Positions 1-64,000 of a stretch of 64,000 bases of DNA are shown in pieces. Source of the stretch: Arthrobacter koreensis (GTDB lineage: Bacteria > Actinomycetota > Actinomycetes > Actinomycetales > Micrococcaceae); contig NZ_WACG01000001.1 of NCBI RefSeq assembly GCF_009193255.1, forward strand, positions 1,364,001 through 1,428,000, given 5' to 3'. A program made the translations under genes and the position numbers. Every line of letters begins with the position of its first letter. The first letter of the stretch is position 1. The notes below the pieces were generated by a model. That model was given only the letters and a program-made list of their open reading frames with translations, was not told the DNA's origin and searched no databases.

Positions 1-374
1 GAAATTTCAGCGGTGTCTCCCTGCTGGGATTCTCCCAGGGAATGGCGATGGCGGTGACCGCCCTGCGGCTGCGCCCGGAGGAGTTCACGTGTGTGGTTGG
101 GCTGTCCGGGTTTGTTGTGCGCAGCGAGCTGCTGGCGATGGCAGAACCGCTGGCCCGGCCGGTGCCCTTCTTCTGGGGGAGGGACCGTGCGGACTGGGTG
201 ATCCATGCGGACGCCGTTACCGAGGCAGAGCGGTGGCTGGAAGCAAACACGCTCCTCACCGCGCGCACCTACCCTGACATGGGCCACCGGATCGGCCCTG
301 ACGAAATGCGGGACGTGGGCATCTTCCTGCGCGCTTTTGCCCTCTCGACAGAAAAAAATAAGGCCCCTTATTAG
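1..374 (+). CDS. Phospholipase/carboxylesterase-family hydrolase, 5'-truncated by window edge
   Basis: Only the C-terminal part of an alpha/beta hydrolase is present; the frame is open from base 3 with no start inside the window. The nucleophile elbow GFSQG is encoded at 27-41, and the sequence then shows a W-G-R-D segment followed by an acidic residue (likely catalytic Asp) and YPDMGHRIG, whose His fits the third member of a Ser-Asp-His triad. The spacing matches the small carboxylesterase/phospholipase (YpfH/LYPLA-like) family, which hydrolyses acyl esters in the cytoplasm. The N-terminal strands lie upstream of the window. The substrate cannot be inferred. An internal ATG at 42 follows directly after the elbow and cannot be the true start. 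Confidence 0.8.
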   Translation, partial: NFSGVSLLGFSQGMAMAVTALRLRPEEFTCVVGLSGFVVRSELLAMAEPLARPVPFFWGRDRADWVIHADAVTEAERWLEANTLLTARTYPDMGHRIGPDEMRDVGIFLRAFALSTEKNKAPY

Positions 375-433
375 CGCTCTGACTAGGCATGATGTTTTCC
401 GGCACTTCTTGCATATGTGAAAACGGCTGCGCG

Positions 434-445
434 TAAGCATGCTTA
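434..445. promoter_or_regulatory. Perfect 12-nt palindrome upstream of GlsB-type gene
   Basis: TAAGCATGCTTA is a perfect dyad in the 149-nt gap before the stress-membrane gene, about 80 nt upstream of its start. The half CTTAT recurs just downstream at 455-459. It could be an operator of a dimeric regulator. No regulator family can be assigned from this alone. Confidence 0.3.
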
Positions 446-523
446 TGAAGTACGCTTATTGAAAGCGCGGCCCACAGGCCACGCAGACTTTCACCAGTCA
501 CTCACACAGCAAGGAGCATTCTC

Positions 524-790
524 ATGGGTATCATCGGTTTCCTTATTCTGGGACTCATTGCAGGCGCCATCGCTAAGGCACTGCTCCCGGGCCGCCAGGG
601 CGGCGGCATCATCATCACTATGGTTCTCGGCGTCGTAGGCGCCCTGCTGGGCGGTTTCATTGGCAACGCGATCTTCGGCGTCGGCCTCGAAGAATTCTTC
701 TCGATCCAGACCTGGCTCGTAGCCATCGTCGGCTCGATCATCGTGCTGCTGGTTTACGGCATGATCACCAAGCGCGGCGCCCGCGCTTAG
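524..790 (+). CDS. GlsB/YeaQ/YmgE-family stress response membrane protein
   Basis: An 88-residue very hydrophobic protein with three predicted membrane segments (about residues 3-20, 27-48 and 62-80). It has the Gly-rich first helix and the LLPGRQGGG loop typical of the transglycosylase-associated/GlsB family, plus a short basic C-terminus. These small inner-membrane proteins are induced by general or envelope stress in many bacteria; the biochemical role is not settled. The start is supported by AAGGAG at 511-516, seven nucleotides before ATG. A strong hairpin follows the gene, so it is probably monocistronic. The length is normal for the family. Confidence 0.9.
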   Translation: MGIIGFLILGLIAGAIAKALLPGRQGGGIIITMVLGVVGALLGGFIGNAIFGVGLEEFFSIQTWLVAIVGSIIVLLVYGMITKRGARA

Positions 791-822
791 TAAGCAGCAT
801 GTGGGCAGCGCCCGCAGCCACG

Positions 823-856
823 AACGGGCCCACGGAAGCTATTCCGTGGGCCCGTT
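823..856 (+). terminator. Strong hairpin after GlsB-type gene
   Basis: A 15-bp perfect stem (823-837 with 842-856, four-base loop GCTA) lies 33 nt after the stop codon. There is no long T-run, as is common for high-GC actinobacterial terminators. It separates the stress-membrane gene from the next transcription unit. Confidence 0.75.
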
Positions 857-931
857 CCGGTTAAGCCCAGTCACGTAGGCTGGACGAGCGGCCGCCCGGA
901 CCCCGTGTCCGGCACTACCTAAGGAGCATCC

Positions 932-1687
932 ATGGGCTTCAAGACCAACAGCGCACTCCGGCTTGCCGGCGGTGCCGTCTTTGACCGCGACGGCCGTCCC
1001 AAGACCCATATTGCCAGGGGCATCGAGCGGGCCGTTGAGGTCCAGCGGCCCCTGGTCCTGGCCAACATTCGGCGGCTGCAGCGCAAGCACCCGAATGCGT
1101 CGGCCGCAGAGCTGGTGAAGATCCTGGAGCACCACTACCTCGCCGCAGTCTCCGGCGGGGGAGCAGCGGTTGGCGCCACTGCGATTGTTCCGGCAGTTGG
1201 CACCGCAGCGGCGCTGGGGCTTTCAGTGGCAGCCACCGTTGGCTTCCTGGAAGCGACGGCGCTGTACGCCCAGTCCGTGGCTGAGCTGCACGGCGTGCGC
1301 CTGCAGGACCCGGACCGGTCCCGCACCGTGGTCATGGCGATCATGCTCGGCGAAGAGGGAACGGCCATGATGCAGCAGCTCAGCAAGGGCCAGCCCTGGG
1401 GGAGCGCGCTGGGCGGGGCGTCCTCGGGCATGCTCGGCAGCATCGGCTCCACTATCCGCAAGCAGTTCCTCAAGAAGATGCTCGCCCGGCAGGGATCCGT
1501 GATCGTGGGACGTGCGCTGCCCCTGGGCGTCGGTGCCGTGATTGGCGGTGCCGGCAACTACACCATGGGCCGCTCGGTGATCAAGGCTGCGCACCGGGCA
1601 TTCGGTGAAGCACCCGATACCATTCCCGGAGAACTCGCCGCTGAAATCATGGATCTGCCGGACAGCCGCAGCAGCGAACGCAGCTAA
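932..1687 (+). CDS. Conserved hypothetical protein with glycine-rich hydrophobic core
   Basis: A 251-residue protein of no recognised family. Residues 1-70 are soluble and basic; residues about 72-110 form a Gly/Ala-rich hydrophobic stretch (repeated AVG and GAT motifs), followed by a segment around LYAQSVAELHGV. A second Gly-rich hydrophobic segment lies near 195-215. The pattern is reminiscent of EcsC-like peripheral membrane proteins, but the resemblance is weak and I do not assign it. AAGGAG seven nucleotides before ATG 932 supports the start. It stands alone between the terminator at 856 and the convergent DUF445 gene. Confidence 0.7.
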   Translation: MGFKTNSALRLAGGAVFDRDGRPKTHIARGIERAVEVQRPLVLANIRRLQRKHPNASAAELVKILEHHYLAAVSGGGAAVGATAIVPAVGTAAALGLSVAATVGFLEATALYAQSVAELHGVRLQDPDRSRTVVMAIMLGEEGTAMMQQLSKGQPWGSALGGASSGMLGSIGSTIRKQFLKKMLARQGSVIVGRALPLGVGAVIGGAGNYTMGRSVIKAAHRAFGEAPDTIPGELAAEIMDLPDSRSSERS

Positions 1688-1700
1688 CCCGGCTGGTGCG

Positions 1701-2960
1701 CTAGCCGAAGATGGCGTGGGCCACCGAGAAGATGGCCAGTCCTGCCAACGAACCCACTACCGTTCCGTTGATTCGGATGAACTGCAGGTCCTTGCCCACC
1801 TGCAGCTCAATCTTCTCCGACGTCTCCTGGGCGTCCCAGCGTTCAACGGTTTCGGTGATGACGCCGGCAATATCCTTGCGGTACGTCCGCACCAGGTAGC
1901 CGGCGGCGTCGCCCACGTAGGCGTTGACCTTCGCGGCGAGTTCGGGTTCAGCCACCAGCCGGGTCCCGAAGTCCTGGACGGCAGACTTGAAGTTGGCGGT
2001 GAGCTCGCTGTCCGGGTCATCCACGGCGTTGGCCAGCGCGCCCTTGATGGTGGCCCAGGTCTGTGCCATGAGTTCCTTCACGCGGGGATCATCGAGCACC
2101 TGTTCCTTGATCCGCTCCGCCTTGGCCATGGCCCCGGGATCGTGCTGCAGGTCAGAGGCGAGGCCGCGGAGATACTCATCCAGTGAGCGGCGGACCTGGT
2201 GGTTTGGGTCGTCCTGTACGGCGTCCAGGAACCGGCCGAGCTCCACCTGTACCCGGTCTCCCACCAGGTCATCGAGGAAGCTGGGAACCCACGACGGCGA
2301 CCGCTCGGCTACCAGCCGGGCCACCACCTCCGGATTCTGATGCACCCAGTCATTGAGGCTGTCCACCAGCAGGTCCACGAGCTGATGGTGGTGGCCCTCT
2401 TCGAAGATGCGCTCGGCCATGCGTCCCACCGGCGGACCCCAGGGAACATCCACCACGTGGCGCCGGAACATGGACTCCAGGACGTCCCGCACGGCCTCAT
2501 CATCCAGGACCCTGAGAATGCCGCGGATCGCAGCTGCGCCCTCGGTGGCAACCCGCTCGGCGCCCTCGGGCCGGGACAGCCAGGCACCGGCGCGCTGGGC
2601 TATGCCGATCGAATCGAGCTTGGTCTTGACCACCTCGTCGGAGAGGAAATTGTCCTCCACGAAGTCGCCGAGGGTGGCGCCAATCTGGTCCTTGTTGCGC
2701 GGAATGATCGCAGTGTGCGGGATCTTCAGGCCCAGCGGGTGCTTGAAGAGGGCCGTCACCGCGAACCAGTCGGCCAGGGCACCCACCATTCCGCCTTCTG
2801 CGGCAGCCCGGACGTACTGCAGCCACGGATAACGGTCCTGGAGCGCGAACGCAATCACGAAGATGATGCCCAGAAGCACCAGCAGCCCGGTGGCCACCAG
2901 CTTCATGCGGCGCAGTGCCGCGGCTTTAACGGCATCCTTTTCCAGCAGCGGTGTGCTCAC
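1701..2960 (-). CDS. DUF445 family membrane protein
   Basis: A 419-residue protein matching the DUF445 (YjiN-like) family: an N-terminal membrane anchor (about residues 20-42), then the family hallmark EGGMVGALADWFAVTALFKH, a long soluble region rich in charged amphipathic helices, and a C-terminal hydrophobic segment GTVVGSLAGLAIFSVAHAIF. Its function is unknown; members are thought to sit in the cytoplasmic membrane with a large helical domain. I chose GTG 2960 because GGAGG lies seven nucleotides upstream; the longer upstream reading frame is an unstructured Arg-rich stretch without a ribosome site. It converges on the unknown gene ending at 1687. Confidence 0.88.
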   Translation of the reverse strand: MSTPLLEKDAVKAAALRRMKLVATGLLVLLGIIFVIAFALQDRYPWLQYVRAAAEGGMVGALADWFAVTALFKHPLGLKIPHTAIIPRNKDQIGATLGDFVEDNFLSDEVVKTKLDSIGIAQRAGAWLSRPEGAERVATEGAAAIRGILRVLDDEAVRDVLESMFRRHVVDVPWGPPVGRMAERIFEEGHHHQLVDLLVDSLNDWVHQNPEVVARLVAERSPSWVPSFLDDLVGDRVQVELGRFLDAVQDDPNHQVRRSLDEYLRGLASDLQHDPGAMAKAERIKEQVLDDPRVKELMAQTWATIKGALANAVDDPDSELTANFKSAVQDFGTRLVAEPELAAKVNAYVGDAAGYLVRTYRKDIAGVITETVERWDAQETSEKIELQVGKDLQFIRINGTVVGSLAGLAIFSVAHAIFG

Positions 2961-3147
2961 CGGCGCTCCTCCAGTCCCAGCTCGGTTGCGGTGCCGGTCT
3001 CCCGGTGCGCGGGAAGTCCGCGTGTGTCTCCGCACTGCCATCTAATCAGCAGCCCGGCCTCGGCGCCACGCTGCATGGGCGGCGCCTGCAGTACGGTTCA
3101 GCGGTGCTCACGTAGCGTGGAGGCCGTACCCGAGCGAAAGGCCACAC

Positions 3148-4029
3148 GTGCAGCCCCAGATCTACGCCCACCGCGGAGCCAGCGGACAGTATGCCGAGCA
3201 CACGCGGGCCGCGTACCTGCAGGCGCTCCAGGAAGGCGCGGACGGCGTCGAGTGCGATGTCCACCTCAGCTCGGACCTTCAGCCGGTCCTGCTCCACGAC
3301 TCGGTGCTGGACCGCACCTCCAACGGCACCGGGCCGGTTTCCGGCTACACCCTCGAGCAGCTCCGGGGCCTGGACTTCAGCACGTGGAAGGGCGTGGACA
3401 TTCCGGCGGACAGGGGCGGCGCAGCGGAGCAGTTCCTCACTCTGGACGAACTGCTGGACCTGCTCCTGGGGGCAGGACGGGATGTGGGACTGGCCGTTGA
3501 ATTCAAGCAGCCGGGGCCGTTCGGCCTGAAGCTGGAGGACACCGTCCTTTCGCTCCTGGCGGCCAGGGGCTGGGATGCGGGCACGTCACGCCTGGCCAAT
3601 ATCCACGTCAGCTTCATGAGCTTCAGCCCGGAGTCCGTTGCCCACCTGCGCCGCAGCGTGGAGGCACGGTTTGTGTGCCAGCTGGTGTCCGACGTCGATG
3701 CCGCGGCCATAGCGGAAGCGTCAGCGGTGCTGCCGGAAGGCAGCGACGCCCGGACGGTGCTTGAATCAGGGCTGGCCGAAGCCAAGGCACTGCTCGCCTC
3801 CGGGACAGCCGGAATCGCCGGTCCGGGCGTTGAATTCCTCCACGCCAATCCGGGGCTCGTTTCGGAGTGGGTGAAGGCCGGCCGCACGGTACGGGCCTGG
3901 ACGGTGGACGAGCCCGCGGATGCGGAGTTCGCCTACGCTCTGGGAGTCCGGGAATTCACCACGAACTATCCCGCCCGGATGCGCGGCATCCTCGCCGGAC
4001 TCGACCAAGCCGCAGCGCCGAAGCCGTAG
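3148..4029 (+). CDS. Glycerophosphodiester phosphodiesterase
   Basis: A 293-residue GDPD-family TIM-barrel enzyme hydrolysing glycerophosphodiesters to glycerol-3-phosphate and an alcohol. The catalytic set is visible: HRG (His8, Arg9), Glu17, ECD (Glu35, Asp37, metal ligands) and HD (His50, Asp51), with VEFKQP further in and the C-terminal RAWTVDEPAD strand. No signal peptide or membrane segment is seen, so it should be cytoplasmic. The start is GTG at 3148 preceded by GAAAGG. The GH15 gene begins 32 nt downstream, so the two may be co-transcribed. Confidence 0.93.
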   Translation: MQPQIYAHRGASGQYAEHTRAAYLQALQEGADGVECDVHLSSDLQPVLLHDSVLDRTSNGTGPVSGYTLEQLRGLDFSTWKGVDIPADRGGAAEQFLTLDELLDLLLGAGRDVGLAVEFKQPGPFGLKLEDTVLSLLAARGWDAGTSRLANIHVSFMSFSPESVAHLRRSVEARFVCQLVSDVDAAAIAEASAVLPEGSDARTVLESGLAEAKALLASGTAGIAGPGVEFLHANPGLVSEWVKAGRTVRAWTVDEPADAEFAYALGVREFTTNYPARMRGILAGLDQAAAPKP

Positions 4030-4061
4030 GCCCCACGGCAGGCCTGTGGTTGAGTGGTGCA

Positions 4062-5897
4062 ATGGCCACTCCAATCGAGGATTACGCCCTGATTTCGGAC
4101 CTCCACACCGGCGCCCTGGTGTCCCGGTCCGGAAGTATCGACTGGCTGTGCCTTCCGCGGTTCGATTCGCCGTCGGTCTTCGGCGCGCTGCTGGGCACCC
4201 AGGACCACGGGCGGTGGCTGGTAGCCCCGGTGGAGACCGGGGCCAGGGTGCTGCGCCGGGAATACCTGGAGTCCACCTTCATCCTGCAGACCCGCTGGCG
4301 CACTGACGGCGGTGAGGTACTCGTGACGGACTTCATGCCCGTGAAGGACCGGCGTGCCTCCGTAATCCGGCGGGTGGAAGGACTGAGCGGTGCCGTGCTG
4401 ATGCGGCAGGAGCTGGAAGTCCGGTTCAACTACGGAACCACGGTGCCCTGGATGCGCCGGGAGAAGGTGGACGGCGTCGAACGGCTGCTCTGCATCGCCG
4501 GGCCCAGCGCCATGGTGCTGTACGGCGGCAATATCCCGCACGGCAGCGACCACCGGCACACCGGCGAGTTCCTGGTCCGGGCAGGTGAGACCGTGGACCT
4601 GGAGCTGCTCTGGTATCCCTCGCACCGGGAGACTCCCGGGGAAGTGGACATCGACGCAGGGCTGGTCCGCACCGCCGCGTACTGGCAGGGCTGGGCGGGG
4701 CTCTGCGTTGACCGGGAGCGCTACCAGCTGCCGGTCCGGCGCTCGCTGCTGGTCCTGCGGGCGCTGACCCATGAGGACACCGGCGGAATCGTCGCGGCAC
4801 CCACCATGTCCCTGCCGGAGGAATACGGCGGCTCCCGGAACTGGGATTACCGGTACTGCTGGCTGCGGGACGCCGCCCTGACCCTCGAAGCGATGATGAC
4901 CCACGGGTACGACGCCGAAGCCGAGCACTGGCGGAACTGGCTCCTGCGGGCGGTTGCAGGAGACCCGGACGACCTTCAGATCATGTACGCCGTGGATGGA
5001 GGGCGCGAGCTGCCTGAGCGGATCCTTCCCCAGTTCCCCGGCTACGCGGGTTCGCTCCCGGTTCGGCTCGGCAACGGCGCCGTGGAGCAGTACCAGGCCG
5101 ACGTCGTTGGCACGGTGATGGTGGCCCTGGCCCGGATGCGGGACAGGGGGGTGGCCGAGGACAGCTTCTCGTGGCCGCTGCAGCGTGCCCTGCTGGGTTT
5201 CCTGGAGCGGCACATGGAGGAACCGGACCATGGAATCTGGGAGGTGCGGGCAGAGCCCGGCTTCTTCACCCATTCACGGGTCATGATGTGGGCGGCATTC
5301 GACCGCGCCGCGCAGGCTGCCCGGGGAAAAGCCATGGACGGGCCGGTGGAGCTGTGGGAGGCCCTCCGCGACGGGCTGCGCAAGGAAATTATGGACCGCG
5401 GCTTCGACACTGCCCGGAACACCTTCGTCCAGAGCTACGGGTCCTGCGAGGCGGACGCGTCCCTGCTGCAGCTCACCCACGTCGGTTTCCTGGACTACAA
5501 CGATCCGCGGATGCTCGGGACCGTGGCATTCCTGGAGCGGGAGCTGCTCAACGAGCAGGGGCTGCTGCTGCGCTACCGCACCGGGACAGGTGTTGACGGG
5601 CTGGAACCAGGGGAGAACCCCTTCCTGGCGTGCAGTTTCTGGCTGGTGGAGCAATACGCCTACACCGGGCGGCTGGACGAGGCGATCCGGCTGATGGACC
5701 AGCTGGTGGGCTACGCCAATGAAGTTGGGCTGCTGAGTGAGGAATATGACACAGTGAACGGGCGCATGGCGGGCAACTATCCGCAGGCCTTCTCGCATCT
5801 GGCCCTGGTCCGCGCGGCGGATGCCATCCATGCGGCGGAAGCAGAACAGCGCGTCCGTAGTGCCCAGCCCGCCAAAGAGATGGAAAGCAGCCCATGA
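4062..5897 (+). CDS. GH15-family glycoside hydrolase (trehalase/glucoamylase-like)
   Basis: A 611-residue protein opening with the conserved IEDYALISDLHTGALV and RSGSIDWLCLPRFDSP blocks of bacterial glycoside hydrolase family 15, followed by the catalytic (alpha/alpha)6 domain with RNWDYRYCWLRDA at about residues 258-270. The length and the N-terminal beta-domain match actinobacterial GH15 trehalases, which act on alpha,alpha-trehalose; glucoamylase activity is an alternative. No signal peptide is visible, so a cytoplasmic role in trehalose turnover is likely. The longer open frame upstream overlaps the preceding phosphodiesterase and was rejected. The stop overlaps the next start by 4 nt (ATGA), so they are translationally coupled. 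Confidence 0.9.
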   Translation: MATPIEDYALISDLHTGALVSRSGSIDWLCLPRFDSPSVFGALLGTQDHGRWLVAPVETGARVLRREYLESTFILQTRWRTDGGEVLVTDFMPVKDRRASVIRRVEGLSGAVLMRQELEVRFNYGTTVPWMRREKVDGVERLLCIAGPSAMVLYGGNIPHGSDHRHTGEFLVRAGETVDLELLWYPSHRETPGEVDIDAGLVRTAAYWQGWAGLCVDRERYQLPVRRSLLVLRALTHEDTGGIVAAPTMSLPEEYGGSRNWDYRYCWLRDAALTLEAMMTHGYDAEAEHWRNWLLRAVAGDPDDLQIMYAVDGGRELPERILPQFPGYAGSLPVRLGNGAVEQYQADVVGTVMVALARMRDRGVAEDSFSWPLQRALLGFLERHMEEPDHGIWEVRAEPGFFTHSRVMMWAAFDRAAQAARGKAMDGPVELWEALRDGLRKEIMDRGFDTARNTFVQSYGSCEADASLLQLTHVGFLDYNDPRMLGTVAFLERELLNEQGLLLRYRTGTGVDGLEPGENPFLACSFWLVEQYAYTGRLDEAIRLMDQLVGYANEVGLLSEEYDTVNGRMAGNYPQAFSHLALVRAADAIHAAEAEQRVRSAQPAKEMESSP

Positions 5898-6289
5898 CCA
5901 ACCAGAAACTCTCCGCCGCCGCCATGGCTGCCCTCCTCACCGCCAGCGCCGTCAACCATTTCCGCGACCCCGGGTTCTACGCTTCGGTGGTGCCCCGGAG
6001 CATCTGCCGGGACAAGGGAGGCCGCTTCGGGGTGCTCACGCGCAGCCAGTGGATCCAGGCCAGCGGAGCCATCGAGGCAGCCGCCGCCGGTGCGTTGCTG
6101 CTGCCCGCTACCCGGCGTGCGGCCGCCACCGGGACGGCCCTGATGTACGTGGCGTTCATCGCCGGGCACCTCAGTGCCCTTGAACGCGCCTACGGAGAAC
6201 GGGGTTCGGACCGGGAGAAGCTAGTCCACACCCTGCGCCTGCCCCTGCAGCTTCCCCTCATCCGCTGGGCGTGGAGCCTGCGAAGCTAG
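5894..6289 (+). CDS. DoxX-like small integral membrane protein
   Basis: A 131-residue protein with about four hydrophobic segments (residues 6-20, 50-70, 80-100, 113-128) and a conserved-looking VNHFRDPGFYASVVPRSICRDK block after the first. The topology and the HF..P.FY..VVP pattern resemble DoxX-family/YphA-like membrane proteins. The function is unknown. It is coupled to the GH15 gene by an ATGA overlap and followed by a strong bidirectional terminator. Confidence 0.6.
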   Translation: MTNQKLSAAAMAALLTASAVNHFRDPGFYASVVPRSICRDKGGRFGVLTRSQWIQASGAIEAAAAGALLLPATRRAAATGTALMYVAFIAGHLSALERAYGERGSDREKLVHTLRLPLQLPLIRWAWSLRS

Positions 6290-6305
6290 GGCCTCCACAG
6301 CGCAG

Positions 6306-6349
6306 AAAAGGCTGTTCCCGTCCGGAATTCCGGACGGGAACAGCCTTTT
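6306..6349. terminator. Bidirectional intrinsic terminator between convergent genes
   Basis: A perfect 20-bp stem (6306-6325 with 6330-6349) with loop AATT has an A-run on one side and a T-run on the other. It therefore can terminate both the plus-strand GH15 operon and the minus-strand alcohol dehydrogenase. Confidence 0.92.
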
Positions 6350-6360
6350 TAAGCTTCGAC

Positions 6361-7545
6361 CTAGTTCAGGCCGGGCTGGAAGACCACCTTGATGCAGCCG
6401 TCTTCCTTCTTCTGGAACTTCTCGTAGAGTTCCGGAGCGGCCTCCAGGCCGGCCCGGTGCGTGACCAGGTCCGTGACGCCCAGCGGATCCGCGGAGTCCT
6501 CGACCAGCGGCAGCAGGTCATCGATCCAGCGCTTCACGTTGGCCTGGCCCATGCGGAAGTTCAGCTGCTTGTCGAACATGGTCATCAGCGGCATGGGGCT
6601 TGCTGTGCCGCCGTAGACGCCGCTCAGCGAAATAGTGCCGCCGCGCCGCACCGTGTCGATTGCACTGTGCAGGACGGCGAGGCGGTCGGTGCCCGCCGTT
6701 TCCATTGCCTTCTGCGCCAGGGCGTCAGGCAGCAGTCCCACCGCTGCCTGGGCGAAGGCACCGGCATGGGAACCGTGTGCCTCCATGCCCACGGCGTCCA
6801 CTACCGAGTCCGGCCCGCGTCCATCGGTCATGTCGCGGAGCTGGTCGCCAAGGTCCTTGGAGAAGTCCACCACCTCGGCGCCATGGCGGGCCGCCATGTC
6901 ACGGCGCTCAGCTTCCGGCTCGATGCCGATGACCCGGTAGCCCAGGTGGGTGCCGATCCGCGCGGCGAACTGGCCCACAGGGCCCAGCCCGTAGACGGCG
7001 AGGGTGCCGCCGTCGGGCACGTTGGCGTACTGCACGCCCTGCCAGGCGGTGGGAAGGATGTCGGAGAGGAAGAGGTACTTGTCATCCGGGCCCTCGGAGC
7101 TGACCTTGATGGGACCGTAGTCAGCGTGCGGAACGCGCAGGAACTCAGCCTGGCCGCCCGGAACCGAGCCGTAGAGCTCGGAGTAACCGAACAGTGCCGC
7201 TCCGGAACCCTTTTCACGTACCTGGGTGACCTCGCACTGCGTCTGCAGCCCCTGGCGGCACATGAAGCATTTGCCGCAGGCGATCTGGAAGGGGATCACC
7301 ACACGGTCGCCGCGCTTGAGGTTGGTGACGGCGCTGCCGACCTCTTCCACGATGCCCATCGGTTCATGGCCCACGATGTCCCCCGCGTTCATGTAGGGGC
7401 CAAGGACCTCATAGAGGTGAAGGTCCGAGCCGCACAGTGCGGTGGAGGTGATCCGGATGATTGCATCGGTGGGTTCCTGGATCACCGGATCCGGAACTTC
7501 TTCGACGCTGACTTTCCGCTTGCCCTGCCACGTAACTGCTTTCAT
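6361..7545 (-). CDS. Zinc-dependent alcohol dehydrogenase (formaldehyde dehydrogenase-like)
   Basis: A 394-residue medium-chain dehydrogenase. Visible residues include catalytic zinc ligand Cys38 in CGSDLH, the GHE motif at 59-61, the four-cysteine structural zinc loop at 90, 93, 96 and 104, and a Rossmann motif YGLGPVG. The long insert around LYGSVPGGQAEFLRVPHAD and the extended C-terminus match the class often annotated as glutathione-(in)dependent formaldehyde dehydrogenase in actinobacteria. It should oxidise an alcohol or aldehyde adduct with NAD; the substrate is not defined. AGGAGG lies just upstream of the start. It is a single-gene unit. Confidence 0.9.
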   Translation of the reverse strand: MKAVTWQGKRKVSVEEVPDPVIQEPTDAIIRITSTALCGSDLHLYEVLGPYMNAGDIVGHEPMGIVEEVGSAVTNLKRGDRVVIPFQIACGKCFMCRQGLQTQCEVTQVREKGSGAALFGYSELYGSVPGGQAEFLRVPHADYGPIKVSSEGPDDKYLFLSDILPTAWQGVQYANVPDGGTLAVYGLGPVGQFAARIGTHLGYRVIGIEPEAERRDMAARHGAEVVDFSKDLGDQLRDMTDGRGPDSVVDAVGMEAHGSHAGAFAQAAVGLLPDALAQKAMETAGTDRLAVLHSAIDTVRRGGTISLSGVYGGTASPMPLMTMFDKQLNFRMGQANVKRWIDDLLPLVEDSADPLGVTDLVTHRAGLEAAPELYEKFQKKEDGCIKVVFQPGLN

Positions 7546-7689
7546 GCTGACCTCCTGCTGGTTGCTGAGGGATAAGTTCTCCTATCGTGCCAAATTCGTA
7601 AGCCTGCTGACAATTTTTTCGGCGCGGCGGATTTCGGCCGGCGACCCGGCAGGCGGGTTGGAAAGGTGCCCCGGCGGTGCGGACGGGCG

Positions 7690-8079
7690 CTATCCCGGAC
7701 GGCGGAAAACCTCAGTGCTGCGCTGCAGGAATGCCAGCTCGAAGGCCAGTTCATTGTCCAGGGGGTTCGCGTGCGCCGGCACCGGCGGAAGGCATGCGGG
7801 CAGCCGTTCCGGAATCTGCACCGACACCGTGGTGTGTCCGCCGGCAATCGGCTGTGAGGGTACTTCGTCTGCCCGGGCGAGCAGCTCGTCCAGGGCCAGC
7901 ACGTCCAAATGGGAGGCGCGGGAGAGGTTCACTACCAGGTGGGCGCCCAGCGCGGCGGTATGCCGAAGGATGCCGATCAGGTCGCCGCAGTTTTCCGGCA
8001 CCAGGCATCCACGTACTTCGATGCAGGCGGATGAGGTCTTCGTGTCGATTCGTACCAGTACCCGCAGGGTGTGCTCCAT
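7690..8079 (-). CDS. STAS-domain protein, anti-anti-sigma-like
   Basis: A 129-residue protein whose first 90 residues read as a STAS fold: a beta strand (IEVRGCLVPENCGDLI), a helix, and the typical LVVNLSRASHLDVLALDELLARAD strand-turn-helix in which a Ser (here at SRASHLD) would be the phospho-acceptor of an anti-anti-sigma factor. The C-terminal part is Pro-rich and atypical. STAS proteins usually relieve an anti-sigma factor; no partner gene is adjacent. GGAG precedes the start by five bases. Confidence 0.6.
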   Translation of the reverse strand: MEHTLRVLVRIDTKTSSACIEVRGCLVPENCGDLIGILRHTAALGAHLVVNLSRASHLDVLALDELLARADEVPSQPIAGGHTTVSVQIPERLPACLPPVPAHANPLDNELAFELAFLQRSTEVFRRPG

Positions 8080-8236
8080 GCCAGCTCCACGTACAAGAGA
8101 ATCCGCGGCCTCTGCTTAACCTGACCTGAAATATAGCAACGGACGGCGGGCCGTGTCGCCTTCGGAGGGGCTCGTCAGCGGGAATGGACCGGTATCCGCC
8201 GGTAGGGTTGCGGTGCTCCGGTGTCCGGAGTGGTTA

Positions 8237-9370
8237 TCAGCGTCCCGCGGCCAGCACCGTGTCCACGGTTGCCTCCGCGATCGCTTCCTCTTCATCCGTT
8301 GGGACCACCAGCACGTCGATGGCTGAATCCGCGGAACTGATCCTGCGGACCTCTTTCGAGCGCACTGCGTTGGCCTCCGGGTCAAGGCGCACATTCAGGG
8401 CTCCGAGCAGGTCCACCACCTGTGCCCTGAATTCATCGGCGTTCTCACCGATCCCGGCAGTGAAGATGATGGCCTTCGCCCCTCCCACGGCCACGTGGTA
8501 GGCGCCGATGTACTTCGCCAGCCGGTAGGCGGCTATTTCGAGGGCCAGCCGTGCCTGCTCATTGCCGGCGGCGGCCTCCTGTTCCACCTCACGCATATCT
8601 GCCGCGCCGCCCAGTGCCAGGAGCCCGGATTCCCGGTTCAGCAGGTTGTCGATGTCATCCGGACCGTAGCCCTCCCGGCCCAGGAACACCAGGATGGACG
8701 GGTCGATGTCCCCGGACCGGGTTCCCATGACCAGCCCGGCCATGGGCGTGAAGCCCATGGATGTGTCGATGCTCCGGCCGTCCTTGAGGGCCGTGACGGA
8801 GGCGCCGTTGCCCAGGTGGGCGATCACGGCGTCGAAATTGTCCACCGGCACACCCAGGAAATCCGCGGCGAGCCCGCTCACATAGTCACAGCTGGTCCCG
8901 TGGAAGCCGTAGCAGCGGATTCCGTAGCGCCGGTACAGGGACTGCGGAATGGCGTAGCGCCACGCGCGCTGGGGAAGGGTGCGGTGGAACGCCGTGTCAA
9001 AGACTGCCACCTGCGGGATGTCCGGATACAGGTCGGCTACCGCGCGGATGCCCATGGCACTGGCCGGATTGTGCAGCGGAGCCAGCGGGCTGAGGCGCTC
9101 GATGGTGCGGGTGATCTCGTTGTCCACCAGGACCGGCTGGCTGAAGCGCTCGCCGCCGTGGACCACGCGGTGCCCGACGGCGTCAATGGACTTTCCGTCC
9201 AGGGCTTCCGCGACATCCCGGTGCAGCCGCACCAGTGCCTCGTGATGGTCCGGGACCTCCTGGCCGCCTATACGGTCAATGAGGCCCTTGGCCACAACCT
9301 CGCGGGTATCCGTGTCCCGCACCTGGTACTTCAGGGACGAGGATCCGGAGTTGACCACTAGAACCAGCAT
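8237..9370 (-). CDS. ackA: Acetate kinase
   Basis: A 377-residue enzyme interconverting acetyl phosphate + ADP and acetate + ATP. The ASKHA-fold signatures are clear: NSGSSSLKYQ at 7-16, HRVVHGGE, GFHGTS, HLGNGASV and the GTRSGDIDP loop with catalytic Arg and Asp. Its start codon directly abuts the stop codon of pta (TAA|ATG), so the two are translated from one message in the order pta-ackA, the classical Pta-AckA acetate pathway. Confidence 0.97.
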   Translation of the reverse strand: MLVLVVNSGSSSLKYQVRDTDTREVVAKGLIDRIGGQEVPDHHEALVRLHRDVAEALDGKSIDAVGHRVVHGGERFSQPVLVDNEITRTIERLSPLAPLHNPASAMGIRAVADLYPDIPQVAVFDTAFHRTLPQRAWRYAIPQSLYRRYGIRCYGFHGTSCDYVSGLAADFLGVPVDNFDAVIAHLGNGASVTALKDGRSIDTSMGFTPMAGLVMGTRSGDIDPSILVFLGREGYGPDDIDNLLNRESGLLALGGAADMREVEQEAAAGNEQARLALEIAAYRLAKYIGAYHVAVGGAKAIIFTAGIGENADEFRAQVVDLLGALNVRLDPEANAVRSKEVRRISSADSAIDVLVVPTDEEEAIAEATVDTVLAAGR

Positions 9371-11443
9371 TTAGTCCTCCTGCGCCTGGACGGCGGTGAT
9401 GGCCACTGTGTTGACGATGTCGTCGACAGTGCAGCCGCGGGAAAGGTCGTTGACCGGTTTGCGCAGTCCCTGCAGGATCGGGCCGACTGCCACTGCGCCC
9501 GCGGACTGCTGGACTGCCTTGTACGTGTTGTTGCCGGTATTCAGGTCCGGGAAGATGAACACCGTGGCCTGGCCGGCCACAGTGGATCCGGGGGCCTTGG
9601 ACGCCGCTACCGAAGCGTCAACCGCGGCGTCGTACTGGATGGGACCCTCCACCGGCAGCTCCGGCCGGGCCTTGCGGACCAGTTCAGTGGCCTCGCGCAC
9701 CTTCTCCACCGAGTCCCCCTTGCCGGAAGCGCCCGTGGAGTAGGAGAGCATGGCGACCCGCGGCGTAATACCGAACTGCTCAGCCGTGGCCGCGGAGGCC
9801 AGGGCAATGTCCGCGAGCTGCGCGGCGTCCGGTTCCGGATTTACCGCACAGTCACCGTAAACCAGCACGCGGTCCTGGAGCAGCATCAGGAACACGGAGG
9901 AGACAATCTGCACGTTCTCGCGGGTGCGGATGAATTCCAGCGCCGGCCGGATGGTGTTGGCCGTGGTGTGGGCCGCGCCGGACACCATTCCGTCCACCCT
10001 GCCCAGCTTCACCATCATGGTGCCAAAGTATGCGCCCTGAAGCATACGTTCGGCGGCGTCCTCGAAGGTCACGCCCTTCCTGGCCCGCAGCTGCTGGTAC
10101 TCCCGCGCGAAATCGTCCCGCATCCCGCTGGTTGCCGGGTTGATCACGGTGATTCCGCTGAGGTCAATGCCTTCGCTGGCGGCCAGCTCCCGCACTTCGT
10201 CAGCAGGCCCCAGCAGGGTCAGGGCACATACGTCGCGGCGCCGCAGGATCTCGGCCGCGCGAAGGATCCGTACGTCCAGGCCTTCGGGCAGGACAATGTG
10301 CTGCCGCTTGGTGCGGGCCCGGACAATCAGCTCGTTCAGGAACCGCAGCGGCGTCGTCTTCTCCGGGCGGGGAAGCTCCAGGCGTTCGAGCAGTTCGGCT
10401 TCGTCCACGTAGCGGGACCAGATGCCCAGCGCCGCTGCCACCTTGCGCGGCTGGCCCGTAGCGATTTCGCCGCGGACGTTGCTCACGTCCCGTGCTGCGG
10501 CATACGTGTCCGAGTCAACGGCGAAGACCGGGAACGGCGCCTGGGCCAGAAGTGCCAGGATCCCGGCCTCCAGGGGAAGGCCGCCGGTGAGGATCATGCC
10601 GCTGGGGACCGGGAACTCGGAGGAGAAGGAGGATGCCAGCGCTGCCACCATCACATCCGCCCGGTCACCGGGTGCGATCACCAGCGAGCCGTCTGCCAGC
10701 TGTCCGATGAAGTTCCCCACCGTCATCGCAGCCACCTTCACCCCGGTGACGTCGCGTTCCAGCGAACGGCTGCCGGCAATCTGCCGGGCGGTGAGTGCCC
10801 TGGCCACCTCGGAGACTGAGGGCTGGGAGATCTCGGGCAGTTCCGGCAGGACGTAGACCGGACGGTGGGAGGCCCCCGGCCGGACATGGGCACGCAGTTC
10901 ATCGACGGCGCCTTCGCCGGCACGGTTCACCATGACGGCCAGCAGATCGCACTTGGCGGCGGCGAGTTCGCGGCGGGCCACGTCAACGGCGTCGGCTACC
11001 TCTTCCACGCCCAGGTCCTGGGCGTTCACCACCGCCATGACCATGGCACCGAGGTTGTTCGCAAGGCGCGCGTTGAGATCGAACTCCAGGGCGACGTCGT
11101 GCCCTGAAAGGTCCGTACCCTCCACGATCACCACGTCACAGTTCGCCGCGATTTCGCTGTAGACAGCCAGGCAGCGGGCATCCACCTCGCCGCGTTCTCC
11201 GGCAACCAGCAGCGCGCGCAGCTCCTGGCGGGTCAGCCCGCCGCGGCAGTTTGAGGTGCTCAGGTCGAAGCGGCGCTGCATCAGCCGCACCATCGGATCA
11301 TTGTCGCGGTCGGTGCCCTCCACGATCGGGCGGAAGAAGCCGATCCGGTCCGCGTGCCGCTGGAGCATGTCCGCGAGGCCAAGGCTGATCAGGGACTTGC
11401 CGGATCCCGGAGTCATGGCGCTCACGTAGATTCCTCGGGCCAT
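9371..11443 (-). CDS. pta: Phosphate acetyltransferase
   Basis: A 690-residue long-form Pta converting acetyl-CoA + Pi to acetyl phosphate. It has an N-terminal P-loop-like domain (GIYVSAMTPGSGKSLISLGL), a central DRTGG-type domain (about residues 215-330) and the C-terminal catalytic PTA/PTB domain starting near HIVLPEGLDVRILRAAEI. I chose ATG 11443 because it begins exactly at the P-loop strand; an upstream open extension is unstructured. It is the first gene of the pta-ackA operon and is divergent from the amino-acid permease, with about 155 nt between. Confidence 0.95.
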   Translation of the reverse strand: MARGIYVSAMTPGSGKSLISLGLADMLQRHADRIGFFRPIVEGTDRDNDPMVRLMQRRFDLSTSNCRGGLTRQELRALLVAGERGEVDARCLAVYSEIAANCDVVIVEGTDLSGHDVALEFDLNARLANNLGAMVMAVVNAQDLGVEEVADAVDVARRELAAAKCDLLAVMVNRAGEGAVDELRAHVRPGASHRPVYVLPELPEISQPSVSEVARALTARQIAGSRSLERDVTGVKVAAMTVGNFIGQLADGSLVIAPGDRADVMVAALASSFSSEFPVPSGMILTGGLPLEAGILALLAQAPFPVFAVDSDTYAAARDVSNVRGEIATGQPRKVAAALGIWSRYVDEAELLERLELPRPEKTTPLRFLNELIVRARTKRQHIVLPEGLDVRILRAAEILRRRDVCALTLLGPADEVRELAASEGIDLSGITVINPATSGMRDDFAREYQQLRARKGVTFEDAAERMLQGAYFGTMMVKLGRVDGMVSGAAHTTANTIRPALEFIRTRENVQIVSSVFLMLLQDRVLVYGDCAVNPEPDAAQLADIALASAATAEQFGITPRVAMLSYSTGASGKGDSVEKVREATELVRKARPELPVEGPIQYDAAVDASVAASKAPGSTVAGQATVFIFPDLNTGNNTYKAVQQSAGAVAVGPILQGLRKPVNDLSRGCTVDDIVNTVAITAVQAQED

Positions 11444-11597
11444 GGCGATGTCCGTTCTGTAGGAAGGCGCCCGCGCAGACAGGCTTAATCCATACTTGCA
11501 AAGCCAACTGCACTTAGCCAGCAGCGTGCGTTTACACTTGTACCCGCGGCCTTCTAATGACCGTTCCTGGCATCCCCCACAGCAAGGACCAAAGCAA

Positions 11598-13130
11598 GTG
11601 AGCCTGTTCCGCACCAAGCCAATTGAGCAATCACTCGCAGACGCCGATGAGGAGGGCAGACGCCTCAAACGGTCCCTGACTACGTGGGACCTGATGATCA
11701 TGGGCGTGGCCGTGGCCGTGGGCGCCGGCATCTTCTCCGTCGGAGCCAAAGCCGCCGCCCAGTTCTCCGGTCCGGCAGTCACGCTGTCCTTCATCCTTGC
11801 CGCCGTCACCTGCGCCCTGGCGATCATGTGCTACGCGGAGTTCGCCACGGCCATCCCGGTTGCCGGTTCCGCGTACGTCTTCACGTACGCCACCATGGGC
11901 GAGCTGATCGCCTGGATCATCGGCTGGAACCTCATCCTTGAACTCTTCACGGCTGCGGCCGTGATCGCCAAGTACTGGGGGATCTACCTCAGTGAGGTCT
12001 TTGGGCTGATCGGCTGGGACATTCCGCCCACCATTTCCCTCGGCCCGGTGGACATGACCTGGGGCCCGTTCCTGATCGTGGCCCTCTTCACCGTGCTGCT
12101 CGTGATGGGCACCAAGCTCTCCGCCCGCGTTGGCAACATCTTCACGCTGGTCAAGATCGGCGTCGTGCTGTTCGTGATCGTGGTCGGGTTCTTCTACATC
12201 GACTTCGAGAACTACACCCCGTTCATTCCGGATGCGGTTTCCACCGAATCTGCCGGTACCGAGGGTGTGATGGCGCAGTCGCTCTTCTCCTTCATGACCG
12301 GCGCAGCCCCGGCCCAGTACGGCGTGCTGGGTGTCTTTGCGGGTGCGGCAGTGGTGTTCTTCGCCTTCATTGGGTTCGACGTCGTGGCCACCTCCGCGGA
12401 AGAGGTCAAGAATCCCGGACGCACCCTGCCCCGCGGCATCTTCGCCGGCCTGGCCGTTGTCACCGCCCTGTACATCGGCGTCTCCCTGGCACTGACCGGC
12501 ATGGTTTCCTACACCGAGCTCGCCTCGGTTGAAGCACCCAACCTGGCTACGGCCTTCAGCCTGGTGGGCAACACCGGCGCTGCGCAGATCATCGCCATCG
12601 GCTCGCTGATCGGCCTGACCACCGTGATCATGGTGCTGCTGATGGGCCTGGCCCGCGTGGTGCTGGCCATGTCCCGCGACGGGCTGCTGCCCCGCACACT
12701 GTCCCGGACCAGTTCCAAGCACTCCACGCCGGCCCGCCTGCAGATCCTCTGCGGCGTCCTGGTGGCCCTGGTGGCCGGCTTTACGCAGGTGGATGTGCTG
12801 GAGGAAATGATCAACATCGGCACGCTCTCCGCGTTCGTGGTGGTCAGCGCCGGCGTGCTGGTGCTGCGCCGCAAGCGCCCGGACCTCAAGCCCGCCTTCC
12901 GGGTGCCGTTCGGCCCGGTGCTTCCGGTGCTCTCCACCATCCTGTGCGTGTACCTGATGACCAACCTGTCCGTTGAAACCTGGATTTACTTCCTGTTCTG
13001 GCTGGCGTTCGGCTTCCTGCTGTACTTCGTTTACGGACGGCGCCGTTCCCGGCTGAATCCGAAGAACGCCGAAGCGCTGCCGGCCGGAGGTGCCACCGCG
13101 GCCGCACCGCAGGCACCCTCGGAGCAGTAG
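11598..13130 (+). CDS. APC-family amino acid permease (cationic amino acid/YfnA-like)
   Basis: A 510-residue transporter with about 12 membrane helices. The first helix carries the substrate-binding GxG motif (VAVGAGIFSVG), and the conserved FAFIGFDVVATSAEEVKNPGRTLPRGI block of the APC cationic-amino-acid-transporter subgroup is present in the middle, followed by RVVLAMSRDGLLP. It should import amino acids by proton symport; the substrate cannot be read from sequence. GTG 11598 is preceded by AAGGAC seven nucleotides upstream and starts directly at the short cytoplasmic N-terminus; the longer upstream frame was rejected. Confidence 0.92.
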   Translation: MSLFRTKPIEQSLADADEEGRRLKRSLTTWDLMIMGVAVAVGAGIFSVGAKAAAQFSGPAVTLSFILAAVTCALAIMCYAEFATAIPVAGSAYVFTYATMGELIAWIIGWNLILELFTAAAVIAKYWGIYLSEVFGLIGWDIPPTISLGPVDMTWGPFLIVALFTVLLVMGTKLSARVGNIFTLVKIGVVLFVIVVGFFYIDFENYTPFIPDAVSTESAGTEGVMAQSLFSFMTGAAPAQYGVLGVFAGAAVVFFAFIGFDVVATSAEEVKNPGRTLPRGIFAGLAVVTALYIGVSLALTGMVSYTELASVEAPNLATAFSLVGNTGAAQIIAIGSLIGLTTVIMVLLMGLARVVLAMSRDGLLPRTLSRTSSKHSTPARLQILCGVLVALVAGFTQVDVLEEMINIGTLSAFVVVSAGVLVLRRKRPDLKPAFRVPFGPVLPVLSTILCVYLMTNLSVETWIYFLFWLAFGFLLYFVYGRRRSRLNPKNAEALPAGGATAAAPQAPSEQ

Positions 13131-13191
13131 TCCTGGTCCGCCGCGCGGCGGAACAGTTCAGGTTCGCTGCCTCCGGTGGCAGACTGGGCGC

Positions 13192-13542
13192 ATGCTAGTA
13201 GCCTTTTCAGTTGCCCCGTCCGGTGTCGGCCCCGAAACAGGTCCCGGAGGTCCGTCCGCGGATGCCTCGGTGCACGACGCCGTTGCCGCCGCCGTCAAAA
13301 TCGTCCGCCAGTCCGGCCTGCCGAACCGCACGGACGCCATGTTCACCACGATCGAGGGTGAATGGGATGAGGTCATGGATGTGATCCGCCGTGCCACCGA
13401 AGCCGTGGGCCGGTACGGAAGCCGGGTTTCCCTGGTGCTCAAGGCGGACATCCGCCCGGGGCATACCGGAGAACTCACCGGCAAGGTTGAGCGGCTGGAA
13501 CAGGTGCTCGCGGCTGAGGACGAATACCGGGGCCACTCCTAG
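13192..13542 (+). CDS. Thiamine-binding-like protein (MTH1187/YqgV family, DUF77)
   Basis: A 116-residue protein with the ferredoxin-like fold of the MTH1187/YkoF-type thiamine-binding family: opening strand MLVAFSVAPSG, a helix with VHDAVAAAVKIVRQSGL, the TTIEGEWDEVMDVIRRA block, and a basic strand RVSLVLKADIRPG. These proteins bind thiamine or a hydroxymethylpyrimidine-like ligand; the physiological role is uncertain. A weak -10-like hexamer (CAGACT) lies exactly six nucleotides before ATG, and no ribosome site is seen, so translation may be leaderless. A GC-rich hairpin follows. Confidence 0.85.
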   Translation: MLVAFSVAPSGVGPETGPGGPSADASVHDAVAAAVKIVRQSGLPNRTDAMFTTIEGEWDEVMDVIRRATEAVGRYGSRVSLVLKADIRPGHTGELTGKVERLEQVLAAEDEYRGHS

Positions 13543-13547
13543 CCCCC

Positions 13548-13578
13548 CGCCCCCGGGACCGTCGGTGTCCCGGGGGCG
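13548..13578 (+). terminator. GC-rich hairpin after thiamine-binding-like gene
   Basis: A 12-bp perfect stem (13548-13559 with 13567-13578) begins a few bases after the stop codon. It lacks a T-tract but is stable and well placed to end the transcript before the next promoter-like hexamer at 13617. Confidence 0.65.
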
Positions 13579-13628
13579 TCCTGGTTGTCCGGATCTGAGA
13601 CCAGCCGCCCGAAGCCTAAGCTTGAAGC

Positions 13629-13664
13629 ATGAGCCCCACCCACCTTCCCCCGGCAGTTTCCTGA
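13629..13664 (+). CDS. Possible 11-codon leaderless leader peptide
   Basis: TAAGCT at 13617-13622 is followed by exactly six bases and ATG 13629, the same spacing seen at other predicted leaderless genes in this window. The ATG opens an 11-residue frame (MSPTHLPPAVS) whose TGA overlaps the ATG of the spermidine-synthase-like gene (TGATG). It is Pro-rich. It could be a coupling or attenuating leader peptide; it may also be chance. It has no recognisable homologue. Confidence 0.35.
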   Translation: MSPTHLPPAVS

Positions 13665-14557
13665 TGGGCCGCCAGCGTCCCGGCAAAGGTACCCCCAGCG
13701 AAGCTTCTGCCACCGGAAACGGTCCGGTGGCAGGACGCTATGAGATCGACACCGGAACCTGCGAACTGCTCCCGGACCAGTTCTCCTCCACCGGCTGGCT
13801 GCTGAAGATCAACGGTGTGCATTCCTCTCACATCGACCTGGCCGATCCCCGTGAGCTGGATTTCGAGTACATGCGCTGGATCGCGGCCCTGGTCGAATCC
13901 CGGTTCCCCGCGGACACCAAACTCCGGGCGCTGCATCTGGGCGGGGGCGCGTGCTCCATGGCGCGCTACTTCGCGGACGCCTACCCCGCTGCCCGGCAGG
14001 TCGTCGTCGAACTGGACGGAAAACTGGCCGAACTGGTGCGCGGCTGGTTCGATCTTCCGCGCGCACCGCTGATGCGCCTGCGCGTGGGTGAAGCCCGGGA
14101 AGTCACCGAATCCCTCAGCACCGACAGCCGGGACCTGATCATCCGCGACGTCTTCGCCGGGGACCAGACCCCGGTCCCTCTGACTTCTGCCGAGTTCCTG
14201 GTCCACGCCAAGCGCGTGCTGGCGGCGGACGGCCTGTACGTGGTCAACTGCGGAGACTCACCGGACCTGTTGACTGCCCGGCGGGAAGCGGCGACGATTG
14301 CCTCCGCCTTCCGGCACACCGCCATCGTCGCGGATCCGGCGATGCTCAAGGGCAGGCGCTACGGCAACATCATCATCGCCGGTTCGGACGTTCCCTTCGC
14401 CGGGGACGCCTCGCTGCCGCGTACGCTGCTGGGCGGGGCGATGCCGGCCCACCTCTGGGACGACCCGAAAGTGCGGTCCTTCGGCCGCGGCTCAGCCGTT
14501 ATCCATGATCCGGGAATGGGCGACGCCGGCAGCAGCGGAGCCCAGCAGCCCACCTGA
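13664..14557 (+). CDS. Spermidine synthase-like methyltransferase-fold protein
   Basis: A 297-residue protein with the Rossmann-like class I fold of spermidine synthases: the SAM/dcSAM-binding loop ALHLGGGACSMARYFADAYP, the acidic strand end VVVELDGKLAELV, and RDLIIRDVFAGDQTPVPLTSAEFL in the position of the catalytic gate. It lacks the usual GGGDG form (GGGAC here), as do actinobacterial homologues whose aminopropyltransferase activity is unproven. An in-frame upstream extension lacks family similarity; ATG 13664 overlaps the stop of the tiny leader frame. It is followed by a strong terminator shared with the convergent purine permease. Confidence 0.8.
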   Translation: MGRQRPGKGTPSEASATGNGPVAGRYEIDTGTCELLPDQFSSTGWLLKINGVHSSHIDLADPRELDFEYMRWIAALVESRFPADTKLRALHLGGGACSMARYFADAYPAARQVVVELDGKLAELVRGWFDLPRAPLMRLRVGEAREVTESLSTDSRDLIIRDVFAGDQTPVPLTSAEFLVHAKRVLAADGLYVVNCGDSPDLLTARREAATIASAFRHTAIVADPAMLKGRRYGNIIIAGSDVPFAGDASLPRTLLGGAMPAHLWDDPKVRSFGRGSAVIHDPGMGDAGSSGAQQPT

Positions 14558-14580
14558 GGTGCCTGGCGCAGATCCACAAA

Positions 14581-14614
14581 AAAGGTGCCCCCGGCGAACC
14601 GGCAGGGGCACCTT
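14581..14614. terminator. Hairpin terminator between convergent genes
   Basis: Perfect 11-bp stem (14581-14591 with 14604-14614) preceded by an A-run, with short T-runs at its edge. It sits between the spermidine-synthase-like gene and the convergent NCS2 permease and can act in both directions. Confidence 0.8.
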
Positions 14615-14647
14615 TCGTGGTTGCGCCAGCTGTCAGCCGGCGGGAGC

Positions 14648-16081
14648 CTAGGCCAGGCCGAGTGCTGCCTCGATCGGACCGACGCAGAAGAAGACGGCGA
14701 ACGCCGCAGCGACGATCCACATGACGGGGTGGATTTCCCGGGCCCGTCCCTGGAACGTGCGGATGATCACGTAGGCGATGAAGCCTGCGCCCAGGCCGTT
14801 GGCAATCGAGTAGGTGAACGGCATCAGCGCGATGGTGAGGAAGGACGGGAGCGCCAGGCCGATGTCCGACCAGTCGATCTTCGCCACCTGGGTGACCATC
14901 AGGTAACCCACCACAACCAGCGCCGGGGCCACGGCCTCGAACGGCACCAGGTAGATCAGCGGCGTCAGGAACATGGCTGCAATGAACAGCAGGCCGGTGA
15001 CGATCGACGCGAAGCCGGTGCGGGCCCCTTCGCCGATGCCTGCGCCGGATTCGACGAAGAGCTGGTTCGAGGAGACGCTGGCACCGCCGCCGGCAATGGC
15101 ACCGGCCGCGTCCACGAGCAGTACGCGCTCGACGTTGGGGATGTTGCCGTCCTTGTCGATGCTTCCGGCTTCGGTGGAAAGGCCCACCATAGTTCCCATG
15201 GCGTCGAAGAAGATGCTGAGCAGGATCACGAAGGCCAGCAGGGATGCGCCGATGATCCCCAGCTTTTCGAACGAGCCGAACAGGCTGAAGTTGCCGATCA
15301 GGGACAGATCCGGCGCACCCCACTGGGGCATGCTCGGGGTGACCAGGGACCAGCCGGTGGCAACGCCGGCACCCTGGTTACCGGGGGAGGCGACGTTCTC
15401 AATGATGACGGCCAGCACGGTGGAGGACAGGATGCCGATCAGGATCGCGCCGCGGACCTTCCGGGCCATCAGGGCAATGGTGAGGATCAGGCCAAAGGCG
15501 AACACCAGGGTGGGCCAGCCGAGCAGCGCGCCGCCGGAGCCAAGCTCTACGGGGACGGTGGTGCCGGCGGCGTCGGGCACGCGGCGCACAAAGCCGGCGT
15601 TCACGAAGCCAAGCAGCGCGATGAAGAAGCCGATGCCCACCACAATGGCGGTTTTCAGGCTGGCGGGAACTGCCCTGAAGACGGCAGTCCGGAAGCCGGT
15701 GAGCACCAGGATGAACATGGTGATACCTGCCAGGACCACCAGGCCCATGACGTCCGGCCAGGTGAGGTTCTCATTGGTGGCAACGGTCACCGCGACGAAC
15801 GCGTTGACACCCAGGCCGGTTGCCATCGCGAAGGGGTGCTTGGCCCAGGCGCCCATGATGATGGTCAGCACGCCGGCGACCAGCGCCGTCGCGGCAGCGA
15901 TGGCCGGCCCGCCCAGGACGTTGCCCGCACCGTCTTCCCCTCCGAGGATCAGCGGGTTCAGGACCACGATGTAGCTCATGGCGAAGAATGTGGCCAGGCC
16001 TCCCCGGATCTCCGTACCAACCGTGGAGCCCCGCTTGGAGATTTCGAAATACCGGTCCAGTCTTGAACCTTGCTTGAGCAT
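14648..16081 (-). CDS. NCS2-family purine permease (AzgA-like)
   Basis: A 477-residue nucleobase permease with about 13 membrane helices. It shows the AzgA-subfamily start (LDRYFEISKRGSTVGTEIRGGLATFFAMSYIVVLNP), the binding region ATALVAGVLTIIMG and ATGLGVNAFVAV, and a C-terminal ESGAGIGEGARTGFASIVTGLLF block containing the conserved acidic residue. AzgA-type carriers import adenine, guanine or hypoxanthine with protons. No purine riboswitch was recognised in the 193-nt upstream gap. Single gene, divergent from the universal stress protein. Confidence 0.92.
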   Translation of the reverse strand: MLKQGSRLDRYFEISKRGSTVGTEIRGGLATFFAMSYIVVLNPLILGGEDGAGNVLGGPAIAAATALVAGVLTIIMGAWAKHPFAMATGLGVNAFVAVTVATNENLTWPDVMGLVVLAGITMFILVLTGFRTAVFRAVPASLKTAIVVGIGFFIALLGFVNAGFVRRVPDAAGTTVPVELGSGGALLGWPTLVFAFGLILTIALMARKVRGAILIGILSSTVLAVIIENVASPGNQGAGVATGWSLVTPSMPQWGAPDLSLIGNFSLFGSFEKLGIIGASLLAFVILLSIFFDAMGTMVGLSTEAGSIDKDGNIPNVERVLLVDAAGAIAGGGASVSSNQLFVESGAGIGEGARTGFASIVTGLLFIAAMFLTPLIYLVPFEAVAPALVVVGYLMVTQVAKIDWSDIGLALPSFLTIALMPFTYSIANGLGAGFIAYVIIRTFQGRAREIHPVMWIVAAAFAVFFCVGPIEAALGLA

Positions 16082-16274
16082 GACTGTTTCCTCTGAGTGA
16101 GTGTTGTGCGGGAGCGGGCGAATGCCCCAGCTTCGATATTAGACCCGCACCGCCCGCAGCTTTTAATGCTGTGGCCGGCGTCGAAACATGCATGCTCCGC
16201 AGACGGGGCGGCGGGTAGGCTGGCTTTAGGAGCGCAGCCAAGGGTGGTTGTGTGCACCCCGAAGGGAGCCGATT

Positions 16275-17270
16275 GTGTTCGATGCTGAGTTTGAGGCGGA
16301 CCCGGTCCGCTCCGGAATCGTGGTGGGAGTGGATGGCTCGGACCAGAGCATCTGCGCCCTTACCTGGGCGGCCCGGGAAGCGCGGCGCCGCGGCGTTCCG
16401 CTGCACGTGGTGACGGCCTATACCGTTCCTATCTTCGCGGCGTCGTCCATGGACGCCGGGTACACGGCCGTCGACGACGCGGTGATTCGCGACGGCGCCC
16501 GTTCCGTCCAGGAAAAAGCCCTTGCCCGGATAGCCCAGCCGGGACTCGAAGTCATCTCCCGGGTGGAGAGCGGCGACGCAGCGGCGGTGCTGCTGGAACT
16601 GTCCGAAGACGCCGAACTCATGGTGGTTGGATCCCGCGGACGCGGCGGATTCGTTGGCCGGCTGCTCGGCTCGGTATCCAGTGCCGTGCCTGCCCATGCC
16701 AAATGCCCCACGGTGATTGTTCCGCTTCGAACGGCCGGACGGCTGCCGGAATCCGGCATCTCCGCCCCGGCGGGTTCTCCAGTGGCGGATGACGTGCACC
16801 AGGCCGTCGTCGTCGGCGTTGACGGTTCCGAGCAGGGGCGGGCAGCTTCCCTGGTCGCCGCCGAGCAGGCACGCAGCACGGGCCTCCCGCTGCGCATTGT
16901 CTGTGCCCTGCCGCCCTTCAGCGGTTCGCTCGCCTGGGTTCCGGCCCCGCTGGACGTCGACGCGCTGCACGCTGAACTGATGGAACAGCTAAACGCCGGC
17001 CGGAACTGGCTGCAGAGCCACTTCCCTGACGTGGAAATGACCGTGGAGCTCGTGGACGGCCCGCCGGCCGAGGTGATGGTGGGCCGCACGGCGAACGTTG
17101 AACTCGTGGTGCTGGGCACCCGGGGCCGCGGCGGATTTGCCGGCATGCTGTTGGGTTCAACCAGCCAGAGCGTGCTGCACCACGCGAAGGGCCCCGTCAT
17201 GGTGGTTCCCGATTATGACGACCCCCGCCTGGCGGACCGGGCAACCTTCGGCCCGATGGCCGAGGACTAG
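16275..17270 (+). CDS. Tandem universal stress protein (two UspA domains)
   Basis: A 331-residue protein with two UspA domains (about 11-145 and 170-315). Each has the ATP-binding G2xG9xG(S/T) motif: VVGSRGRGGFVGRLLGS in the first and VLGTRGRGGFAGMLLGS in the second, and each opens with VVGVDGS. Tandem ATP-binding Usp proteins are characteristic of actinobacteria and respond to hypoxia or starvation. GTG 16275 is preceded by GAAGGGAG at good spacing. It is likely cytoplasmic and monocistronic. Confidence 0.95.
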   Translation: MFDAEFEADPVRSGIVVGVDGSDQSICALTWAAREARRRGVPLHVVTAYTVPIFAASSMDAGYTAVDDAVIRDGARSVQEKALARIAQPGLEVISRVESGDAAAVLLELSEDAELMVVGSRGRGGFVGRLLGSVSSAVPAHAKCPTVIVPLRTAGRLPESGISAPAGSPVADDVHQAVVVGVDGSEQGRAASLVAAEQARSTGLPLRIVCALPPFSGSLAWVPAPLDVDALHAELMEQLNAGRNWLQSHFPDVEMTVELVDGPPAEVMVGRTANVELVVLGTRGRGGFAGMLLGSTSQSVLHHAKGPVMVVPDYDDPRLADRATFGPMAED

Positions 17271-17279
17271 GAACCGGGT

Positions 17280-18209
17280 TTAGGCGTGCCGTTCACCCTC
17301 GTGGACGGCATGCCGCTCAGGTTCCAGCTGGAACGTGCAGTGCTCGGTGTCGAAGTGGCTGGAAAGACAGCCCGAGAGCCGGTCCAGGATGGTGTCCATC
17401 CCGTGCGGCGTGAGGTATTCCTCATCCACCACCACGTGCGCGGAGAACACCGGGACCCCGGAGGTGATGGTCCAGATGTGGATGTCATGGGCGTCCTGCA
17501 CGCCGTCCACCCGGACGATGTGTTCGCGGATCATCTCCACGTCCACCCCCTGCGGGGTGGCCTCGAGCAGCACGTCGATCACTTCGCGCAGCAGTGACCA
17601 CGCGCGCGGCAGGATCATGGCTGCGATCAGGAACGACGCCCAGACGTCCGCCTGCTGGTAGCCGGTGAGCATGATCACGACGGCGGACACCACCACGGCC
17701 GCCGAGCCCAGCAGGTCCCCCAGGACCTCCAGGTACGCGCCGCGCACGTTCAGGCTCTCCTTTCGCCCGGAGTGCAGGATCAGCAGCGAAACCAGGTTGG
17801 CCAGTCCGCCCAGGATCGCAGCGGAGAGCATGATCCCGGTGTGCACCTCCGGGGCGTCCCCAATCCTGCGCACTGCCTCGGTGAAGATGACGACGGCGAT
17901 CACGATCAGCAGCACCGCGTTGGCCAGCGCCGCCAGGACCTCTGCCCGCTGATAGCCGTAGGTGCGTTTCGCGGTGGGCGGGCGGGCAGCTATCCAGGCT
18001 GCGAGCAGCGCAATCGAAACGCCTGCGGCGTCAGAAAGCATGTGTCCGGCGTCGGCAAGCAGGGCCAGGGAACCGGAGACGAGTGCCCCGGCCGTCTGGA
18101 TGACCACGACGGTAATGGTGATAAGGAAAACGGCCAGCAATTTGCGGCGGTGCCTGCCCGTGGCTGTGCCTGACGGCAGGCCATGGCTGTGGCCGGAATG
18201 ATCGCCCAT
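17280..18209 (-). CDS. Cation diffusion facilitator (zinc/cobalt efflux)
   Basis: A 309-residue CDF transporter with a His-rich cytoplasmic N-terminus (MGDHSGHSHG), six membrane helices and a cytoplasmic C-terminal domain. Metal-site residues appear in helix 2 (LLADAGHMLSDAAG, the HxxxD type) and helix 5 (LEVLGDLLGSAAV). These proteins export zinc or related divalent metals by proton antiport. TAGCCT on the minus strand ends six bases before ATG, without a Shine-Dalgarno, so the mRNA is probably leaderless. It lies next to a likely metalloprotease gene on the same strand, which has its own -10-like hexamer. Confidence 0.93.
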   Translation of the reverse strand: MGDHSGHSHGLPSGTATGRHRRKLLAVFLITITVVVIQTAGALVSGSLALLADAGHMLSDAAGVSIALLAAWIAARPPTAKRTYGYQRAEVLAALANAVLLIVIAVVIFTEAVRRIGDAPEVHTGIMLSAAILGGLANLVSLLILHSGRKESLNVRGAYLEVLGDLLGSAAVVVSAVVIMLTGYQQADVWASFLIAAMILPRAWSLLREVIDVLLEATPQGVDVEMIREHIVRVDGVQDAHDIHIWTITSGVPVFSAHVVVDEEYLTPHGMDTILDRLSGCLSSHFDTEHCTFQLEPERHAVHEGERHA

Positions 18210-18222
18210 GCTTACAGGCTAG

Positions 18223-18594
18223 CTAGCCCCAGCCCAGTTCGTGCAGCCGGGCGTCGTCGATGCCGAAGTGGTGGGCTACCTCGTGGATCACGGTGATACG
18301 GATTTCGTCCACGAGCTCTTCCCTGGTTTCACACATCCGGGTCAGCGGACCGCTGAAGATGACGATCCGGTCCGGGAGCGAGCCGGCACCCCACCAGGAG
18401 TCGCGCTCGGTCAGCGGCGTGCCGTCATACAGGCCCAGCAATTCGGTTTCCGGGTCTTCGTGCGGGCCGGGAATGTACTCGTCCTCGATGAAGACGGCTA
18501 CGTTGCTCATCGCCCTGGCCAGGTCCTCCGGGATGGAGTTCAGGGCATCGTCGACGGCGGCTTCGAAGTCATCGGGGCTCATCTCGATCGGCAC
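18223..18594 (-). CDS. Minimal zincin-like metallopeptidase family protein
   Basis: A 123-residue member of the small zincin-like family (DUF1025-type): an acidic N-terminal region ending with FIEDEY, the DRIVIFSGPLTRMC strand, and a C-terminal zinc motif HEVAHHFGIDD at 104-114. The HExxHxxGxxD arrangement supplies two His and an Asp ligand and the general-base Glu. The substrate is unknown. The start is GTG; TAGAGT lies six bases upstream on the minus strand, pointing to a leaderless message. Confidence 0.85.
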   Translation of the reverse strand: MPIEMSPDDFEAAVDDALNSIPEDLARAMSNVAVFIEDEYIPGPHEDPETELLGLYDGTPLTERDSWWGAGSLPDRIVIFSGPLTRMCETREELVDEIRITVIHEVAHHFGIDDARLHELGWG

Positions 18595-18630
18595 ATTTCC
18601 ACTCTAGCCGGGGGTGCCCGGAACCCGATT

Positions 18631-18659
18631 TTGAAGATCGCGCGAGTAGGCCCTATAGT
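18631..18659 (+). promoter_or_regulatory. Sigma-70 promoter of the tRNA cluster
   Basis: TTGAAG (18631-18636) and TATAGT (18654-18659) are separated by exactly 17 nt, the best consensus-like promoter in the window. It lies about 75 nt upstream of tRNA-Glu and points at the Glu-Asp-Phe cluster. Confidence 0.75.
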
Positions 18660-18739
18660 TTTATAAGTCCGCAGCCGGGAAACACGACTGAAACCGGGAA
18701 GTTTTCGGTGTCAGCCAAGTTGAAAGCTGCGTGTTCTAA

Positions 18740-18812
18740 GCCCCCATCGTCTAGCGGCCTAGGACACCGCCCTTTCACGGCGGCGGCACGGGTTCGAATC
18801 CCGTTGGGGGTA
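18740..18812 (+). tRNA. tRNA-Glu (anticodon TTC)
   Basis: A complete cloverleaf: 7-bp acceptor (18740-18746 with 18805-18811, G-T closing pair), D stem GTCT/GGAC, anticodon stem CCGCC/GGCGG around loop CTTTCAC (anticodon TTC), T arm ACGGG-TTCGAAT-CCCGT and discriminator A. CCA is not encoded. First gene of a three-tRNA cluster. Confidence 0.96.
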
Positions 18813-18873
18813 CTCACGAGAGTGGTAATTCAACCGCTGAAAAGCTGGTAGAGTTTACACTCGTGAAAAGCAA

Positions 18874-18947
18874 GGCCCTGTAGCGCAGTTGGTTAGCGCG
18901 CCGCCCTGTCACGGCGGAGGTCGCGGGTTCAAGTCCCGTCAGGGTCG
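18874..18947 (+). tRNA. tRNA-Asp (anticodon GTC)
   Basis: Acceptor GGCCCTG pairs with CAGGGTC, D arm GCGC/GCGC, anticodon stem CCGCC/GGCGG with loop CTGTCAC (anticodon GTC), T arm GCGGG-TTCAAGT-CCCGT and discriminator G. CCA is not encoded. A second, weaker -10-like element (TACACT) lies in the spacer after tRNA-Glu, so it may also have its own promoter. Confidence 0.96.
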
Positions 18948-19004
18948 CTCAGATTTTCTGAAGCGATTTGGAAGATCTCGGTGATCATCTCTTCGATGAT
19001 GCCC

Positions 19005-19080
19005 GGCTCTGTAGCTCAGTTGGTAGAGCGTTCGACTGAAAATCGAAAGGTCACCGGATCGACGCCGGTCGGAGCCACCA
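19005..19080 (+). tRNA. tRNA-Phe (anticodon GAA), CCA encoded
   Basis: Acceptor GGCTCTG pairs with CGGAGCC; the anticodon loop CTGAAAA gives GAA. The T loop contains ATCGAC rather than the canonical TTCGA form. CCA is encoded at 19078-19080, unlike the two upstream tRNAs. It is followed at once by a strong terminator. Confidence 0.95.
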
Positions 19081-19083
19081 GCT

Positions 19084-19113
19084 AAAACCCCGCACTCGTG
19101 AGTGCGGGGTTTT
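19084..19113 (+). terminator. Intrinsic terminator of the tRNA cluster
   Basis: A 13-bp stem (19084-19096 with 19101-19113) with loop CGTG and a T-rich 3' tail starts four bases after the CCA of tRNA-Phe. It is a textbook rho-independent terminator closing the tRNA operon. Confidence 0.93.
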
Positions 19114-19281
19114 TCTTTGTTCGAAAGCGTTCCGGTTCCTTCTTCCCTCCCGGGATCGGCTGTGGTTGCATGCTGGTGGGGGATCAAGCCGCCGGCCGGC
19201 CCGAACCCGGGCCGTCAGAGGAGCACGGATGCCCGGTTTGAAGGCCTGCCCGGGCGCACCCGGTCCGGAAGGAAAGCACCC

Positions 19282-20874
19282 ATGAGTCCGGCGCGCGGCG
19301 GCGGACCCCGGGAAGAGCCGTTCAACAGACGGCTGGCACTGCTGCTGGCCATGGCCATGTTCGTGCTGGTGGTTGATACCTCGATCATGAATGTCTCAAT
19401 CTCCGCAGTGGTGCACGACGTCGGTGCGACGGTCAGTGGCCTCCAGTCCACGATTGCCCTGGAGGCACTGGTCTCGGCGGCGTTCATCCTGATCGGGGGC
19501 AAGACCGGCGACCTTTTCGGGCGCAAGCGGGCCTATGTCACCGGGCTGGTCTGCTACGCCGCCGGAGCCGTGGCCATGACCCTGGCGCAGAGCCTGCTGC
19601 CGATAATTCTCTTCTGGGCCGTGATTGGCGGCCTCGGCGCCTCTCTGCTGCTGCCGGCAATCCAGTCCCTCATCCATGGCAACTTCGAGGGTCAGGCGCA
19701 GCAGCGGGTCTACGCGCTGGTTGGAGCCTCGGCCGCAATCGCCGCGGCGGTCGGCCCATTGCTGGGCGGGTTCATCACAACCTTCCTGTCCTGGCGGGTA
19801 GCGTTCCTGCTCGAAGCCCTTGTCATCACCGTTGTGCTGGCCGGCATTAAACTCGTACACGACGTTCCCTACGAAGGCCCGCGGACGCTTGATCTCGTTG
19901 GATCGCTGCTGTCCATCCTCGGGATGGGCGGAATCGTGCTGGGCGTTCTGGTGTGGCAGGAGGGCGGCGAGGCTGTGGGAGCGCTGCTGGCCACCGGCGC
20001 CGTCGGGCTGGGCTCGCTGGTGCTGTGGCTGCTGAGGCGCAAACGCCGGGGGAAGCCTACTCTGCTGGACCCGGACCTGTTCCGGTCCAAGCCGTTCCGC
20101 TTTGGCGCCGCGGGGCAGATGCAGCAGCAGATCGCCCTGGGCGGCACCATGATCGTGCTGCCCATCTACCTGCAGATGGTGCTCGGCTACAACGCCATGG
20201 AATCGGGGCTGTCCATTGCCCCGCTCTCGCTGACCATGTTCGCCGTCGCTCTGCTCGCTGGAAAGCGCGCCGGAAGGCGGCGTCCGGCCAGCCGCATCCG
20301 GTGGGGATTCATGCTCCTTGTCGCGGGCCTGGTGCTGCTCCTTCCAGTGATACCCCGCGCTGACTCCGGATGGTGGCTTCTGCTCCCGCTCCTCGTCGCC
20401 GGATCCGGGCTGGGCCTGCTGGTCTCCCAGCTGAACAACTACACGCTGTCTCCGATCTCCGACGAACGGGTCAGCGAGGCCGCGAGCGTGAACTCCGCTG
20501 CCGGCTCCTTTGGACTGTCCTTCGGGCTGGCCTTTGCCGGCGGGATCATGCTGGCGGCGCTGTCCCTGATCTTCACAGGTCTGTCAGAGTCCAGCACGGT
20601 GCTGCCGGACAACGAAAAGCAGCAGGTTGCCCGGGTACTGGAGGACGACTCGCAGCTCCTGAGCGATATCCAGCTCCAGGAACTGCTGCAGGGCCAGCCG
20701 GAAGAGAGCCAGGCCGAGATCCTCCGCATCAATACGGAGGCGCGGCCGGCCGCCCTGCAGATTGCGCTTGGCATCCCGATCCTCGCCGGTGGCCTGGGAC
20801 TGCTGGTGTCCTTCAGGATGCGGAAGCTTTCGGAAACGGAACCCTCCTCCGGCGCCGGAACTGTCCTGGCCTGA
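19282..20874 (+). CDS. MFS transporter, DHA2 (14-TM) drug exporter type
   Basis: A 530-residue major-facilitator protein with 14 predicted helices. It has motif C-like DTSIMNVSISAV in helix 1, the loop 2-3 motif A GDLFGRKRAYVTG, and GPLLGGFI in helix 5, which together mark the DHA2/EmrB-type antiporter group exporting drugs or metabolites. A long acidic/Gln-rich loop (about residues 437-490) precedes the last helix. ATG 19282 is preceded by GGAAGGAAA; upstream frame rejected. The substrate is unknown. Confidence 0.9.
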   Translation: MSPARGGGPREEPFNRRLALLLAMAMFVLVVDTSIMNVSISAVVHDVGATVSGLQSTIALEALVSAAFILIGGKTGDLFGRKRAYVTGLVCYAAGAVAMTLAQSLLPIILFWAVIGGLGASLLLPAIQSLIHGNFEGQAQQRVYALVGASAAIAAAVGPLLGGFITTFLSWRVAFLLEALVITVVLAGIKLVHDVPYEGPRTLDLVGSLLSILGMGGIVLGVLVWQEGGEAVGALLATGAVGLGSLVLWLLRRKRRGKPTLLDPDLFRSKPFRFGAAGQMQQQIALGGTMIVLPIYLQMVLGYNAMESGLSIAPLSLTMFAVALLAGKRAGRRRPASRIRWGFMLLVAGLVLLLPVIPRADSGWWLLLPLLVAGSGLGLLVSQLNNYTLSPISDERVSEAASVNSAAGSFGLSFGLAFAGGIMLAALSLIFTGLSESSTVLPDNEKQQVARVLEDDSQLLSDIQLQELLQGQPEESQAEILRINTEARPAALQIALGIPILAGGLGLLVSFRMRKLSETEPSSGAGTVLA

Positions 20875-20965
20875 TCCAGCCGCGCCGTCCACGGCTGGGC
20901 AAGGAACCCTTCCCATCCCTGCCGTTCCCGGATTCACTGGGACCCCAACTACGTGGAGGTCAACG

Positions 20966-21409
20966 ATGATTCCAAGCAGTGAAGCGTTCCAGTGGGACTC
21001 AGTCAGCCCGCATGAGAACGAAGAGCTGAGCGAGGCCCAGTGCTGGTCCCTGCTGGGCGGCCAGGAGACCGGCAGGATAGCGTTCCTGCAGGACGGGAGG
21101 CTCCTGGTCTTCCCGGTGAACTACCTGGTACATGAGAAGAACGTGTATTTCCGCACCAGCGAAAGCAGCGGGCTGGCGCTCCTGCCCGGAGACCTGAACA
21201 CTTCATTCCAGGTCGATTCGCACGACGGCGATGCCATGGCGGGCTGGTCCGTCCTGGTCAGCGGGCCCGCCAACGCCGTCCGGGACGATTCGCTGCTGAC
21301 CAGGCTGTGGGGTATGCGCAGCGCCGCACCCTACGGAGGCGGGCAGCGGAACCTGTTCGTGGGAATCGATCCGACCCAGGTGACCGGCCGCCGCGTCCGT
21401 ATGGGCTGA
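20966..21409 (+). CDS. Pyridoxamine 5'-phosphate oxidase-like flavin-binding protein
   Basis: A 147-residue split-barrel protein of the PPOX-like group: LSEAQCWSLLGGQETGRIAFLQDGRLLVFPVNYLVHEKNVYFRTSESSGL is the FMN-binding strand order of this fold (shown here in parts: ETGRIAF, PVNYLV, VYFRTSE). These small proteins often bind F420, FMN or heme; the reaction is unknown. GGAGG sits six bases before ATG. It lies 50 nt upstream of the Asp23-type operon on the same strand and could be part of the same stress response. Confidence 0.82.
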   Translation: MIPSSEAFQWDSVSPHENEELSEAQCWSLLGGQETGRIAFLQDGRLLVFPVNYLVHEKNVYFRTSESSGLALLPGDLNTSFQVDSHDGDAMAGWSVLVSGPANAVRDDSLLTRLWGMRSAAPYGGGQRNLFVGIDPTQVTGRRVRMG

Positions 21410-21459
21410 GGCCGGCCTCCCTGCCCAATTCCGCAGGTGAGGGGATAGGCTTGGCTTTT

Positions 21460-22056
21460 ATGGAAGATGCCCAGATCACACCGGGAAACGGTCCTGCCGC
21501 TGCCGAAAACCAGCCATTGAGCCCCGCGCCGGCCGGTTCGGGTGCAGTCTCCCCGCCGCCCGGTCCCGGCCCAAAGCCCGCATCGGCCCCTATGCAGCCG
21601 CATGTTCCGCCGGTCCCGGGAGGAGCCGCTGCAAACCCGTCAGGATCCGCTTCCGCTGAAGAGCCCGGCGGCCGGACGTCCATCGCCGAGCAGGCCGTGG
21701 CCAAGGTGGCGGCCATTGCAGCACGCGCAGTTCCGGGCGTCCACACCCTGGGTACCGGCGCCGGACGTACGCTGGGCGCGGTGCGGGACGCCGTCGCGGG
21801 CTCCGACAGCAGCGCTACTGCCGGGGTGAATGTTGAGGTGGGCGAGACCGAGGCCGCCGTGGACATCACCCTGGTGGCCGACTACGGAATCCCGCTGACC
21901 GGGCTGGCCGACTCCGTGCGCTCAGCCGTCTACGCCGCCGTGGAGGACCTGGTGGGCCTGAATGTCGTGGAGGTCAACGTGTCCGTCGCGGACGTGCATG
22001 TTCCGGAGGCACTGGATCCCCGGGCTGCCAAACGCCCGGCCGGGGGCCAGGACTGA
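21460..22056 (+). CDS. Asp23/Gls24 family envelope stress response protein
   Basis: A 198-residue protein with a disordered Pro/Ala-rich N-terminus (1-70) and an Asp23 domain (about 72-180) with SIAEQAVAKVAAIAARAVPGVHTLG and the VDITLVADYGIPL strand. Asp23 proteins sit at the membrane through a small anchor partner and respond to alkaline or envelope stress. A good ribosome site (AGGTGAGGGG, 21435-21444) is better spaced for an in-frame TTG at 21451, which would add three residues. It leads a five-gene operon with three ATGA/GTGA-type overlaps further downstream. Confidence 0.88.
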   Translation: MEDAQITPGNGPAAAENQPLSPAPAGSGAVSPPPGPGPKPASAPMQPHVPPVPGGAAANPSGSASAEEPGGRTSIAEQAVAKVAAIAARAVPGVHTLGTGAGRTLGAVRDAVAGSDSSATAGVNVEVGETEAAVDITLVADYGIPLTGLADSVRSAVYAAVEDLVGLNVVEVNVSVADVHVPEALDPRAAKRPAGGQD

Positions 22057-22136
22057 GCATGCGGAACCTTCCGGGCTTCGACAGACCAACTAATGCGGAT
22101 TCCTCCCCGCGGGGGACGACGGGTAAGGCAGGAACA

Positions 22137-22328
22137 ATGAAACCGACAGTCGTGGGCATGGCCGTAGGTGCCGTACTGGCTTTCACCGCTCTACTCTTCG
22201 ATTTTTGGGGTTTCCTGCTGATGGCACTCTTTATTGCCGTCGGTGCCTTCCTTGGCCGCGCAGCCGAGGGCAAGGTCGACTTCCGCAGCGTCCGGGACGC
22301 GCTCACCGGGCGCCGTTCGTCCTCATGA
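22137..22328 (+). CDS. Small DUF2273-like membrane protein of the Asp23 operon
   Basis: A 63-residue protein with two hydrophobic helices (about residues 4-20 and 22-42) and a basic C-terminus ending RDALTGRRSSS. Size, topology and position after an Asp23 gene match DUF2273 proteins, proposed membrane anchors of Asp23-type complexes. AAGGCAGGA precedes ATG 22137. The stop overlaps the next start (ATGA). Confidence 0.75.
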   Translation: MKPTVVGMAVGAVLAFTALLFDFWGFLLMALFIAVGAFLGRAAEGKVDFRSVRDALTGRRSSS

Positions 22329-22720
22329 GCACTGCCGTTGTTCCGGGGGAGGCCAAACCCCTCACCGCTCCGCCGCTGGCCGGGCATAACCGGATTAGCA
22401 CCCAGGCACTGACCAGCACCGCGCAGGCCGTGGCGGCTGAACACTTCGGGGTGGCCGCCTCGGCGGTGCGTGTCACCTGGAGCGATGACCAGGGGCTGCT
22501 GGCGCTGTCGCTGGCGCTGCCGGTCACCATGCCCCCGCTGGAAGCCGTCGTAAAGGATCCCGGGCTGGTGGCCCGGACCGGCGGTTCGGTGTGGGACCGT
22601 GCCCATGCGGCCAAACCCGTGCTGCTGGAACGCATCACCTACCTCACCGGTTCAATCCTCTCCCTCGTGGATATCCGGGTCACCGGAATCCGGGTCCAGG
22701 AAGGGAGCCGGGTGAAATGA
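22325..22720 (+). CDS. Hypothetical protein of the Asp23 operon (Asp23-like half domain)
   Basis: A 131-residue protein without signal peptide or clear membrane helix. It has an N-terminal helix (ALTSTAQAVAAEHFGV), a strand pair (AVRVTWSDDQGLLALSLALPV) and a C-terminal VDIRVTGIRV strand, the strand-helix pattern of a shortened Asp23-related domain. No family is firmly recognised. ATGA overlaps on both sides couple it to its neighbours, so it is likely a subunit of the same envelope complex. Confidence 0.7.
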   Translation: MSTAVVPGEAKPLTAPPLAGHNRISTQALTSTAQAVAAEHFGVAASAVRVTWSDDQGLLALSLALPVTMPPLEAVVKDPGLVARTGGSVWDRAHAAKPVLLERITYLTGSILSLVDIRVTGIRVQEGSRVK

Positions 22721-23319
22721 GCGAGACCACTGCCGCCCCGCCAACCGAGGGGTCGACCGCCCGGATCGTCCGCCGGGAAACCCACGCGGCGCGAACCGTT
22801 CCCGTAGTGATTGCCGCCGTCCTGGGCATCCTGTTCTGCCTGTACGTCCTGCTCGAATCGGTGCTGCAGTCCCTGGGGCAGGATGAATGGCTGATCGATC
22901 CGCCGACGTTTGCGCACTGGCTCGCAGGCCTGCCGCGCGACGCCGACCCCCTGATGCTCGGTCTGGCCGGGGCCCTGATCTTCCTTGCCGGGCTCTGGTT
23001 CTTCCTGATGGCAGTGCTGCCCGGACGCCGGGCGCGCTATTCGCTGCCCAACCCGCGCGCCGCCGTCGTCGTGGATGCCGAAGTCCTCGCTTCCTCGCTG
23101 GCCCGCCGTGCCCGCCTAACCGCGGGAGTCACCTCCGAGCAGGTCCTGGTGACCGTCGGCCGGACGCGTGTTGAGGTGCGGGTCCGCCCCACGTCCGGAA
23201 TCCCGGTCGATTCGGAGGCTGTGCGGGCAGCCGTGAAGGATGAGCTGGCGCTCACCGGACTCCAGCCGCAGCCGGCAGTCAGCGTGCTCGTCTCAACCGT
23301 GGGGGCGATCGGACAGTGA
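22717..23319 (+). CDS. DUF6286-like membrane protein of the Asp23 operon
   Basis: A 200-residue protein: about 25 basic residues, a membrane helix (VPVVIAAVLGILFCLYVLLE), an outer loop of about 40 residues, a second helix (LMLGLAGALIFLAGLWFFLM), then a soluble C-terminal domain of about 100 residues with alternating strands. This layout is that of the actinobacterial DUF6286 family found next to Asp23 genes. Coupled to the upstream and downstream genes by ATGA and GTGA overlaps. Confidence 0.75.
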   Translation: MSETTAAPPTEGSTARIVRRETHAARTVPVVIAAVLGILFCLYVLLESVLQSLGQDEWLIDPPTFAHWLAGLPRDADPLMLGLAGALIFLAGLWFFLMAVLPGRRARYSLPNPRAAVVVDAEVLASSLARRARLTAGVTSEQVLVTVGRTRVEVRVRPTSGIPVDSEAVRAAVKDELALTGLQPQPAVSVLVSTVGAIGQ

Positions 23320-23927
23320 ACCGGACACCACGTTCCCTCAACCGGATCCTCCTGGGCATCGGCGGAGTGCTGCTGCTTGTCCTCGGAGGCGGGCTCGTGC
23401 TGCTGAGCGTGGACCCCGCCGCCGCACGCTGGTGGCAGGACACCGCGCCGGGCATCCTGGCCGACGGCGGACGCCTGCTCAGCGACACAGCTATTCCCGG
23501 GCAGCGCCAAAGCTGGCTCTGGCCCGCTCTTGCACTGGCCATGGTGGTCTGCGCCGTCCTGCTGGTGCTGTGGATTGCCGCGCAGGGCCGCGGACGGGCA
23601 GACACGCTGGTTGCCGAATATGACGACGACGGCGCGCCCGGCCGCATTTCCATCAGCGGCTCGGTGCCTGAGCAGGCACTGCGCGAAGCCCTGCTGAAGG
23701 ATCCGGATGTCACATCAGTGGGAGTCAGCACCTGGGCGCTGGTGGACGGCAACGGGCTGCGGGTGCGGATCGTGCCGCGGCAGGGCGCCGCACCGCATCT
23801 CGTGGCGGCGGACGCCACCAACCTGGTGGATGCCCTCGACGCGGCGCTGGGCCGCAGCTCAACAGTGCTGATCAGCCTGGAAGCCGGCCGCCGGTACCGG
23901 CTGGGCCGGGAAGAACGGGTCCGCTGA
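23316..23927 (+). CDS. AmaP-like alkaline-shock membrane anchor protein
   Basis: A 203-residue protein with two membrane helices (residues about 10-30 and 68-90) and a C-terminal soluble domain starting GRISISGSVPEQAL. It resembles the Asp23 membrane-anchor (AmaP) family and shares its topology with the preceding DUF6286-like protein, so the two may be paired anchors. GTG 23316 overlaps the upstream stop (GTGA). Last gene of the operon; the next gene is convergent. Confidence 0.75.
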   Translation: MNRTPRSLNRILLGIGGVLLLVLGGGLVLLSVDPAAARWWQDTAPGILADGGRLLSDTAIPGQRQSWLWPALALAMVVCAVLLVLWIAAQGRGRADTLVAEYDDDGAPGRISISGSVPEQALREALLKDPDVTSVGVSTWALVDGNGLRVRIVPRQGAAPHLVAADATNLVDALDAALGRSSTVLISLEAGRRYRLGREERVR

Positions 23928-23955
23928 CCCTTTACTGAAGGGGAGCCTTCTAGGA

Positions 23956-24810
23956 TCAGGAAGCGCGGGCGAGCTGCCGGATGGGAATCCAGCGTCCGGC
24001 CAGCCGCCGGTACGCTGCGGCAGCGCCCGTCATATCGCCGTCGGCCAGTGACTCGATGCCCAGCCGCACGTCGGACAGGGAATCGTCCGGGTAGACGAGG
24101 TCCGCCACGGGGCCGTAGTCCAGCTCCAGGACCGCGGAGGGGGAGAAGACCTCCATCCACGCCACGAGGTCTGTGAGTTCGTCCAGCAGATCCAGTTCCG
24201 GCGCAGCCAGGGCCAGGGCGGCCGCGGCGTGCCGGGCGCGCTCAATGCACTGCTGCACGGGAGCGGAGAGCCGGACGGTGAGGACCCGGCCGTCCTCCTC
24301 GATGACCTCGGTCTGGTCATCCTCATGCATCAGCACGAACCAGCCGAACGGCACGCCCCACGTGGCCGAGCGGGTGTGCAGCTTGGCCAGCGAATCCGCG
24401 AACGAGTCCGGGTCGATGCGGGCGGCATGCGCCTCCCGGGCAACCTCCGGCAGCAGCACGTCCACCAGCGGCCCCTGGACCGTTTCGCCCAAAGACTCTG
24501 CCGCCAGGGATGTCCGGACGGCAAGCTGATTGGGGCAGTACAGCCGCGTGGTGATGCCGTCCGGACCCGGGTGGTGAAGCACGCGGACCAGGTCCGTCGA
24601 ATTGTGCGGGAACGGATCGGAGACGGCACGCACCAGCCGGCGGACGGCGTCGCTGCGCTCCAGCACTTCCGTCTCGTGGCGGGCACGGGAACGCTGGCTC
24701 AGGATGCGCATCTGCTGGGAGTCGTCGAAGGCGTCCAGCGGTTCATAGGCGCGAAGGTAGGACACGTACGGGAAGGTACGCCACACGGTCGCTTCCGGTG
24801 TCCCGGCCAT
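23956..24810 (-). CDS. Conserved actinobacterial protein of unknown function
   Basis: A 284-residue soluble protein with no recognised domain. It begins with VWRTFPYVSYLRAYEPLDAFDD, contains TTRLYCPNQLAVRTSLAAESLGE and a WGVPFGWFVLMHEDDQTEV block near residue 150, and ends in a helical region. It is mostly alpha-helical and acidic, with no membrane segment. Its ATG lies two bases after the stop of the exodeoxyribonuclease III gene, so the two are translationally coupled, which hints at but does not prove a nucleic-acid-related role. Confidence 0.75.
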   Translation of the reverse strand: MAGTPEATVWRTFPYVSYLRAYEPLDAFDDSQQMRILSQRSRARHETEVLERSDAVRRLVRAVSDPFPHNSTDLVRVLHHPGPDGITTRLYCPNQLAVRTSLAAESLGETVQGPLVDVLLPEVAREAHAARIDPDSFADSLAKLHTRSATWGVPFGWFVLMHEDDQTEVIEEDGRVLTVRLSAPVQQCIERARHAAAALALAAPELDLLDELTDLVAWMEVFSPSAVLELDYGPVADLVYPDDSLSDVRLGIESLADGDMTGAAAAYRRLAGRWIPIRQLARAS

Positions 24811-24812
24811 TC

Positions 24813-25616
24813 CTAGTCCAGTTCCACGATCACGGGCGCATGGTCCGACGCGCCCTTGCCCTTGCGTTCCTCCCGGTCAATGCTGGCACCGGTGACCCGG
24901 GCTGCCAGGGCGGGGGAGCCGAGCGCGAAGTCGATCCGCATTCCCTGCTTCTTCGGGAAGCGCAGCTGCGTGTAATCCCAGTAAGTGTAGACACCGGGTC
25001 CCTCAGTGTACTGGCGGGTCAGGTCCTGGAAACCGGAGTCCAGGAACGCCTGGAAGGCGGCACGCTCAGGTTCGGTGATGTGGGTGGCGTTCTGGGCGCG
25101 GAACCAGTCGATGTCCCACACGTCCTCGTCCCGCGGGGCAATGTTCCAGTCCCCCATCAGCGCCAGGTTCAGCTTCGGATCAGCCTCCACCCAGGACGCG
25201 GCCTGGTCACGCAGGACCTTCAGCCACTCAAGCTTGTACGGCATGTGGGGATCATCTACGGCACGGCCGTTGGGAACGTAGAGGCTCCAGATCCGCACGC
25301 CGCCGCAGGTGGCACCGATGGCGCGGGCCTCGGCGGCAGTGGTTTCCTCGGTCTTGCCGAAGTGCGGCTGGCCCGGGAAGGTGCGCTCAACGTCGTCGAG
25401 CCCCACACGGGACGCGATGGCGACGCCGTTCCACTGGCTCAGCCCAAAGTGCGCCACCTCGTAGCCGTTGCTCTCGAACATGTCCCAGGGGAAGTTGTCA
25501 TCCTTGGCCTTGGTCTCCTGGATCGCCAGGACGTCGACGTCGGAGCGCTGCAGCCAGGCCTCAACGCGGTCGGCTCGGGCACGGATGGAGTTCACATTCC
25601 AGGTAGCAATCTTCAC
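24813..25616 (-). CDS. xth: Exodeoxyribonuclease III
   Basis: A 267-residue AP endonuclease/3'-5' exonuclease of base-excision repair. The EEP-fold motifs are all present: ATWNVNSIRAR, AIQETK (metal-binding Glu), the LYVPNGR block, LMGDWNIAPRDEDV, and the C-terminal ASDHAPVIVE with catalytic His. GTG 25616 is chosen because it opens directly at the first strand, and TAACGT lies seven bases upstream without a usable Shine-Dalgarno, suggesting leaderless translation. Confidence 0.95.
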   Translation of the reverse strand: MKIATWNVNSIRARADRVEAWLQRSDVDVLAIQETKAKDDNFPWDMFESNGYEVAHFGLSQWNGVAIASRVGLDDVERTFPGQPHFGKTEETTAAEARAIGATCGGVRIWSLYVPNGRAVDDPHMPYKLEWLKVLRDQAASWVEADPKLNLALMGDWNIAPRDEDVWDIDWFRAQNATHITEPERAAFQAFLDSGFQDLTRQYTEGPGVYTYWDYTQLRFPKKQGMRIDFALGSPALAARVTGASIDREERKGKGASDHAPVIVELD

Positions 25617-25751
25617 CCTTGCTACGTTACCCAATCCGCGCACGCGGGGCCTACGATCCCGGTGCCGGTGTTCGCGGAGGTTCTATGCGCAGCGGTGTGC
25701 CGGATGGGCGCCGGGGCCGGGGCTGGGGCCGCCGGATGCCGCCGGGGCCGC

Positions 25752-25831
25752 CGGGCGGGCCGGAACGGCGGCAACGAAACTCCTGCGTTCGCAGAGCTCA
25801 CTGCGGAGTATTAAAGCCGCCTAACCCGGCC
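25752..25831 (+). repeat. 80-nt inverted repeat, left copy, flanking the IclR/CoA-transferase cassette
   Basis: This 80-nt stretch matches the reverse complement of 28762-28841 at 75 of 80 positions by hand alignment, with no gaps; the five differences cluster in the central 25 nt. Each copy is itself an imperfect palindrome: GGCGGC with GCCGCC at the outside and ACTCC with GGAGT inside, around a TGCG-TT-CGCA mini-hairpin. Confidence 0.9.
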
Positions 25832-25862
25832 CGCCCGGCGGATTCTGTGCGTCAGCGGACTC

Positions 25863-25962
25863 CGGTGGTGCTCTCCGATGACCCTCGCCGGCTGGTTGCG
25901 CGGGGGTGGGCCCGGTGGTGCTCTCCTGCGAACCTCACTGGCTTTGTGCGCGCGGGTGGACC
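25863..25962 (+). repeat. Two-copy 50-nt tandem repeat
   Basis: CGGTGGTGCTCTC begins at 25863 and again at 25913. The two 50-nt units match at roughly three quarters of positions, including a shared GGCT...TG.GCGCG core. It lies between the left inverted repeat and the iclR gene. Confidence 0.7.
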
Positions 25963-26218
25963 CGGCGCGCTTCGGTCGCCCCCGCTGGGTGGCGGTGTGG
26001 GTGAACTGGGAATCGAATCGCTCCGGTTTGGGGGAATTCGTGCGGTGTGGAACTTTTCGGCCGCGGCGAAGCGGAGCGATCTCCCGAACTGGCCGGAATG
26101 TTCCAAAGTGGAGCGAAAAAGAGCTCCAGGCCTGCCCCCGGGCGTGTCCCGACGGGGAGGCCGGGCTCACCGGGCAGGGGAGCCACAGCCGCATCTCCTG
26201 GTATTTAGGGGGATGCAT

Positions 26219-26998
26219 CTACCGGGATGGGGAGGGGCGGAGTTTTCGGGAGAGTTCATGGGCGTGATGCAGAAGCAGGCGGCCTAGTTCCGGGCGGCGT
26301 TCGTCAGCGAAACGGGGTGCGATGCCCGTGAGGCTCAACGCCCACGCCGGCTGCCCGGAGGGATCAAAGACTGCCGCGCCCATACCCCAGCTGCCGTTGA
26401 CGATGAGCCCCGGGTTGACCGCGTAACCCAGGGCGCGCGTCTCGTGGATCCTGGCCCTGATCTCGTCCGGGCCGTGACCGTCCCCATGTTCGGCAGCCAG
26501 ATTGGTGTCCACCAGGTAGTTTTCGACCGTCTGTTCCGGCAGGAACGCCAGGATGGCCAGCCCGGCGGAGGCCACCCCGAGCGGAAACCTCTTGCCTTCG
26601 TGCAGAACAAAGGAGCGGATCGGGAACGCGCCGTCCTCACGCAGCAGGCAGACCGTCTCATTTCCGCGGCGGACCGAGAAGAAGGCGCTCTCACCCGTCG
26701 CTTCAGCGAGGGCCCGGACATGTTCCCGCGCCAGGGAGGAAATGTCATACCGTTCGGAGGCTACGGATCCCATCAGGTACAGCTCCGGGCCAAGCAGCCA
26801 GCGGCCGGAGCGGCGGTCGTGGTCCAGGAACCCTTCGGCGGCCAGCGATGCGAGCAGGCGGTGCGCGGTGGGGCGGGGCAGGGAAGCAGCACGGGCGACG
26901 TCGCTCGTGGTTATTCCCTCCGGCATCGCGGCGCTGACAATCCGGAGCACTCCCGCGAGCCGATGGACAACCTGCGCACCCTGCACTCCCTCACCCAT
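26219..26998 (-). CDS. IclR-family transcriptional regulator
   Basis: A 259-residue regulator with an N-terminal winged helix (residues about 10-70; TTSDVARAASLPRPTAHRLLASLAAEGFL is the recognition region) and a C-terminal IclR effector-binding domain (ESAFFSVRRGNETVCLLREDG, HEGKRFPLGVASAGLAILAFLP, and the Gly-rich core). It probably controls the divergent CoA-transferase genes in response to an aromatic or keto acid. ATG 26998 was preferred to upstream starts because it matches the family N-terminus and CATAAT lies six bases before it (leaderless). It is inside the repeat-bounded cassette. Confidence 0.92.
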   Translation of the reverse strand: MGEGVQGAQVVHRLAGVLRIVSAAMPEGITTSDVARAASLPRPTAHRLLASLAAEGFLDHDRRSGRWLLGPELYLMGSVASERYDISSLAREHVRALAEATGESAFFSVRRGNETVCLLREDGAFPIRSFVLHEGKRFPLGVASAGLAILAFLPEQTVENYLVDTNLAAEHGDGHGPDEIRARIHETRALGYAVNPGLIVNGSWGMGAAVFDPSGQPAWALSLTGIAPRFADERRPELGRLLLHHAHELSRKLRPSPSR

Positions 26999-27000
26999 GC

Positions 27001-27122
27001 CCACATTATGAACGCAACCGAGCGTCATAGCCATCATCTGATCACTTTGATTCCCTCCGTTGACCCTTCCGGGATGGCTATTTAGCCTCGGAAACCAGAC
27101 ATGGCGTATGTCCACATTATGA
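27001..27122. promoter_or_regulatory. Divergent control region with two CCACATTATGA direct repeats
   Basis: The 11-mer CCACATTATGA occurs at 27001-27011 and 27112-27122, each next to one of the two divergent start codons. Read on the minus strand the first contains CATAAT, placed as the -10 of iclR. The identical copy near the CoA-transferase start could be an operator for the IclR protein or the second -10 region. Confidence 0.5.
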
Positions 27123-27138
27123 GCTGAGGAGCGTGCAC

Positions 27139-27846
27139 GTGGCGGGAAAGATTCTAGGCAGTGCAGGGGAAGCGCTGGCCGGGATGGTGCGGGACGGCAT
27201 GACCATCGCCGTCGGCGGCTTTGGACTGAGCGGAATCCCGGTCAACCTGATCAATGCTTTGCGCGAGAGCGGAGCCCGCGGGCTGACGATCGTCTCCAAC
27301 AACATGGGCGTGGACGGCAAGGGCCTTGGCGTCCTGTTGGAGAACAGGCAGGTCTCCAAGGTGCTGGGTTCCTATGTGGGGGAGAACAAGCTGTTCGCCG
27401 AACAGTATCTGTCCGGGGACCTTGAGGTTGAGTTCGTTCCGCAGGGCACCCTGGCGGAGCGGCTGCGTGCGGGTGGCGCCGGCATTCCTGCTTTCTACAC
27501 CCCTACGGGGATAGGGACTCCAGTCGCCGAAGGTAAGCCCGAAGCGGTCTTCGACGGGCGCCGGGCCATCCTGGAACGCGGAATCGTGGCCGATATTGCC
27601 TTGGTGCGGGCACACCTGGCCGACGCCGAGGGAAACCTCCGGTACCGAATGACGGCGCAGAACTTCAACCCGCTGGTCGCGGCCGCAGGGCGGACGACCA
27701 TCGCGGAAGCCGAGCACGTTTCCCCGGACTTCCTGGACCCGGACCGGATTCATACGCCGGGCATTTTTGTCCAGCGCGTTGTACCCGCGGAGAACACGAC
27801 AAAGCACATCGAGCAGCGGACCGTTCGGGTCCGGGTGGGGGCCTAA
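27139..27846 (+). CDS. 3-oxoacid CoA-transferase subunit A
   Basis: A 235-residue alpha subunit of a two-subunit family I CoA-transferase (ScoA/AtoD/PcaI type). It opens with [22 protein letters not shown], containing the CoA-binding glycine loop, followed by [13 protein letters not shown] and YTPTGIGT. With subunit B it transfers CoA from succinyl-CoA or another donor to a 3-oxoacid. GTG 27139 has GAGGAG seven bases upstream; GTG 27133 is too close to it. Acetoacetate and 3-oxoadipate (PcaIJ) are both possible substrates; the IclR neighbour slightly favours an aromatic-catabolic role. Confidence 0.93.
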
Positions 27847-27850
27847 GACC

Positions 27851-28501
27851 ATGTGGACACGGGATGAAATGGCGGCGCTCGCGGCTGAAGAGCTGGAGGA
27901 CGGGCAGTACGTCAACCTGGGAATCGGGATTCCCACGCTGGTGGCGAACCACCTGCCGCCCGGAGTGAATGTCTTCCTGCAGAGTGAGAACGGGCTGCTG
28001 GGCATGGGACCGTTTCCCTACGAGGGCGAGGAAGACGCCGACCTCATCAACGCAGGCAAGCAGACGGTGACGGTGCTTCCCGGGGGCAGCTTCTTCGACT
28101 CGGCCACGTCCTTCGGGATGATCCGCGGCGGTCACGTGCAGACGGCGATCCTTGGTGCGCTGCAGGTTTCCGCGTCCGGCGACCTGGCGAACTGGACCAT
28201 CCCGGGCAAACTGGTCAAGGGCATGGGCGGCGCCATGGACCTGGTAGCCGGCACCCCGCGCGTCATCGTGGTCACGGACCATCTCGCGAAGGACGGGAGT
28301 CCGAAGATCGTCCAGGAGTGCGACCTGCCGCTGACCGGGGTCGGCGTTGTGGACCGCATCATCACCGACCGCGCGGTGTTCGACGTCGACGATGGCACCC
28401 TGGTTCTCCGCCGCATGGCTCCGGACCAGGACATCGAGTCCCTCCAATCCACCACCGGCGCCCCTTTCACCGTGGCTTTGGATTCCATTCCGGCTGCCTG
28501 A
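27851..28501 (+). CDS. 3-oxoacid CoA-transferase subunit B
   Basis: A 216-residue beta subunit carrying the catalytic glutamate: SENGLLG, with Glu46 forming the gamma-glutamyl-CoA thioester. Other family blocks are [35 protein letters not shown] and [19 protein letters not shown]. It starts four bases after the subunit A stop, so the pair is co-translated. No other catabolic gene accompanies the pair here; the cassette ends in tandem repeats. Confidence 0.93.
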
Positions 28502-28558
28502 CCCGCCCGCCTTCCCACGCTCCGTGACTGATGTTCACTCCTGAGGTCCCACCTCTCG

Positions 28559-28711
28559 CAGGAGCAACAACGAGTGGGAATCCCCGCTGCGGCGAGTCAC
28601 ACCAGCGCACAGGAGCAACAATGCGTGGGAATCCCCGCTCCGGGTGGGTCCCATCTGGCACAGGAGCAACGACCCGCGGGAAACCCCGCACGGACAGGGG
28701 CGGGCTAAACG
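28559..28711 (+). repeat. Three-copy 51-nt tandem repeat
   Basis: CAGGAGCAAC recurs at 28559, 28610 and 28661, an exact 51-nt period. Each unit continues with a variant of a GTGGGAATCCCCGC block. Because 51 is a multiple of three, the minus strand reads as a 17-residue repeat containing GFPxVVAP, without a convincing gene around it. The third copy is the most diverged. Confidence 0.85.
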
Positions 28712-28761
28712 GCTCGCCCGTCACCTGCCCACCCGAGCGCACGTCGCAACGGGACCGGACA

Positions 28762-28841
28762 GGCCGGGTTAGGCGGCTTTAATACTCCGAAGCGAGCCCT
28801 GCGAGCGTAGGAGTTTCGTTGCCGCCGTTCCGGCCCGCCCG
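28762..28841 (-). repeat. 80-nt inverted repeat, right copy
   Basis: Reverse-complement partner of 25752-25831 (75 of 80 identical by hand alignment). The two copies enclose about 2.9 kb containing iclR, both CoA-transferase genes and the tandem repeats. Confidence 0.9.
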
Positions 28842-28990
28842 GGTCCACCGGCCCGCCCGGGTCCACCGGCCCGCCCGGCCTCCCGGGCCCGCCCGGCCCC
28901 GGCCCGCCCGGCCTCCCGGGCCCGCCCGGCCCCGGCCCGCCCGGCCCCGGCCCGCCCGGGTCTACTCGCCTACCCGGCCTCCCGGGCCCG
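28834..28990 (+). repeat. GC-rich tandem array (18-nt and about 33-nt units)
   Basis: The unit GGCCCGCCCGGGTCCACC is repeated almost exactly at the start, followed by two copies of a longer unit built from CGGCCTCCCGGGCCCGCC plus CGGCCCCGGCCCGCC. The array is nearly pure G/C and probably varies in length between strains. Confidence 0.85.
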
Positions 28991-29004
28991 CGAGCCGAAG
29001 AAAC

Positions 29005-29826
29005 CTACTTCCACCACGAATCAAGAATCGAAACCGGCGTCGTCCGCTTGTGCCGCGTCATCAGGTAGCGCTTCTCGATCTTCTCGGCGGCCTCGTCGGA
29101 GACGTCGCGGCCTTCGAGGTAGTCATCAATCTGGTCGTACGTGATGCCCAGCTCGGTTTCGTCCGTCTGGCCGGGAACGCCGTCGAGCAGGTCTGCCGTA
29201 GGCGCTTTGCCAACGAGCTGGTCGGACGCGCCAAGGGCGCTGAGCAGGGAGCGGACCTGTCGCTTGTTGAGTCCGAACAGGGGCAGGATGTCCGCGCCGC
29301 CGTCGCCGTACTTGGTGAAGAAACCGGTGACGGATTCAGCTCCGTGGTCCGTGCCGATGACCAGCAGGTTGTGTTCCCCGCCTACGGCGTACTGGGCGGT
29401 CATCCGCACCCGGGCCTTGATGTTGCCCTTGTTGAAGTCGCTCAGGGTCCCGGTTTCCATGGCCGCGTAGGCCTTCTCGAAGCCGTCCACCGCGTCCCCA
29501 ATGTTGTACGTCCAGGAGGTCTTGGGCTGGATGAACTCAAGGGCTGCCTGGGCGTCATCCTCGTCATGCTGGACCCGGTAGGGAAGCCGCATGGCGATGA
29601 AGTTCGCCTCGGTGCCCTCCGCGTTCAGCTCCTCGACGGCGAGCTGGGCCAGGCGGCCCGCCAGCGTGGAGTCCACGCCGCCGCTGATGCCCAGCACAAA
29701 CCCCTTGGTCCGGGATGCGTGCAGGTAGTCCTTGAGGAAGTCCACCCGGCGCCGGATCTCCGCTTCCGGATCAATGGCAGGGTGCACTCCCATTTCGGCA
29801 ATGATTTCGGCTTGAAGTTCGCGCAT
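29005..29826 (-). CDS. nadE: Ammonia-dependent NAD+ synthetase
   Basis: A 273-residue enzyme converting deamido-NAD to NAD with ammonia and ATP. The PP-loop SGGVDST lies near residue 46, preceded by GFVLGI; further blocks are [39 protein letters not shown] and [15 protein letters not shown], all canonical. No glutaminase domain is present, as expected for the short form. ATG 29826 fits the family length; the open frame upstream is spurious. Confidence 0.97.
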
Positions 29827-29938
29827 GGCGTTCAGCCTATACAACGCGCTGTTTGCCCGGGCAGGGGGCGGACGTTCTGTGACGGGGAACCCCGCTGCTG
29901 CGAAGAGCCCAAAGGGCCCGCTCGGATAGGATTGGGGC

Positions 29939-30508
29939 ATGACTTCCCCGCAGACCGCCGCGTCCCGTGCCCGCCTCCTGGAACTGATCAAGGAACTGGC
30001 CGTGGTCCGCGGAAAGGTGATTCTTTCCTCCGGCAAGGAAGCCGACTACTACATCGACCTGCGCCGCGTCACCCTGCACCACGAGGCCTCGCAGCTGGTG
30101 GGTGAGGTCATGCTGGACATGATCAACGCAGCCGGCATCGAGTTCGCCAGTGCAGGCGGCCTGACCATGGGCGCGGACCCGGTGGCAACCGCCGTCATGA
30201 ACGCCTCCGCCCGCAGCGGCGGCACCGTTGACGCGTTCGTGGTGCGCAAGGCGCAGAAGTCCTACGGCATGGGCCGGCAGGTGGAGGGGCCCGACGTCGC
30301 TGGCCGCGACGTCGTTGTTCTGGAGGACACGTCCACCACCGGAGGGTCGGCGCTGACCGCCGTGGAAGGCGTACGGAACGCGGGCGGCAACGTCGTCGCC
30401 GTGGCAGTGATCGTGGACCGGGACACCGGAGCGAAGGAACGCATTGAAGCCGAAGCCGGCGTGCCGTACCTGTTCGCGTTCGGCAAGGACGAGCTCGGGC
30501 TCGACTAA
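29939..30508 (+). CDS. pyrE: Orotate phosphoribosyltransferase
   Basis: A 189-residue pyrimidine-biosynthesis enzyme forming OMP from orotate and [21 protein letters not shown] is the N-terminal substrate region, [12 protein letters not shown] contains the catalytic-loop Lys residues, and [19 protein letters not shown] is the PRPP-binding motif. TAGGAT ends exactly six bases before ATG 29939 with no ribosome site, so it is probably leaderless. The Tat-type hydrolase follows after 24 nt on the same strand. Confidence 0.97.
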
Positions 30509-30532
30509 CGCCCACACCGGTTGCGGGAGCCC

Positions 30533-31540
30533 ATGAGCGATGACCCAGCGAAGGTCCTCCGCTATGCGGAGAGCCTGGGCCGCTATTCCCGGCGCCGGTT
30601 CCTGGTGGGTGCCGCAGCCGGGCTGACGCTGGCCGCGGACCTCTTCGTCACGCGCCTGATCCAGGAACAGCGTGAAGAGCTTGAAATCCTCACGGTCCGT
30701 GACGACGCCGCTGCCGCCGAGTTCCCGCGCGCCATGTGGTTCCTTTTTCCCGGCTACAAGACCAGCTGGGAAGAGGCGGTCTGGATCGTGAACTCGCTGC
30801 GCCCGGCGCTGGCCCGGCGCGGGCAAATGGCGGCAGTGGGGTACTCGAACAAGGGCCTGGACCTGGACACGATCGAAGCCGAGGTTTTCCGGCACATCCG
30901 TACCCGGCGCCTCAACCGGGTGTATTTCTACGGCCACAGCTTCGGCGGGATGGTGGCCGTTGAACTCGCGGCCCGGCTGCTGGCCCGCGGCGTCCAGGTA
31001 GAGCTGGTGATCCTGGATTCAAGTCCGGCGGGACGGTTCGACGTCCTGGACCAGAACATGATCCGCGGCGTGGTGCTGCTCTACGAAGCCGGCTACCGGA
31101 TTCCCAGCGCGCTGCGCGGCGGTTACGAACTGGGGGAGCGGATCCTGCACAAGGACGAACGCAGCTGGAGCACGGTGGTGGACCAAACGCTGGAACAGCT
31201 TTCCCCGCTGGCGCCGTCGAGCACGCTGATCCAGTCGGAGTCCTCCTACATCTACCATTACGACGCCGCTGCCTTCGCGGGTGCCATTGGGGACGCCGAG
31301 CTGGCCTTTATTGGAAACCCCGGCGATGAGACGGTGAACTACTACACCGCCCGGGCCCGCTGGACCGAGGTCTTTCCCGGCAACATGGTCTCCAACTCGC
31401 TCATTACCGACGGCGCGCGTCCGGCACATGCCAGCCCGCAGTGGAACCCGGGGATTTACCAGCGAGTGGTGGACGAGGTGCTGGACACCTATGTCCCGCT
31501 GCCCGCCGTGGGAGGCGGCGGAGGCAAGGTGCCCTTCTAG
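30533..31540 (+). CDS. Alpha/beta hydrolase with Tat-like N-terminus
   Basis: A 335-residue protein with an N-terminal twin-arginine motif SRRRFLV followed by a hydrophobic stretch (GAAAGLTLAADLF), suggesting Tat-dependent export or membrane anchoring; no clear AxA cleavage site is seen. The hydrolase core carries the elbow GHSFGG and a C-terminal region ending in a histidine-containing RPAHASPQW segment. The substrate is unknown. ATG 30533 has GGGAG close upstream; TTG 30521 in frame is an alternative. It probably shares the pyrE transcript. Confidence 0.78.
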   Translation: MSDDPAKVLRYAESLGRYSRRRFLVGAAAGLTLAADLFVTRLIQEQREELEILTVRDDAAAAEFPRAMWFLFPGYKTSWEEAVWIVNSLRPALARRGQMAAVGYSNKGLDLDTIEAEVFRHIRTRRLNRVYFYGHSFGGMVAVELAARLLARGVQVELVILDSSPAGRFDVLDQNMIRGVVLLYEAGYRIPSALRGGYELGERILHKDERSWSTVVDQTLEQLSPLAPSSTLIQSESSYIYHYDAAAFAGAIGDAELAFIGNPGDETVNYYTARARWTEVFPGNMVSNSLITDGARPAHASPQWNPGIYQRVVDEVLDTYVPLPAVGGGGGKVPF

Positions 31541-31549
31541 CCCTCCCGG

Positions 31550-32341
31550 CTAGACGGTCCTGATCAGGTCCGCGACAGAGTCGATGATCTGGGACGGCCG
31601 GAAGGAGTAGCGGGCAATGTCCTCGCGCTGCGTGATGCCGGTGAGCACGAGGACCGTGGTGAGTCCCGCTTCGATGCCGGCGATGATGTCCGTGTCCATC
31701 CGGTCCCCGATCATGCCGGTGGTCTCCGAATGCGCATCGATCTTGTTCATGGCGGAGCGGAACATCATCGGGTTCGGCTTGCCCACAATGTAGGGTTCCC
31801 GGTCCGTGGCGGCCGTGATCAGCGCGGCGATGGCGCCGGTGGCCGGAAGCGGGCCCTCCGGGGAAGGTCCGGTGACGTCCGGGTTGGTGGCGATGAACCG
31901 GGCCCCGTCGAGGATGAGCCGGATCGCCTTGGTGATGGTGCCAAAGGAATAGGTGCGGGTTTCCCCCAGGACCACATAGTCCGGGTTGGTGTCCGTAAGG
32001 ATCAGCCCGGCCTCATGCAGCGCCGTCGTGAGCCCTGCCTCGCCGATCACGAACGCGCGCCCGGGGGTGGAGGAGCCCTTGAGCTGGTCCTTCAGGAACT
32101 CGGCCGTGGCCAGCGCGGAGGTCCACAGGTTTTCCTCCGGAACGTCCAGGCCGGAGGCATGGAGCCGGGCCGCAAGGTCCCGCGGGGTGTAGATCGAGTT
32201 GTTCGTCAGCACCAGGAAACGCTTGGAGGTGTCCACCCAGCGGTTGATCAGCTCCGCGGCACCGGGAATCGCCTGGTTCTCATGGACCAGCACTCCGTCC
32301 ATGTCCGTCAGCCAGCACTCGATGTTCTCGTTCTCGCCCAC
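31550..32341 (-). CDS. HAD-IIA family phosphatase (NagD-like)
   Basis: A 263-residue haloacid-dehalogenase phosphatase. Motif I is CWLTDMDGVLVHE (nucleophile and acid Asp), motif II LVLTNNS, then a C2B cap region, Lys in GKPNPMMF and motif IV MIGDRMDTDIIAG. NagD-like enzymes dephosphorylate nucleotides or sugar phosphates such as p-nitrophenyl phosphate analogues; 4-nitrophenylphosphatase or glycerol-phosphate phosphatase roles are both possible. GTG start with GGAGGAAACT upstream. Convergent with the preceding hydrolase. Confidence 0.92.
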   Translation of the reverse strand: MGENENIECWLTDMDGVLVHENQAIPGAAELINRWVDTSKRFLVLTNNSIYTPRDLAARLHASGLDVPEENLWTSALATAEFLKDQLKGSSTPGRAFVIGEAGLTTALHEAGLILTDTNPDYVVLGETRTYSFGTITKAIRLILDGARFIATNPDVTGPSPEGPLPATGAIAALITAATDREPYIVGKPNPMMFRSAMNKIDAHSETTGMIGDRMDTDIIAGIEAGLTTVLVLTGITQREDIARYSFRPSQIIDSVADLIRTV

Positions 32342-32458
32342 AGTTTCCTCCAGTGCGTGTTCTGCCTCGTGCCCGCAGCCATTCGGGAGTCCGGGCGCAG
32401 GCCTGGTCCTCCCGGTGCGGATGCGGGATGGTCCAGTCTTTCACCTTACGCTGGAAGG

Positions 32459-33124
32459 GTGATAGAGAGCCCTGAAACAATCCCCGCCGCAGAGCCGGCA
32501 GACGCCGAAATGCCGCAGGTTGGTGTTGGGCCATGGGAGGGGCCGTGGCCTGAGGGCGAGCAGTGGGATCCCGAGCTGCTTGCCGCCGGAGACCGGCGCA
32601 ACGTGGTGGACGAATACCGGTACTGGAAGCACGAGGCGATCGTCGCGGACCTGGACTCCAAGCGCCACGAGTTCCATGTGGCCATCGAGAACTGGCAGCA
32701 TGACCTGAACATCGGCTCCGTGGTGCGCACCGCCAACGCGTTCCTGGCCAAGGAAGTGCACATCATTGGACGACGCCGCTGGAACCGGCGCGGGGCAATG
32801 GTCACCGACCGCTACCAGCACGTGCGCCACCACCCCAGCGTGGAAGAGTTCACCGAGTGGGCGCGTTCCGAAGGGCTGGCGATCATCGGCATCGACAACT
32901 TCCCCGACTCGGTGCCGCTGGAAACCTATGACCTGCCGCGCAACTGCGTCCTGGTCTTCGGCCAGGAAGGCCCCGGCCTCACGCCCGAGGTGCACCAGGC
33001 TGCCGAAGCCACGCTTTCAATCGCCCAGTTCGGCTCCACCCGGTCCATGAACGCCTCGGCCGCTGCGGCCATTGCCATGCACGGCTGGGTCCGCCGGCAC
33101 GTCTTCGGGCAGGAAGTAAGCTGA
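32459..33124 (+). CDS. TrmH/SpoU-family RNA methyltransferase
   Basis: A 221-residue SPOUT methyltransferase. After an acidic N-terminal tail of about 45 residues it shows motif 1 (WQHDLNIGSVVRTANAFLAKEVHIIG with the conserved N and R), motif 2 (VLVFGQEGPGLTP) and motif 3 (LSIAQFGSTRSMNASAAAAIAMH), which form the knotted SAM site. It should 2'-O-methylate a tRNA or rRNA ribose; the target is unknown. GTG 32459 follows TACGCT by six bases, a leaderless arrangement. Confidence 0.9.
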   Translation: MIESPETIPAAEPADAEMPQVGVGPWEGPWPEGEQWDPELLAAGDRRNVVDEYRYWKHEAIVADLDSKRHEFHVAIENWQHDLNIGSVVRTANAFLAKEVHIIGRRRWNRRGAMVTDRYQHVRHHPSVEEFTEWARSEGLAIIGIDNFPDSVPLETYDLPRNCVLVFGQEGPGLTPEVHQAAEATLSIAQFGSTRSMNASAAAAIAMHGWVRRHVFGQEVS

Positions 33125-33261
33125 CGCGCCGCGCCGGAGTGCCAGGTGTGAACCCTCGAATCCGCGTTATCTGATGCGCAGAGGACTCTTGTGGCTAGGA
33201 TGGGAGGAGCCAAAGAGGGCCCGGCCCTGCCGCACTTTCGAACCTTCGCTAAGGAGTCAGC

Positions 33262-34280
<1,019 letters not shown>

Positions 34281-34281
<1 letters not shown>

Positions 34282-34700
34282 TGTCAGACGAATTCCGCAA
34301 GAACCTGCTCGGACCCGAGCCCACGTACCTGCCCGAGGAGACCGACGTCGTCGCGCGCCTTGAGGCCGGTGACGAGGCCGTGGACCTCGCTGCCAGGTTC
34401 CCCACCTCCTCGCAGGTCTGGGCAACGCTGGCCGACGAGGCCTTCGCTGACGGACGTCCCGTGGAGTCCTACGCCTACGCCCGGGTGGGCTACCACCGCG
34501 GCCTGGACGCGCTGCGGCGCGCAGGCTGGCGCGGCACCGGCCCCATTCCGTGGGAGCACGAGCCCAACCGGGGCTTCCTCCGCGCCCTGTACGCCCTGGG
34601 ACGTGCGGCTGCGGCGATCGGCGAGAGCGAGGAAGTGGACCGGATCGATAAGTTCCTGGACGCTTCAGACCCCACCGCCAAAGCAGCGATCGAGGCTTAG
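34281..34700 (+). CDS. DUF3151 family protein
   Basis: A 139-residue helical, TPR-like cytoplasmic protein of the actinobacterial DUF3151 family: NLLGPEPTYLPEE start, repeated helices with WATLADEAFADGRPVESYAYARVGYHRGLDALRRAGWRGTG and GFLRALYALGRAAAAIGE. The function is unknown. The association with fba by a one-base stop-start overlap implies a linked role or co-expression with glycolysis. A strong terminator follows. Confidence 0.88.
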
Positions 34701-34716
34701 GGCAACCAGTACCTGC

Positions 34717-34750
34717 GTAAAGGCGCCTTCCGGTTGGGAGGCGCCTTTAC
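34717..34750 (+). terminator. Terminator of the fba operon
   Basis: An 11-bp perfect stem (34717-34727 with 34740-34750) begins 16 nt after the stop codon; additional partial pairing extends the loop side. It can also serve the convergent DUF427 gene. Confidence 0.82.
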
Positions 34751-34768
34751 CGTGTCCGGCTGCAGGGG

Positions 34769-35254
34769 CTACCAGCCCCAGGTGCCCGGAGCGCCCTTGA
34801 AAGGCCCGGTCACCCGGCTGGTAATCCAGCCGCCGTAGAAGTCCCCTTCCTGCGGCTGGACTTCTTCCCCGTCCACTGTCACGGAGTTCATCAGCCCCGG
34901 GTACAAGGCAGCGGTGTGGGCCAGCGCCTCGTAGCCGGGAAACGGATGCGCGTAGGTCCAGGCGGCGCGCACGGCCCGCTGGCCGCCGGAGACGACGTCG
35001 AAATAGGAGGCAGCGCCCTTGAACTCACAGTGCGTCACTCCGCTGACCGGCTGCAGCACCCCGGGGGCGAAGACCTCCAGGGGCAGGTAGTAGACCGGCG
35101 GATGGCTGGTCTCGAGGACGCGCAGCGCTTCCCTGGTGTCTGCGATCAGGTTTCCGCCCAACCAGACCTTGACGTGTTCATCGCTCGGTTCGACTCGGGG
35201 CGGACGGGGATAGGACCAGACGGACTCGGCATGCGGGTGAAAGCGGTTTTCCAT
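34769..35254 (-). CDS. DUF427 domain protein
   Basis: A 161-residue protein with a DUF427 beta-barrel: VKVWLGGNLIADTREALRVLETSHPPVYYLP, then CEFKGAASYFDV and AWTYAHPFP, all family hallmarks. The function is unknown. AAGGAA seven bases before ATG supports this start. The upstream same-strand gene runs 109 nt into this one in another frame, which is odd (see findings). Confidence 0.88.
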   Translation of the reverse strand: MENRFHPHAESVWSYPRPPRVEPSDEHVKVWLGGNLIADTREALRVLETSHPPVYYLPLEVFAPGVLQPVSGVTHCEFKGAASYFDVVSGGQRAVRAAWTYAHPFPGYEALAHTAALYPGLMNSVTVDGEEVQPQEGDFYGGWITSRVTGPFKGAPGTWGW

Positions 35255-35871
35255 GCGTGGATTCCTTCTTTCTGCGCCGGCCTGGCGGTGATGGTGGTGG
35301 TCACCGCCAGGATCTGCGGCCGTGCCGGCACGGAGGAGAACCCGAACCGGACAGGCGGGCTGACCGGCCGCAGGGCGCCCATGTCCTCACCGTTCCAGGA
35401 ACATTGCGCCGACGCGAGGCGGCGGATGGAGCGTACTCCGTAGAACTCCAGCCGGTCCCCGGTAGTTCCCGCGGTCCGCACCCCGCGGACAATCAGGCTG
35501 GCGAGCGGGTTGATGGCCTGCAGCCACAGCGGGTGGACGGCGAGCGGCGCCGGTACGGCTTCAAGGACCCGTCCCAGCGGGGTCACCGGGCCCAGCCGGG
35601 CGCTGAGCTGCAGCGGACCGCCGTCGACCCGCAGCCTGTCCTCGGCCAGGAACGCGCTCACTGGAACCACATCGATCGCGTCAAAGGTGTAGGTGGATGA
35701 GACGTAGCGGGCAACCGCTTCGCTGGGCGCCAGCAGCAACCGGGAACCGAACCGGTTCTCCACCATGACGTCGGTGAACGGACCGAACGGTGAGTCCGGC
35801 CAGTGCCCAACAACCAGGCGGGTTCCCGAGGCGGTACCCAGCCCGGCGATATAGCCGCGGAAGCGCTCCAT
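35146..35871 (-). CDS. Hypothetical protein with out-of-frame tail over DUF427 gene
   Basis: A 241-residue open frame from ATG 35871, which has TACGGT six bases upstream (leaderless pattern). Residues 1-190 look like a genuine globular protein (VVGHWPDSPFGPFTDVMVENRFG, ARYVSSTYTFDAIDVVPVSAFL, LEFYGVRSIRRLASAQCSW). The last 40-50 residues are low-complexity, basic and Pro/Ser-rich and are read from the DUF427 leader and first codons in another frame. The authentic C-terminus may have been near 35270 and lost its stop. No family is recognised. Confidence 0.65.
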   Translation of the reverse strand: MERFRGYIAGLGTASGTRLVVGHWPDSPFGPFTDVMVENRFGSRLLLAPSEAVARYVSSTYTFDAIDVVPVSAFLAEDRLRVDGGPLQLSARLGPVTPLGRVLEAVPAPLAVHPLWLQAINPLASLIVRGVRTAGTTGDRLEFYGVRSIRRLASAQCSWNGEDMGALRPVSPPVRFGFSSVPARPQILAVTTTITARPAQKEGIHAWKTAFTRMPSPSGPIPVRPESNRAMNTSRSGWAET

Positions 35872-36067
35872 GGCTAAACCGTACGCCTCCGTGCCCGCCT
35901 TCCAAACCGGCAAAGCCGCAGATCGGCTAAACTTGACAGGTAAGAGCCCCGCATCCCGGATCACGGACCGCTGTGTCCCCAGTCTCAGGGTGCAGGGGCG
36001 TTCTCATGCACGGTAGCGGTTCAGCGCCTGGCGCGGCTCCCTAGCGTAACTAATGGGGGAGGATCCC

Positions 36068-37357
36068 ATGCCCGCAATTGTCATCGTCGGCGCCCAGTGG
36101 GGCGACGAAGGTAAAGGTAAGGCCACCGACCTGCTTGGCGGCCGCGTCGACTACGTCGTCAAGCCCAACGGCGGAAACAACGCCGGCCACACCGTCGTCG
36201 TCGGTGGTGAAAAGTACGAACTGAAGCTGCTTCCCGCGGGCATCCTGAGCCCCAACGCCATTCCCGTGATCGGCAACGGCTGCGTGGTGAACCTGGAGGC
36301 CCTGTTCGCCGAAATCGACGGGCTGGAAGCACGCGGAGCGGACACCTCCAAGCTGCGGATCTCCGCCAACGCCCACCTGGTGGCGCCGTTCCACCAGGTC
36401 ATGGACAAGGTCACCGAGCGGTTCCTGGGCAAGCGTGCCATCGGCACCACCGGCCGCGGCATTGGTCCGGCCTACATGGACAAGGTTGCCCGGCTCGGCA
36501 TCCGCGTCCAGGACATCTTCGATGAGTCGATCCTGCGCCAGAAGGTGGAAGGCTCGCTTCGGCAGAAGAACCAGCTGCTGCTGAAGGTCTACAACCGCCG
36601 CGACGTGGATGTGGAAGAGATGGTGCAGTACTTCCTCTCCTACGCTGACCGCCTGCGTCCCATGGTCATCGACTCCACGTATGAACTGAACCGTGCGCTG
36701 GACGAGGACAAGGTCATCCTGATGGAAGGCGGCCAGGCCACGTTCCTTGACGTTGACCACGGCACCTACCCGTTCGTCACGTCCTCCAACCCGACCGCCG
36801 GCGGCGCGTCCGTTGGCTCCGGCATTGGCCCCACCCGCATCAACCGCGCGGTGGGCATCATCAAGGCCTACACCACCCGTGTTGGTGCCGGTCCGTTCCC
36901 CACCGAACTCTTCGATGACATGGGCCTGTACCTGCAGAAGACCGGCGGCGAGTTCGGCGTGAACACCGGCCGCCCGCGCCGCTGCGGCTGGTACGACGCC
37001 GTGCTGGCGCGCCACGCTTCCCGCGTCAACGGCTTCACGGACTACTTCGTGACCAAGCTGGACGTGCTCACCGGCATCGAGAAGATCCCGGTCTGCGTGG
37101 CCTACGACGTCGACGGCGTGCGTTTCGATGAGATGCCGATGACGCAGACCGACTTCCACCACGCCAAGCCGATCTTCGAGTACTTCGACGGCTGGACCGA
37201 GGACATCACCGGCGCGAAGACCCTCGAGGACCTGCCGGAGAACGCCCGCAACTACGTGCTGGCCCTGGAGAAGATGTCCGGTACCCGCTTCTCCGCGATC
37301 GGCGTCGGCCCGGACCGGGACCAGACAATCGTGATCCGCGACCTGATCAGCGAATAA
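36068..37357 (+). CDS. purA: Adenylosuccinate synthetase
   Basis: A 429-residue enzyme forming adenylosuccinate from IMP, aspartate and GTP in AMP synthesis. The N-terminal [15 protein letters not shown] has catalytic Asp13 and the GTP loop; [35 protein letters not shown] and the C-terminal [15 protein letters not shown] are canonical. GGGGGAGG five bases before ATG 36068 fixes the start. A promoter-like TAGCGT lies about 20 nt upstream. A strong terminator follows. Confidence 0.98.
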
Positions 37358-37366
37358 TCCGTCCGG

Positions 37367-37400
37367 AAAAGCCCCGCAGCTTCAAGGCTGCGGGGCTTTT
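37367..37400 (+). terminator. Terminator of purA
   Basis: A 14-bp perfect stem (37367-37380 with 37387-37400) with a six-base loop and a T-run beyond the stem, 10 nt after the purA stop; the A-run on the left makes it usable for the convergent VOC gene too. Confidence 0.93.
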
Positions 37401-37407
37401 TTGGGTC

Positions 37408-37770
37408 TTAGTCCCGGGCCGCGAGGACGCAGAACTCATTGCCCTCGGGGTCTGCGAGCACCACCCACGGAACATCCGGCCCCTGCCCAACATCGGCGCG
37501 CACCGCGCCGAGCGCCAGCAGCCGCTCCACCTCCTCTTCCTGGCTGCAGCCGTACGGAACCAGGTCCATGTGCAGCCGCAGTTTGGCCGTCTTGCTCTCC
37601 GGGACAGGGATGATGTCCAGGGGTGGTCCCTGGACTCCGTCGCCGGGTGCCAGGGAAATGCCGCCGTCGAATTCTTCGGCGAACCGGTACCCCAGGGCCT
37701 GGGTCCAGAACCTGGCCTGCGCGTCGACGTCGAGGGCATCGAGGGCAAGGGAAGAGAATCTGCTGCTCAC
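37408..37770 (-). CDS. VOC/glyoxalase-like domain protein
   Basis: A 120-residue single-domain protein of the vicinal-oxygen-chelate fold (Glyoxalase_6 type): SSLALDALDVDAQARFWTQALGYRF, then LRLHMDLV and DVPWVVLADPEGNEFCVLA, the usual second half with the acidic ligand near the C-terminus. The reaction is unknown. GTG 37770 is preceded by AAAGGAG with seven-base spacing; a longer upstream frame is rejected. Confidence 0.85.
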   Translation of the reverse strand: MSSRFSSLALDALDVDAQARFWTQALGYRFAEEFDGGISLAPGDGVQGPPLDIIPVPESKTAKLRLHMDLVPYGCSQEEEVERLLALGAVRADVGQGPDVPWVVLADPEGNEFCVLAARD

Positions 37771-37864
37771 GGTAAGGCTCCTTTGGCTCAGGTGAGATCG
37801 GAAGAAACCTAGCAGCCGGGTGCCCCTCGGGAATAGGGGGTGAAGGAGGTGCTGGTGCGGACGG

Positions 37865-38857
37865 TTACCAGCGGTTGCGTGCTTCCTCGATCCAGCCGTG
37901 CACGCCGTCCAGGCTGTGGCGCGTACCGTCCGGAGTAGCAGCCCAGCCGGACCACGCGCCGAAGGCCTGCCAGGTCTTTGCGGCCACCAGAACGGCATTG
38001 GTCGCAGCCAGCCGCCGGTGGAACGGAGTCAGCGTGGCCTCGATCCAGTCCCCGCGGACATGCCACGCTGCCTGTGGATCCGTGAGGTCGTAGCTAAACT
38101 CCAGCTCGCCGTCGTAATGGTGCAGCACGCCGTCCACGATCAGCGCGTTTTCGGTGGCCGGCGTTCCCTCTGTCCACAGCCCGCCCAGCTGCAAACCCAG
38201 CCGGGTGCCGTTGGCCGTTCCATATCCGGCAGCCCAGTTCCAGCGCCTGGAATACGGCCAGCGTCCCCGTCCGCGGTCCAGGACAGCGAAGGCGTCCTCG
38301 CCCACCGCATATGCGCGCCCGTCGACCGTGATGGTTCCGCTGACCCGTCGGGCCACGTCCTTGAGGGTGTACTGGTACCGCGTGTCCGACCACGGAACCA
38401 CCACCCCCAGCACATCGCCTTCCGCCGGGGCATAAAGCTCGACGCCGACGCGCGGCGACTCGGCGCGCAGGTGCGTGCCGCCGGCGTCGTCATGGAAGCG
38501 CAGGTGCAGTCCGCCCATGGTGCCCACAGCGGTGAGGGGCGGCAGGGTGCCGGGCAGGAGCGCGGTGGAGCCCGCGGGAAGCGAGAGCCGATCCAGGCTG
38601 ATTTCCTGGCCGGTGGCGCGTTCGAACACGTAGAGCTGGAGGGTGGCGGCGTAATCCAGGTGAGCAATGGTCATGCCGAGCACCAGGTCCGGAGTCAGCA
38701 CGCCCCAGTACTCCCAGCGCTTGGTGCGCCAGCCGTGGGGAAGCCCCTGGGGGAGGTGCGCCGAAGCGTGCAGCGGTGAGCGGGTGAAGCCTACCGCTTC
38801 GGGGTTCAGCTTTCCGTTTTTCAGGGACAGCTGGACGGGTTCCTGAATTTCCTCCAT
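37865..38857 (-). CDS. DUF2804 domain protein
   Basis: A 330-residue protein covering a full DUF2804 domain: GWRTKRWEYWGVLTPDLVLGMTIAHLDYAA at the N-terminal third, FAVLDRGRGRWPYSRRWNWAAGYG in the middle and a C-terminal WVEEARNRW-like end (GWIEEARNRW). The fold is beta-rich, resembling lipocalin-like or hydroxylase domains; the function is unknown. TAGACT lies eight bases before ATG, so it may be leaderless as well. Confidence 0.88.
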   Translation of the reverse strand: MEEIQEPVQLSLKNGKLNPEAVGFTRSPLHASAHLPQGLPHGWRTKRWEYWGVLTPDLVLGMTIAHLDYAATLQLYVFERATGQEISLDRLSLPAGSTALLPGTLPPLTAVGTMGGLHLRFHDDAGGTHLRAESPRVGVELYAPAEGDVLGVVVPWSDTRYQYTLKDVARRVSGTITVDGRAYAVGEDAFAVLDRGRGRWPYSRRWNWAAGYGTANGTRLGLQLGGLWTEGTPATENALIVDGVLHHYDGELEFSYDLTDPQAAWHVRGDWIEATLTPFHRRLAATNAVLVAAKTWQAFGAWSGWAATPDGTRHSLDGVHGWIEEARNRW

Positions 38858-38868
38858 GGCGCCCCAGT

Positions 38869-39489
38869 CTAGGCGGCGCGGGCGAAATCATCCTGTACCG
38901 GACCGGCGGGCGGTTTGGCGCTGCGGCGGTAGTGGGCGGACTTGCAGGTGGCGTTCTTCCGGATCGGTGATTTACCGGAGCGCGGGACGGGCCGTTGGGT
39001 TCCCGGGCTGCTGCCCGGTGCCGGAAGGGGACTGTTCGGAGCTGCTGCGGCGGCAGCCCGTGCCGGAGCGGTTGCCCGCAGCACCTCGGGAGTTCCGGTT
39101 GCTCCTGCCGGGAAGAGTGCCTGGAGGACCTCTTCCCGGGCGGAATCCGCGGCCGCCAGGAAGTCCCGTGCTGTCGATGTGCCGGGGCCGGTGGCCGCGC
39201 GGCGGCGCAGGCGGACGCTTAGGCCGCGCCAGGCCAGCCAGCCCAGGACGGCCAGTGCCCCGCCGGTGCCGTACAGCAGCACCGCCGCCAGTACCAGGGA
39301 GGTTGTTCCGCCGGAGAAAACGCCGATGCCCATCACGGCGGCGGCCACCCACAGGCCGCTGAGCCAGCCTGCCGCATCCAGCGGAGGCGACGGCGGTGAG
39401 CCGGCTATCCGGCTGGGAAGTGTGCGGAGCTTCTCGAGGTATTCGGTGCGGGTGGCTGTTCCAAACCGGAACAACGCGGGGTGGGACAC
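38869..39489 (-). CDS. Hypothetical membrane protein with basic Pro-rich tail
   Basis: A 206-residue protein: a soluble N-terminus (HPALFRFGTATRTEYLEKLRTLPSRIAG), two membrane helices (WLSGLWVAAAVMGIGVFSGG and LVLAAVLLYGTGGALAVLGWLAW), then an Arg-rich, Ala/Pro-rich cytoplasmic tail ending in many basic residues. GTG 39489 has GGAAAGGAA just upstream. No family recognised. It is divergent from the heat-shock hsp20 gene, sharing its control region. Confidence 0.65.
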   Translation of the reverse strand: MSHPALFRFGTATRTEYLEKLRTLPSRIAGSPPSPPLDAAGWLSGLWVAAAVMGIGVFSGGTTSLVLAAVLLYGTGGALAVLGWLAWRGLSVRLRRRAATGPGTSTARDFLAAADSAREEVLQALFPAGATGTPEVLRATAPARAAAAAAPNSPLPAPGSSPGTQRPVPRSGKSPIRKNATCKSAHYRRSAKPPAGPVQDDFARAA

Positions 39490-39561
39490 TGCTTCCTTTC
39501 CTTCCAGACCAGGTTCGAATGAAAGACGGCGGAACGGGTTTTTCCGCTGCAACAGCTCGGG

Positions 39562-39588
39562 TTAGCACTCTCGCGTTGCAAGTGCTAA
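39562..39588 (+). promoter_or_regulatory. CIRCE-type HrcA operator
   Basis: TTAGCACTC, nine bases, then AAGTGCTAA: this matches the CIRCE consensus (TTAGCACTC-N9-GAGTGCTAA) at 17 of 18 positions. It lies 92 nt upstream of hsp20 and just upstream of a HAIR box. Confidence 0.88.
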
Positions 39589-39599
39589 TCTACTGCCGA

Positions 39600-39624
39600 A
39601 AGTTGAGTGAAGCCAACTCAACTT
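39600..39624 (+). promoter_or_regulatory. HAIR-type HspR operator
   Basis: AAGTTGAGT (39600-39608) and ACTCAACTT (39616-39624) form a perfect 9-bp inverted repeat with a 7-nt spacer. This is the geometry of the HspR-associated inverted repeat (CTTGAGT-N7-ACTCAAG), with one symmetric change at the outer base of each half. Confidence 0.88.
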
Positions 39625-39679
39625 TGATTCGAAATGGCAGATCAGCCCGCTGCGTACAGCGGAGTGAAGGAGTTGATTT

Positions 39680-40132
39680 GTGATGGCAACACGTTTTGAT
39701 CCGTTCCGTGAATTCGACCGTCTTGCCCAGGCCGTCCGCAGTGAATCCCTGCGCGGCATGCCCATGGACTTGTACCGGGAGGATGACCGGTATGTCCTGA
39801 GCGTTGACCTTCCCGGCATTGATCCGGGGTCCGTGGACATCGACGTCGACGGGCAGCTGCTGACCATCCGTGCCGAGCGCACCCTGCGCGGAAAGGACGG
39901 CGTCCAGTGGCTCACCCGCGAACGCGAAGGCGGGTCCTTCCTGCGCCAGCTCAGCCTGGGCCAGGGGATCGATACCGAGGGCATCAGCGCACATTATGAC
40001 AATGGCGTGCTGAGTGTGATTATCCCGGTCAGTGAAAAGGCCAAGCCGCGCCGTATCGAAGTGCAGTCCGGCTCCGGCGTGTCCCTCGGCGCCGTGGAAG
40101 AAAAGCACGACGCTGAGGTGGTCAGCGCCTAG
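39680..40132 (+). CDS. Hsp20/alpha-crystallin small heat shock protein
   Basis: A 150-residue small heat shock chaperone holding unfolded proteins under stress. The alpha-crystallin domain (about 28-135) shows YVLSVDLPGIDPGSVDIDVDGQLLTIRAER, a C-terminal YDNGVLSVIIPVSEKAKPRRI with the GVL signature, and a short acidic tail. An ATG three bases later (39683) is an equally possible start. The control region contains both a CIRCE and a HAIR operator, so both HrcA and HspR may repress it. A GC-rich hairpin follows. Confidence 0.95.
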   Translation: MMATRFDPFREFDRLAQAVRSESLRGMPMDLYREDDRYVLSVDLPGIDPGSVDIDVDGQLLTIRAERTLRGKDGVQWLTREREGGSFLRQLSLGQGIDTEGISAHYDNGVLSVIIPVSEKAKPRRIEVQSGSGVSLGAVEEKHDAEVVSA

Positions 40133-40150
40133 CACAACCGTGCCCGTGCA

Positions 40151-40183
40151 GGGGCGGCAGGCGGACTTTCCGCCTGCCGCCCC
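40151..40183 (+). terminator. GC-rich hairpin after hsp20
   Basis: A 15-bp perfect stem (40151-40165 with 40169-40183) and a three-base loop begin 18 nt after the hsp20 stop. T-tract is poor (TCGTCCTT). Confidence 0.75.
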
Positions 40184-40237
40184 TCGTCCTTGTCCGGGGA
40201 CCCTGACACCCGGGACGGGTCCGCGTAGCGTGGGCGT

Positions 40238-41356
40238 ATGACTACCCAGGCACGTGCCGCGATCCTGCGCGGCATCAACGAACCTTTTGAAATCACCGAT
40301 GTTGTCCTGGACGACCCGCGGCCCGACGAGGTCCTGGTCCGGGTGCAGGCAGCCGGAGTATGCGGCACGGACCTTGGGGTCCAGGCCGGGCACATTCCCT
40401 TCCCGCTGCCCGGAGTGCTGGGGCACGAGGGCGCCGGAATCGTGGAAGCCGTCGGCTCTGCCGTGACGTCCGTGGTGCCCGGAGACCACGTGCTGCTCAG
40501 CTTCACCAGCTGCGGTGAATGCCGGAACTGCCGCAGCGGACACCCCGCCTACTGCACCTACTTCCTGGAGCTCAACCTGGTGGGCGGGCAGCGGCTGGAC
40601 GGCAGCGCCACGATCAGCAAGGACGGTAAGGGAGTGCACGGCCACTTCTTCGCCCAGTCCTCCTTCTCCAACCTGGTGCTGGCCGACGAACGCGGAGTCA
40701 CCAAGGTGGACCCGGAAGCGGACCTGGCCCTGCTGGCGCCGCTGGGCTGCGGCGTGCAGACCGGCGCCGGAGCGGTCATGAACGTCCTGCGTCCCGAACC
40801 GGGATCCACCCTTGCCGTGTTCGGTGCCGGTCCCGTGGGCCTCTCGGCGGTCATGGCGGCCGCGCTCGGCGGGTCAACGCGCATCGTGGTCATGGACCTG
40901 GTGGACTCCCGCCTGGAACTGGCCCGCGAGCTGGGAGCCACCGACGTCGTCAATTCCGGCAGCACCGACGCGCTGCAGGCCCTGTTTGAACTGACCGGCG
41001 GCGCGGGAGTCACGCATGCGCTTGAAACCACGGGCAGCACCAAGGTGGCAGCCACCGCGGCGGACGCGCTGGCGCCGCTGGGCAAGCTGGGCCTGATCGG
41101 TGCCCCCGCTCCGGGGTCCACGGTGCAGCTGGACGTGAACTTCATGCTTAACGGCAGGCAGGTCCTGGGGATCACGGAAGGGGACTCGACTCCGCAGCTG
41201 TTCCTTCCCGCCTTGGTGGACCTGATCCAGCAGGGCAGGTTCCCGCTTGAAAAAATGATCACCCGCTATGCGTTCGGGGACATCAATTCGGCCGCCGCGG
41301 ACGCGAAGTCCGGGCAGGTCCTGAAACCCGTGCTGCACTTCGAAGACCTGCACTAG
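40238..41356 (+). CDS. Zinc-dependent alcohol dehydrogenase (aryl-alcohol type)
   Basis: A 372-residue medium-chain dehydrogenase: catalytic Cys in AAGVCGTDLG, GHEGAGIV with the His/Glu pair, structural-zinc cysteines in CGECRNCRSGHPAYC, the third catalytic ligand in PLGCGVQTGAGAV, and the NAD motif VFGAGPVGLSAV ending in an acidic residue. The CGVQTGAG form is typical of aryl-alcohol and mycothiol-type class III-like dehydrogenases; the substrate is uncertain. TAGCGT lies exactly six bases before ATG, a leaderless layout. Confidence 0.9.
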   Translation: MTTQARAAILRGINEPFEITDVVLDDPRPDEVLVRVQAAGVCGTDLGVQAGHIPFPLPGVLGHEGAGIVEAVGSAVTSVVPGDHVLLSFTSCGECRNCRSGHPAYCTYFLELNLVGGQRLDGSATISKDGKGVHGHFFAQSSFSNLVLADERGVTKVDPEADLALLAPLGCGVQTGAGAVMNVLRPEPGSTLAVFGAGPVGLSAVMAAALGGSTRIVVMDLVDSRLELARELGATDVVNSGSTDALQALFELTGGAGVTHALETTGSTKVAATAADALAPLGKLGLIGAPAPGSTVQLDVNFMLNGRQVLGITEGDSTPQLFLPALVDLIQQGRFPLEKMITRYAFGDINSAAADAKSGQVLKPVLHFEDLH

Positions 41357-41396
41357 GCTGGGGATACATCCGGTCCCGAAGGCAAGGCGGTTCCCC

Positions 41397-42197
41397 ATGT
41401 TGGTCAGCGTAGGTCAGTTCAGTCCAGGCGGAGACGTCCAGGCCAACCTGGCAGTGATGCGCTCACTGGCGGAGAAAGCCCGGGCCGAGGGATCCGAACT
41501 GATCGTGTTCCCGGAAGAGTCGATGTTCAGCATCGGCAAGGTGGACGGGCCGCTGGCGGCAGCCGTGGACGCCGGATGGAGCACCTTCGTGCAGCGGCTG
41601 TCCCTGGCTGCTGCGGAACTAGGCATCGCCGTCGTCGCCGGCGGGTACGAATCCTCCGGGGAGGACCGTCCCTACAACACGCTGGTGGCCATCGAGGCGG
41701 ACGGCCGCATCGCAGCCACATACCGCAAGCTGCACCTCTACGATGCGTTCAGCTATTCCGAGTCCACCCGCATCAAGCCCGGAGACCGGGGCATCCAGGT
41801 GGTTGAACTCGGCGGACTTCGGGTGGGCCTGATGACCTGCTATGACCTGCGTTTTCCGGAGCTGGCCCGGGCGCTGGCGGTGCAGGGCGCGGACCTGCTT
41901 GCCGTTCCGGCCGCCTGGTTCAAGGGCGAGCATAAGATCGACCACTGGGAAACGCTGCTGAAGGCGCGGGCCATCGAGAACACGGTGTGGGTGGCTGCGG
42001 CCGGCACGGCGAGCGGGCACACCATCGGCCATTCGGCCATCCTCGATCCGATGGGAGTGCCGCAGGTGTTCCTCGATGAGGAAACCGAAGCCGTGGCAAC
42101 GGCCGATGTGGTGCGGACCCGGATCGAGGAAGTCCGTGAGTATCTTCCGGTGCTGGCCAACCGGCGGTTCTCGGTGGCCGAGGAGATCGCGCCCTAG
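41397..42197 (+). CDS. Carbon-nitrogen hydrolase (nitrilase superfamily)
   Basis: A 266-residue amidase-type enzyme. The Glu-Lys-Cys triad is seen: Glu in IVFPEES (residues 40-41), Lys in YRKLHLYD and Cys in MTCYDLRFPE. The compact length without extra domains fits the Nit/omega-amidase-like branch, which hydrolyses small omega-amides or deaminated glutathione. Forty nucleotides separate it from the dehydrogenase upstream. Its stop codon shares the palindrome CTAG with the convergent permease stop. Confidence 0.92.
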   Translation: MLVSVGQFSPGGDVQANLAVMRSLAEKARAEGSELIVFPEESMFSIGKVDGPLAAAVDAGWSTFVQRLSLAAAELGIAVVAGGYESSGEDRPYNTLVAIEADGRIAATYRKLHLYDAFSYSESTRIKPGDRGIQVVELGGLRVGLMTCYDLRFPELARALAVQGADLLAVPAAWFKGEHKIDHWETLLKARAIENTVWVAAAGTASGHTIGHSAILDPMGVPQVFLDEETEAVATADVVRTRIEEVREYLPVLANRRFSVAEEIAP

Positions 42198-43615
42198 CTC
42201 CGGTCTGTTCCCGCGCTGGCTGCTGGTTCGGGCAGGTCGATGGGCTTGTGGCCCTGGTCCTTTACCAGGAACCGGTAGGCGGCCAGCATCAGGAGCAGCC
42301 ACACTACGCCAACCGCCAGTGCGGTGCGCCCCGGACCGGTGAAGGCCAGGATCACGGTTACCAGCGCCATAAAACCCAGGACGACGTAGTTCAGCACCGG
42401 CCAGCCGGGGAACGCGAAACCGGCCGACGGCGTACCGTCGCGCCGCATCTGCCGCCGCATCCGGTGGTGGCTGAGCAGGATCGAGGACCAGGTGAAGATC
42501 GTGGCGAAGGTGGCTGTGGACGCCACCACCAGGAACAGCTGCTCCGGAATCCACAGGAAGAGTCCCAGGCCCGCGATCAGGCTCGCCATGATGATGGCTA
42601 CGGGCCATACCGGCACTCCGTAGCGGGAAACATTGGTGAAGCCCCTCGGCGCGTGTCCCTGCTCGGCCAGGCCGTACATGGTCCGCGAGGCTGCGTAGAA
42701 GATCGAGTTCATGGCGGACAGGGCAGCGGTAAGTACCACGGCGTTGATCAGGTGCTCGGCGAACGGGATGCCGATCCCGGCGAAGACCTGCACGAAGGGG
42801 CTGCCTTCGGACCCGATCCGGTCCCACGGGAACAGGCACAGCATGACGCCGAGGGACAGGACGTAGAAGAGCAGGATCCGCACCGGCACGGTGTTCACGG
42901 CCTTGGGGATGGCCCGCTGCGGGTCCCCGGTCTCACCGGCAGTCACTCCGAGGGTCTCGATGCCGCCAAAGGAGAACACCACGATTCCAAGGCTCATGAC
43001 AATGCCCCACACGCCAAAGGGTGCGAACCCGCCGTGGTCCACGAGATGGTTGACGCCGGGCTCATAGCCTCCGGTACTGACACCGAAGACAATCAGGTAC
43101 AGCCCGCCGGCGATCATGGCGATGATGGTGGAGACCTTGACCAGGGTGAACCAGAACTCCATTTCGCCGAAGACGCTGACCCGCATCAGGTTCAGCCCGC
43201 CGATCAGGAGCATCGCTGCGATCATCCACACCCAGCCGGGTGTGTCCGGGAACCAGAGGCCCATGTACATGCTCACCGCGGTCATGTCCGCGATGGCCAC
43301 GATCATCATTTCGAAGGCGAAGGTCCAGCCGGTGAGGAAACCCATGCGGGGACCGAGGTAGCGTCCTGCGTACTGGGAGAAGGAACCTGCCACCGGGTGG
43401 CGTACCGCCATCTCTCCCAGCGCCCGCATCACCAGGAATACGGCGCACCCGGCGATGATGTAGGCGATCAGGACGGCGGGGCCGGCAGCCTGGATGGTTT
43501 CGGATGATCCATAGAACAGTCCCGTTCCGATGGCGGATCCAAGGGCGATGAAGCGGATGTGCCGCAGCGACAGGCCGCGCTTTAGCTCTGTGTGGTGAGG
43601 CGTGGTGCTGGGCAT
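42194..43615 (-). CDS. Amino acid permease (APC family, AAT subgroup)
   Basis: A 473-residue 12-helix permease with the amino-acid transporter signature: LKRGLSLRHIRFIALGSAIGTGLFYGSSETIQAAGPAVLIAY at the N-terminus (helix 1 GxGTG) and FSFGGIETLGVTAGETGDPQRAIPKAVN in the middle. It resembles the proline/aromatic/GABA/asparagine permeases (GabP, ProY, AnsP); the exact substrate cannot be fixed. It ends in a short Pro/Ala-rich cytoplasmic tail. A 333-nt gap upstream separates it from the divergent sigma-factor gene. Confidence 0.93.
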   Translation of the reverse strand: MPSTTPHHTELKRGLSLRHIRFIALGSAIGTGLFYGSSETIQAAGPAVLIAYIIAGCAVFLVMRALGEMAVRHPVAGSFSQYAGRYLGPRMGFLTGWTFAFEMMIVAIADMTAVSMYMGLWFPDTPGWVWMIAAMLLIGGLNLMRVSVFGEMEFWFTLVKVSTIIAMIAGGLYLIVFGVSTGGYEPGVNHLVDHGGFAPFGVWGIVMSLGIVVFSFGGIETLGVTAGETGDPQRAIPKAVNTVPVRILLFYVLSLGVMLCLFPWDRIGSEGSPFVQVFAGIGIPFAEHLINAVVLTAALSAMNSIFYAASRTMYGLAEQGHAPRGFTNVSRYGVPVWPVAIIMASLIAGLGLFLWIPEQLFLVVASTATFATIFTWSSILLSHHRMRRQMRRDGTPSAGFAFPGWPVLNYVVLGFMALVTVILAFTGPGRTALAVGVVWLLLMLAAYRFLVKDQGHKPIDLPEPAASAGTDRS

Positions 43616-43948
43616 GATCTTCCTGGCCGGGCCGGAGGCCCCGGTATTGCTGGGTTGGAACGGGCAGGTGGGAGTCTTAGTCCCGCCCGGAACAGGTCCG
43701 CCGATAAAGGACGGACCGCCGTCAAGTCTTCCACATTCTCCTCCGAAGGATCTGGGAGCGGGGACCCGGGAAAAACTTTCCGGATATCCGCATAACCTTT
43801 TCGACTGCCCGGGCGATTACGTAGGTGTAGTGGCCGCGCCGGAGCTCATCCCCCCAACGAGCATCGGCGCGGCCACCTCCTGAGCAGGTTCAGCCTGGGC
43901 GGGGTACGATTTGGTTCGCCCCAACGTCCCGGATTGAAGGACCCCGCC
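43616..43948. other. 333-nt divergent control region between permease and sigma-factor genes
   Basis: No gene is supported. It contains the palindrome CGGATATCCG near 43780 and a TACGAT -10-like element near 43905 pointing toward the sigma-factor gene. No riboswitch-like fold was recognised. Confidence 0.6.
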
Positions 43949-44521
43949 TTGGCTGACCCGCTGACAGAGCCGATGGTCTCTGCGGCGCGGAAAAACGACC
44001 CGGCAGCGCTGCGGGCGGTTTACGAGTCGCTGGCCCCCGCCGTCGTCGGTTATTTCAGGTCCAAGGGCTGCGAGGATCCGGAGGCACTGACACAGGACGT
44101 TTTCCTGACCGTTTTTTCGAGGATCTCCACGGTCAGGGGAGGTGCCGCAGGGCTGCGCACCTTCGCTTTCTCGGTAGCCCATGCCCGGGTGGTTGATGAT
44201 CACCGCCGGCGTGAGCGCCAGCCTTCTCCTGCACCGTATGATCCACAGCTCGACACCAGGTCCTCCGACTCGGCAGAAGACACCGTTCTTCACTCCGGGC
44301 TGGTGGCAGCACAGATGCTGGACGGCCTTACCCCCGGCCAGCGCGAAGTCTTGCTGCTGCGTATCGTGGCAGACCTGTCCCTGGAGGAATCCGCGGAAAT
44401 CATGGGGAAGACGGTCAACACCGTCAAACAGCTTCAGAGACGGGCGCTCCTGGCGCTCCGGGAACAGATCGCAGGGAAGGAGGCCACGGAAGATGGACAG
44501 CACGTCCAGCAACCCCAGTGA
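43949..44521 (+). CDS. RNA polymerase sigma-70 family (ECF-like) factor
   Basis: A 190-residue sigma factor. Region 2 runs from about residue 28 to 90 (LAPAVVGYFRSKGCEDPEALTQDVFLTVFSRI and RTFAFSVAHARVVDDHRRR), and region 4 from about 120 to 175 (LTPGQREVLLLRIVADLSLEESAEIMGKTVNTVKQLQRRALLALRE, a clear helix-turn-helix). There is no region 1 or 3. TTG 43949 has GAAGGA seven bases upstream. The next gene overlaps by 29 nt and is probably its anti-sigma or sensor partner. Confidence 0.92.
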   Translation: MADPLTEPMVSAARKNDPAALRAVYESLAPAVVGYFRSKGCEDPEALTQDVFLTVFSRISTVRGGAAGLRTFAFSVAHARVVDDHRRRERQPSPAPYDPQLDTRSSDSAEDTVLHSGLVAAQMLDGLTPGQREVLLLRIVADLSLEESAEIMGKTVNTVKQLQRRALLALREQIAGKEATEDGQHVQQPQ

Positions 44522-45284
44522 CGCAGAAGCCATCCGGCGCCTCCTGGCGGAATCGGGCGTAGCGGACACCCACCAGCTGGGCGACGCACTCCTGGACCTG
44601 CGGCTGGAAGCCCGTTCAGGCGCCCCGGACCCGTCCCCGGAACTGGAAGCGTTCTTCACCCCCGGAGTCACACCTCTCCGGAAGTCCTCACGCCGGCGCG
44701 GCTATCTGCTGGGCGGCGCGATCATTGCCGCCATGGCCGCCGGAACCACCGGAGTGGCGGCCACCAACGGCGGCCTGTGGATCACAGCCGAAGACTCCCA
44801 CGAGGCCCCGGCACCCGTGGAGTATGAGCAGGTTCCCCCTCCCGAACCGGTGCCGGTGCCGGCCGAGACTGACCCGGCGTCCGTCCCCCAACTTCCCGCC
44901 GAGCCGGTGGAGACTGCCCCGGCACCCGCGGAAACCCCGCTGCCCGTCGAGCCCTCCCCTGATGACCCCGGGCACGGCACCGGGGAACCGGCCGAATCCG
45001 GGAGGACCGACGACGCCGGCGGACACCGCGGAAGCCCCGGCCAGGGAAGCGAACCGGGCACTGAAGGCTTCTCCCAGGAATTCAACGGGCAGGGCGGCCC
45101 GGGACATTCTGGCGGAAATAAGGGCCAGGGGCCCGGGAACAACAACGGCTACGGCGTCGGCCGGGATAAGGGCCAGGACGGTCCGGGCCGCGGCGATGCC
45201 GGCAAGGAAAACAAGAACAGCAAGGACAGCAGGGACAGCAACCGCGGCGGACCCCAGCACGGGCACGGCTCCGGACGCGGCTGA
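44493..45284 (+). CDS. Single-pass membrane protein with Pro- and Gly-rich exterior, putative anti-sigma partner
   Basis: A 263-residue protein. Residues 1-65 are an acidic helical cytoplasmic region (SNPSDAEAIRRLLAESGV), residues about 71-92 a membrane helix (GYLLGGAIIAAMAAGTTGVAA), and the rest is extracytoplasmic: a Pro/Glu/Val-rich stretch (105-160) then a Gly/Asn/Lys/Asp-rich, disordered region to the end. Overlap with the sigma gene and topology suggest an anti-sigma factor, but no zinc-binding HxxxCxxC anti-sigma motif is present. GGGAAGGAGG precedes the start. Confidence 0.75.
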   Translation: MDSTSSNPSDAEAIRRLLAESGVADTHQLGDALLDLRLEARSGAPDPSPELEAFFTPGVTPLRKSSRRRGYLLGGAIIAAMAAGTTGVAATNGGLWITAEDSHEAPAPVEYEQVPPPEPVPVPAETDPASVPQLPAEPVETAPAPAETPLPVEPSPDDPGHGTGEPAESGRTDDAGGHRGSPGQGSEPGTEGFSQEFNGQGGPGHSGGNKGQGPGNNNGYGVGRDKGQDGPGRGDAGKENKNSKDSRDSNRGGPQHGHGSGRG

Positions 45285-45300
45285 GCGCCCGCTGCGTACT

Positions 45301-45364
45301 CAAACGAGAGGCCAGTTACGGCCGGTTTCACGCGTGAAACGAGCCGTAACTGGCCTCTCGATGG
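45301..45364. repeat. 64-nt hairpin repeat, copy A
   Basis: Arms 45301-45322 and 45343-45364 (inner 18 bp perfect) flank a 20-nt centre that contains a perfect 16-nt palindrome, GTTTCACGCGTGAAAC. It shares length and layout with 52714-52777; the right arms agree at 17 of 22 positions. It lies between convergent genes and could also end transcription, though no T-run follows the stem directly. Confidence 0.8.
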
Positions 45365-45385
45365 GGTTTTGGGGGCGGGAACGGG

Positions 45386-45877
45386 CTACGCGGTGAGCTG
45401 GCGCTTGGAGGAAATCACTCCCGTGTTGAAGCCCGCCAGGTTCAGGCCGCCGTGGAACCGGGCGTGTTCAATCTTCACGCACCGGTCCATCACCACGTTC
45501 AGGCCGGCCGCTTCGGCGTCCCGCGCCACGTCCTCATGCCAGGAACCGAGCTGCAGCCAGAGCGTCTTGGCGCCCACGGCCTTGGCTTCCTCCAGTACCG
45601 TCGGCAGGTCATCATGCCGGCGGAACACATCCACGATGTCCGGGGTCTCCGGCAGGTCCGCCAGCGAGGCGTACACCGGCTGGCCCAGGATTTCCTTCGC
45701 CACCGGGTTCACGAAGTACACCTTGTACGGCGAGGAGGAGAGCAGGTACGTTGCTACGAAGTAGGACGCGCGGGACGGCTTGTCCGAGGCCCCGACAATC
45801 GCGATTGACTTGGCCGAACGCAGCAGTGAAAGGCGTTCCGGGGCGCTGGGCCCCACCCAGGTGCGGTTCTCAGACAT
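45386..45877 (-). CDS. CoA-binding domain protein (YccU-like), metY-linked
   Basis: A 163-residue single Rossmann CoA-binding domain: AKSIAIVGASDKPSRASYFVATYLLS is the phosphate-binding loop, followed by VYFVNPVAKEILGQPVYASLADLPETPDIVDVFRR and a C-terminal VVMDRCVKIEHAR block with the family Cys. These small proteins bind CoA; their role is unknown. Its start overlaps the end of metY by 8 nt, so it is translated with metY. A second paralogue lies at 55356-55772 in the same sulfur island. Confidence 0.88.
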   Translation of the reverse strand: MSENRTWVGPSAPERLSLLRSAKSIAIVGASDKPSRASYFVATYLLSSSPYKVYFVNPVAKEILGQPVYASLADLPETPDIVDVFRRHDDLPTVLEEAKAVGAKTLWLQLGSWHEDVARDAEAAGLNVVMDRCVKIEHARFHGGLNLAGFNTGVISSKRQLTA

Positions 45878-47249
45878 TGGCTGACTCCTCGGTTTCAAGC
45901 GGGACACTGCAGGACGCAGCGTCTTCGGCAACGGGCACAGCATCTTCGGCAGCGGCTGCCGCACCAGCGCCGGCGGCCGTGAGCGCCTGGTCCAGGTCCC
46001 AGAGAATATCCTCCAGGTCCTCCAGGCCCACGGAGATGCGCACCAGGTCCTCCGGAACGCCGCCGGCCGCAAGCTGCTCCGGGGAGAGCTGCTGATGGGT
46101 GGTGGACGCCGGGTGGATGACCAGGGTCCGGGAATCACCAATGTTGGCCAGGTGGGAGGCGAGCTGCAGGGCCTCGATGAACGCCTGTCCGGCGGCACGG
46201 CCGCCCTTCACGCCGAAGCTGAACACGGAACCCGGACCCTTGGGCAGGTATTTCTTCGCCCGCTCATGGTGCGGATGGGATTCCAGGCCCGCGTAGGACA
46301 CCCAGGCCACGCGCTCATCTGCCTGCAGCCATTCGGCCACGGCCTGGGCGTTGCGCAGGTGCTCATCCACGCGCTGGGCCAGGGTCTCAACGCCCTGCAG
46401 CAGCTGGAACGCGGACTGGGCGGAGAGTGTGGGTCCGATGTCGCGCAGCTGTTCGGACCGCAGCTTGGTCAGGAACCCGTACTCGCCGAAGTTCCCCCAC
46501 CAGGAGATGTTGCCGTAGGACGGAACCGGTTCGGTCATGGCCGGGAATTTGCCGTTGCCCCAGTTGAAGGTGCCGGCTTCCACAACAACGCCGCCCAGGG
46601 TGGTGCCGTGCCCGCCGATGAACTTGGTGGCGGAGTGGATCACAATGTCCGCGCCGTGCTTGAACGGCTGCACCAGGTAGGGGGTGCTCAGGGTGGCGTC
46701 GAGAATCAGCGGCACACCGGCGTCGTGCGCCACCTTGGCCAGGCCCTCAATGTCCGTCACTTCGCCGCTGGGGTTGGCTACGACCTCTGCGTACACGGCC
46801 TTGGTGTTCTCCCGGATGGCCGCGGCGTAATCCGCCGGATTCGTGCCGGGGACGAAGGTGGTCTCGATGCCGAAGCGGCGCAGCGTCACGTCCAGCTGCG
46901 TGACCGTGCCGCCGTACAGCTGGGACGCGGCCACGATGTGGTCGCCGGCGGAGCAGATCGCCGCGAAGGTGACGAATTCCGCGGCCATGCCCGACGCCGT
47001 CGCCACCGCACCGATGCCTCCCTCCAGGGAAGCGATGCGCTCCTCGAACGCGGCGACCGTGGGGTTGCCGATCCGGGAGTAGATGTTGCCGTACTTCTGC
47101 AGCGAGAAGAGGTTCGCGGCGTCGGCGGTGTCGTTGAAGACGAAGGACGTCGACTGGTAGATGGGCACGGCGCGGGCACCGTGGATGGCGTCGGGCGTTC
47201 CCCCGGCGTGCAGGGCGCGGGTACGGAATCCGAACTGGCGGTCACTCAT
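45870..47249 (-). CDS. metY: O-acetylhomoserine sulfhydrylase (MetY-type)
   Basis: A 459-residue PLP enzyme of the Cys/Met metabolism family making homocysteine from O-acetylhomoserine and sulfide. Signatures: YSRIGNPTVAAFEERIASLEGG, SQLYGGTV, and the PLP lysine in HSATKFIGGHG (Lys209), followed by the MetY-specific FGEYGFLTKLRSEQLRDIG insertion. The last 35 residues form an Ala/Glu-rich tail with a Cys, not part of the family core. It heads a two-gene operon with a CoA-binding protein. No riboswitch fits in its short upstream gap. Confidence 0.93.
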   Translation of the reverse strand: MSDRQFGFRTRALHAGGTPDAIHGARAVPIYQSTSFVFNDTADAANLFSLQKYGNIYSRIGNPTVAAFEERIASLEGGIGAVATASGMAAEFVTFAAICSAGDHIVAASQLYGGTVTQLDVTLRRFGIETTFVPGTNPADYAAAIRENTKAVYAEVVANPSGEVTDIEGLAKVAHDAGVPLILDATLSTPYLVQPFKHGADIVIHSATKFIGGHGTTLGGVVVEAGTFNWGNGKFPAMTEPVPSYGNISWWGNFGEYGFLTKLRSEQLRDIGPTLSAQSAFQLLQGVETLAQRVDEHLRNAQAVAEWLQADERVAWVSYAGLESHPHHERAKKYLPKGPGSVFSFGVKGGRAAGQAFIEALQLASHLANIGDSRTLVIHPASTTHQQLSPEQLAAGGVPEDLVRISVGLEDLEDILWDLDQALTAAGAGAAAAAEDAVPVAEDAASCSVPLETEESANV

Positions 47250-47370
47250 GGACTGAGTGCTCCTTCCTTGGGGGAACCGCGGGTAAGCGGTTCGCCAATG
47301 GTTGCTTTATTGGGTGCTGGATACCAACAATGTTGAGGACAGTTGCGGCGAGGCAATCCTGGGAGCGGGC

Positions 47371-47643
47371 ATGGACGAGTACGTCATTGTGGTTGAAACC
47401 GGATACAAGCTGGCCTCCGCGAACCACAAGATCACCCCCACCGAACCGATGGAGCGCCTGGCCGCTGAGCGGATGTTCACCGAGATGATGGACGGCGGGC
47501 ACCCCGAACTGCTGCCGGAAAAGCACAACACGTCGTTCCTGGAGGTTTCTCCCGTGGAGTTCCTGCGCCTGCACCGCGCCATGGGCGGAGCGGTGGAGCT
47601 GGACCGGGTGACCCTGGCCCGGGTTCACGGAGCAGCGCACTAG
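47371..47643 (+). CDS. Small hypothetical protein between metY and acs
   Basis: A 90-residue soluble protein (MDEYVIVVETGYKLASANHKITP start) with a strand, several helices and a HNTSFLEVSPVEFLRLHRAMGG block. GGGAG five bases before ATG 47371 marks the start; an in-frame upstream TTG would add residues with no support. It is divergent from metY, convergent with and overlapping the acs stop by four bases. No family recognised. Confidence 0.65.
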   Translation: MDEYVIVVETGYKLASANHKITPTEPMERLAAERMFTEMMDGGHPELLPEKHNTSFLEVSPVEFLRLHRAMGGAVELDRVTLARVHGAAH

Positions 47644-49634
47644 GCTGCGCTCCCGCTCCGCCGCGCTTCGCAGGCGGCGTGGATCGCGGGAATGCAGGGT
47701 TCGTTCTGCAGGCTGGTGGTGTCCCCGAGCGTGGTGCCCTCGAAGAGCTGGGTGAGCAGGCGGCGCATGATCTTGCCCGAGCGAGTCTTGGGCACATCCG
47801 GAACCACGACGACGGCGGCGGGCTTGGCGATCGGCCCGATCTCCTTCGCGACGTGGGCCCGCAGCTGCGCGGTGACAGTTTCAGTATCCGGCGACGCGGA
47901 GTCGGTGAGCACCACGAACGCGGCGATGGCGTGACCGGTTTTGGGATCCGCGACGGGGCAGACCCCGGCTTCCACCACCCAGGGGTGGGAGACCAGTGCG
48001 GATTCGATTTCGATCGTGGAGAGCCGGTGCCCGGAGACGTTCAGGACGTCGTCCACCCGCCCCAGGATCCAGGTGTCGCCGTCGTCGTCATACCGTGCGC
48101 CGTCCCCGGCGAGGAACCAGCCCTGCTGCGCGTACTGCCGCCAGTAGGAGGAGAGGTAGCGCTGCGGATCTCCCCAGCAGGTCCGGGCCATGGACGGACC
48201 GGTCTTATCCACCACAATGAAGCCCTGTACGTTCGGGGGCACCTCGTTGCCGTGCTCGTCAACGATCCGGGTGGACACGCCGGGCAGGGCGCGGGAGGCG
48301 CAGCCGGGCTTGAAACTGGTGTCCGTCTGCCGCGGGGACAGGATGGTGGCACCGGTTTCGGACTGCCACCAGGTATCGATCACCGGAACCTCGCCGCGGC
48401 CGATGTTCTCCCGCATCCAACGCCAGGCTTCCGGGTTAACTGCTTCACCTACGGTGCCCAGCAGCCGGATGGAGGACAGGTCCCAGGTGTCCGGGACGCC
48501 GTCGGGGAACCAGCCCATGAGGGAGCGGACCAGGGTGGGGGCGGTGTAGTAGCTGGTGACCTGGTAGCGTTCGATGATTTCGAAGTGCCGGCCGGGATGC
48601 GGGGTGTTCGGTGTGCCCTCGAAGATCACCTGGGTGACGCCGTTGGAGAGCGGCCCGTAGATCTCATAGGTGTGGGCGGTGACCCAGGCCAGGTCCGCCG
48701 TGCACCAGTGGACGTCCGTGTCCCGGGCGGATTCGTCCGGATTGGCGAACAGGAACTCGTAGCTCCAGGACGCCTGCGTGAGGTAGCCGCCCATGGTGTG
48801 CACCAGGCCCTTGGGCTTTCCCGTGGTGCCGGAGGTGTACATGATGAACAGCGGCGTCTCGGCGTCGAATGCCTCCGGCTCGTGCACATCGGAGGCGGTG
48901 TCCACGGTCTCGTGCCACCAGAGATCCCGGCCCTCGGTCCAAGCGATCTCGGAGCCCGTGCGCCGGATGACCAGCACATGTTCAATCGCGTTGTCCCCGG
49001 AAACGGCCTCGTCCGCGTTGTCCTTGACCGGGACGGCGGCACCGCGCCGGAACTGGCCGTCCGTGGTGACCAGCAGCTTCGCGCGGGTGTTCTCCACCCG
49101 GAACTTCAGCGCCTCGGCCGAAAACCCACCGAAGACCAGCGAGTGGATGGCGCCGATCCGTGCACAGGCCAGGGTGATGATGATGGTTTCGGCGATGACG
49201 GGCAGGTAGATGACCACCCGGTCGCCCTTTTCGATCCCGAGGGCCAGCAGGGCATTGGCAGCCTTGGAGACTTCCTTCTGCAGCTGGGCGTAGGTGATGC
49301 TCCGGCGGTCACCCGGTTCGCCCTCGCAGTGCAGTGCCACTTTGTCCCCGCGCCCGGCGGCCACGTGGCGGTCCACGCAGTTCACCGCAACGTTGAGCCT
49401 GCCGCCGGCGAACCATTCGATCTCCGGCACGCTGTACTCGGCGTCGGCTTCCGGAACTTCCGGGCCGCTGAGCCGCTGCGGGGGAGTGAAGGTGTGGGCG
49501 GTGTGCCACGGCTGCTCCCACTGCAGCCGGCGGGCAGCGTCCTCCCAGAACGCGATCCGCTCTGCCTCGGAGGCGAAGTCCGGTTCGGCCGGTGTTCGGA
49601 GTGCTGTCCCTATGCCCACTTCTTCACTGCCCAC
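47640..49634 (-). CDS. acs: Acetyl-CoA synthetase
   Basis: A 664-residue AMP-forming acyl-CoA synthetase of the acetyl/propionyl type. ATP-binding core YTSGTTGKPKGLVHTMGGYL, W-pocket region WWQSETGA, hinge DVLNVSGHRLSTIEIESALVSHP, and the acetylatable lysine near the end in PKTRSGKIMRR are all present. Its GTG start lies 25 nt inside the end of the ABC permease gene, so it is translationally coupled to the sulfonate importer operon, an unusual position. Acetate, propionate or a small sulfonate-derived acid could be the substrate. Confidence 0.92.
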   Translation of the reverse strand: MGSEEVGIGTALRTPAEPDFASEAERIAFWEDAARRLQWEQPWHTAHTFTPPQRLSGPEVPEADAEYSVPEIEWFAGGRLNVAVNCVDRHVAAGRGDKVALHCEGEPGDRRSITYAQLQKEVSKAANALLALGIEKGDRVVIYLPVIAETIIITLACARIGAIHSLVFGGFSAEALKFRVENTRAKLLVTTDGQFRRGAAVPVKDNADEAVSGDNAIEHVLVIRRTGSEIAWTEGRDLWWHETVDTASDVHEPEAFDAETPLFIMYTSGTTGKPKGLVHTMGGYLTQASWSYEFLFANPDESARDTDVHWCTADLAWVTAHTYEIYGPLSNGVTQVIFEGTPNTPHPGRHFEIIERYQVTSYYTAPTLVRSLMGWFPDGVPDTWDLSSIRLLGTVGEAVNPEAWRWMRENIGRGEVPVIDTWWQSETGATILSPRQTDTSFKPGCASRALPGVSTRIVDEHGNEVPPNVQGFIVVDKTGPSMARTCWGDPQRYLSSYWRQYAQQGWFLAGDGARYDDDGDTWILGRVDDVLNVSGHRLSTIEIESALVSHPWVVEAGVCPVADPKTGHAIAAFVVLTDSASPDTETVTAQLRAHVAKEIGPIAKPAAVVVVPDVPKTRSGKIMRRLLTQLFEGTTLGDTTSLQNEPCIPAIHAACEARRSGSAA

Positions 49635-50467
49635 TTCTCTGCGACGCCCAGCAGGGCGTCAGTCGTCTTGCCCAGGACTGCCAGCAGCACGATCGCCAGG
49701 AACATCCGGTCCGTGCGGCCGTTGTTCTGCGAGTCGGTGAGCAGGAAGCCCAGTCCCATCGAGGAGGCGATGAGTTCCGCGGCCACCAGGAACAGCCAGG
49801 ACTGCGCCAGCGCCAGCCGCAGCCCGGAGAAGACAGCCGGAACGACGGCGGGCAGCTGCACCGTGGTGAGCAGCTTGATGCCGTTCAGCCCAAAGGCGCG
49901 GGCCGCTTCCACGAGGTTCTTGTCCACATGCCGCAGGGCGAGGGACACGGTGGTGAAGACCGGGAAGAACGCACCGATGGTGATCAGCGTGACCTTGGAG
50001 TCCTCGCCGATGCCCATCCAGAGGATCAGCAGCGGAACCAGCGCCAGGGACGGCACAGCACGCACGGCGCCGAACAGCGGGCCGAGCAGGACGTCGGCCA
50101 GTTTCGACAGGCCCAGCAGGGCGCCGAGGACCAGGCCCAGGACCGCACCGAGCGCGAACCCGGTGAGGACGCGCTGGGTGGAGATGGCGATGTGCGTGCC
50201 CAGCTCGCCGCGCTCAATCAGGTCCGCTGCAGAGGTCAGTACGGCGCCCGGAGAGGGCAGCTGCACGGCACTGAACAGGCCCAGGACGGACACCAGCTGC
50301 CAGAGCCCCAGCAGCAGGACCGGAACCACCAGGCCCAGGACCACGCGGGCCCAGGTCCGGGACAGCACGCCGCCGGAGCCGGCCTTCCGGGAAGGTACCG
50401 GCGCCGCGGACGCCCCGAACGGGCCTGCCGTTACGGGTGCTGCAGCGGGGGGAGGGGTGGTGCTCAT
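49610..50467 (-). CDS. ssuC: ABC transporter permease, SsuC-type (aliphatic sulfonate/taurine)
   Basis: A 285-residue inner-membrane permease of the nitrate/sulfonate/taurine family. A Pro/Ala-rich cytoplasmic N-terminus of about 35 residues precedes six membrane helices; the EAA-type coupling loop reads VEAARAFGLNGIKLLTTVQLPAVVPAVFSGLRLAL. Its start overlaps the stop of the binding-protein gene (TGATG). Sulfonate rather than nitrate is inferred from the SAM riboswitch upstream of the operon and the sulfur genes around it. Confidence 0.88.
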   Translation of the reverse strand: MSTTPPPAAAPVTAGPFGASAAPVPSRKAGSGGVLSRTWARVVLGLVVPVLLLGLWQLVSVLGLFSAVQLPSPGAVLTSAADLIERGELGTHIAISTQRVLTGFALGAVLGLVLGALLGLSKLADVLLGPLFGAVRAVPSLALVPLLILWMGIGEDSKVTLITIGAFFPVFTTVSLALRHVDKNLVEAARAFGLNGIKLLTTVQLPAVVPAVFSGLRLALAQSWLFLVAAELIASSMGLGFLLTDSQNNGRTDRMFLAIVLLAVLGKTTDALLGVAEKWAVKKWA

Positions 50468-51534
50468 CAGGAGTCCTTGATGTTTTCCGCGTTGGCGTTC
50501 TGCACGAAGCTGTCATCCAGCAGGGAGGCCACGGCGTCGTCGATCGCCTTCTGGTTGGCGACGTCGCCGGTTTCGACGAAGACCGGGCCAACCTTTTCCA
50601 GGACCGTGCGCTGGGCGTCGCCCGGGGCGGGGTCCACGTCCAGGTTGCTGCGTTCCAGGATCACGGTGCGGGCTACCTCCAGGTCCAGGCCGGCGACGTC
50701 GGCGAGGATCTGGGCGGTTTCCTCGGGGTTCTCGGCAGCCCAGGCGCGGGCCTTCTCGTAGGCGTCCACAACCGTCTGCGCCAGTTCCGGCTTGTCCTCG
50801 AGGAAGGACTCGGTGGCGTTCAGGAAGCCGTAGGTGTTGAAGTCCAGGTTCCGGTAGAGGAACTTCGCCCCGGCCTGCTCGGCGCCGGCCATGATCGGGT
50901 CCAGGCCTGACCAGGCATCCACCGAACCGTTCTCGAGGGCGGTGCGGCCGTCAGCGTGCTGCAGGTTCTCCACCGTCACGTCGGAGGTGCTCAGGCCGGC
51001 CTCTTCCAGGGCCTGGACCAGGAAGAAGTACGGGTCCGTACCCTTGGTGGCGGCCACGGACTTGCCGGCCAGGTCCGCCACGGAGGTGATGTCCGAGTCG
51101 GGTGAGACGAGGAGCCCGGCCCATTCCGGCTGCGAGTAGATGCTGATGGTCTTGATCGGCGATCCGTTGGAGCGGGCCAGCAGGGCTGCCGAACCGGCGG
51201 TGGAGCCGACGTCGATCGCTCCGGCCCGCAGGGCCTCGTTGGCCTTGTTGGAACCGGCGGACTGCACCCAGTTGACCTCCACGCCCTGCTCTTCGAGGGT
51301 GGCTTCGAGCCAGCCCTGGTCCTTGATCACCAGGCTGAGCGGGTTGTACGTGGCGAAGTCGATGTTCAGGGTGCCGCCGTCGGCTGCCTCATTGGCGGCA
51401 GCGCCGGAGGAATCCTCGCCGGCAACGCAGCCGGTCAGGGCCAGCGAAACCGCGGCGGCGGTGGCTGCCAGTGCGGTGAGGGGGCGGCGGGAGAAGCGGG
51501 GCGGGCGGCGGGAGAAGAGGGAACGGCTGTTCAT
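50467..51534 (-). CDS. ssuA: ABC transporter substrate-binding lipoprotein, SsuA-type
   Basis: A 355-residue lipoprotein: basic N-terminus, hydrophobic segment (ALAATAAAVSLALTG) and lipobox LALTGC with Cys36 the lipid-modified residue. The mature part shows the aliphatic-sulfonate-binding family blocks NIDFATYNPLSLVIKDQGWLE, QSAGSNKANEALRAGAIDVGSTAGSAAL and AATKGTDPYFFLVQALEEAGL. It should capture alkanesulfonates outside the membrane. AAGGAA precedes ATG 51534. Middle gene of ssuBAC-acs. Confidence 0.9.
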   Translation of the reverse strand: MNSRSLFSRRPPRFSRRPLTALAATAAAVSLALTGCVAGEDSSGAAANEAADGGTLNIDFATYNPLSLVIKDQGWLEATLEEQGVEVNWVQSAGSNKANEALRAGAIDVGSTAGSAALLARSNGSPIKTISIYSQPEWAGLLVSPDSDITSVADLAGKSVAATKGTDPYFFLVQALEEAGLSTSDVTVENLQHADGRTALENGSVDAWSGLDPIMAGAEQAGAKFLYRNLDFNTYGFLNATESFLEDKPELAQTVVDAYEKARAWAAENPEETAQILADVAGLDLEVARTVILERSNLDVDPAPGDAQRTVLEKVGPVFVETGDVANQKAIDDAVASLLDDSFVQNANAENIKDS

Positions 51535-51647
51535 GGGGATTCCTTCGAGACGGGTGGTGCGGGAAAAATTCAGGGAAAACCGGGGTGCAGGCACAAAGGT
51601 GCTGCGGCTTGGCCCGGCAGGACGCCGGGACCGGGTGGAAAGGGGCC

Positions 51648-52475
51648 CTAGTGGCGGTCGACGCCGAGGCTCGCCAGGAGCTCGCCGCGCATTCGGGCAA
51701 GCTCGGCAGAGGCACGGTCCCGGGGGCGGGCACCGGGCACGGTGATGGTCTGCGTGATGGTGGCGCCGGGTTTGCCCGGTTCGCGGCCCAGCACGATGAT
51801 CCGGTCAGCCAGCTGGAGGGCTTCATCGACGTCGTGCGTGACCAGCAGGACGGTTGCCGGAGCCGCGCGGTGCACGTCCAGCAGCAGGTCCTGCATCTTC
51901 AGCCGGGTCAGGGCATCGAGGGCGCCGAACGGTTCATCCAGCAGCAGGACGCCGGGTTTGCGGGCCAGGGCGCGGGCCAGCGACGCCCGCTGGGCCATGC
52001 CGCCGGACACCGCGCGGGGCTGGTGCTTGGCGAAGCTGTCCAGCTCCACCAGCTTCAGCAGTTCGGAAACCTTGGCCTTGCCTTCGCTGGCGCTGGTGCC
52101 CTTCGGCAGGCCAATCGCAACGTTGGCCTGCAGGGTCTGCCACGGCAGCAGCCGGGGCTCCTGGAATGCGACGGCGCAGCGGTCGTCGATGCCGTGGACA
52201 GCGGTTCCGTCGATGAGCACCTGGCCGGTGGAAGCGGCGTCGAGCCCTGCGGTGGCGCGGAGCAGCGTGGATTTGCCGCAGCCGCTGGAGCCCAGGATCG
52301 CCAGGACTTCACCGGGACGGACTTCAAAGTTGATGTCGCGGAGCACCACGTGGGCGTCTGCGCCGGAGCCGAAGCTGCGGCCAACGCCGTCGAACGTCAC
52401 GGACAGGGCGGTGTCCGGTGCGGTGCGCGCAGCAGCGGACACGGCGTGGGACCCAGAGGACAGTACAGCAGTCAT
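51648..52475 (-). CDS. ssuB: ABC transporter ATP-binding protein, SsuB-type
   Basis: A 275-residue ATPase: Walker A GSSGCGKST (62-70), Q-loop AVAFQEPRLLPWQTL, signature VSGGMAQR, Walker B LLLDEPFGALD and H-loop VTHDVDEAL. It energises sulfonate uptake with SsuA and SsuC. The start is ATG 52475 with GGAG six bases upstream; this Shine-Dalgarno overlaps the 3' strand of the P1 helix of a predicted SAM riboswitch, so SAM binding should block translation. First gene of the operon. Confidence 0.92.
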   Translation of the reverse strand: MTAVLSSGSHAVSAAARTAPDTALSVTFDGVGRSFGSGADAHVVLRDINFEVRPGEVLAILGSSGCGKSTLLRATAGLDAASTGQVLIDGTAVHGIDDRCAVAFQEPRLLPWQTLQANVAIGLPKGTSASEGKAKVSELLKLVELDSFAKHQPRAVSGGMAQRASLARALARKPGVLLLDEPFGALDALTRLKMQDLLLDVHRAAPATVLLVTHDVDEALQLADRIIVLGREPGKPGATITQTITVPGARPRDRASAELARMRGELLASLGVDRH

Positions 52476-52483
52476 TGAACACT

Positions 52484-52639
52484 CCATCGGTCCTGGCAGT
52501 AGCACCCTACGGAAAACGTCCTGCCGAAAACCGGCCTCCTGCGACGTCCACCTCGCTATCGCAGTGCCTCAAGGAGGAAGCACTACGACCAGGGTTGCTG
52601 CGGCTTCACTGATCCAGGTCTCTCAGCCGCTCGGGATGG
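52484..52639 (-). promoter_or_regulatory. SAM-I (S-box) riboswitch controlling ssuB
   Basis: Read on the minus strand, P1 CCATC (52639-52635) pairs with GATGG (52488-52484). Inside are the S-box landmarks GAGCGGCTGAGAGACCTGG, GTGAAGCCGCAGCAACC and GGTGCTACTGCCAGGACC. A long extra helical insert sits before the GGTGCTA strand, making it about 57 nt longer than the second copy upstream of metN. The P1 3' strand overlaps the ssuB ribosome site. Confidence 0.9.
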
Positions 52640-52713
52640 TCAAGACCCAACTAAACGCCCTGGAGCCTGTTTCCGGCAAGTCCCGGCGTAACATTTCGAA
52701 TCCCGCTCCTTTT

Positions 52714-52777
52714 CCATCGAGATAGCAGAAACTGCACGTTACAACGCTGAAACGGGCAGTTTCTGTCATCTCGATGG
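52714..52777. repeat. 64-nt hairpin repeat, copy B
   Basis: Arms 52714-52735 and 52756-52777 pair at 20 of 22 positions around a 20-nt loop. Same 22/20/22 layout as copy A at 45301-45364. It lies between the two divergent SAM riboswitches. Confidence 0.8.
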
Positions 52778-52872
52778 TGGATGGGGAGGGGGAGCACGAC
52801 GGCGGCGGTTACGCCGCGTGACACGGCCGGGGTTGCGCTCACCCCGGGGGCCCGACGCATACTGAACCCGCA

Positions 52873-52952
52873 GGATCATGAGTCCCAACGCGAAGCTCTG
52901 GCTGGTTGGGCGGCAACCCTCTCCCGTAGCGGGGTGCCCCAGATGACGATCC
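52873..52952 (+). promoter_or_regulatory. SAM-IV-type riboswitch before flavin monooxygenase gene
   Basis: P1 GGATC (52873-52877) pairs with GATCC (52948-52952). The conserved SAM-IV landmarks follow in order: CATGAGTCCCAACG, a hairpin arm, TTGGGCGGCAACCCTC, then GCGGGGTGCCCCAGATGA. The 60-nt tail before the start codon contains GC-rich segments that could sequester the ribosome site. The class call rests on recalled consensus only. Confidence 0.85.
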
Positions 52953-53022
52953 GGTCGACCGGCAAGACCGCCGGCGGCAAGTACGGCGCCCCTGCGCGGC
53001 GTCCCGCATGCAAAGGACCCTC

Positions 53023-54417
53023 ATGGCCACCACGCCCGCCCGCCAGATCCGCTTCAACGCCTTCGACATGAACTGCGTTGGGCACCAGTCACCGGGACTC
53101 TGGCGCCATCCCGACGACCGCTCAGCGGACTACACCAAGCTCAGCTACTGGACGCACCTGGCGCAGACCTGCGAACGCGGCCTGTTTGACGGCATCTTCA
53201 TTGCCGACGTGCTGGGCACGTATGACGTCTATGGCTCCTCCAACGACGCGACCCTGCGCCAGGGCACCCAGGTGCCCGTCAACGATCCGCTGCTGCTGGT
53301 TTCCGCGATGGCACTGGTGACTGAGCACCTCGGCTTCGGCGTCACCGCCGGGACGGCCTACGAGCACCCGTACCCGTTCGCGCGCCGGCTCTCCACCCTG
53401 GACCACCTCACCGAGGGACGGGTGGGCTGGAACGTGGTGACCGGCTACCTGCCGTCCGCGGCACGCAACATGGGCCAGGAAGACCAGCTGGAGCACGACG
53501 AGCGCTACAACCACGCGGACGAATACCTCGAGGTGGTCTACAAGCTGCTGGAGGGCTCCTGGGAAGACGGCGCCGTGGTGCGGGACCGGGAATCCGGCGT
53601 GTTCACCGACCCCGCCAAGGTCCATGACATCAACCATGAGGGCAAGTACTTCAAGGTCCCCGGAATCCACATTTCCGAGCCCTCCCCGCAGCGCACCCCG
53701 GTGATTTACCAGGCCGGCGCCTCACCGCGGGGCATCGCTTTCGCAGCGGAGAACGCCGAAGCGGTGTTCGTGGGCGCTCCCACCTCGGAGAAGCTGAAAG
53801 CTACCGTCACCAGGATCCGGGACGCTGCTGAAGCTGCCGGCCGGGACCGGCACTCAATCCGCATCTACACCCTGCTGACCATCATCACCGCAGCCACGGC
53901 CGAGGAAGCCGAGGCCAAGCACCAGGACTACCAGCGCTACACGAGCGACGAAGGCGCCCTGGCCCTGCTTTCCGGCTGGATGGGGGTTGACCTCTCCACC
54001 TACAACCTTGATGAGCCGCTGGGTGCCGTGAAGTCCAATGCCATCCAGTCAGCGGCCGCGAACTTCCAGAAGGTGAACGACGACGGCGCTCCCTGGACGG
54101 TGCGGGACATCGCCGCCAGCGCGGGAATCGGCGGCCTTGGTCCACGCCTGGTTGGCTCCGGTGCGGAGGTCGCGGAGGAGTTGATCCGCTGGGTGGAGGA
54201 AACCGACGTCGACGGTTTCAACCTGGCCTACGCCGTCACGCCCGGCACCTTCGAGGACGTGGTGGAGTATGTGGTGCCCGAGCTGCAGAAACGCGGGGCC
54301 TACCCCACGGAATACGCTCCGGGCACGCTGCGCAACAAGCTCTTCGGGGCCGGCGACAAGCTGCCGGAAGACCACCGCGGCGCGAAGTTCCGGCTGGCCC
54401 CCGCCGTCAACGGCTAG
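53023..54417 (+). CDS. NtaA/SnaA/DszA-family FMN-dependent monooxygenase
   Basis: A 464-residue luciferase-like monooxygenase of the nitrilotriacetate/dibenzothiophene-sulfone group. Blocks include NCVGHQSPGLWRHPDD, TCERGLFDGIFIADVLGTYDVY, FARRLSTLDHLTEGRVGWNVVTGYLPSAARNMG and SPQRTPVIYQAGASPRG. With FMNH2 from a separate reductase it should oxidise an organosulfur or related compound. AAAGGA five bases before ATG 53023 sets the start; ATG 53008 is upstream of it. A SAM-IV riboswitch precedes it, linking it to sulfur starvation. It is paralogous to 58239-59654. Confidence 0.92.
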   Translation: MATTPARQIRFNAFDMNCVGHQSPGLWRHPDDRSADYTKLSYWTHLAQTCERGLFDGIFIADVLGTYDVYGSSNDATLRQGTQVPVNDPLLLVSAMALVTEHLGFGVTAGTAYEHPYPFARRLSTLDHLTEGRVGWNVVTGYLPSAARNMGQEDQLEHDERYNHADEYLEVVYKLLEGSWEDGAVVRDRESGVFTDPAKVHDINHEGKYFKVPGIHISEPSPQRTPVIYQAGASPRGIAFAAENAEAVFVGAPTSEKLKATVTRIRDAAEAAGRDRHSIRIYTLLTIITAATAEEAEAKHQDYQRYTSDEGALALLSGWMGVDLSTYNLDEPLGAVKSNAIQSAAANFQKVNDDGAPWTVRDIAASAGIGGLGPRLVGSGAEVAEELIRWVEETDVDGFNLAYAVTPGTFEDVVEYVVPELQKRGAYPTEYAPGTLRNKLFGAGDKLPEDHRGAKFRLAPAVNG

Positions 54418-54497
54418 GAGTCCGGGGCGGCCATTGACCGGGTTCCCCGGCGCTCCTACCGTTGAGGGACCCGCAGCTTCCAGCTAAGGAGAACCCC

Positions 54498-55271
54498 ATG
54501 GATCCATCTGCCGAAGCCTCAGGACGTGTGCTTTCCGCCGACGGAACGCCGATTGCCTGGCAACGGCAGGGAGAAGGCCCGCCGCTGGTGGTGGTGGACC
54601 CCGTGATGGTGGACCGGACCACCTCGGGGATGGCCGGTGTTGCCGAACTGCTGGCCGCCGGGCACACCGTCTACACCTATGACCGCCGAGGCAAGGGTGA
54701 GAGCGGGGACGGGGAACAGTACACCCCCGAATCCGAGGTAGACGACCTGCTGGCGGTGGTGGAGACCGCGGGCGGAACGGCGGCCCTGCTGGGAACCTCC
54801 TCCGGCGCGGTCCTGGCGCTGCGGGCCGCCTCGGAGTCCGCCGTCATTTCGAGCGTGATCGCCGTGGAGCCGCCGCTCACCGAAGACAGTGACGAGGACC
54901 CGGACATCCGCCCCGAACTGGATGAGCTGCTGGCGGCAGGTGACCGGGCCGGTGCCGTACGGCTGTTCCAGGAGTCCATCGGGGTGCCGCCGGAGATGAT
55001 CGAGTCTTCGGACACCAGTCCGTTCGAGCCGGCCGCGCACACCATCTCCTATGACCTGACCCTGCTGCTGGAAACCGATGTGCGGTCCCTGACTGGTATC
55101 CGCGTTCCGGTCCTGGTGCTGGCGAGTTCCGGAAGCGATGACAGGCTGCGCGAATGGGCGCGGGAAACCGCCGAGCTGCTGCCGGAAGGTTCTTTCCAGC
55201 TGCTGGAGGGGAGCTGGCACGGGCTTGATGACCGGATCCTGGCCACCGCCGTCGAGGCGTTCCTGAACTAA
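54498..55271 (+). CDS. Alpha/beta hydrolase (sulfur island)
   Basis: A 257-residue single-domain hydrolase. VYTYDRRGKGES is the oxyanion strand, GTSSGA the nucleophile elbow (Ser), PVLVLASSGSDDRLRE carries the acid, and LLEGSWHGLDD the catalytic His. It could hydrolyse an ester or thioester produced by the preceding monooxygenase, but this is only inferred from position. AAGGAGAACCCC precedes the start. It begins 80 nt after the monooxygenase and is on the same strand, so it may be under the same riboswitch. Confidence 0.82.
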   Translation: MDPSAEASGRVLSADGTPIAWQRQGEGPPLVVVDPVMVDRTTSGMAGVAELLAAGHTVYTYDRRGKGESGDGEQYTPESEVDDLLAVVETAGGTAALLGTSSGAVLALRAASESAVISSVIAVEPPLTEDSDEDPDIRPELDELLAAGDRAGAVRLFQESIGVPPEMIESSDTSPFEPAAHTISYDLTLLLETDVRSLTGIRVPVLVLASSGSDDRLREWARETAELLPEGSFQLLEGSWHGLDDRILATAVEAFLN

Positions 55272-55355
55272 AGGCGGCTGGAATAGGCCCGGTGCCGGGT
55301 GCGTTTTCCCCTGAGCGTAGGGTGGGAATCCTGCATCGACTCAAGGAGGTACCGC

Positions 55356-55772
55356 ATGGCGCACCGCAACGATCCCGAGGTCGTTACCCGGCTGCTCACG
55401 TCCAAAGGCCGCTGGGCGGTAGTGGGCCTCTCAAACAACCCGGCCCGCCCCGCCGTGGGGGTTTCACGGTTTGTCCGGGACTCCCTGGGCATGGAGATCA
55501 TTCCCGTGAACCTGTCCGGCCAGGCCTTCGACGGCCAGCAGGGTTTCCGGAAACTGGAGGAGATCCCCGGCCAGGTGGACGTTGTGGACTGCTTCGTGAA
55601 CTCTGCCAGGGTGGGGGACGTCGTGGACCAGGCCATCGCGGTAGGCGCCAAGGCCGTCTGGCTGCAGCTGGGAGTGGTGGATGAAGACGCCGCGAGGCGT
55701 GCCGTGAACGCCGGGCTCGACGTCGTCATGAATACCTGCCCGGTCATTGAAGCCGGGCGTTTCGGGCTCTAG
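55356..55772 (+). CDS. CoA-binding domain protein (YccU-like), second copy
   Basis: A 138-residue Rossmann CoA-binding protein: RWAVVGLSNNPARPAVGVSRFVRDSLG, IIPVNLSGQAFDGQQGFRKLEEIPGQVDVVDCFVNS, AKAVWLQLGVVDEDAARRAVNAGLDVVMNTCPVIEAGR. It is a distant paralogue of the metY-linked protein at 45386-45877 and shares the VWLQLG and VVMxxCxxIE blocks. A very good ribosome site (AAGGAGG) precedes ATG 55356. The role is unknown. Confidence 0.88.
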   Translation: MAHRNDPEVVTRLLTSKGRWAVVGLSNNPARPAVGVSRFVRDSLGMEIIPVNLSGQAFDGQQGFRKLEEIPGQVDVVDCFVNSARVGDVVDQAIAVGAKAVWLQLGVVDEDAARRAVNAGLDVVMNTCPVIEAGRFGL

Positions 55773-55793
55773 CGGCGGAGCGCCGCGCGAAAC

Positions 55794-56345
55794 CTAGTTC
55801 CGCAGGTCCACACGCAGGGAGCGGTGCGTCTTCCAGGCCTGGAGCATCTGGTCCCTGGTGCCGCCGGGATGCGCTGCATGCCAGTCCCGCGAGAAGCGGT
55901 TCAACTCGAATTGCCGGCCGATCGGCCGTGCCGCAGTATCCCGGGTGGCGTGCCAGTGATCCAGCGCAGCGGCCAGCGTGGCGGTGCCGTCATTGGCGGC
56001 GAAGAACTCCCGCATGGGCGCATCGAAGCTGAATCCGGGGCCCAGGGCATTGACGAAGAATTCCCGCAGCACCTGGGTGCAGGGATGTCCCGCCGGAATA
56101 ACGGTGTGGATGGTCAGCGGCGGAACCAGACGCTCCCGGGAGGAACGGGGACGGGCTTCCAGGGGAGGAAGCGGTGCGCCGCCCAGGAATGCGGCTATCC
56201 GTTCGGTGAGCTGGTCCTTCGAACCGGCAGCGGATAGTTCCTGCGCGCGGGCGAATGCCTGCAGCTCATCCTTGAGCCAGTACCAGCGGCGGAATTCCTC
56301 CGGCCCAAGCGAAGGGGCGAGGGCGGGGCGTTCCGTAGCTGTCAC
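55794..56345 (-). CDS. SAP-like/DUF6434 domain protein
   Basis: A 183-residue protein. Its N-terminal third (EEFRRWYWLKDELQAFARAQELSAAGSKDQLTERIAAFLGG) reads as a SAP-type helix-extended-loop-helix, a possible nucleic-acid-binding motif; the C-terminal third (ALDHWHATRDTAARPIGRQFELNRFSRDWHAAHP) matches the DUF6434 pattern. GTG 56345 has GGGAGGA seven bases upstream. It interrupts the sulfur island on the opposite strand and may be unrelated to it. Confidence 0.65.
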   Translation of the reverse strand: MTATERPALAPSLGPEEFRRWYWLKDELQAFARAQELSAAGSKDQLTERIAAFLGGAPLPPLEARPRSSRERLVPPLTIHTVIPAGHPCTQVLREFFVNALGPGFSFDAPMREFFAANDGTATLAAALDHWHATRDTAARPIGRQFELNRFSRDWHAAHPGGTRDQMLQAWKTHRSLRVDLRN

Positions 56346-56558
56346 GTTCCCATCCTCCCGGACAGGCCGGAGAATCGGTGCTCCCGCGCCGGGCCCGGGC
56401 CAAGTGATTTCAGAGCTTCGGTGCGGGATGGCGCAGGACGCCGGAAGACGTAACAAAACCGATTGTGACGCCGGAGCACGTTACGCGCCGACGCATTGGG
56501 CCGCACGGGGAAATGTTCTGGCCCTACCGGGGTACGCGCGGCTTAGATAGTTCCGTAA

Positions 56559-56657
56559 CCATCCAGAGCGGCTGAGAGACCTGGCTCCGTGACGCCGCAG
56601 CAACCCCCTTCCGCGGGCAATCCCGCCGAAGCAGGGTGCTACCGCCAGGACCGATGG
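56559..56657 (+). promoter_or_regulatory. SAM-I (S-box) riboswitch controlling metN
   Basis: P1 CCATC (56559-56563) pairs with GATGG (56653-56657). Core landmarks: GAGCGGCTGAGAGACCTGG, GTGACGCCGCAGCAACC and GGTGCTACCGCCAGGACC. It is nearly identical in core to the copy before ssuB but 57 nt shorter. About 100 nt of expression platform separate it from the metN ribosome site. Confidence 0.92.
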
Positions 56658-56764
56658 AGAAGCACCTGCTCTTATCCGGTCCGTGTTCCCGTGCCCTGAG
56701 GCCCGGGTCCCGTTCCTTCCCGCAGCGTGCACCTCTTCCCGGGCTTAGACCGCAGGAGGACAGC

Positions 56765-57553
56765 ATGATCCGGATTGAAAACGTCTCTACCGTCTTCGGA
56801 GGCGGTGAATCGGCCTTTACCGCAGTGGACAACGTCAGCCTGGCCATTCCCAGGGGAAGCATCCAGGGCATCATCGGGTTCTCCGGGGCCGGCAAGTCCA
56901 CCCTGCTGCGCAACATCAACCTGCTGGAACGGCCCAGCGCCGGCCGGGTACTGGTGGACGGCACGGACCTCACCCAATTGGGGGACGGTGAGCTGCGTGC
57001 CGCACGGCATGAGATCGGCATGATCTTCCAGCACTTCAACCTGCTGAACAACCGCACCGCGGCGCAGAACGTTGAGCTCTCGCTGAAGTTCGCCGGAGTG
57101 AAGAGTGCCGCTGAGCGGCGCGCCCGGGCACTGGAGGCGCTCGCCGTCGTCGACCTTTCGGAGAAGGCCGGAACCTACCCGGCGAAACTTTCCGGCGGGC
57201 AGAAGCAGCGCGTCGCCATTGCCCGCGCCCTGGCCACCCGCCCCAAGGTGCTGCTCTGCGACGAACCGACCTCCGCCGTCGATCCGCGCACCACCGCCTC
57301 CGTGCTGCAGTACCTCAGTGATGTGAACGCCCGTTTCGGCATCACGATCGTGGTGGTGACCCATGAAATGAATGTCATCAAGGCCATCGCGGACAACGTG
57401 GCCGTCATGGAGGAAGGCCGCGTGGTGGAGCAGTTCGCGCTCGCGGAACTCTCCCGTCCCGGCTTTACTCCGGCCACGGCGATCGGCCGGTACCTGATCT
57501 CGGATGAGATCACCCTGGACCGCGCTGCCCGGGAAGGAGCCCGCGTTGCTTGA
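56765..57553 (+). CDS. metN: Methionine ABC transporter ATP-binding protein, short form
   Basis: A 262-residue ATPase of the MetN family: IRIENVSTVF start, Walker A GFSGAGKST (38-46), Q-loop IGMIFQHFNLLNNRTAAQNV, signature LSGGQKQR, CDEPTSAVD and VVVTHEMNVI. Typical MetN proteins are about 340 residues with a C-terminal NIL domain that senses methionine; here the protein ends soon after the ATPase core, so that regulatory domain is absent. GGAGGA precedes ATG. Controlled by the S-box riboswitch. Confidence 0.93.
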   Translation: MIRIENVSTVFGGGESAFTAVDNVSLAIPRGSIQGIIGFSGAGKSTLLRNINLLERPSAGRVLVDGTDLTQLGDGELRAARHEIGMIFQHFNLLNNRTAAQNVELSLKFAGVKSAAERRARALEALAVVDLSEKAGTYPAKLSGGQKQRVAIARALATRPKVLLCDEPTSAVDPRTTASVLQYLSDVNARFGITIVVVTHEMNVIKAIADNVAVMEEGRVVEQFALAELSRPGFTPATAIGRYLISDEITLDRAAREGARVA

Positions 57554-58211
57554 GCGCATTGCCGAAGTGTGGCCGGAACTGCTCGCCGCCCTGGGCCAGA
57601 CCGGCACCATGCTGCTGGTGGCCATTCCCCTTGCGGTGCTGATCGGCACCCCGCTGGGGGTTCTCCTGTACGCCCTCGGCCCGGACGGACTGGCACACAA
57701 GCCCAGGCTCCACCGGATCCTGGACTCGCTGGTGAACCTGGTGCGGTCCTTTCCGTTCCTGATCCTGCTGATCGCCATCATCCCGTTTACCCGGTTCGTG
57801 GTGGGAACCACCATCGGAACGGCAGCCGTGATCGTGCCGCTGACCATCAACGCCATTCCCTACTTCGCCCGGTTCGTGGAACAGAACCTCACCGCGCTCG
57901 GCGGAGGAGTGGTGGAAGCCGCCCGCTCCATGGGCGCCACCCGCGGGCAGATCGTGCGGGACGTCCTGCTGGTCGAAGCCCGTCCGGCGCTGATCAGCTC
58001 CATCACCATCATGACGGTCAGCTTCATTTCCTACTCCGCGATGGCAGGCCTGGTGGGCGGCGGCGGAATCGGCGACTTCGCCATCCGCTACGGCTACTAC
58101 CGCTATGAGACCGGGCTGATGCTCACCGCCATCGTGCTGATGGTCCTGCTGGTCCAGGCCGTGCAGCTGGGCGGCTCCTGGCTCTCCCGCCGCGCCGACA
58201 AGCGACTCTAG
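57546..58211 (+). CDS. metI: Methionine ABC transporter permease
   Basis: A 221-residue permease with five helices typical of MetI: NLVRSFPFLILLIAIIPFTRFVVGTTIGTAAVIVPLTINAIPYFARFVE and the coupling loop VEAARSMGATRGQIVRDVLLVEARPALI. TTG 57546 overlaps metN by 8 nt and has GGAAGGAG six bases upstream, so it is coupled to metN. The matching binding protein lies three genes downstream. Confidence 0.93.
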   Translation: MLERIAEVWPELLAALGQTGTMLLVAIPLAVLIGTPLGVLLYALGPDGLAHKPRLHRILDSLVNLVRSFPFLILLIAIIPFTRFVVGTTIGTAAVIVPLTINAIPYFARFVEQNLTALGGGVVEAARSMGATRGQIVRDVLLVEARPALISSITIMTVSFISYSAMAGLVGGGGIGDFAIRYGYYRYETGLMLTAIVLMVLLVQAVQLGGSWLSRRADKRL

Positions 58212-58238
58212 CCTTCCCATTCCTACCGAAAGAACCCC

Positions 58239-59654
58239 ATGAGCACTCCCAGTACCCGCTTCAACGGGCCGCGTCCGCGCCTGCTGCTGAACGCCTTCCT
58301 GATGAACACCACCAGCCACATCCGCGGCGGGCAGTGGCGCCACCCGGACGCCGAACAGCACCGCTTTAACGAGCTGTCCTTCTGGACGGACCTGGCCCGC
58401 CGGCTCGAAGACGCGAAATTCGACGCCCTGTTCTTCGCCGACGTCGTGGGCCTGTACGGCAACCACGACGGCGGCTGGGCCTCCCACGTGCGCCGCGGCC
58501 TGCAGGTGCCGGCCAACGATCCGCTGCTGCTGCTTGCCGCCCTCTCCGGTGCCACCAGCAACATTGGGCTCGCAGCGACGTCGTCCGTGGTGCAGAGCCA
58601 CCCCTTCCACTTCGCCCGGCAGCTCTCCACGCTGGACCATCTCTCGGGCGGCCGGGCCGGCTGGAACATCGTCACGTCCGTACTGGAGAACGCGCACCGC
58701 AACTTCGGCGGGGACGGCCTCACCGAACACGACCGGCGCTATGACTGGGCGGACGAATACACCGACGCCGTCTACAAGCTCTGGGAAGGGTCCTGGGACG
58801 AGGGCGCGCTCATCCAGGACAAGGACGCCGGGGTGCACGCGGACCCGGACAAGGTCCACAAGATCCACCACCGCGGCGAACGCTACTCCATTGACGGGCC
58901 GCACCTGAGCTCACCGTCCCCGCAGCGCACCCCGGTGCTCTTCCAGGCCGGCAGCTCCGGGCGCGGTCAGCAGTTCGCTGCCGCCAACGCCGAAGCAACC
59001 TTCATCTTTGCGCCCAACCCGGCCCATGCCGCGAAGGTAGCCGCCGGAGTCCGGGCCCGTGCCGTGGAAGCCGGGCGGCTCCCGGATGACATCAAGGTGT
59101 TCACCGGCCTGTCCTTCGTGGTGGGCGGAACCGAGGCGGAAGCGCAGCGGAAAAAAGCCGAACAGGATGAATACCTGGACCTGGACGCGGTCATCGCCCA
59201 CATTGGCGGCGGGCTGGGCATCGACCTCGGCGGTCTGGACCTGGACACCCCGCTGGGAGACGTGCAGACCGAAGGCGGGCGCGGCGTGCTGCAGGCCATC
59301 ATCGACTCCACCCCGGGCGGCAACCCCACCCTGGCGGACGTCGCCCGCTACCGCACCGAGGCCCAGCAGGTCACCGGCACCCCGGAACAGATCGCCGACG
59401 AACTTGAACGCTGGCAGGATGCCGGCGTGGACGGCATCAACATCATCAACGCCGTCCTGCCCGGCTCCTACACGGACTTCATCGACGGGGTGCTGCCCGA
59501 ACTGCGCCGCCGGGGCCTGGCCCAAAGCGACTACGCCCCGGGCACGCTGCGGGAGAAGCTTTTCGGTGCCGGCCCGCTGCTGAACGAACGCCACCGTGCC
59601 GCCGCATTCCGCGGAGCCTTCACGAACACCCTTGCAACGTCAGGAGCCAACTGA
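58239..59654 (+). CDS. NtaA/DszA-family FMN-dependent monooxygenase, second copy
   Basis: A 471-residue luciferase-like monooxygenase paralogous to 53023-54417. It shares RHPDAEQHRFNELSFWTDLARRLEDAKFDALFFADVVGLYG, FARQLSTLDHLSGGRAGWNIVTSVLENAHRNFG and SPSPQRTPVLFQAGSSGRG. It should oxidise an organosulfur substrate with FMNH2. It starts 27 nt after metI, so it is in the S-box-controlled metNI transcript, and its stop overlaps the next start (TGATG). Confidence 0.92.
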   Translation: MSTPSTRFNGPRPRLLLNAFLMNTTSHIRGGQWRHPDAEQHRFNELSFWTDLARRLEDAKFDALFFADVVGLYGNHDGGWASHVRRGLQVPANDPLLLLAALSGATSNIGLAATSSVVQSHPFHFARQLSTLDHLSGGRAGWNIVTSVLENAHRNFGGDGLTEHDRRYDWADEYTDAVYKLWEGSWDEGALIQDKDAGVHADPDKVHKIHHRGERYSIDGPHLSSPSPQRTPVLFQAGSSGRGQQFAAANAEATFIFAPNPAHAAKVAAGVRARAVEAGRLPDDIKVFTGLSFVVGGTEAEAQRKKAEQDEYLDLDAVIAHIGGGLGIDLGGLDLDTPLGDVQTEGGRGVLQAIIDSTPGGNPTLADVARYRTEAQQVTGTPEQIADELERWQDAGVDGINIINAVLPGSYTDFIDGVLPELRRRGLAQSDYAPGTLREKLFGAGPLLNERHRAAAFRGAFTNTLATSGAN

Positions 59655-60868
59655 TGACCGCCAGCCTGCTGACCCGTTACGGCCATACCCCGGCCCCGGA
59701 GGCCGTCCGCTGGTTTGAGATCGCCGACGAGGTCGCCGCAATCCTCGGCGCGGACGCCCTGGAACGCGACGCCGCCAATAAGCCGCCGTTCACGGAAGTC
59801 GAAATCCTCCGCCGGTCCGGGCTGCTGCCGCTGACCATTCCGGCCCGCTTCGGCGGTGCCGGAATCAGCTGGAGCACCGCGTTCGAGATTGTGCAGCGGG
59901 TGGCGCGGGCGGACAACTCGATTGGCCAGCTGCTGGGCTACCACTACATTTTCCAGGCCTTCCCCTGCATCGACCTCGATCCGGCGCGGGGACAGGACCT
60001 CGCGGACGAGTGCCTGATCCACCAGTGGCTCTGGTCCTCCACCGGCACGCCCCAGGGTCCCCAGGCCACCGCCGTCCGCACCCGAGGCGGCTACCGGGTG
60101 ACCGGCAGGAAACCGTTTGCAACCGGCAGCCGGGTGGCGGACAGGATTTACGCGAGGGCAGTGCTCGACGACGGCTCCCGGCTGGCGCTGGTCATCGACA
60201 CCGCCTCGGAGGGCGTGGTGCGCCACGATGACTGGGACGTTCTCGGTTCCCGCCTCACAGCCACCAACACCATCGAGTTCCGGGACGTGTTCGTGCCGGA
60301 CTCCGAGGTGATCACCAACCTGGGAACGCATGACGGCGAACGCCTCCCGCACCAGGTCCTGACCACACCCGCGTTCCAGCTGCTCTTCGCCCACGCCTAC
60401 CTCGCTGCCGCGGAAGGAGCGGTCCTCGCCGCCCGGGATTACACCCTCGGCTCCGCCCGGCCGTGGTACCACGCGGAGGTTGAATCGGCGTCGGACGATC
60501 CGTTTATCCAGAACCACTACGGATCCTTCACCGCGAGGCTCCAGGCGCTGGCCGCCGTCGTCGAGCAGGCCACCACCGCCCTGCAGTGGGCGTTCGACGC
60601 CGGGGACTCGCTCACCGCCGCGGACCGGGCCGGAGTCGCCGAGCAGATCGCCGCGGCGAAGGTCACCGCCCACGAGGTGTCGCTCGATGTCACGGCGCGG
60701 ATCTTCGACGTCACCGGTGCCCGGGCGGCCGGAAGCAAATACGGGTTCGACAGATACTGGCGGGACGTCCGCACCCACACCCTGCATGACCCCGTTGCCT
60801 GGAAATACAACGAACTGGGCCGGTTCTTCCTGAACGGGACCGAACCGGTTCCCTCCGCCTACCGCTAA
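59654..60868 (+). CDS. Acyl-CoA dehydrogenase-fold flavin monooxygenase (SfnB/DszC-like)
   Basis: A 404-residue protein of the acyl-CoA dehydrogenase fold. LRRSGLLPLTIPARFGGAGISWSTAFEIVQRVARADNSIGQLLGYHY and GGYRVTGRKPFATGSRVADRIYARAVLDDGSRLALVIDT are domain hallmarks; the C-terminal helices contain VTARIFDVTGARAAGSKYGFDRYWRDVRTHTLHDP, as in FMNH2-dependent DszC and the SfnB sulfur-acquisition group rather than true acyl-CoA dehydrogenases. It is coupled to the monooxygenase and likely works on the same organosulfur compound. Confidence 0.88.
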   Translation: MTASLLTRYGHTPAPEAVRWFEIADEVAAILGADALERDAANKPPFTEVEILRRSGLLPLTIPARFGGAGISWSTAFEIVQRVARADNSIGQLLGYHYIFQAFPCIDLDPARGQDLADECLIHQWLWSSTGTPQGPQATAVRTRGGYRVTGRKPFATGSRVADRIYARAVLDDGSRLALVIDTASEGVVRHDDWDVLGSRLTATNTIEFRDVFVPDSEVITNLGTHDGERLPHQVLTTPAFQLLFAHAYLAAAEGAVLAARDYTLGSARPWYHAEVESASDDPFIQNHYGSFTARLQALAAVVEQATTALQWAFDAGDSLTAADRAGVAEQIAAAKVTAHEVSLDVTARIFDVTGARAAGSKYGFDRYWRDVRTHTLHDPVAWKYNELGRFFLNGTEPVPSAYR

Positions 60869-60898
60869 ACACACTCGCACTTCTTCGAAGGAATACCC

Positions 60899-61774
60899 AT
60901 GGAACGCAGGAACTTTCTCAAACTCGCACTTGCCGGTGCCGGAACCGCTTCACTGGCCGCTGCCACTGGCTGCGGCCTGACCGGCGGGGCATCGGCGTCG
61001 GGCGACAAGACCATCAAGATCATTGCCACCGAATCGGCGCCCTACCAGGAGCCCACCAAAATCGCCGCCGAGCTGCTCAAGGCCAAGGGATGGACGCTGG
61101 AAGCCACCTACGTCACGGACATCATCCAGCCGAACCTCGCGGTTTCAAACGGCGAATTCGATGCCAACTACTTCCAGCACGGCGCGTACCTGCAGCAGTT
61201 CAACGTGGACCAGAAGCTCGAAGTGCAGCCGCTGTTCTACGTTTACGGTTCGCCGGCCGGGATCTGGTCCAAGCGCTACTCCAGCCTGCAGGACCTGCCC
61301 GACGGCGCCAGGATCGCCCTGCCGGTGGACCCGGCTAACAACGGGCGCGGGCTGGTGCTGCTGCGTGACGCCGGGTTGTTGGAACTCAAGGACGGAGTGG
61401 GCGTGATCCACACGTCACAGGAAAGCATCACGGCGAACCCGAAGAACTTCGAGTTCGTTGAGGTTGACCAGCAGTCCCTGTCCAAGACGCTGCCTGACGT
61501 GGACGCCGGGTTCCTGTTCGTGCGGCTGGCTGCGGAGATCGGCCTGTTCCCGGATGACGCGCTGGCCTTTGAGAAGGAAGCGGACCAGATTCCGTTCCGC
61601 TGCGTGGTGGCCGGAACGGCGGCATTCGCCGACTCCGAGAAGGCGCGTGCGCTGCAGGAGGCGTACCAGTCACCCGAAGTCCGGGAGTGGTTCGCCGGTT
61701 ACCTGGACGGTGTACTGCCCACTCCCTGGGACGCGGATCCGCTGGAGGAACTCGACTCCTGGTGGCAGGCCTAG
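60899..61774 (+). CDS. metQ: Methionine/organosulfur-binding lipoprotein (MetQ/NlpA family)
   Basis: A 291-residue lipoprotein of the NlpA/MetQ family. The N-terminus has a twin-arginine-like motif (RRNFLKLAL) and lipobox AAATGC with Cys25. Mature blocks: KIIATESAPYQEPTKIAAELLKAKGW, LAVSNGEFDANYFQHGAYLQQFN, YSSLQDLPDGARIALPVDPANNGRGLVLLRDAGLLELK. It supplies MetNI with substrate; being encoded after two monooxygenases, the ligand may be a methionine derivative or another sulfur compound. Last gene of the operon; its stop shares CTAG with the convergent gene. Confidence 0.92.
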   Translation: MERRNFLKLALAGAGTASLAAATGCGLTGGASASGDKTIKIIATESAPYQEPTKIAAELLKAKGWTLEATYVTDIIQPNLAVSNGEFDANYFQHGAYLQQFNVDQKLEVQPLFYVYGSPAGIWSKRYSSLQDLPDGARIALPVDPANNGRGLVLLRDAGLLELKDGVGVIHTSQESITANPKNFEFVEVDQQSLSKTLPDVDAGFLFVRLAAEIGLFPDDALAFEKEADQIPFRCVVAGTAAFADSEKARALQEAYQSPEVREWFAGYLDGVLPTPWDADPLEELDSWWQA

Positions 61775-62592
61775 AGTTTGCCGAACCGGGCCCGGATCAG
61801 GGCCATGTACAGGCCGTAGAAGATCAGTCCAATGCCGACGGCGCCCAGCACCAGCCAGCCCAGCGGGGCCTCATGGAGGGCGCGCAGGGCGCCGTCGAGT
61901 CCGGTGGACTTTTCCGGATCCGCCGTCACGGCAGCGGCGATCACCAGTACGCCGAGGATCAGCAGGGAGACGCCCTTGGCCACGAACCCGGCGATCCCGG
62001 TGGTGGTGGCCGTGCGCTGCCAGGTCCGGCCGGGAACGGCCTTGAGGTCATTGCGGAACCTGCGGGTCACGCCCTTGAAGATGAAGTAAATGCCGATTCC
62101 GGCGATCACCGCTCCGGCGAGGCCCACCAGCCACTGCCCGGCCGGCTGGCTGAGCACCCGGCCGGTCCAGGTGACCTGGCTCTGCTCGCTGTCGCTGGAG
62201 CCGCCCAGGGCGAACACGCCGAAGCTCACGCCGATGGCTCCGTAAACCACGGCCGAACCGGCATCAGAGGCGCGCTTCTTCCAGACCTCCTTGCGGTCTT
62301 CGCCGGAATCCAGGAATACGCGCGTTGCCTGGAACAGAGCCAGGGCGAGGCAGCCAAGGAAGCAGGCCCAGATCAGGAAGATGCCGCCCGGCTGGTCCGC
62401 GAGTGCTGCCACGGCACCGGATGAATCGGCGTCGCCCCCGCCGCCTCCGGCGATCTGCAGCGCGATGAGGCCGATCAGCGCGTGCAGCAGCCCGCTGGCC
62501 ACGTAGCCCATGCGCGCCGCGCGTTCGAACGACTTCGAGTCGGCTGCCCGCCCTGCGGCCTGGGCAACCCTGCCCCCGCGTGTGCCTTCCAT
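61771..62592 (-). CDS. DUF1206 membrane protein
   Basis: A 273-residue protein with six membrane helices in three repeated pairs, each pair about 80 residues (ARMGYVASGLLHALIGLIALQIA, GSAVVYGAIGVSFGVFALGG, GIAGFVAKGVSLLILGVLVIAAAV and their partners). This triple GYxARGxxYxxxG-like repeat is the DUF1206 hallmark. The function is unknown. ATG 62592 has GGAGGAG upstream. Convergent with metQ and not part of the sulfur operon. Confidence 0.9.
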   Translation of the reverse strand: MEGTRGGRVAQAAGRAADSKSFERAARMGYVASGLLHALIGLIALQIAGGGGGDADSSGAVAALADQPGGIFLIWACFLGCLALALFQATRVFLDSGEDRKEVWKKRASDAGSAVVYGAIGVSFGVFALGGSSDSEQSQVTWTGRVLSQPAGQWLVGLAGAVIAGIGIYFIFKGVTRRFRNDLKAVPGRTWQRTATTTGIAGFVAKGVSLLILGVLVIAAAVTADPEKSTGLDGALRALHEAPLGWLVLGAVGIGLIFYGLYMALIRARFGKL

Positions 62593-62721
62593 GCCCAATG
62601 TCTCCTCCAGCGCCCCGGCGGCTGGCCCGGGGGCGCAGCCGCATAGTTCGTGTGCTTAGTGATGTGCTTCCATCCTGCCATCTGTGATGCACCGGGACCT
62701 ACGCGGGGCTAAGGTCGGGTT

Positions 62722-63114
62722 ATGGACGCCGCATCGCTGAGGCAGTACTGCCTGTCCCTGACCGGATCATATGAAGACTTTCCCTTCGGCCCGGAAACCT
62801 CGGTGTTCAAGGTGCGTGCCGGCGGCCCGGCCCGGCCGGCGAAGATGTTTGCCATGAGCACGCTGGCGGCGGATCCGCTGATGGTCAGCCTTAAATGCGA
62901 ACCCGAGCTGGCCCTGCAGCTGCGGGCGGCCCACCCCGAGATTTCCGGGGCATGGCATATGAACAAGACGCACTGGAACCAGCTGGACCTCACAGGAGGG
63001 CTGGAGGAAGAACTGGTCCGGAACCTCGTGGAGGACTCCTATGACCTGGTGGTTGCGTCCCTGCCGCGGCGGGACCGCGAGTCGCTGGCCTGGAAGGGCC
63101 TGGCCGAAGGGTGA
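62722..63114 (+). CDS. MmcQ/YjbR family protein
   Basis: A 130-residue protein of the YjbR/CyaY-like fold: LRQYCLSLTGSYEDFPFGPETSVFKV, KMFAMSTLAADPLMVSLKCEPELALQLR, HMNKTHWNQLDL and EELVRNLVEDSYDLVVASLP are the standard blocks. The family is annotated as DNA-binding but evidence is thin. TAAGGT lies six bases before ATG, a leaderless pattern. The stop overlaps the next start by four bases. Confidence 0.92.
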   Translation: MDAASLRQYCLSLTGSYEDFPFGPETSVFKVRAGGPARPAKMFAMSTLAADPLMVSLKCEPELALQLRAAHPEISGAWHMNKTHWNQLDLTGGLEEELVRNLVEDSYDLVVASLPRRDRESLAWKGLAEG

Positions 63115-63689
63115 GCCCGCTGACCTATCCGGATCCCGGCTTCACTGAGCGCACGTACCCGGCTCCGCTGGAGGCCGGGTGGCCTGAGGGCTACCGGCTG
63201 GTGCTGCGGTCCGAGCTGATGGACGTGCCGGACCCGGCCGCGGCTTTCCTGCGGTTGGCGGACGGCGTACTGGACTGGGACCTGCACCGGGGCTCAGGGC
63301 TGCGGGTTGCTGCGGACACGCCGCGGGCTGCGGCAGGAGTGGAAATGGCCTCGGGAACGGGGTTTGGCCGGCTGCGCTGGCGGGCGCCGTGCCGGGTGTT
63401 GTGGAGTGCTGAACCGCTGCTCGACGGCGGTGTACCGGTTTCCGGGCAGCGCGCCGGTTTTGGCTACGGCACGCTGCGGGGGCATCCGGTGGCCGGAGAG
63501 GAGGGCTTCTACGCGGAACTCACGGCGGACGGGCAGCTGCTCTTCCGGGTCGCCGCCTACAGCCGTCCCGCCAACTGGATCATGACTCTGGGCAGTCCGG
63601 TGACCCGGTGGACGCAGGAGCTCATTACCCGACGCTATTTCCGGGCTGCCCGGCGTCTTGCCGGGGGAAGTCCTGCGGCGACTCGGTAG
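63111..63689 (+). CDS. DUF1990 family protein
   Basis: A 192-residue protein of the DUF1990 family: LTYPDPGFTERTYPAPLEAGWPEGYRL opening, RLRWRAPCRVLWSAEP in the middle and GFGYGTLRGHPVAGEEGFYAEL followed by RPANWIMTLGSPVTRWTQELITRRYFRA at the end. The function is unknown; the fold may be START-like. Coupled to the YjbR gene by an ATGA-type overlap. Its last 65 nt overlap the convergent membrane-protein gene. Confidence 0.88.
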   Translation: MSPLTYPDPGFTERTYPAPLEAGWPEGYRLVLRSELMDVPDPAAAFLRLADGVLDWDLHRGSGLRVAADTPRAAAGVEMASGTGFGRLRWRAPCRVLWSAEPLLDGGVPVSGQRAGFGYGTLRGHPVAGEEGFYAELTADGQLLFRVAAYSRPANWIMTLGSPVTRWTQELITRRYFRAARRLAGGSPAATR

Positions 63690-64000
63690 CAAAGAGGCTG
63701 CGGGTGAAGTTGAAGGCCAGCAGCGAGGGCAGTCCGGAGCTGATGGTCGGCTGGTCAAGGGCGAGTCCCACCAGGAGCAGGACGACGCAGACGCCCAGCA
63801 TGATTGCACTGAACATCCGGCTGCCGCCGCCCCGCAGCAGAAGTCCTGTGGACTCGGGGCCCCGCCGGTACTGCACCAGGCACCAGATACTGCCCGCAAT
63901 GCCGAAGACACCGCACCCCGCCGCGATCCAGGGAACCGCGGCATCGTAGCCACCGCCGTCGGGCAGGTAGGGAAGGTTCACCGCCACGGACACCGTTCCC
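63625..64000 (-). CDS. Membrane protein, possibly 5'-truncated at window edge
   Basis: An open frame reaching the end of the window; GTG 63993 is a possible start but the frame continues beyond. It encodes three hydrophobic helices (AVPWIAAGCGVFGIAGSIWCLV, MFSAIMLGVCVVLLLVGLAL and, weaker, SGLPSLLAFNF) with a Pro/Gln-rich C-terminus. The last 65 nt are antisense to the DUF1990 gene. No family recognised. Confidence 0.6.
   Translation of the reverse strand, partial: GTVSVAVNLPYLPDGGGYDAAVPWIAAGCGVFGIAGSIWCLVQYRRGPESTGLLLRGGGSRMFSAIMLGVCVVLLLVGLALDQPTISSGLPSLLAFNFTRSLFATESPQDFPRQDAGQPGNSVG

Follow-up and report, generated by a model that had tools for sequence, protein, structure and literature searches.

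In Arthrobacter koreensis, a sulfur island with three RNA leaders appears to be one case of an organosulfur-scavenging regulon that extends across the family and in which each operon carries its own predicted SAM-sensing leader, a reading to which we assign a probability of about 0.7. The island lies in the window, the whole stretch of 64,000 nucleotides that was analysed, and is confirmed as first described in an earlier note on this DNA: three leaders of two aptamer classes, with organosulfur genes behind each, are borne out by the scores of RF00162, RF00634 and a family covariance model (R1) and by the Pfam and NCBIfam matches of the genes. The RNA elements and the repeat between two of them are as follows.

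52481..52642, minus strand: SAM-I (S-box) aptamer with a long P3 and no P4, ssu operon leader; RF00162 39.5 bits (cut-off 44.4), R1 71.8 bits, homologues with the same core
52714..52777, no strand: 64-bp palindromic repeat between the divergent leaders; 73 genome matches, both strands counted
52874..52989, plus strand: SAM-IV aptamer, NtaA1 leader; RF00634 92.2 bits (cut-off 38)
56556..56660, plus strand: SAM-I (S-box) aptamer without P4, metN-like operon leader; RF00162 53.1 bits (cut-off 44.4)

In a covariance search, two of the three spans pass the Rfam cut-offs and the minus-strand S-box does not, so that by the refuting condition set in the earlier note one of the three fails. The latter had been placed correctly to within 3 nt (at 52484-52639), and the S-box claimed at 56559-56657 corresponds to the Rfam match; for the SAM-IV element, claimed at 52873-52952, class and start stand, but the end is at 52989, the match covering the full length of the model (1-116 of 116). 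The Rfam miss is probably due to some 75 extra nt in P3 of the minus-strand S-box. Model R1 comprises 28 S-boxes (the window and 27 loci out of the 30 numbered L016-L045), and although the minus-strand S-box was left out of it, R1 finds 52642-52481 with an E of 4e-17 in 463,538 bases; because of this score, and because its core columns agree with those of the family S-boxes, we hold this S-box to be real on sequence grounds. In the 3.55-Mb genome these two are the only S-boxes above noise (next match 14.4 bits, E 5), and SAM-IV is matched above its cut-off six times, with two divergent matches among the six. The palindrome, which A. citreus has at the corresponding position, was weighed as a possible operator and rejected, being a dispersed genome repeat; it is probably not part of the switch.

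Downstream of the minus-strand S-box, ssuBAC-acs-orf-metY-CoA_binding looks like a single S-box operon, all on the minus strand.

52482..52485, minus strand: GGAG at the end of the P1 3' strand (P1 CCATC/GATGG), likely ssuB Shine-Dalgarno (SD), 6 nt before the ATG at 52475-52473
51648..52475, minus strand: ssuB-like ABC ATPase; NF008420 202 bits (scored on 51648-52505), below the equivalog cut-off of 395
50467..51594, minus strand: SsuA-family substrate-binding protein; TIGR01728 222 bits (cut-off 163.5)
49610..50467, minus strand: SsuC-like permease; NF008470 182 bits, below the cut-off of 347; PF00528
47640..49634, minus strand: acetate-CoA-ligase-like enzyme, a paralogue; TIGR02188 786 bits (cut-off 725)
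47242..47640, minus strand: 132-aa ORF overlapping both neighbours; no Pfam or NCBIfam match
45870..47249, minus strand: metY, O-acetylhomoserine sulfhydrylase family; TIGR01326 599 bits (subfamily cut-off 495); PF01053
45386..45877, minus strand: CoA_binding_2 protein; PF13380 141 bits; in-frame ATG at 45877, overlapping the metY stop

The SsuA component of an Ssu sulfonate system is present by its TIGR01728 score, and none of the scanned island proteins is an SsuD monooxygenase (TIGR03565), for which NtaA1 and NtaA2 reach 81 and 57 bits against a cut-off of 518. The acetate-CoA-ligase paralogue inside the ssu operon was absent from the earlier note; a stronger AcsA match lies at C5:726655 in the same genome (947 bits, TIGR02188). 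On the plus strand, the other two aptamers lead the following genes.

53012-53017, plus strand: AAAGGA, likely NtaA1 SD
53023..54417, plus strand: NtaA1, NtaA/DmoA-family FMN-dependent monooxygenase; TIGR03860 565 bits (scored on 53008-54417; subfamily cut-off 280); PF00296
54462..55271, plus strand: alpha/beta hydrolase, 44 nt after NtaA1; PF12697 63 bits
56754..56759, plus strand: AGGAGG some 95 nt past the aptamer, likely the MetN-like gene's SD
56765..57553, plus strand: MetN-like ATPase without NIL domain (no PF09383); TIGR02314 300 bits (scored on 56636-57553; cut-off 500)
57504..58211, plus strand: MetI-like permease; NF008049 195 bits (cut-off 212); PF00528
58239..59654, plus strand: NtaA2, NtaA/DmoA-family monooxygenase; TIGR03860 511 bits (subfamily cut-off 280)
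59654..60868, plus strand: SfnB/DszC-like flavoenzyme, acyl-CoA dehydrogenase fold; Pfam acyl-CoA_dh domains, below both equivalog cut-offs (DszC 285 vs 850 bits, SfnB 257 vs 431)
60899..61774, plus strand: MetQ/NlpA-like lipoprotein; PF03180 185 bits; MetQ subfamily model 128 bits (cut-off 374)

Also missing from the earlier note are two ORFs on the minus strand (55268-56456) that carry no sulfur annotation and split the island. The gene list is otherwise recovered by Pfam and NCBIfam, which give SsuA-family, SsuB- and SsuC-like, MetY, two NtaA/DmoA-family, SfnB/DszC-like and MetN/MetI/MetQ-like proteins. Elsewhere in the genome, SAM-IV aptamers precede MetY, a flavin reductase and, at C6, a metQN pair whose MetN bears the NIL domain (PF09383), and two of the six SAM-IV matches precede genes without a known sulfur role.

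The arrangement is conserved in relatives. The family sampled, which we take to be Micrococcaceae from the taxonomy of the named relatives, has SAM-IV in 148 of 149 genomes and S-boxes, often clustered, in 122, where they precede ABC importers, NtaA-type monooxygenases, SfnB-like enzymes or MetY; S-boxes in front of organosulfur genes, at first thought unusual, are common here. Several of the named loci probably come from assemblies that also appear among the sampled genomes. The first matched gene 3' of the S-box is of an organosulfur type in 30 of 30 family genomes, each represented by its best locus (7 NtaA1, 7 binding proteins, 10 MetN/SsuB ATPases, 3 MetY, 2 SfnB-like, 1 acetate-CoA-ligase-like), and in 26 of the 27 best-scoring loci of the own genus (two of these at 27% identity only); both sets consist of best-scoring rather than random matches, and the seeds were the organosulfur types and threonine synthase, genes unlike every seed being skipped. 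Gene counts from a set of 67 S-boxes are biased, as it was drawn from the window and 20 relatives' regions chosen mostly for clusters. In the class outside the family, a threonine-synthase-like gene (identity checked by profile on one locus) comes right after the S-box in 30 of 30 best loci, one match starting inside the gene.

The NtaA1-type genes show how the two aptamer classes are distributed over the same gene. Among 90 of them (taken from 113 rows, the 23 left out being among the weakest), 41 have SAM-I, 15 SAM-IV and 34 neither within 350 nt; the last figure should be read as a maximum for genes lacking control, since no more than about 700 nt of upstream sequence is included in loci L301-L360, and in 7 of the 34 the same strand shows an S-box, cut by the locus edge, some 1.4 kb upstream. 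SAM-I and SAM-IV carriers are interleaved on the NtaA1 tree, on which the class is clustered and three changes are needed for SAM-IV, at least two of them forced by well-supported branches. Predicted SAM control of these genes is widespread in the family, and the sensor has been swapped between the classes SAM-I and SAM-IV while that predicted control was kept. Because relatives use either sensor type on the same gene, it is the control itself, not the sensor type, that appears to be under selection.

The clustering of aptamer class on the tree, together with the ability of leaders to travel with genes, would also fit a chance recombination of leaders, whereby SAM-IV and SAM-I in one island would mean nothing beyond a shared ligand. 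We regard this as unlikely, though worth some weight: a back-to-back pair, with SAM-I on one side and SAM-IV on NtaA on the other, is found at three loci within the own genus and at five in genera g3 and g6, the divergent S-box gene in relative G103 is SsuB-like (61%), and the ligand class stays constant whichever aptamer is used. The mixing of classes, also called unusual in the earlier note, was seen in 4 of the 52 sources in which SAM-IV was searched for, but those two other genera have the divergent pair again.

MetQ-, MetN- and MetI-like proteins behind an S-box, and SAM as the natural signal for methionine import, could alternatively suggest that the aptamers are real and the island mainly salvages methionine or its derivatives, with the oxygenases as accessories and the MetNIQ-like set as importer of methionine, methionine sulfoxide or related thioethers. 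This seems improbable. The sequence of the island set, metNI...metQ in the earlier note, does not establish methionine import: MetN is without NIL, MetN and MetQ fall below their cut-offs and two oxygenases (NtaA2 and the SfnB/DszC-like enzyme) are bracketed, whereas a MetN that does bear NIL lies with MetQ at another place in the genome, led by SAM-IV; nor do the ssu operon and the relatives' S-box-led SfnB-like genes fit such a role.

The family S-boxes share a compact architecture. In 81 of 81 (79 distinct; for L065:1039 and L143:7511, at 39 bits, the search set the end too early), the gap between the pseudoknot (PK) strand and P1 is 2-6 nt, leaving no room for P4, whereas all 29 S-boxes measured across the class have 16-27 nt there, and for this reason they are called a P4-less SAM-I variant. 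Core columns are kept in 79 to 81 of the 81, and the columns that we take to be SAM contacts are invariant or deviate once. The PK, CUGG/CCAG, forms standard pairs in all 28 aligned S-boxes, as do P2a and P2b; 96.2% of cells are paired, and this structure is better than all slid versions and, on four of five measures, than all 500 shuffles, the fifth being reached by 40 of 500. The minus-strand S-box has one P2b mismatch, G-A. That it is a relic which no longer binds SAM, with ssu under a transcription factor as in Corynebacterium, where ssu genes answer to SsuR, CysR and McbR according to PMC2580772, is very improbable and not supported: its 39.5 bits, its 75-nt P3 insert and a P2b G.A mismatch in all eight aligned rows would point that way, but the core is kept in eight of eight rows (the window's S-box plus seven homologues, of which a pair probably belongs to one genome), one of them otherwise diverged, the SD is located at P1, and column 10 changes from A to C in 21 of 81 family S-boxes.

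Within a family-wide regulon of separately sensing operons, plentiful SAM would fold each leader round itself and turn the genes off. For the ssu operon, P1 formation would bury the SD, the P1 3' strand (GAUGG-AG) being the likely ribosome-binding site; the sequence, its geometry and its recurrence in relatives are observed, and we infer the switching itself. In 47 of the 81 family S-boxes an ORF with 150 codons or more starts 4-17 nt after P1 (33 ATG, 8 GTG, 6 TTG), against 14 of 108 other GATGGAG sites, and on account of this spacing the P1 3' strand is likely the ribosome-binding site in family S-boxes as well. There is no excess of terminator-like sites (3 vs 8.9 expected). The SAM-IV aptamer ends 33 nt before the NtaA1 start codon; a pairing of its CAUGAG/CUCAUG with the start region, seen by eye, was dropped, being absent from three other own-genome leaders inspected. 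The metN-like operon would work through a longer leader between aptamer and SD. No mechanism is claimed for such long leaders, because forced-P1 versus no-P1 folding of 26 of them raised the unpaired share of the SD in some and lowered it in others and gave the wrong sign at the metN-like leader (SD unpaired 0.40 with P1 forced, 0.11 without). By eye, possible partners of the P1 3' strand in the no-P1 state are a downstream GGUCC and the anti-SD strand.

A drop in SAM would then lead to the making of importers and FMN-dependent monooxygenases; the latter would free sulfur from sulfonate- or thioether/sulfone-like compounds, possibly with reduced flavin from the SAM-IV-led flavin reductase elsewhere in the genome, and MetY would put the freed sulfur (or methanethiol) into homocysteine or methionine. 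More tentatively, and at slightly worse than even odds, the response of Micrococcaceae to sulfur starvation may be run largely via RNA, with a minimal P4-less SAM-I whose P1 strand is the ribosome-binding site spread over organosulfur operons, SAM-I and SAM-IV swapped more than once on the same orthologous gene, and the SAM input rather than a particular RNA selected. No report of such wiring in Micrococcaceae was found among the open-licence PubMed Central matches listed. If true, the regulon would extend SAM riboswitches from methionine supply to the scavenging of sulfonates, sulfones or thioethers, give every operon its own direct sensor, and offer a natural experiment in which orthologous genes receive the same input through different aptamer classes. 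Provided that it binds SAM, the S-box without P4 would be smaller than the SAM-I usually studied and would make a compact translational switch with the ribosome-binding site carried by P1.

The S-box of the Bacillus type, with a P2 interrupted by an internal loop, a P3 and a pseudoknot between the P2 loop and J3/4, controls methionine and sulfur genes in cis. The family S-boxes resemble that regulon in aptamer core, split P2, P3 and pseudoknot, but differ in the missing room for P4, in their targets, which are organosulfur import and oxidation, and in the P1 3' strand standing at the expected place of the SD in the 47 S-boxes counted above. S-boxes of other Actinomycetes are likewise compact leaders with a start codon soon after the aptamer, but usually occur once per genome (all but 9 of 201), keep their 16-27 nt for P4 and have the threonine-synthase-like gene next in the 30 best loci. 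The SAM-IV element is a full-length RF00634 match that differs in its target, here an NtaA-type monooxygenase and in the same genome also MetY, MetQ-MetN and a flavin reductase. SAM-I/IV variants (RF01725) share traits of both families and are without the P2 internal loop (PMC2864571), and lack PK-1 and possess P4 (PMC6890682), whereas the S-boxes here have a split P2 in all 28 aligned, PK-1 present and P4 absent; as a clan is represented in the Rfam scan by its best-scoring family alone, RF01725 is set apart here by P2 structure and not by a score of its own. In Corynebacterium glutamicum, according to PMC2580772, SAH is the effector of McbR, which governs metY and, with SsuR, a sulfonate monooxygenase gene; the likeness of that McbR/SsuR/CysR network is that a metabolite of the SAM cycle controls sulfur genes, and the difference is that it acts there through protein repressors and activators, and here, as predicted, through RNA aptamers in the leaders.

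Three aptamers of two SAM riboswitch classes, SAM-I (the S-box) and SAM-IV, lie in leaders of the sulfur island of Arthrobacter koreensis:

52874-52989, SAM-IV aptamer in the leader of the monooxygenase gene NtaA1, Rfam 92.2 bits (cut-off 38)
56556-56660, plus strand, SAM-I aptamer, Rfam 53.1 bits (cut-off 44.4)
52642-52481, minus strand, S-box, 39.5 bits at relaxed thresholds (Rfam cut-off 44.4)

The first two bear out the SAM-IV element (52873-52952) and the S-box (56559-56657) proposed in the earlier note. The minus-strand S-box proposed at 52484-52639 falls short of the Rfam cut-off (E 5.9e-6 for 20 kb in the relaxed scan), and its P3 helix holds about 75 extra nt, but it scores 71.8 bits (E 4e-17) with R1, a covariance model trained without it on 28 S-boxes, namely 27 from relatives (30 loci at hand) and the plus-strand S-box of the window. 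On this alignment 96.2% of cells are paired, slid controls are exceeded on all measures, and four of five measures lie above every one of the 500 shuffles; 40 of these reach the fifth, further pair types. Across 81 S-boxes (79 distinct), the core columns A6, U7, G11, AA of GCAACC and UGC of GGUGC show no deviation or a single one; we take them to be the SAM contacts of a solved SAM-I structure. SAM would bind these leaders and repress the genes behind them.

In a whole-genome search, the two S-boxes of the window are the only ones above noise, and six SAM-IV matches exceed the cut-off. Two of the six are divergent SAM-IV-like elements: one (C9:199989-200115; minus strand, 1501-1627 of locus L010; 63.9 bits) has an altered core and could be a variant with a different ligand, and behind it lie a short ORF and one of 131 aa that matches no NCBIfam model; the other (C5:658196-658329; L011 1501-1634; 49.5 bits) precedes a 128-aa ORF without Pfam match. 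A 64-bp palindromic repeat at 52714-52777 of the window is one of about 40 dispersed genome copies (73 matches, both strands counted); it occupies the same position in A. citreus, and none was seen in the corresponding stretch of locus L046.

Behind the minus-strand S-box lie ssuB, ssuA, ssuC, a gene for an acetate-CoA-ligase-like enzyme, a 132-aa ORF, metY and a CoA_binding_2 gene, most likely a single operon, since apart from one 53-nt gap the genes overlap (each ORF taken from its first possible start). SsuA and MetY exceed curated cut-offs, and SsuB and SsuC stay under equivalog cut-offs. The island ligase (47640-49634) is a paralogue, and the genome has a better AcsA match elsewhere; in relatives, genes like it come first in operons behind S-boxes (9 of 81). 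In the divergent direction, the SAM-IV element precedes NtaA1 (565 bits with TIGR03860), which is followed by a gene for an alpha/beta hydrolase; two minus-strand ORFs without sulfur annotation separate the latter from the second S-box, which is followed by metN-like, metI-like, NtaA2, SfnB/DszC-like and metQ-like genes. The earlier note names these genes metNI and metQ; the island MetN-like protein lacks the NIL domain that is present in the MetN behind SAM-IV at C6 in the genome, and the transporter is therefore read as a MetNIQ relative. The substrates of the island enzymes and importers are putative; MetY would capture sulfide or methanethiol. Elsewhere in the genome, a SAM-IV leader precedes a flavin reductase gene and a PhzF-family gene (L008 1501-3065), and this reductase is a possible source of FMNH2 for the island monooxygenases.

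The arrangement extends through the family, which is taken, by its named relatives, to be the Micrococcaceae. A. citreus DSM 20133, the closest named contig found (NtaA2 94% identity, residues 1-471), carries the same two S-boxes and SAM-IV. Of 149 family genomes sampled, 122 have an S-box at E 0.001 or better (112 of these pass the cut-off), and within the genus R1 detects one in 28 of the 29 genomes; SAM-IV occurs in 148 of the 149. The 81 S-boxes comprise 67 from the window and 20 regions of about 20 kb from relatives, a biased set since most were picked for S-box clusters, and 14 from nine of 79 named loci. By clustering, with labels taken from one or two members per cluster, the first ORFs called behind them are 32 ABC ATPases (MetN- or SsuB-like), 14 SfnB-like proteins, 13 binding proteins (best NCBIfam match TIGR04028, under cut-off), nine acetate-CoA-ligase-like and nine NtaA-type proteins, and four singletons, one each of a flavin reductase, an ABC permease, a MetY-like protein (78% to island MetY) and a mis-called ORF. 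Bias is lower when only the best S-box locus of each of 30 genomes is taken, and there the first matched gene is of these types in 30/30, as it is at 26 of 27 genus loci, one being unmatched. Two family-type S-boxes (L123 11454-11547 and 19854-19947) lie on a contig titled Rhodococcus sp. Leaf278, by name outside the Micrococcaceae, reflecting either transfer or a mislabelled record.

Orthologous genes have exchanged aptamer class. Among 90 of 113 listed NtaA1-type genes (30 + 60 loci), SAM-I lies within 350 nt upstream of 41, SAM-IV of 15 and neither of 34, seven of the latter having, some 1.4 kb upstream on the same strand, an S-box that the locus edge truncates. The protein tree requires three changes for SAM-IV, two forced by well-supported branches, with SAM-I groups between; one well-supported clade of 14 genes holds nine with SAM-IV (six from the genus of the window, three from others), four with SAM-I and one with neither. 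The mixing of both classes in one island, called unusual in the earlier note, is indeed not common, because a SAM-IV scan of 52 sources (the window, the 20 regions and 31 of the 79 named loci) gave five strong matches in four and one weak match in another; yet the divergent SAM-I/SAM-IV pair recurs in five loci of two other genera (L355, L356, L357, L358 and L360), the divergent S-box gene in L360 (genome G103) being SsuB-like (61%).

Behind 47 of the 81 S-boxes, an ORF of 150 codons or more begins 4-17 nt downstream of the P1 sequence GATGG (or AATGG), a placement found after 14 of 108 other GATGGAG sites in the same loci; in the minus-strand element, 6 nt separate GGAG from the ATG of ssuB. 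With GGAG at the end of P1 and the start codon close behind, P1 formation would directly hide the ribosome-binding site. The remaining S-boxes have longer leaders, and 25 of the 26 scored have a lower computed energy with P1 disrupted. In a folding model that leaves out ligand and pseudoknot, Shine-Dalgarno accessibility without P1 rises in some long leaders and falls in others, shifting in the wrong direction in the metN-like leader of the window. Terminator-like sites show no excess, which is compatible with the proposed translational control.

Across the Actinomycetes, 201 of 296 genomes contain S-boxes at E 1e-5, just one in each except for nine genomes. At the 30 best class-wide loci (L231-L260, none of the own family), a compact leader precedes a threonine-synthase-like gene, with a match after the S-box in 30/30 at 65-100% identity, the best match in L233 beginning inside the gene; the threonine synthase profile was run on one locus. 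SAM control at the threonine branch point in Actinomycetes merits attention. The P4 position spans 16-27 nt in 29/29 class-wide S-boxes measured versus 2-6 nt in the 81 family S-boxes.

The RNAs and proteins of the island are of already known kinds. As far as the open-licence literature was searched (including PMC3766115, PMC2211319, PMC2864571, PMC1262725 and PMC12452182), three things are new: the set of genes in the regulon, an S-box that lacks P4 and has a Shine-Dalgarno sequence at P1, and the replacement of one aptamer class by the other on orthologues. SAM-IV is described as lacking P4 relative to SAM-I (PMC6890682), and P4 loss is therefore common to SAM-IV and the family S-box, although the latter retains the SAM-I P2 fold and the pseudoknot PK-1. 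In bacilli, a leader precedes an alkanesulfonate transporter operon, in a passage that does not term it a SAM riboswitch (PMC2965389). In Corynebacterium glutamicum, McbR (effector SAH) together with SsuR and CysR is described as governing metY and the ssu genes (PMC2580772), and this network is the protein counterpart of the RNA-based logic proposed for the island.
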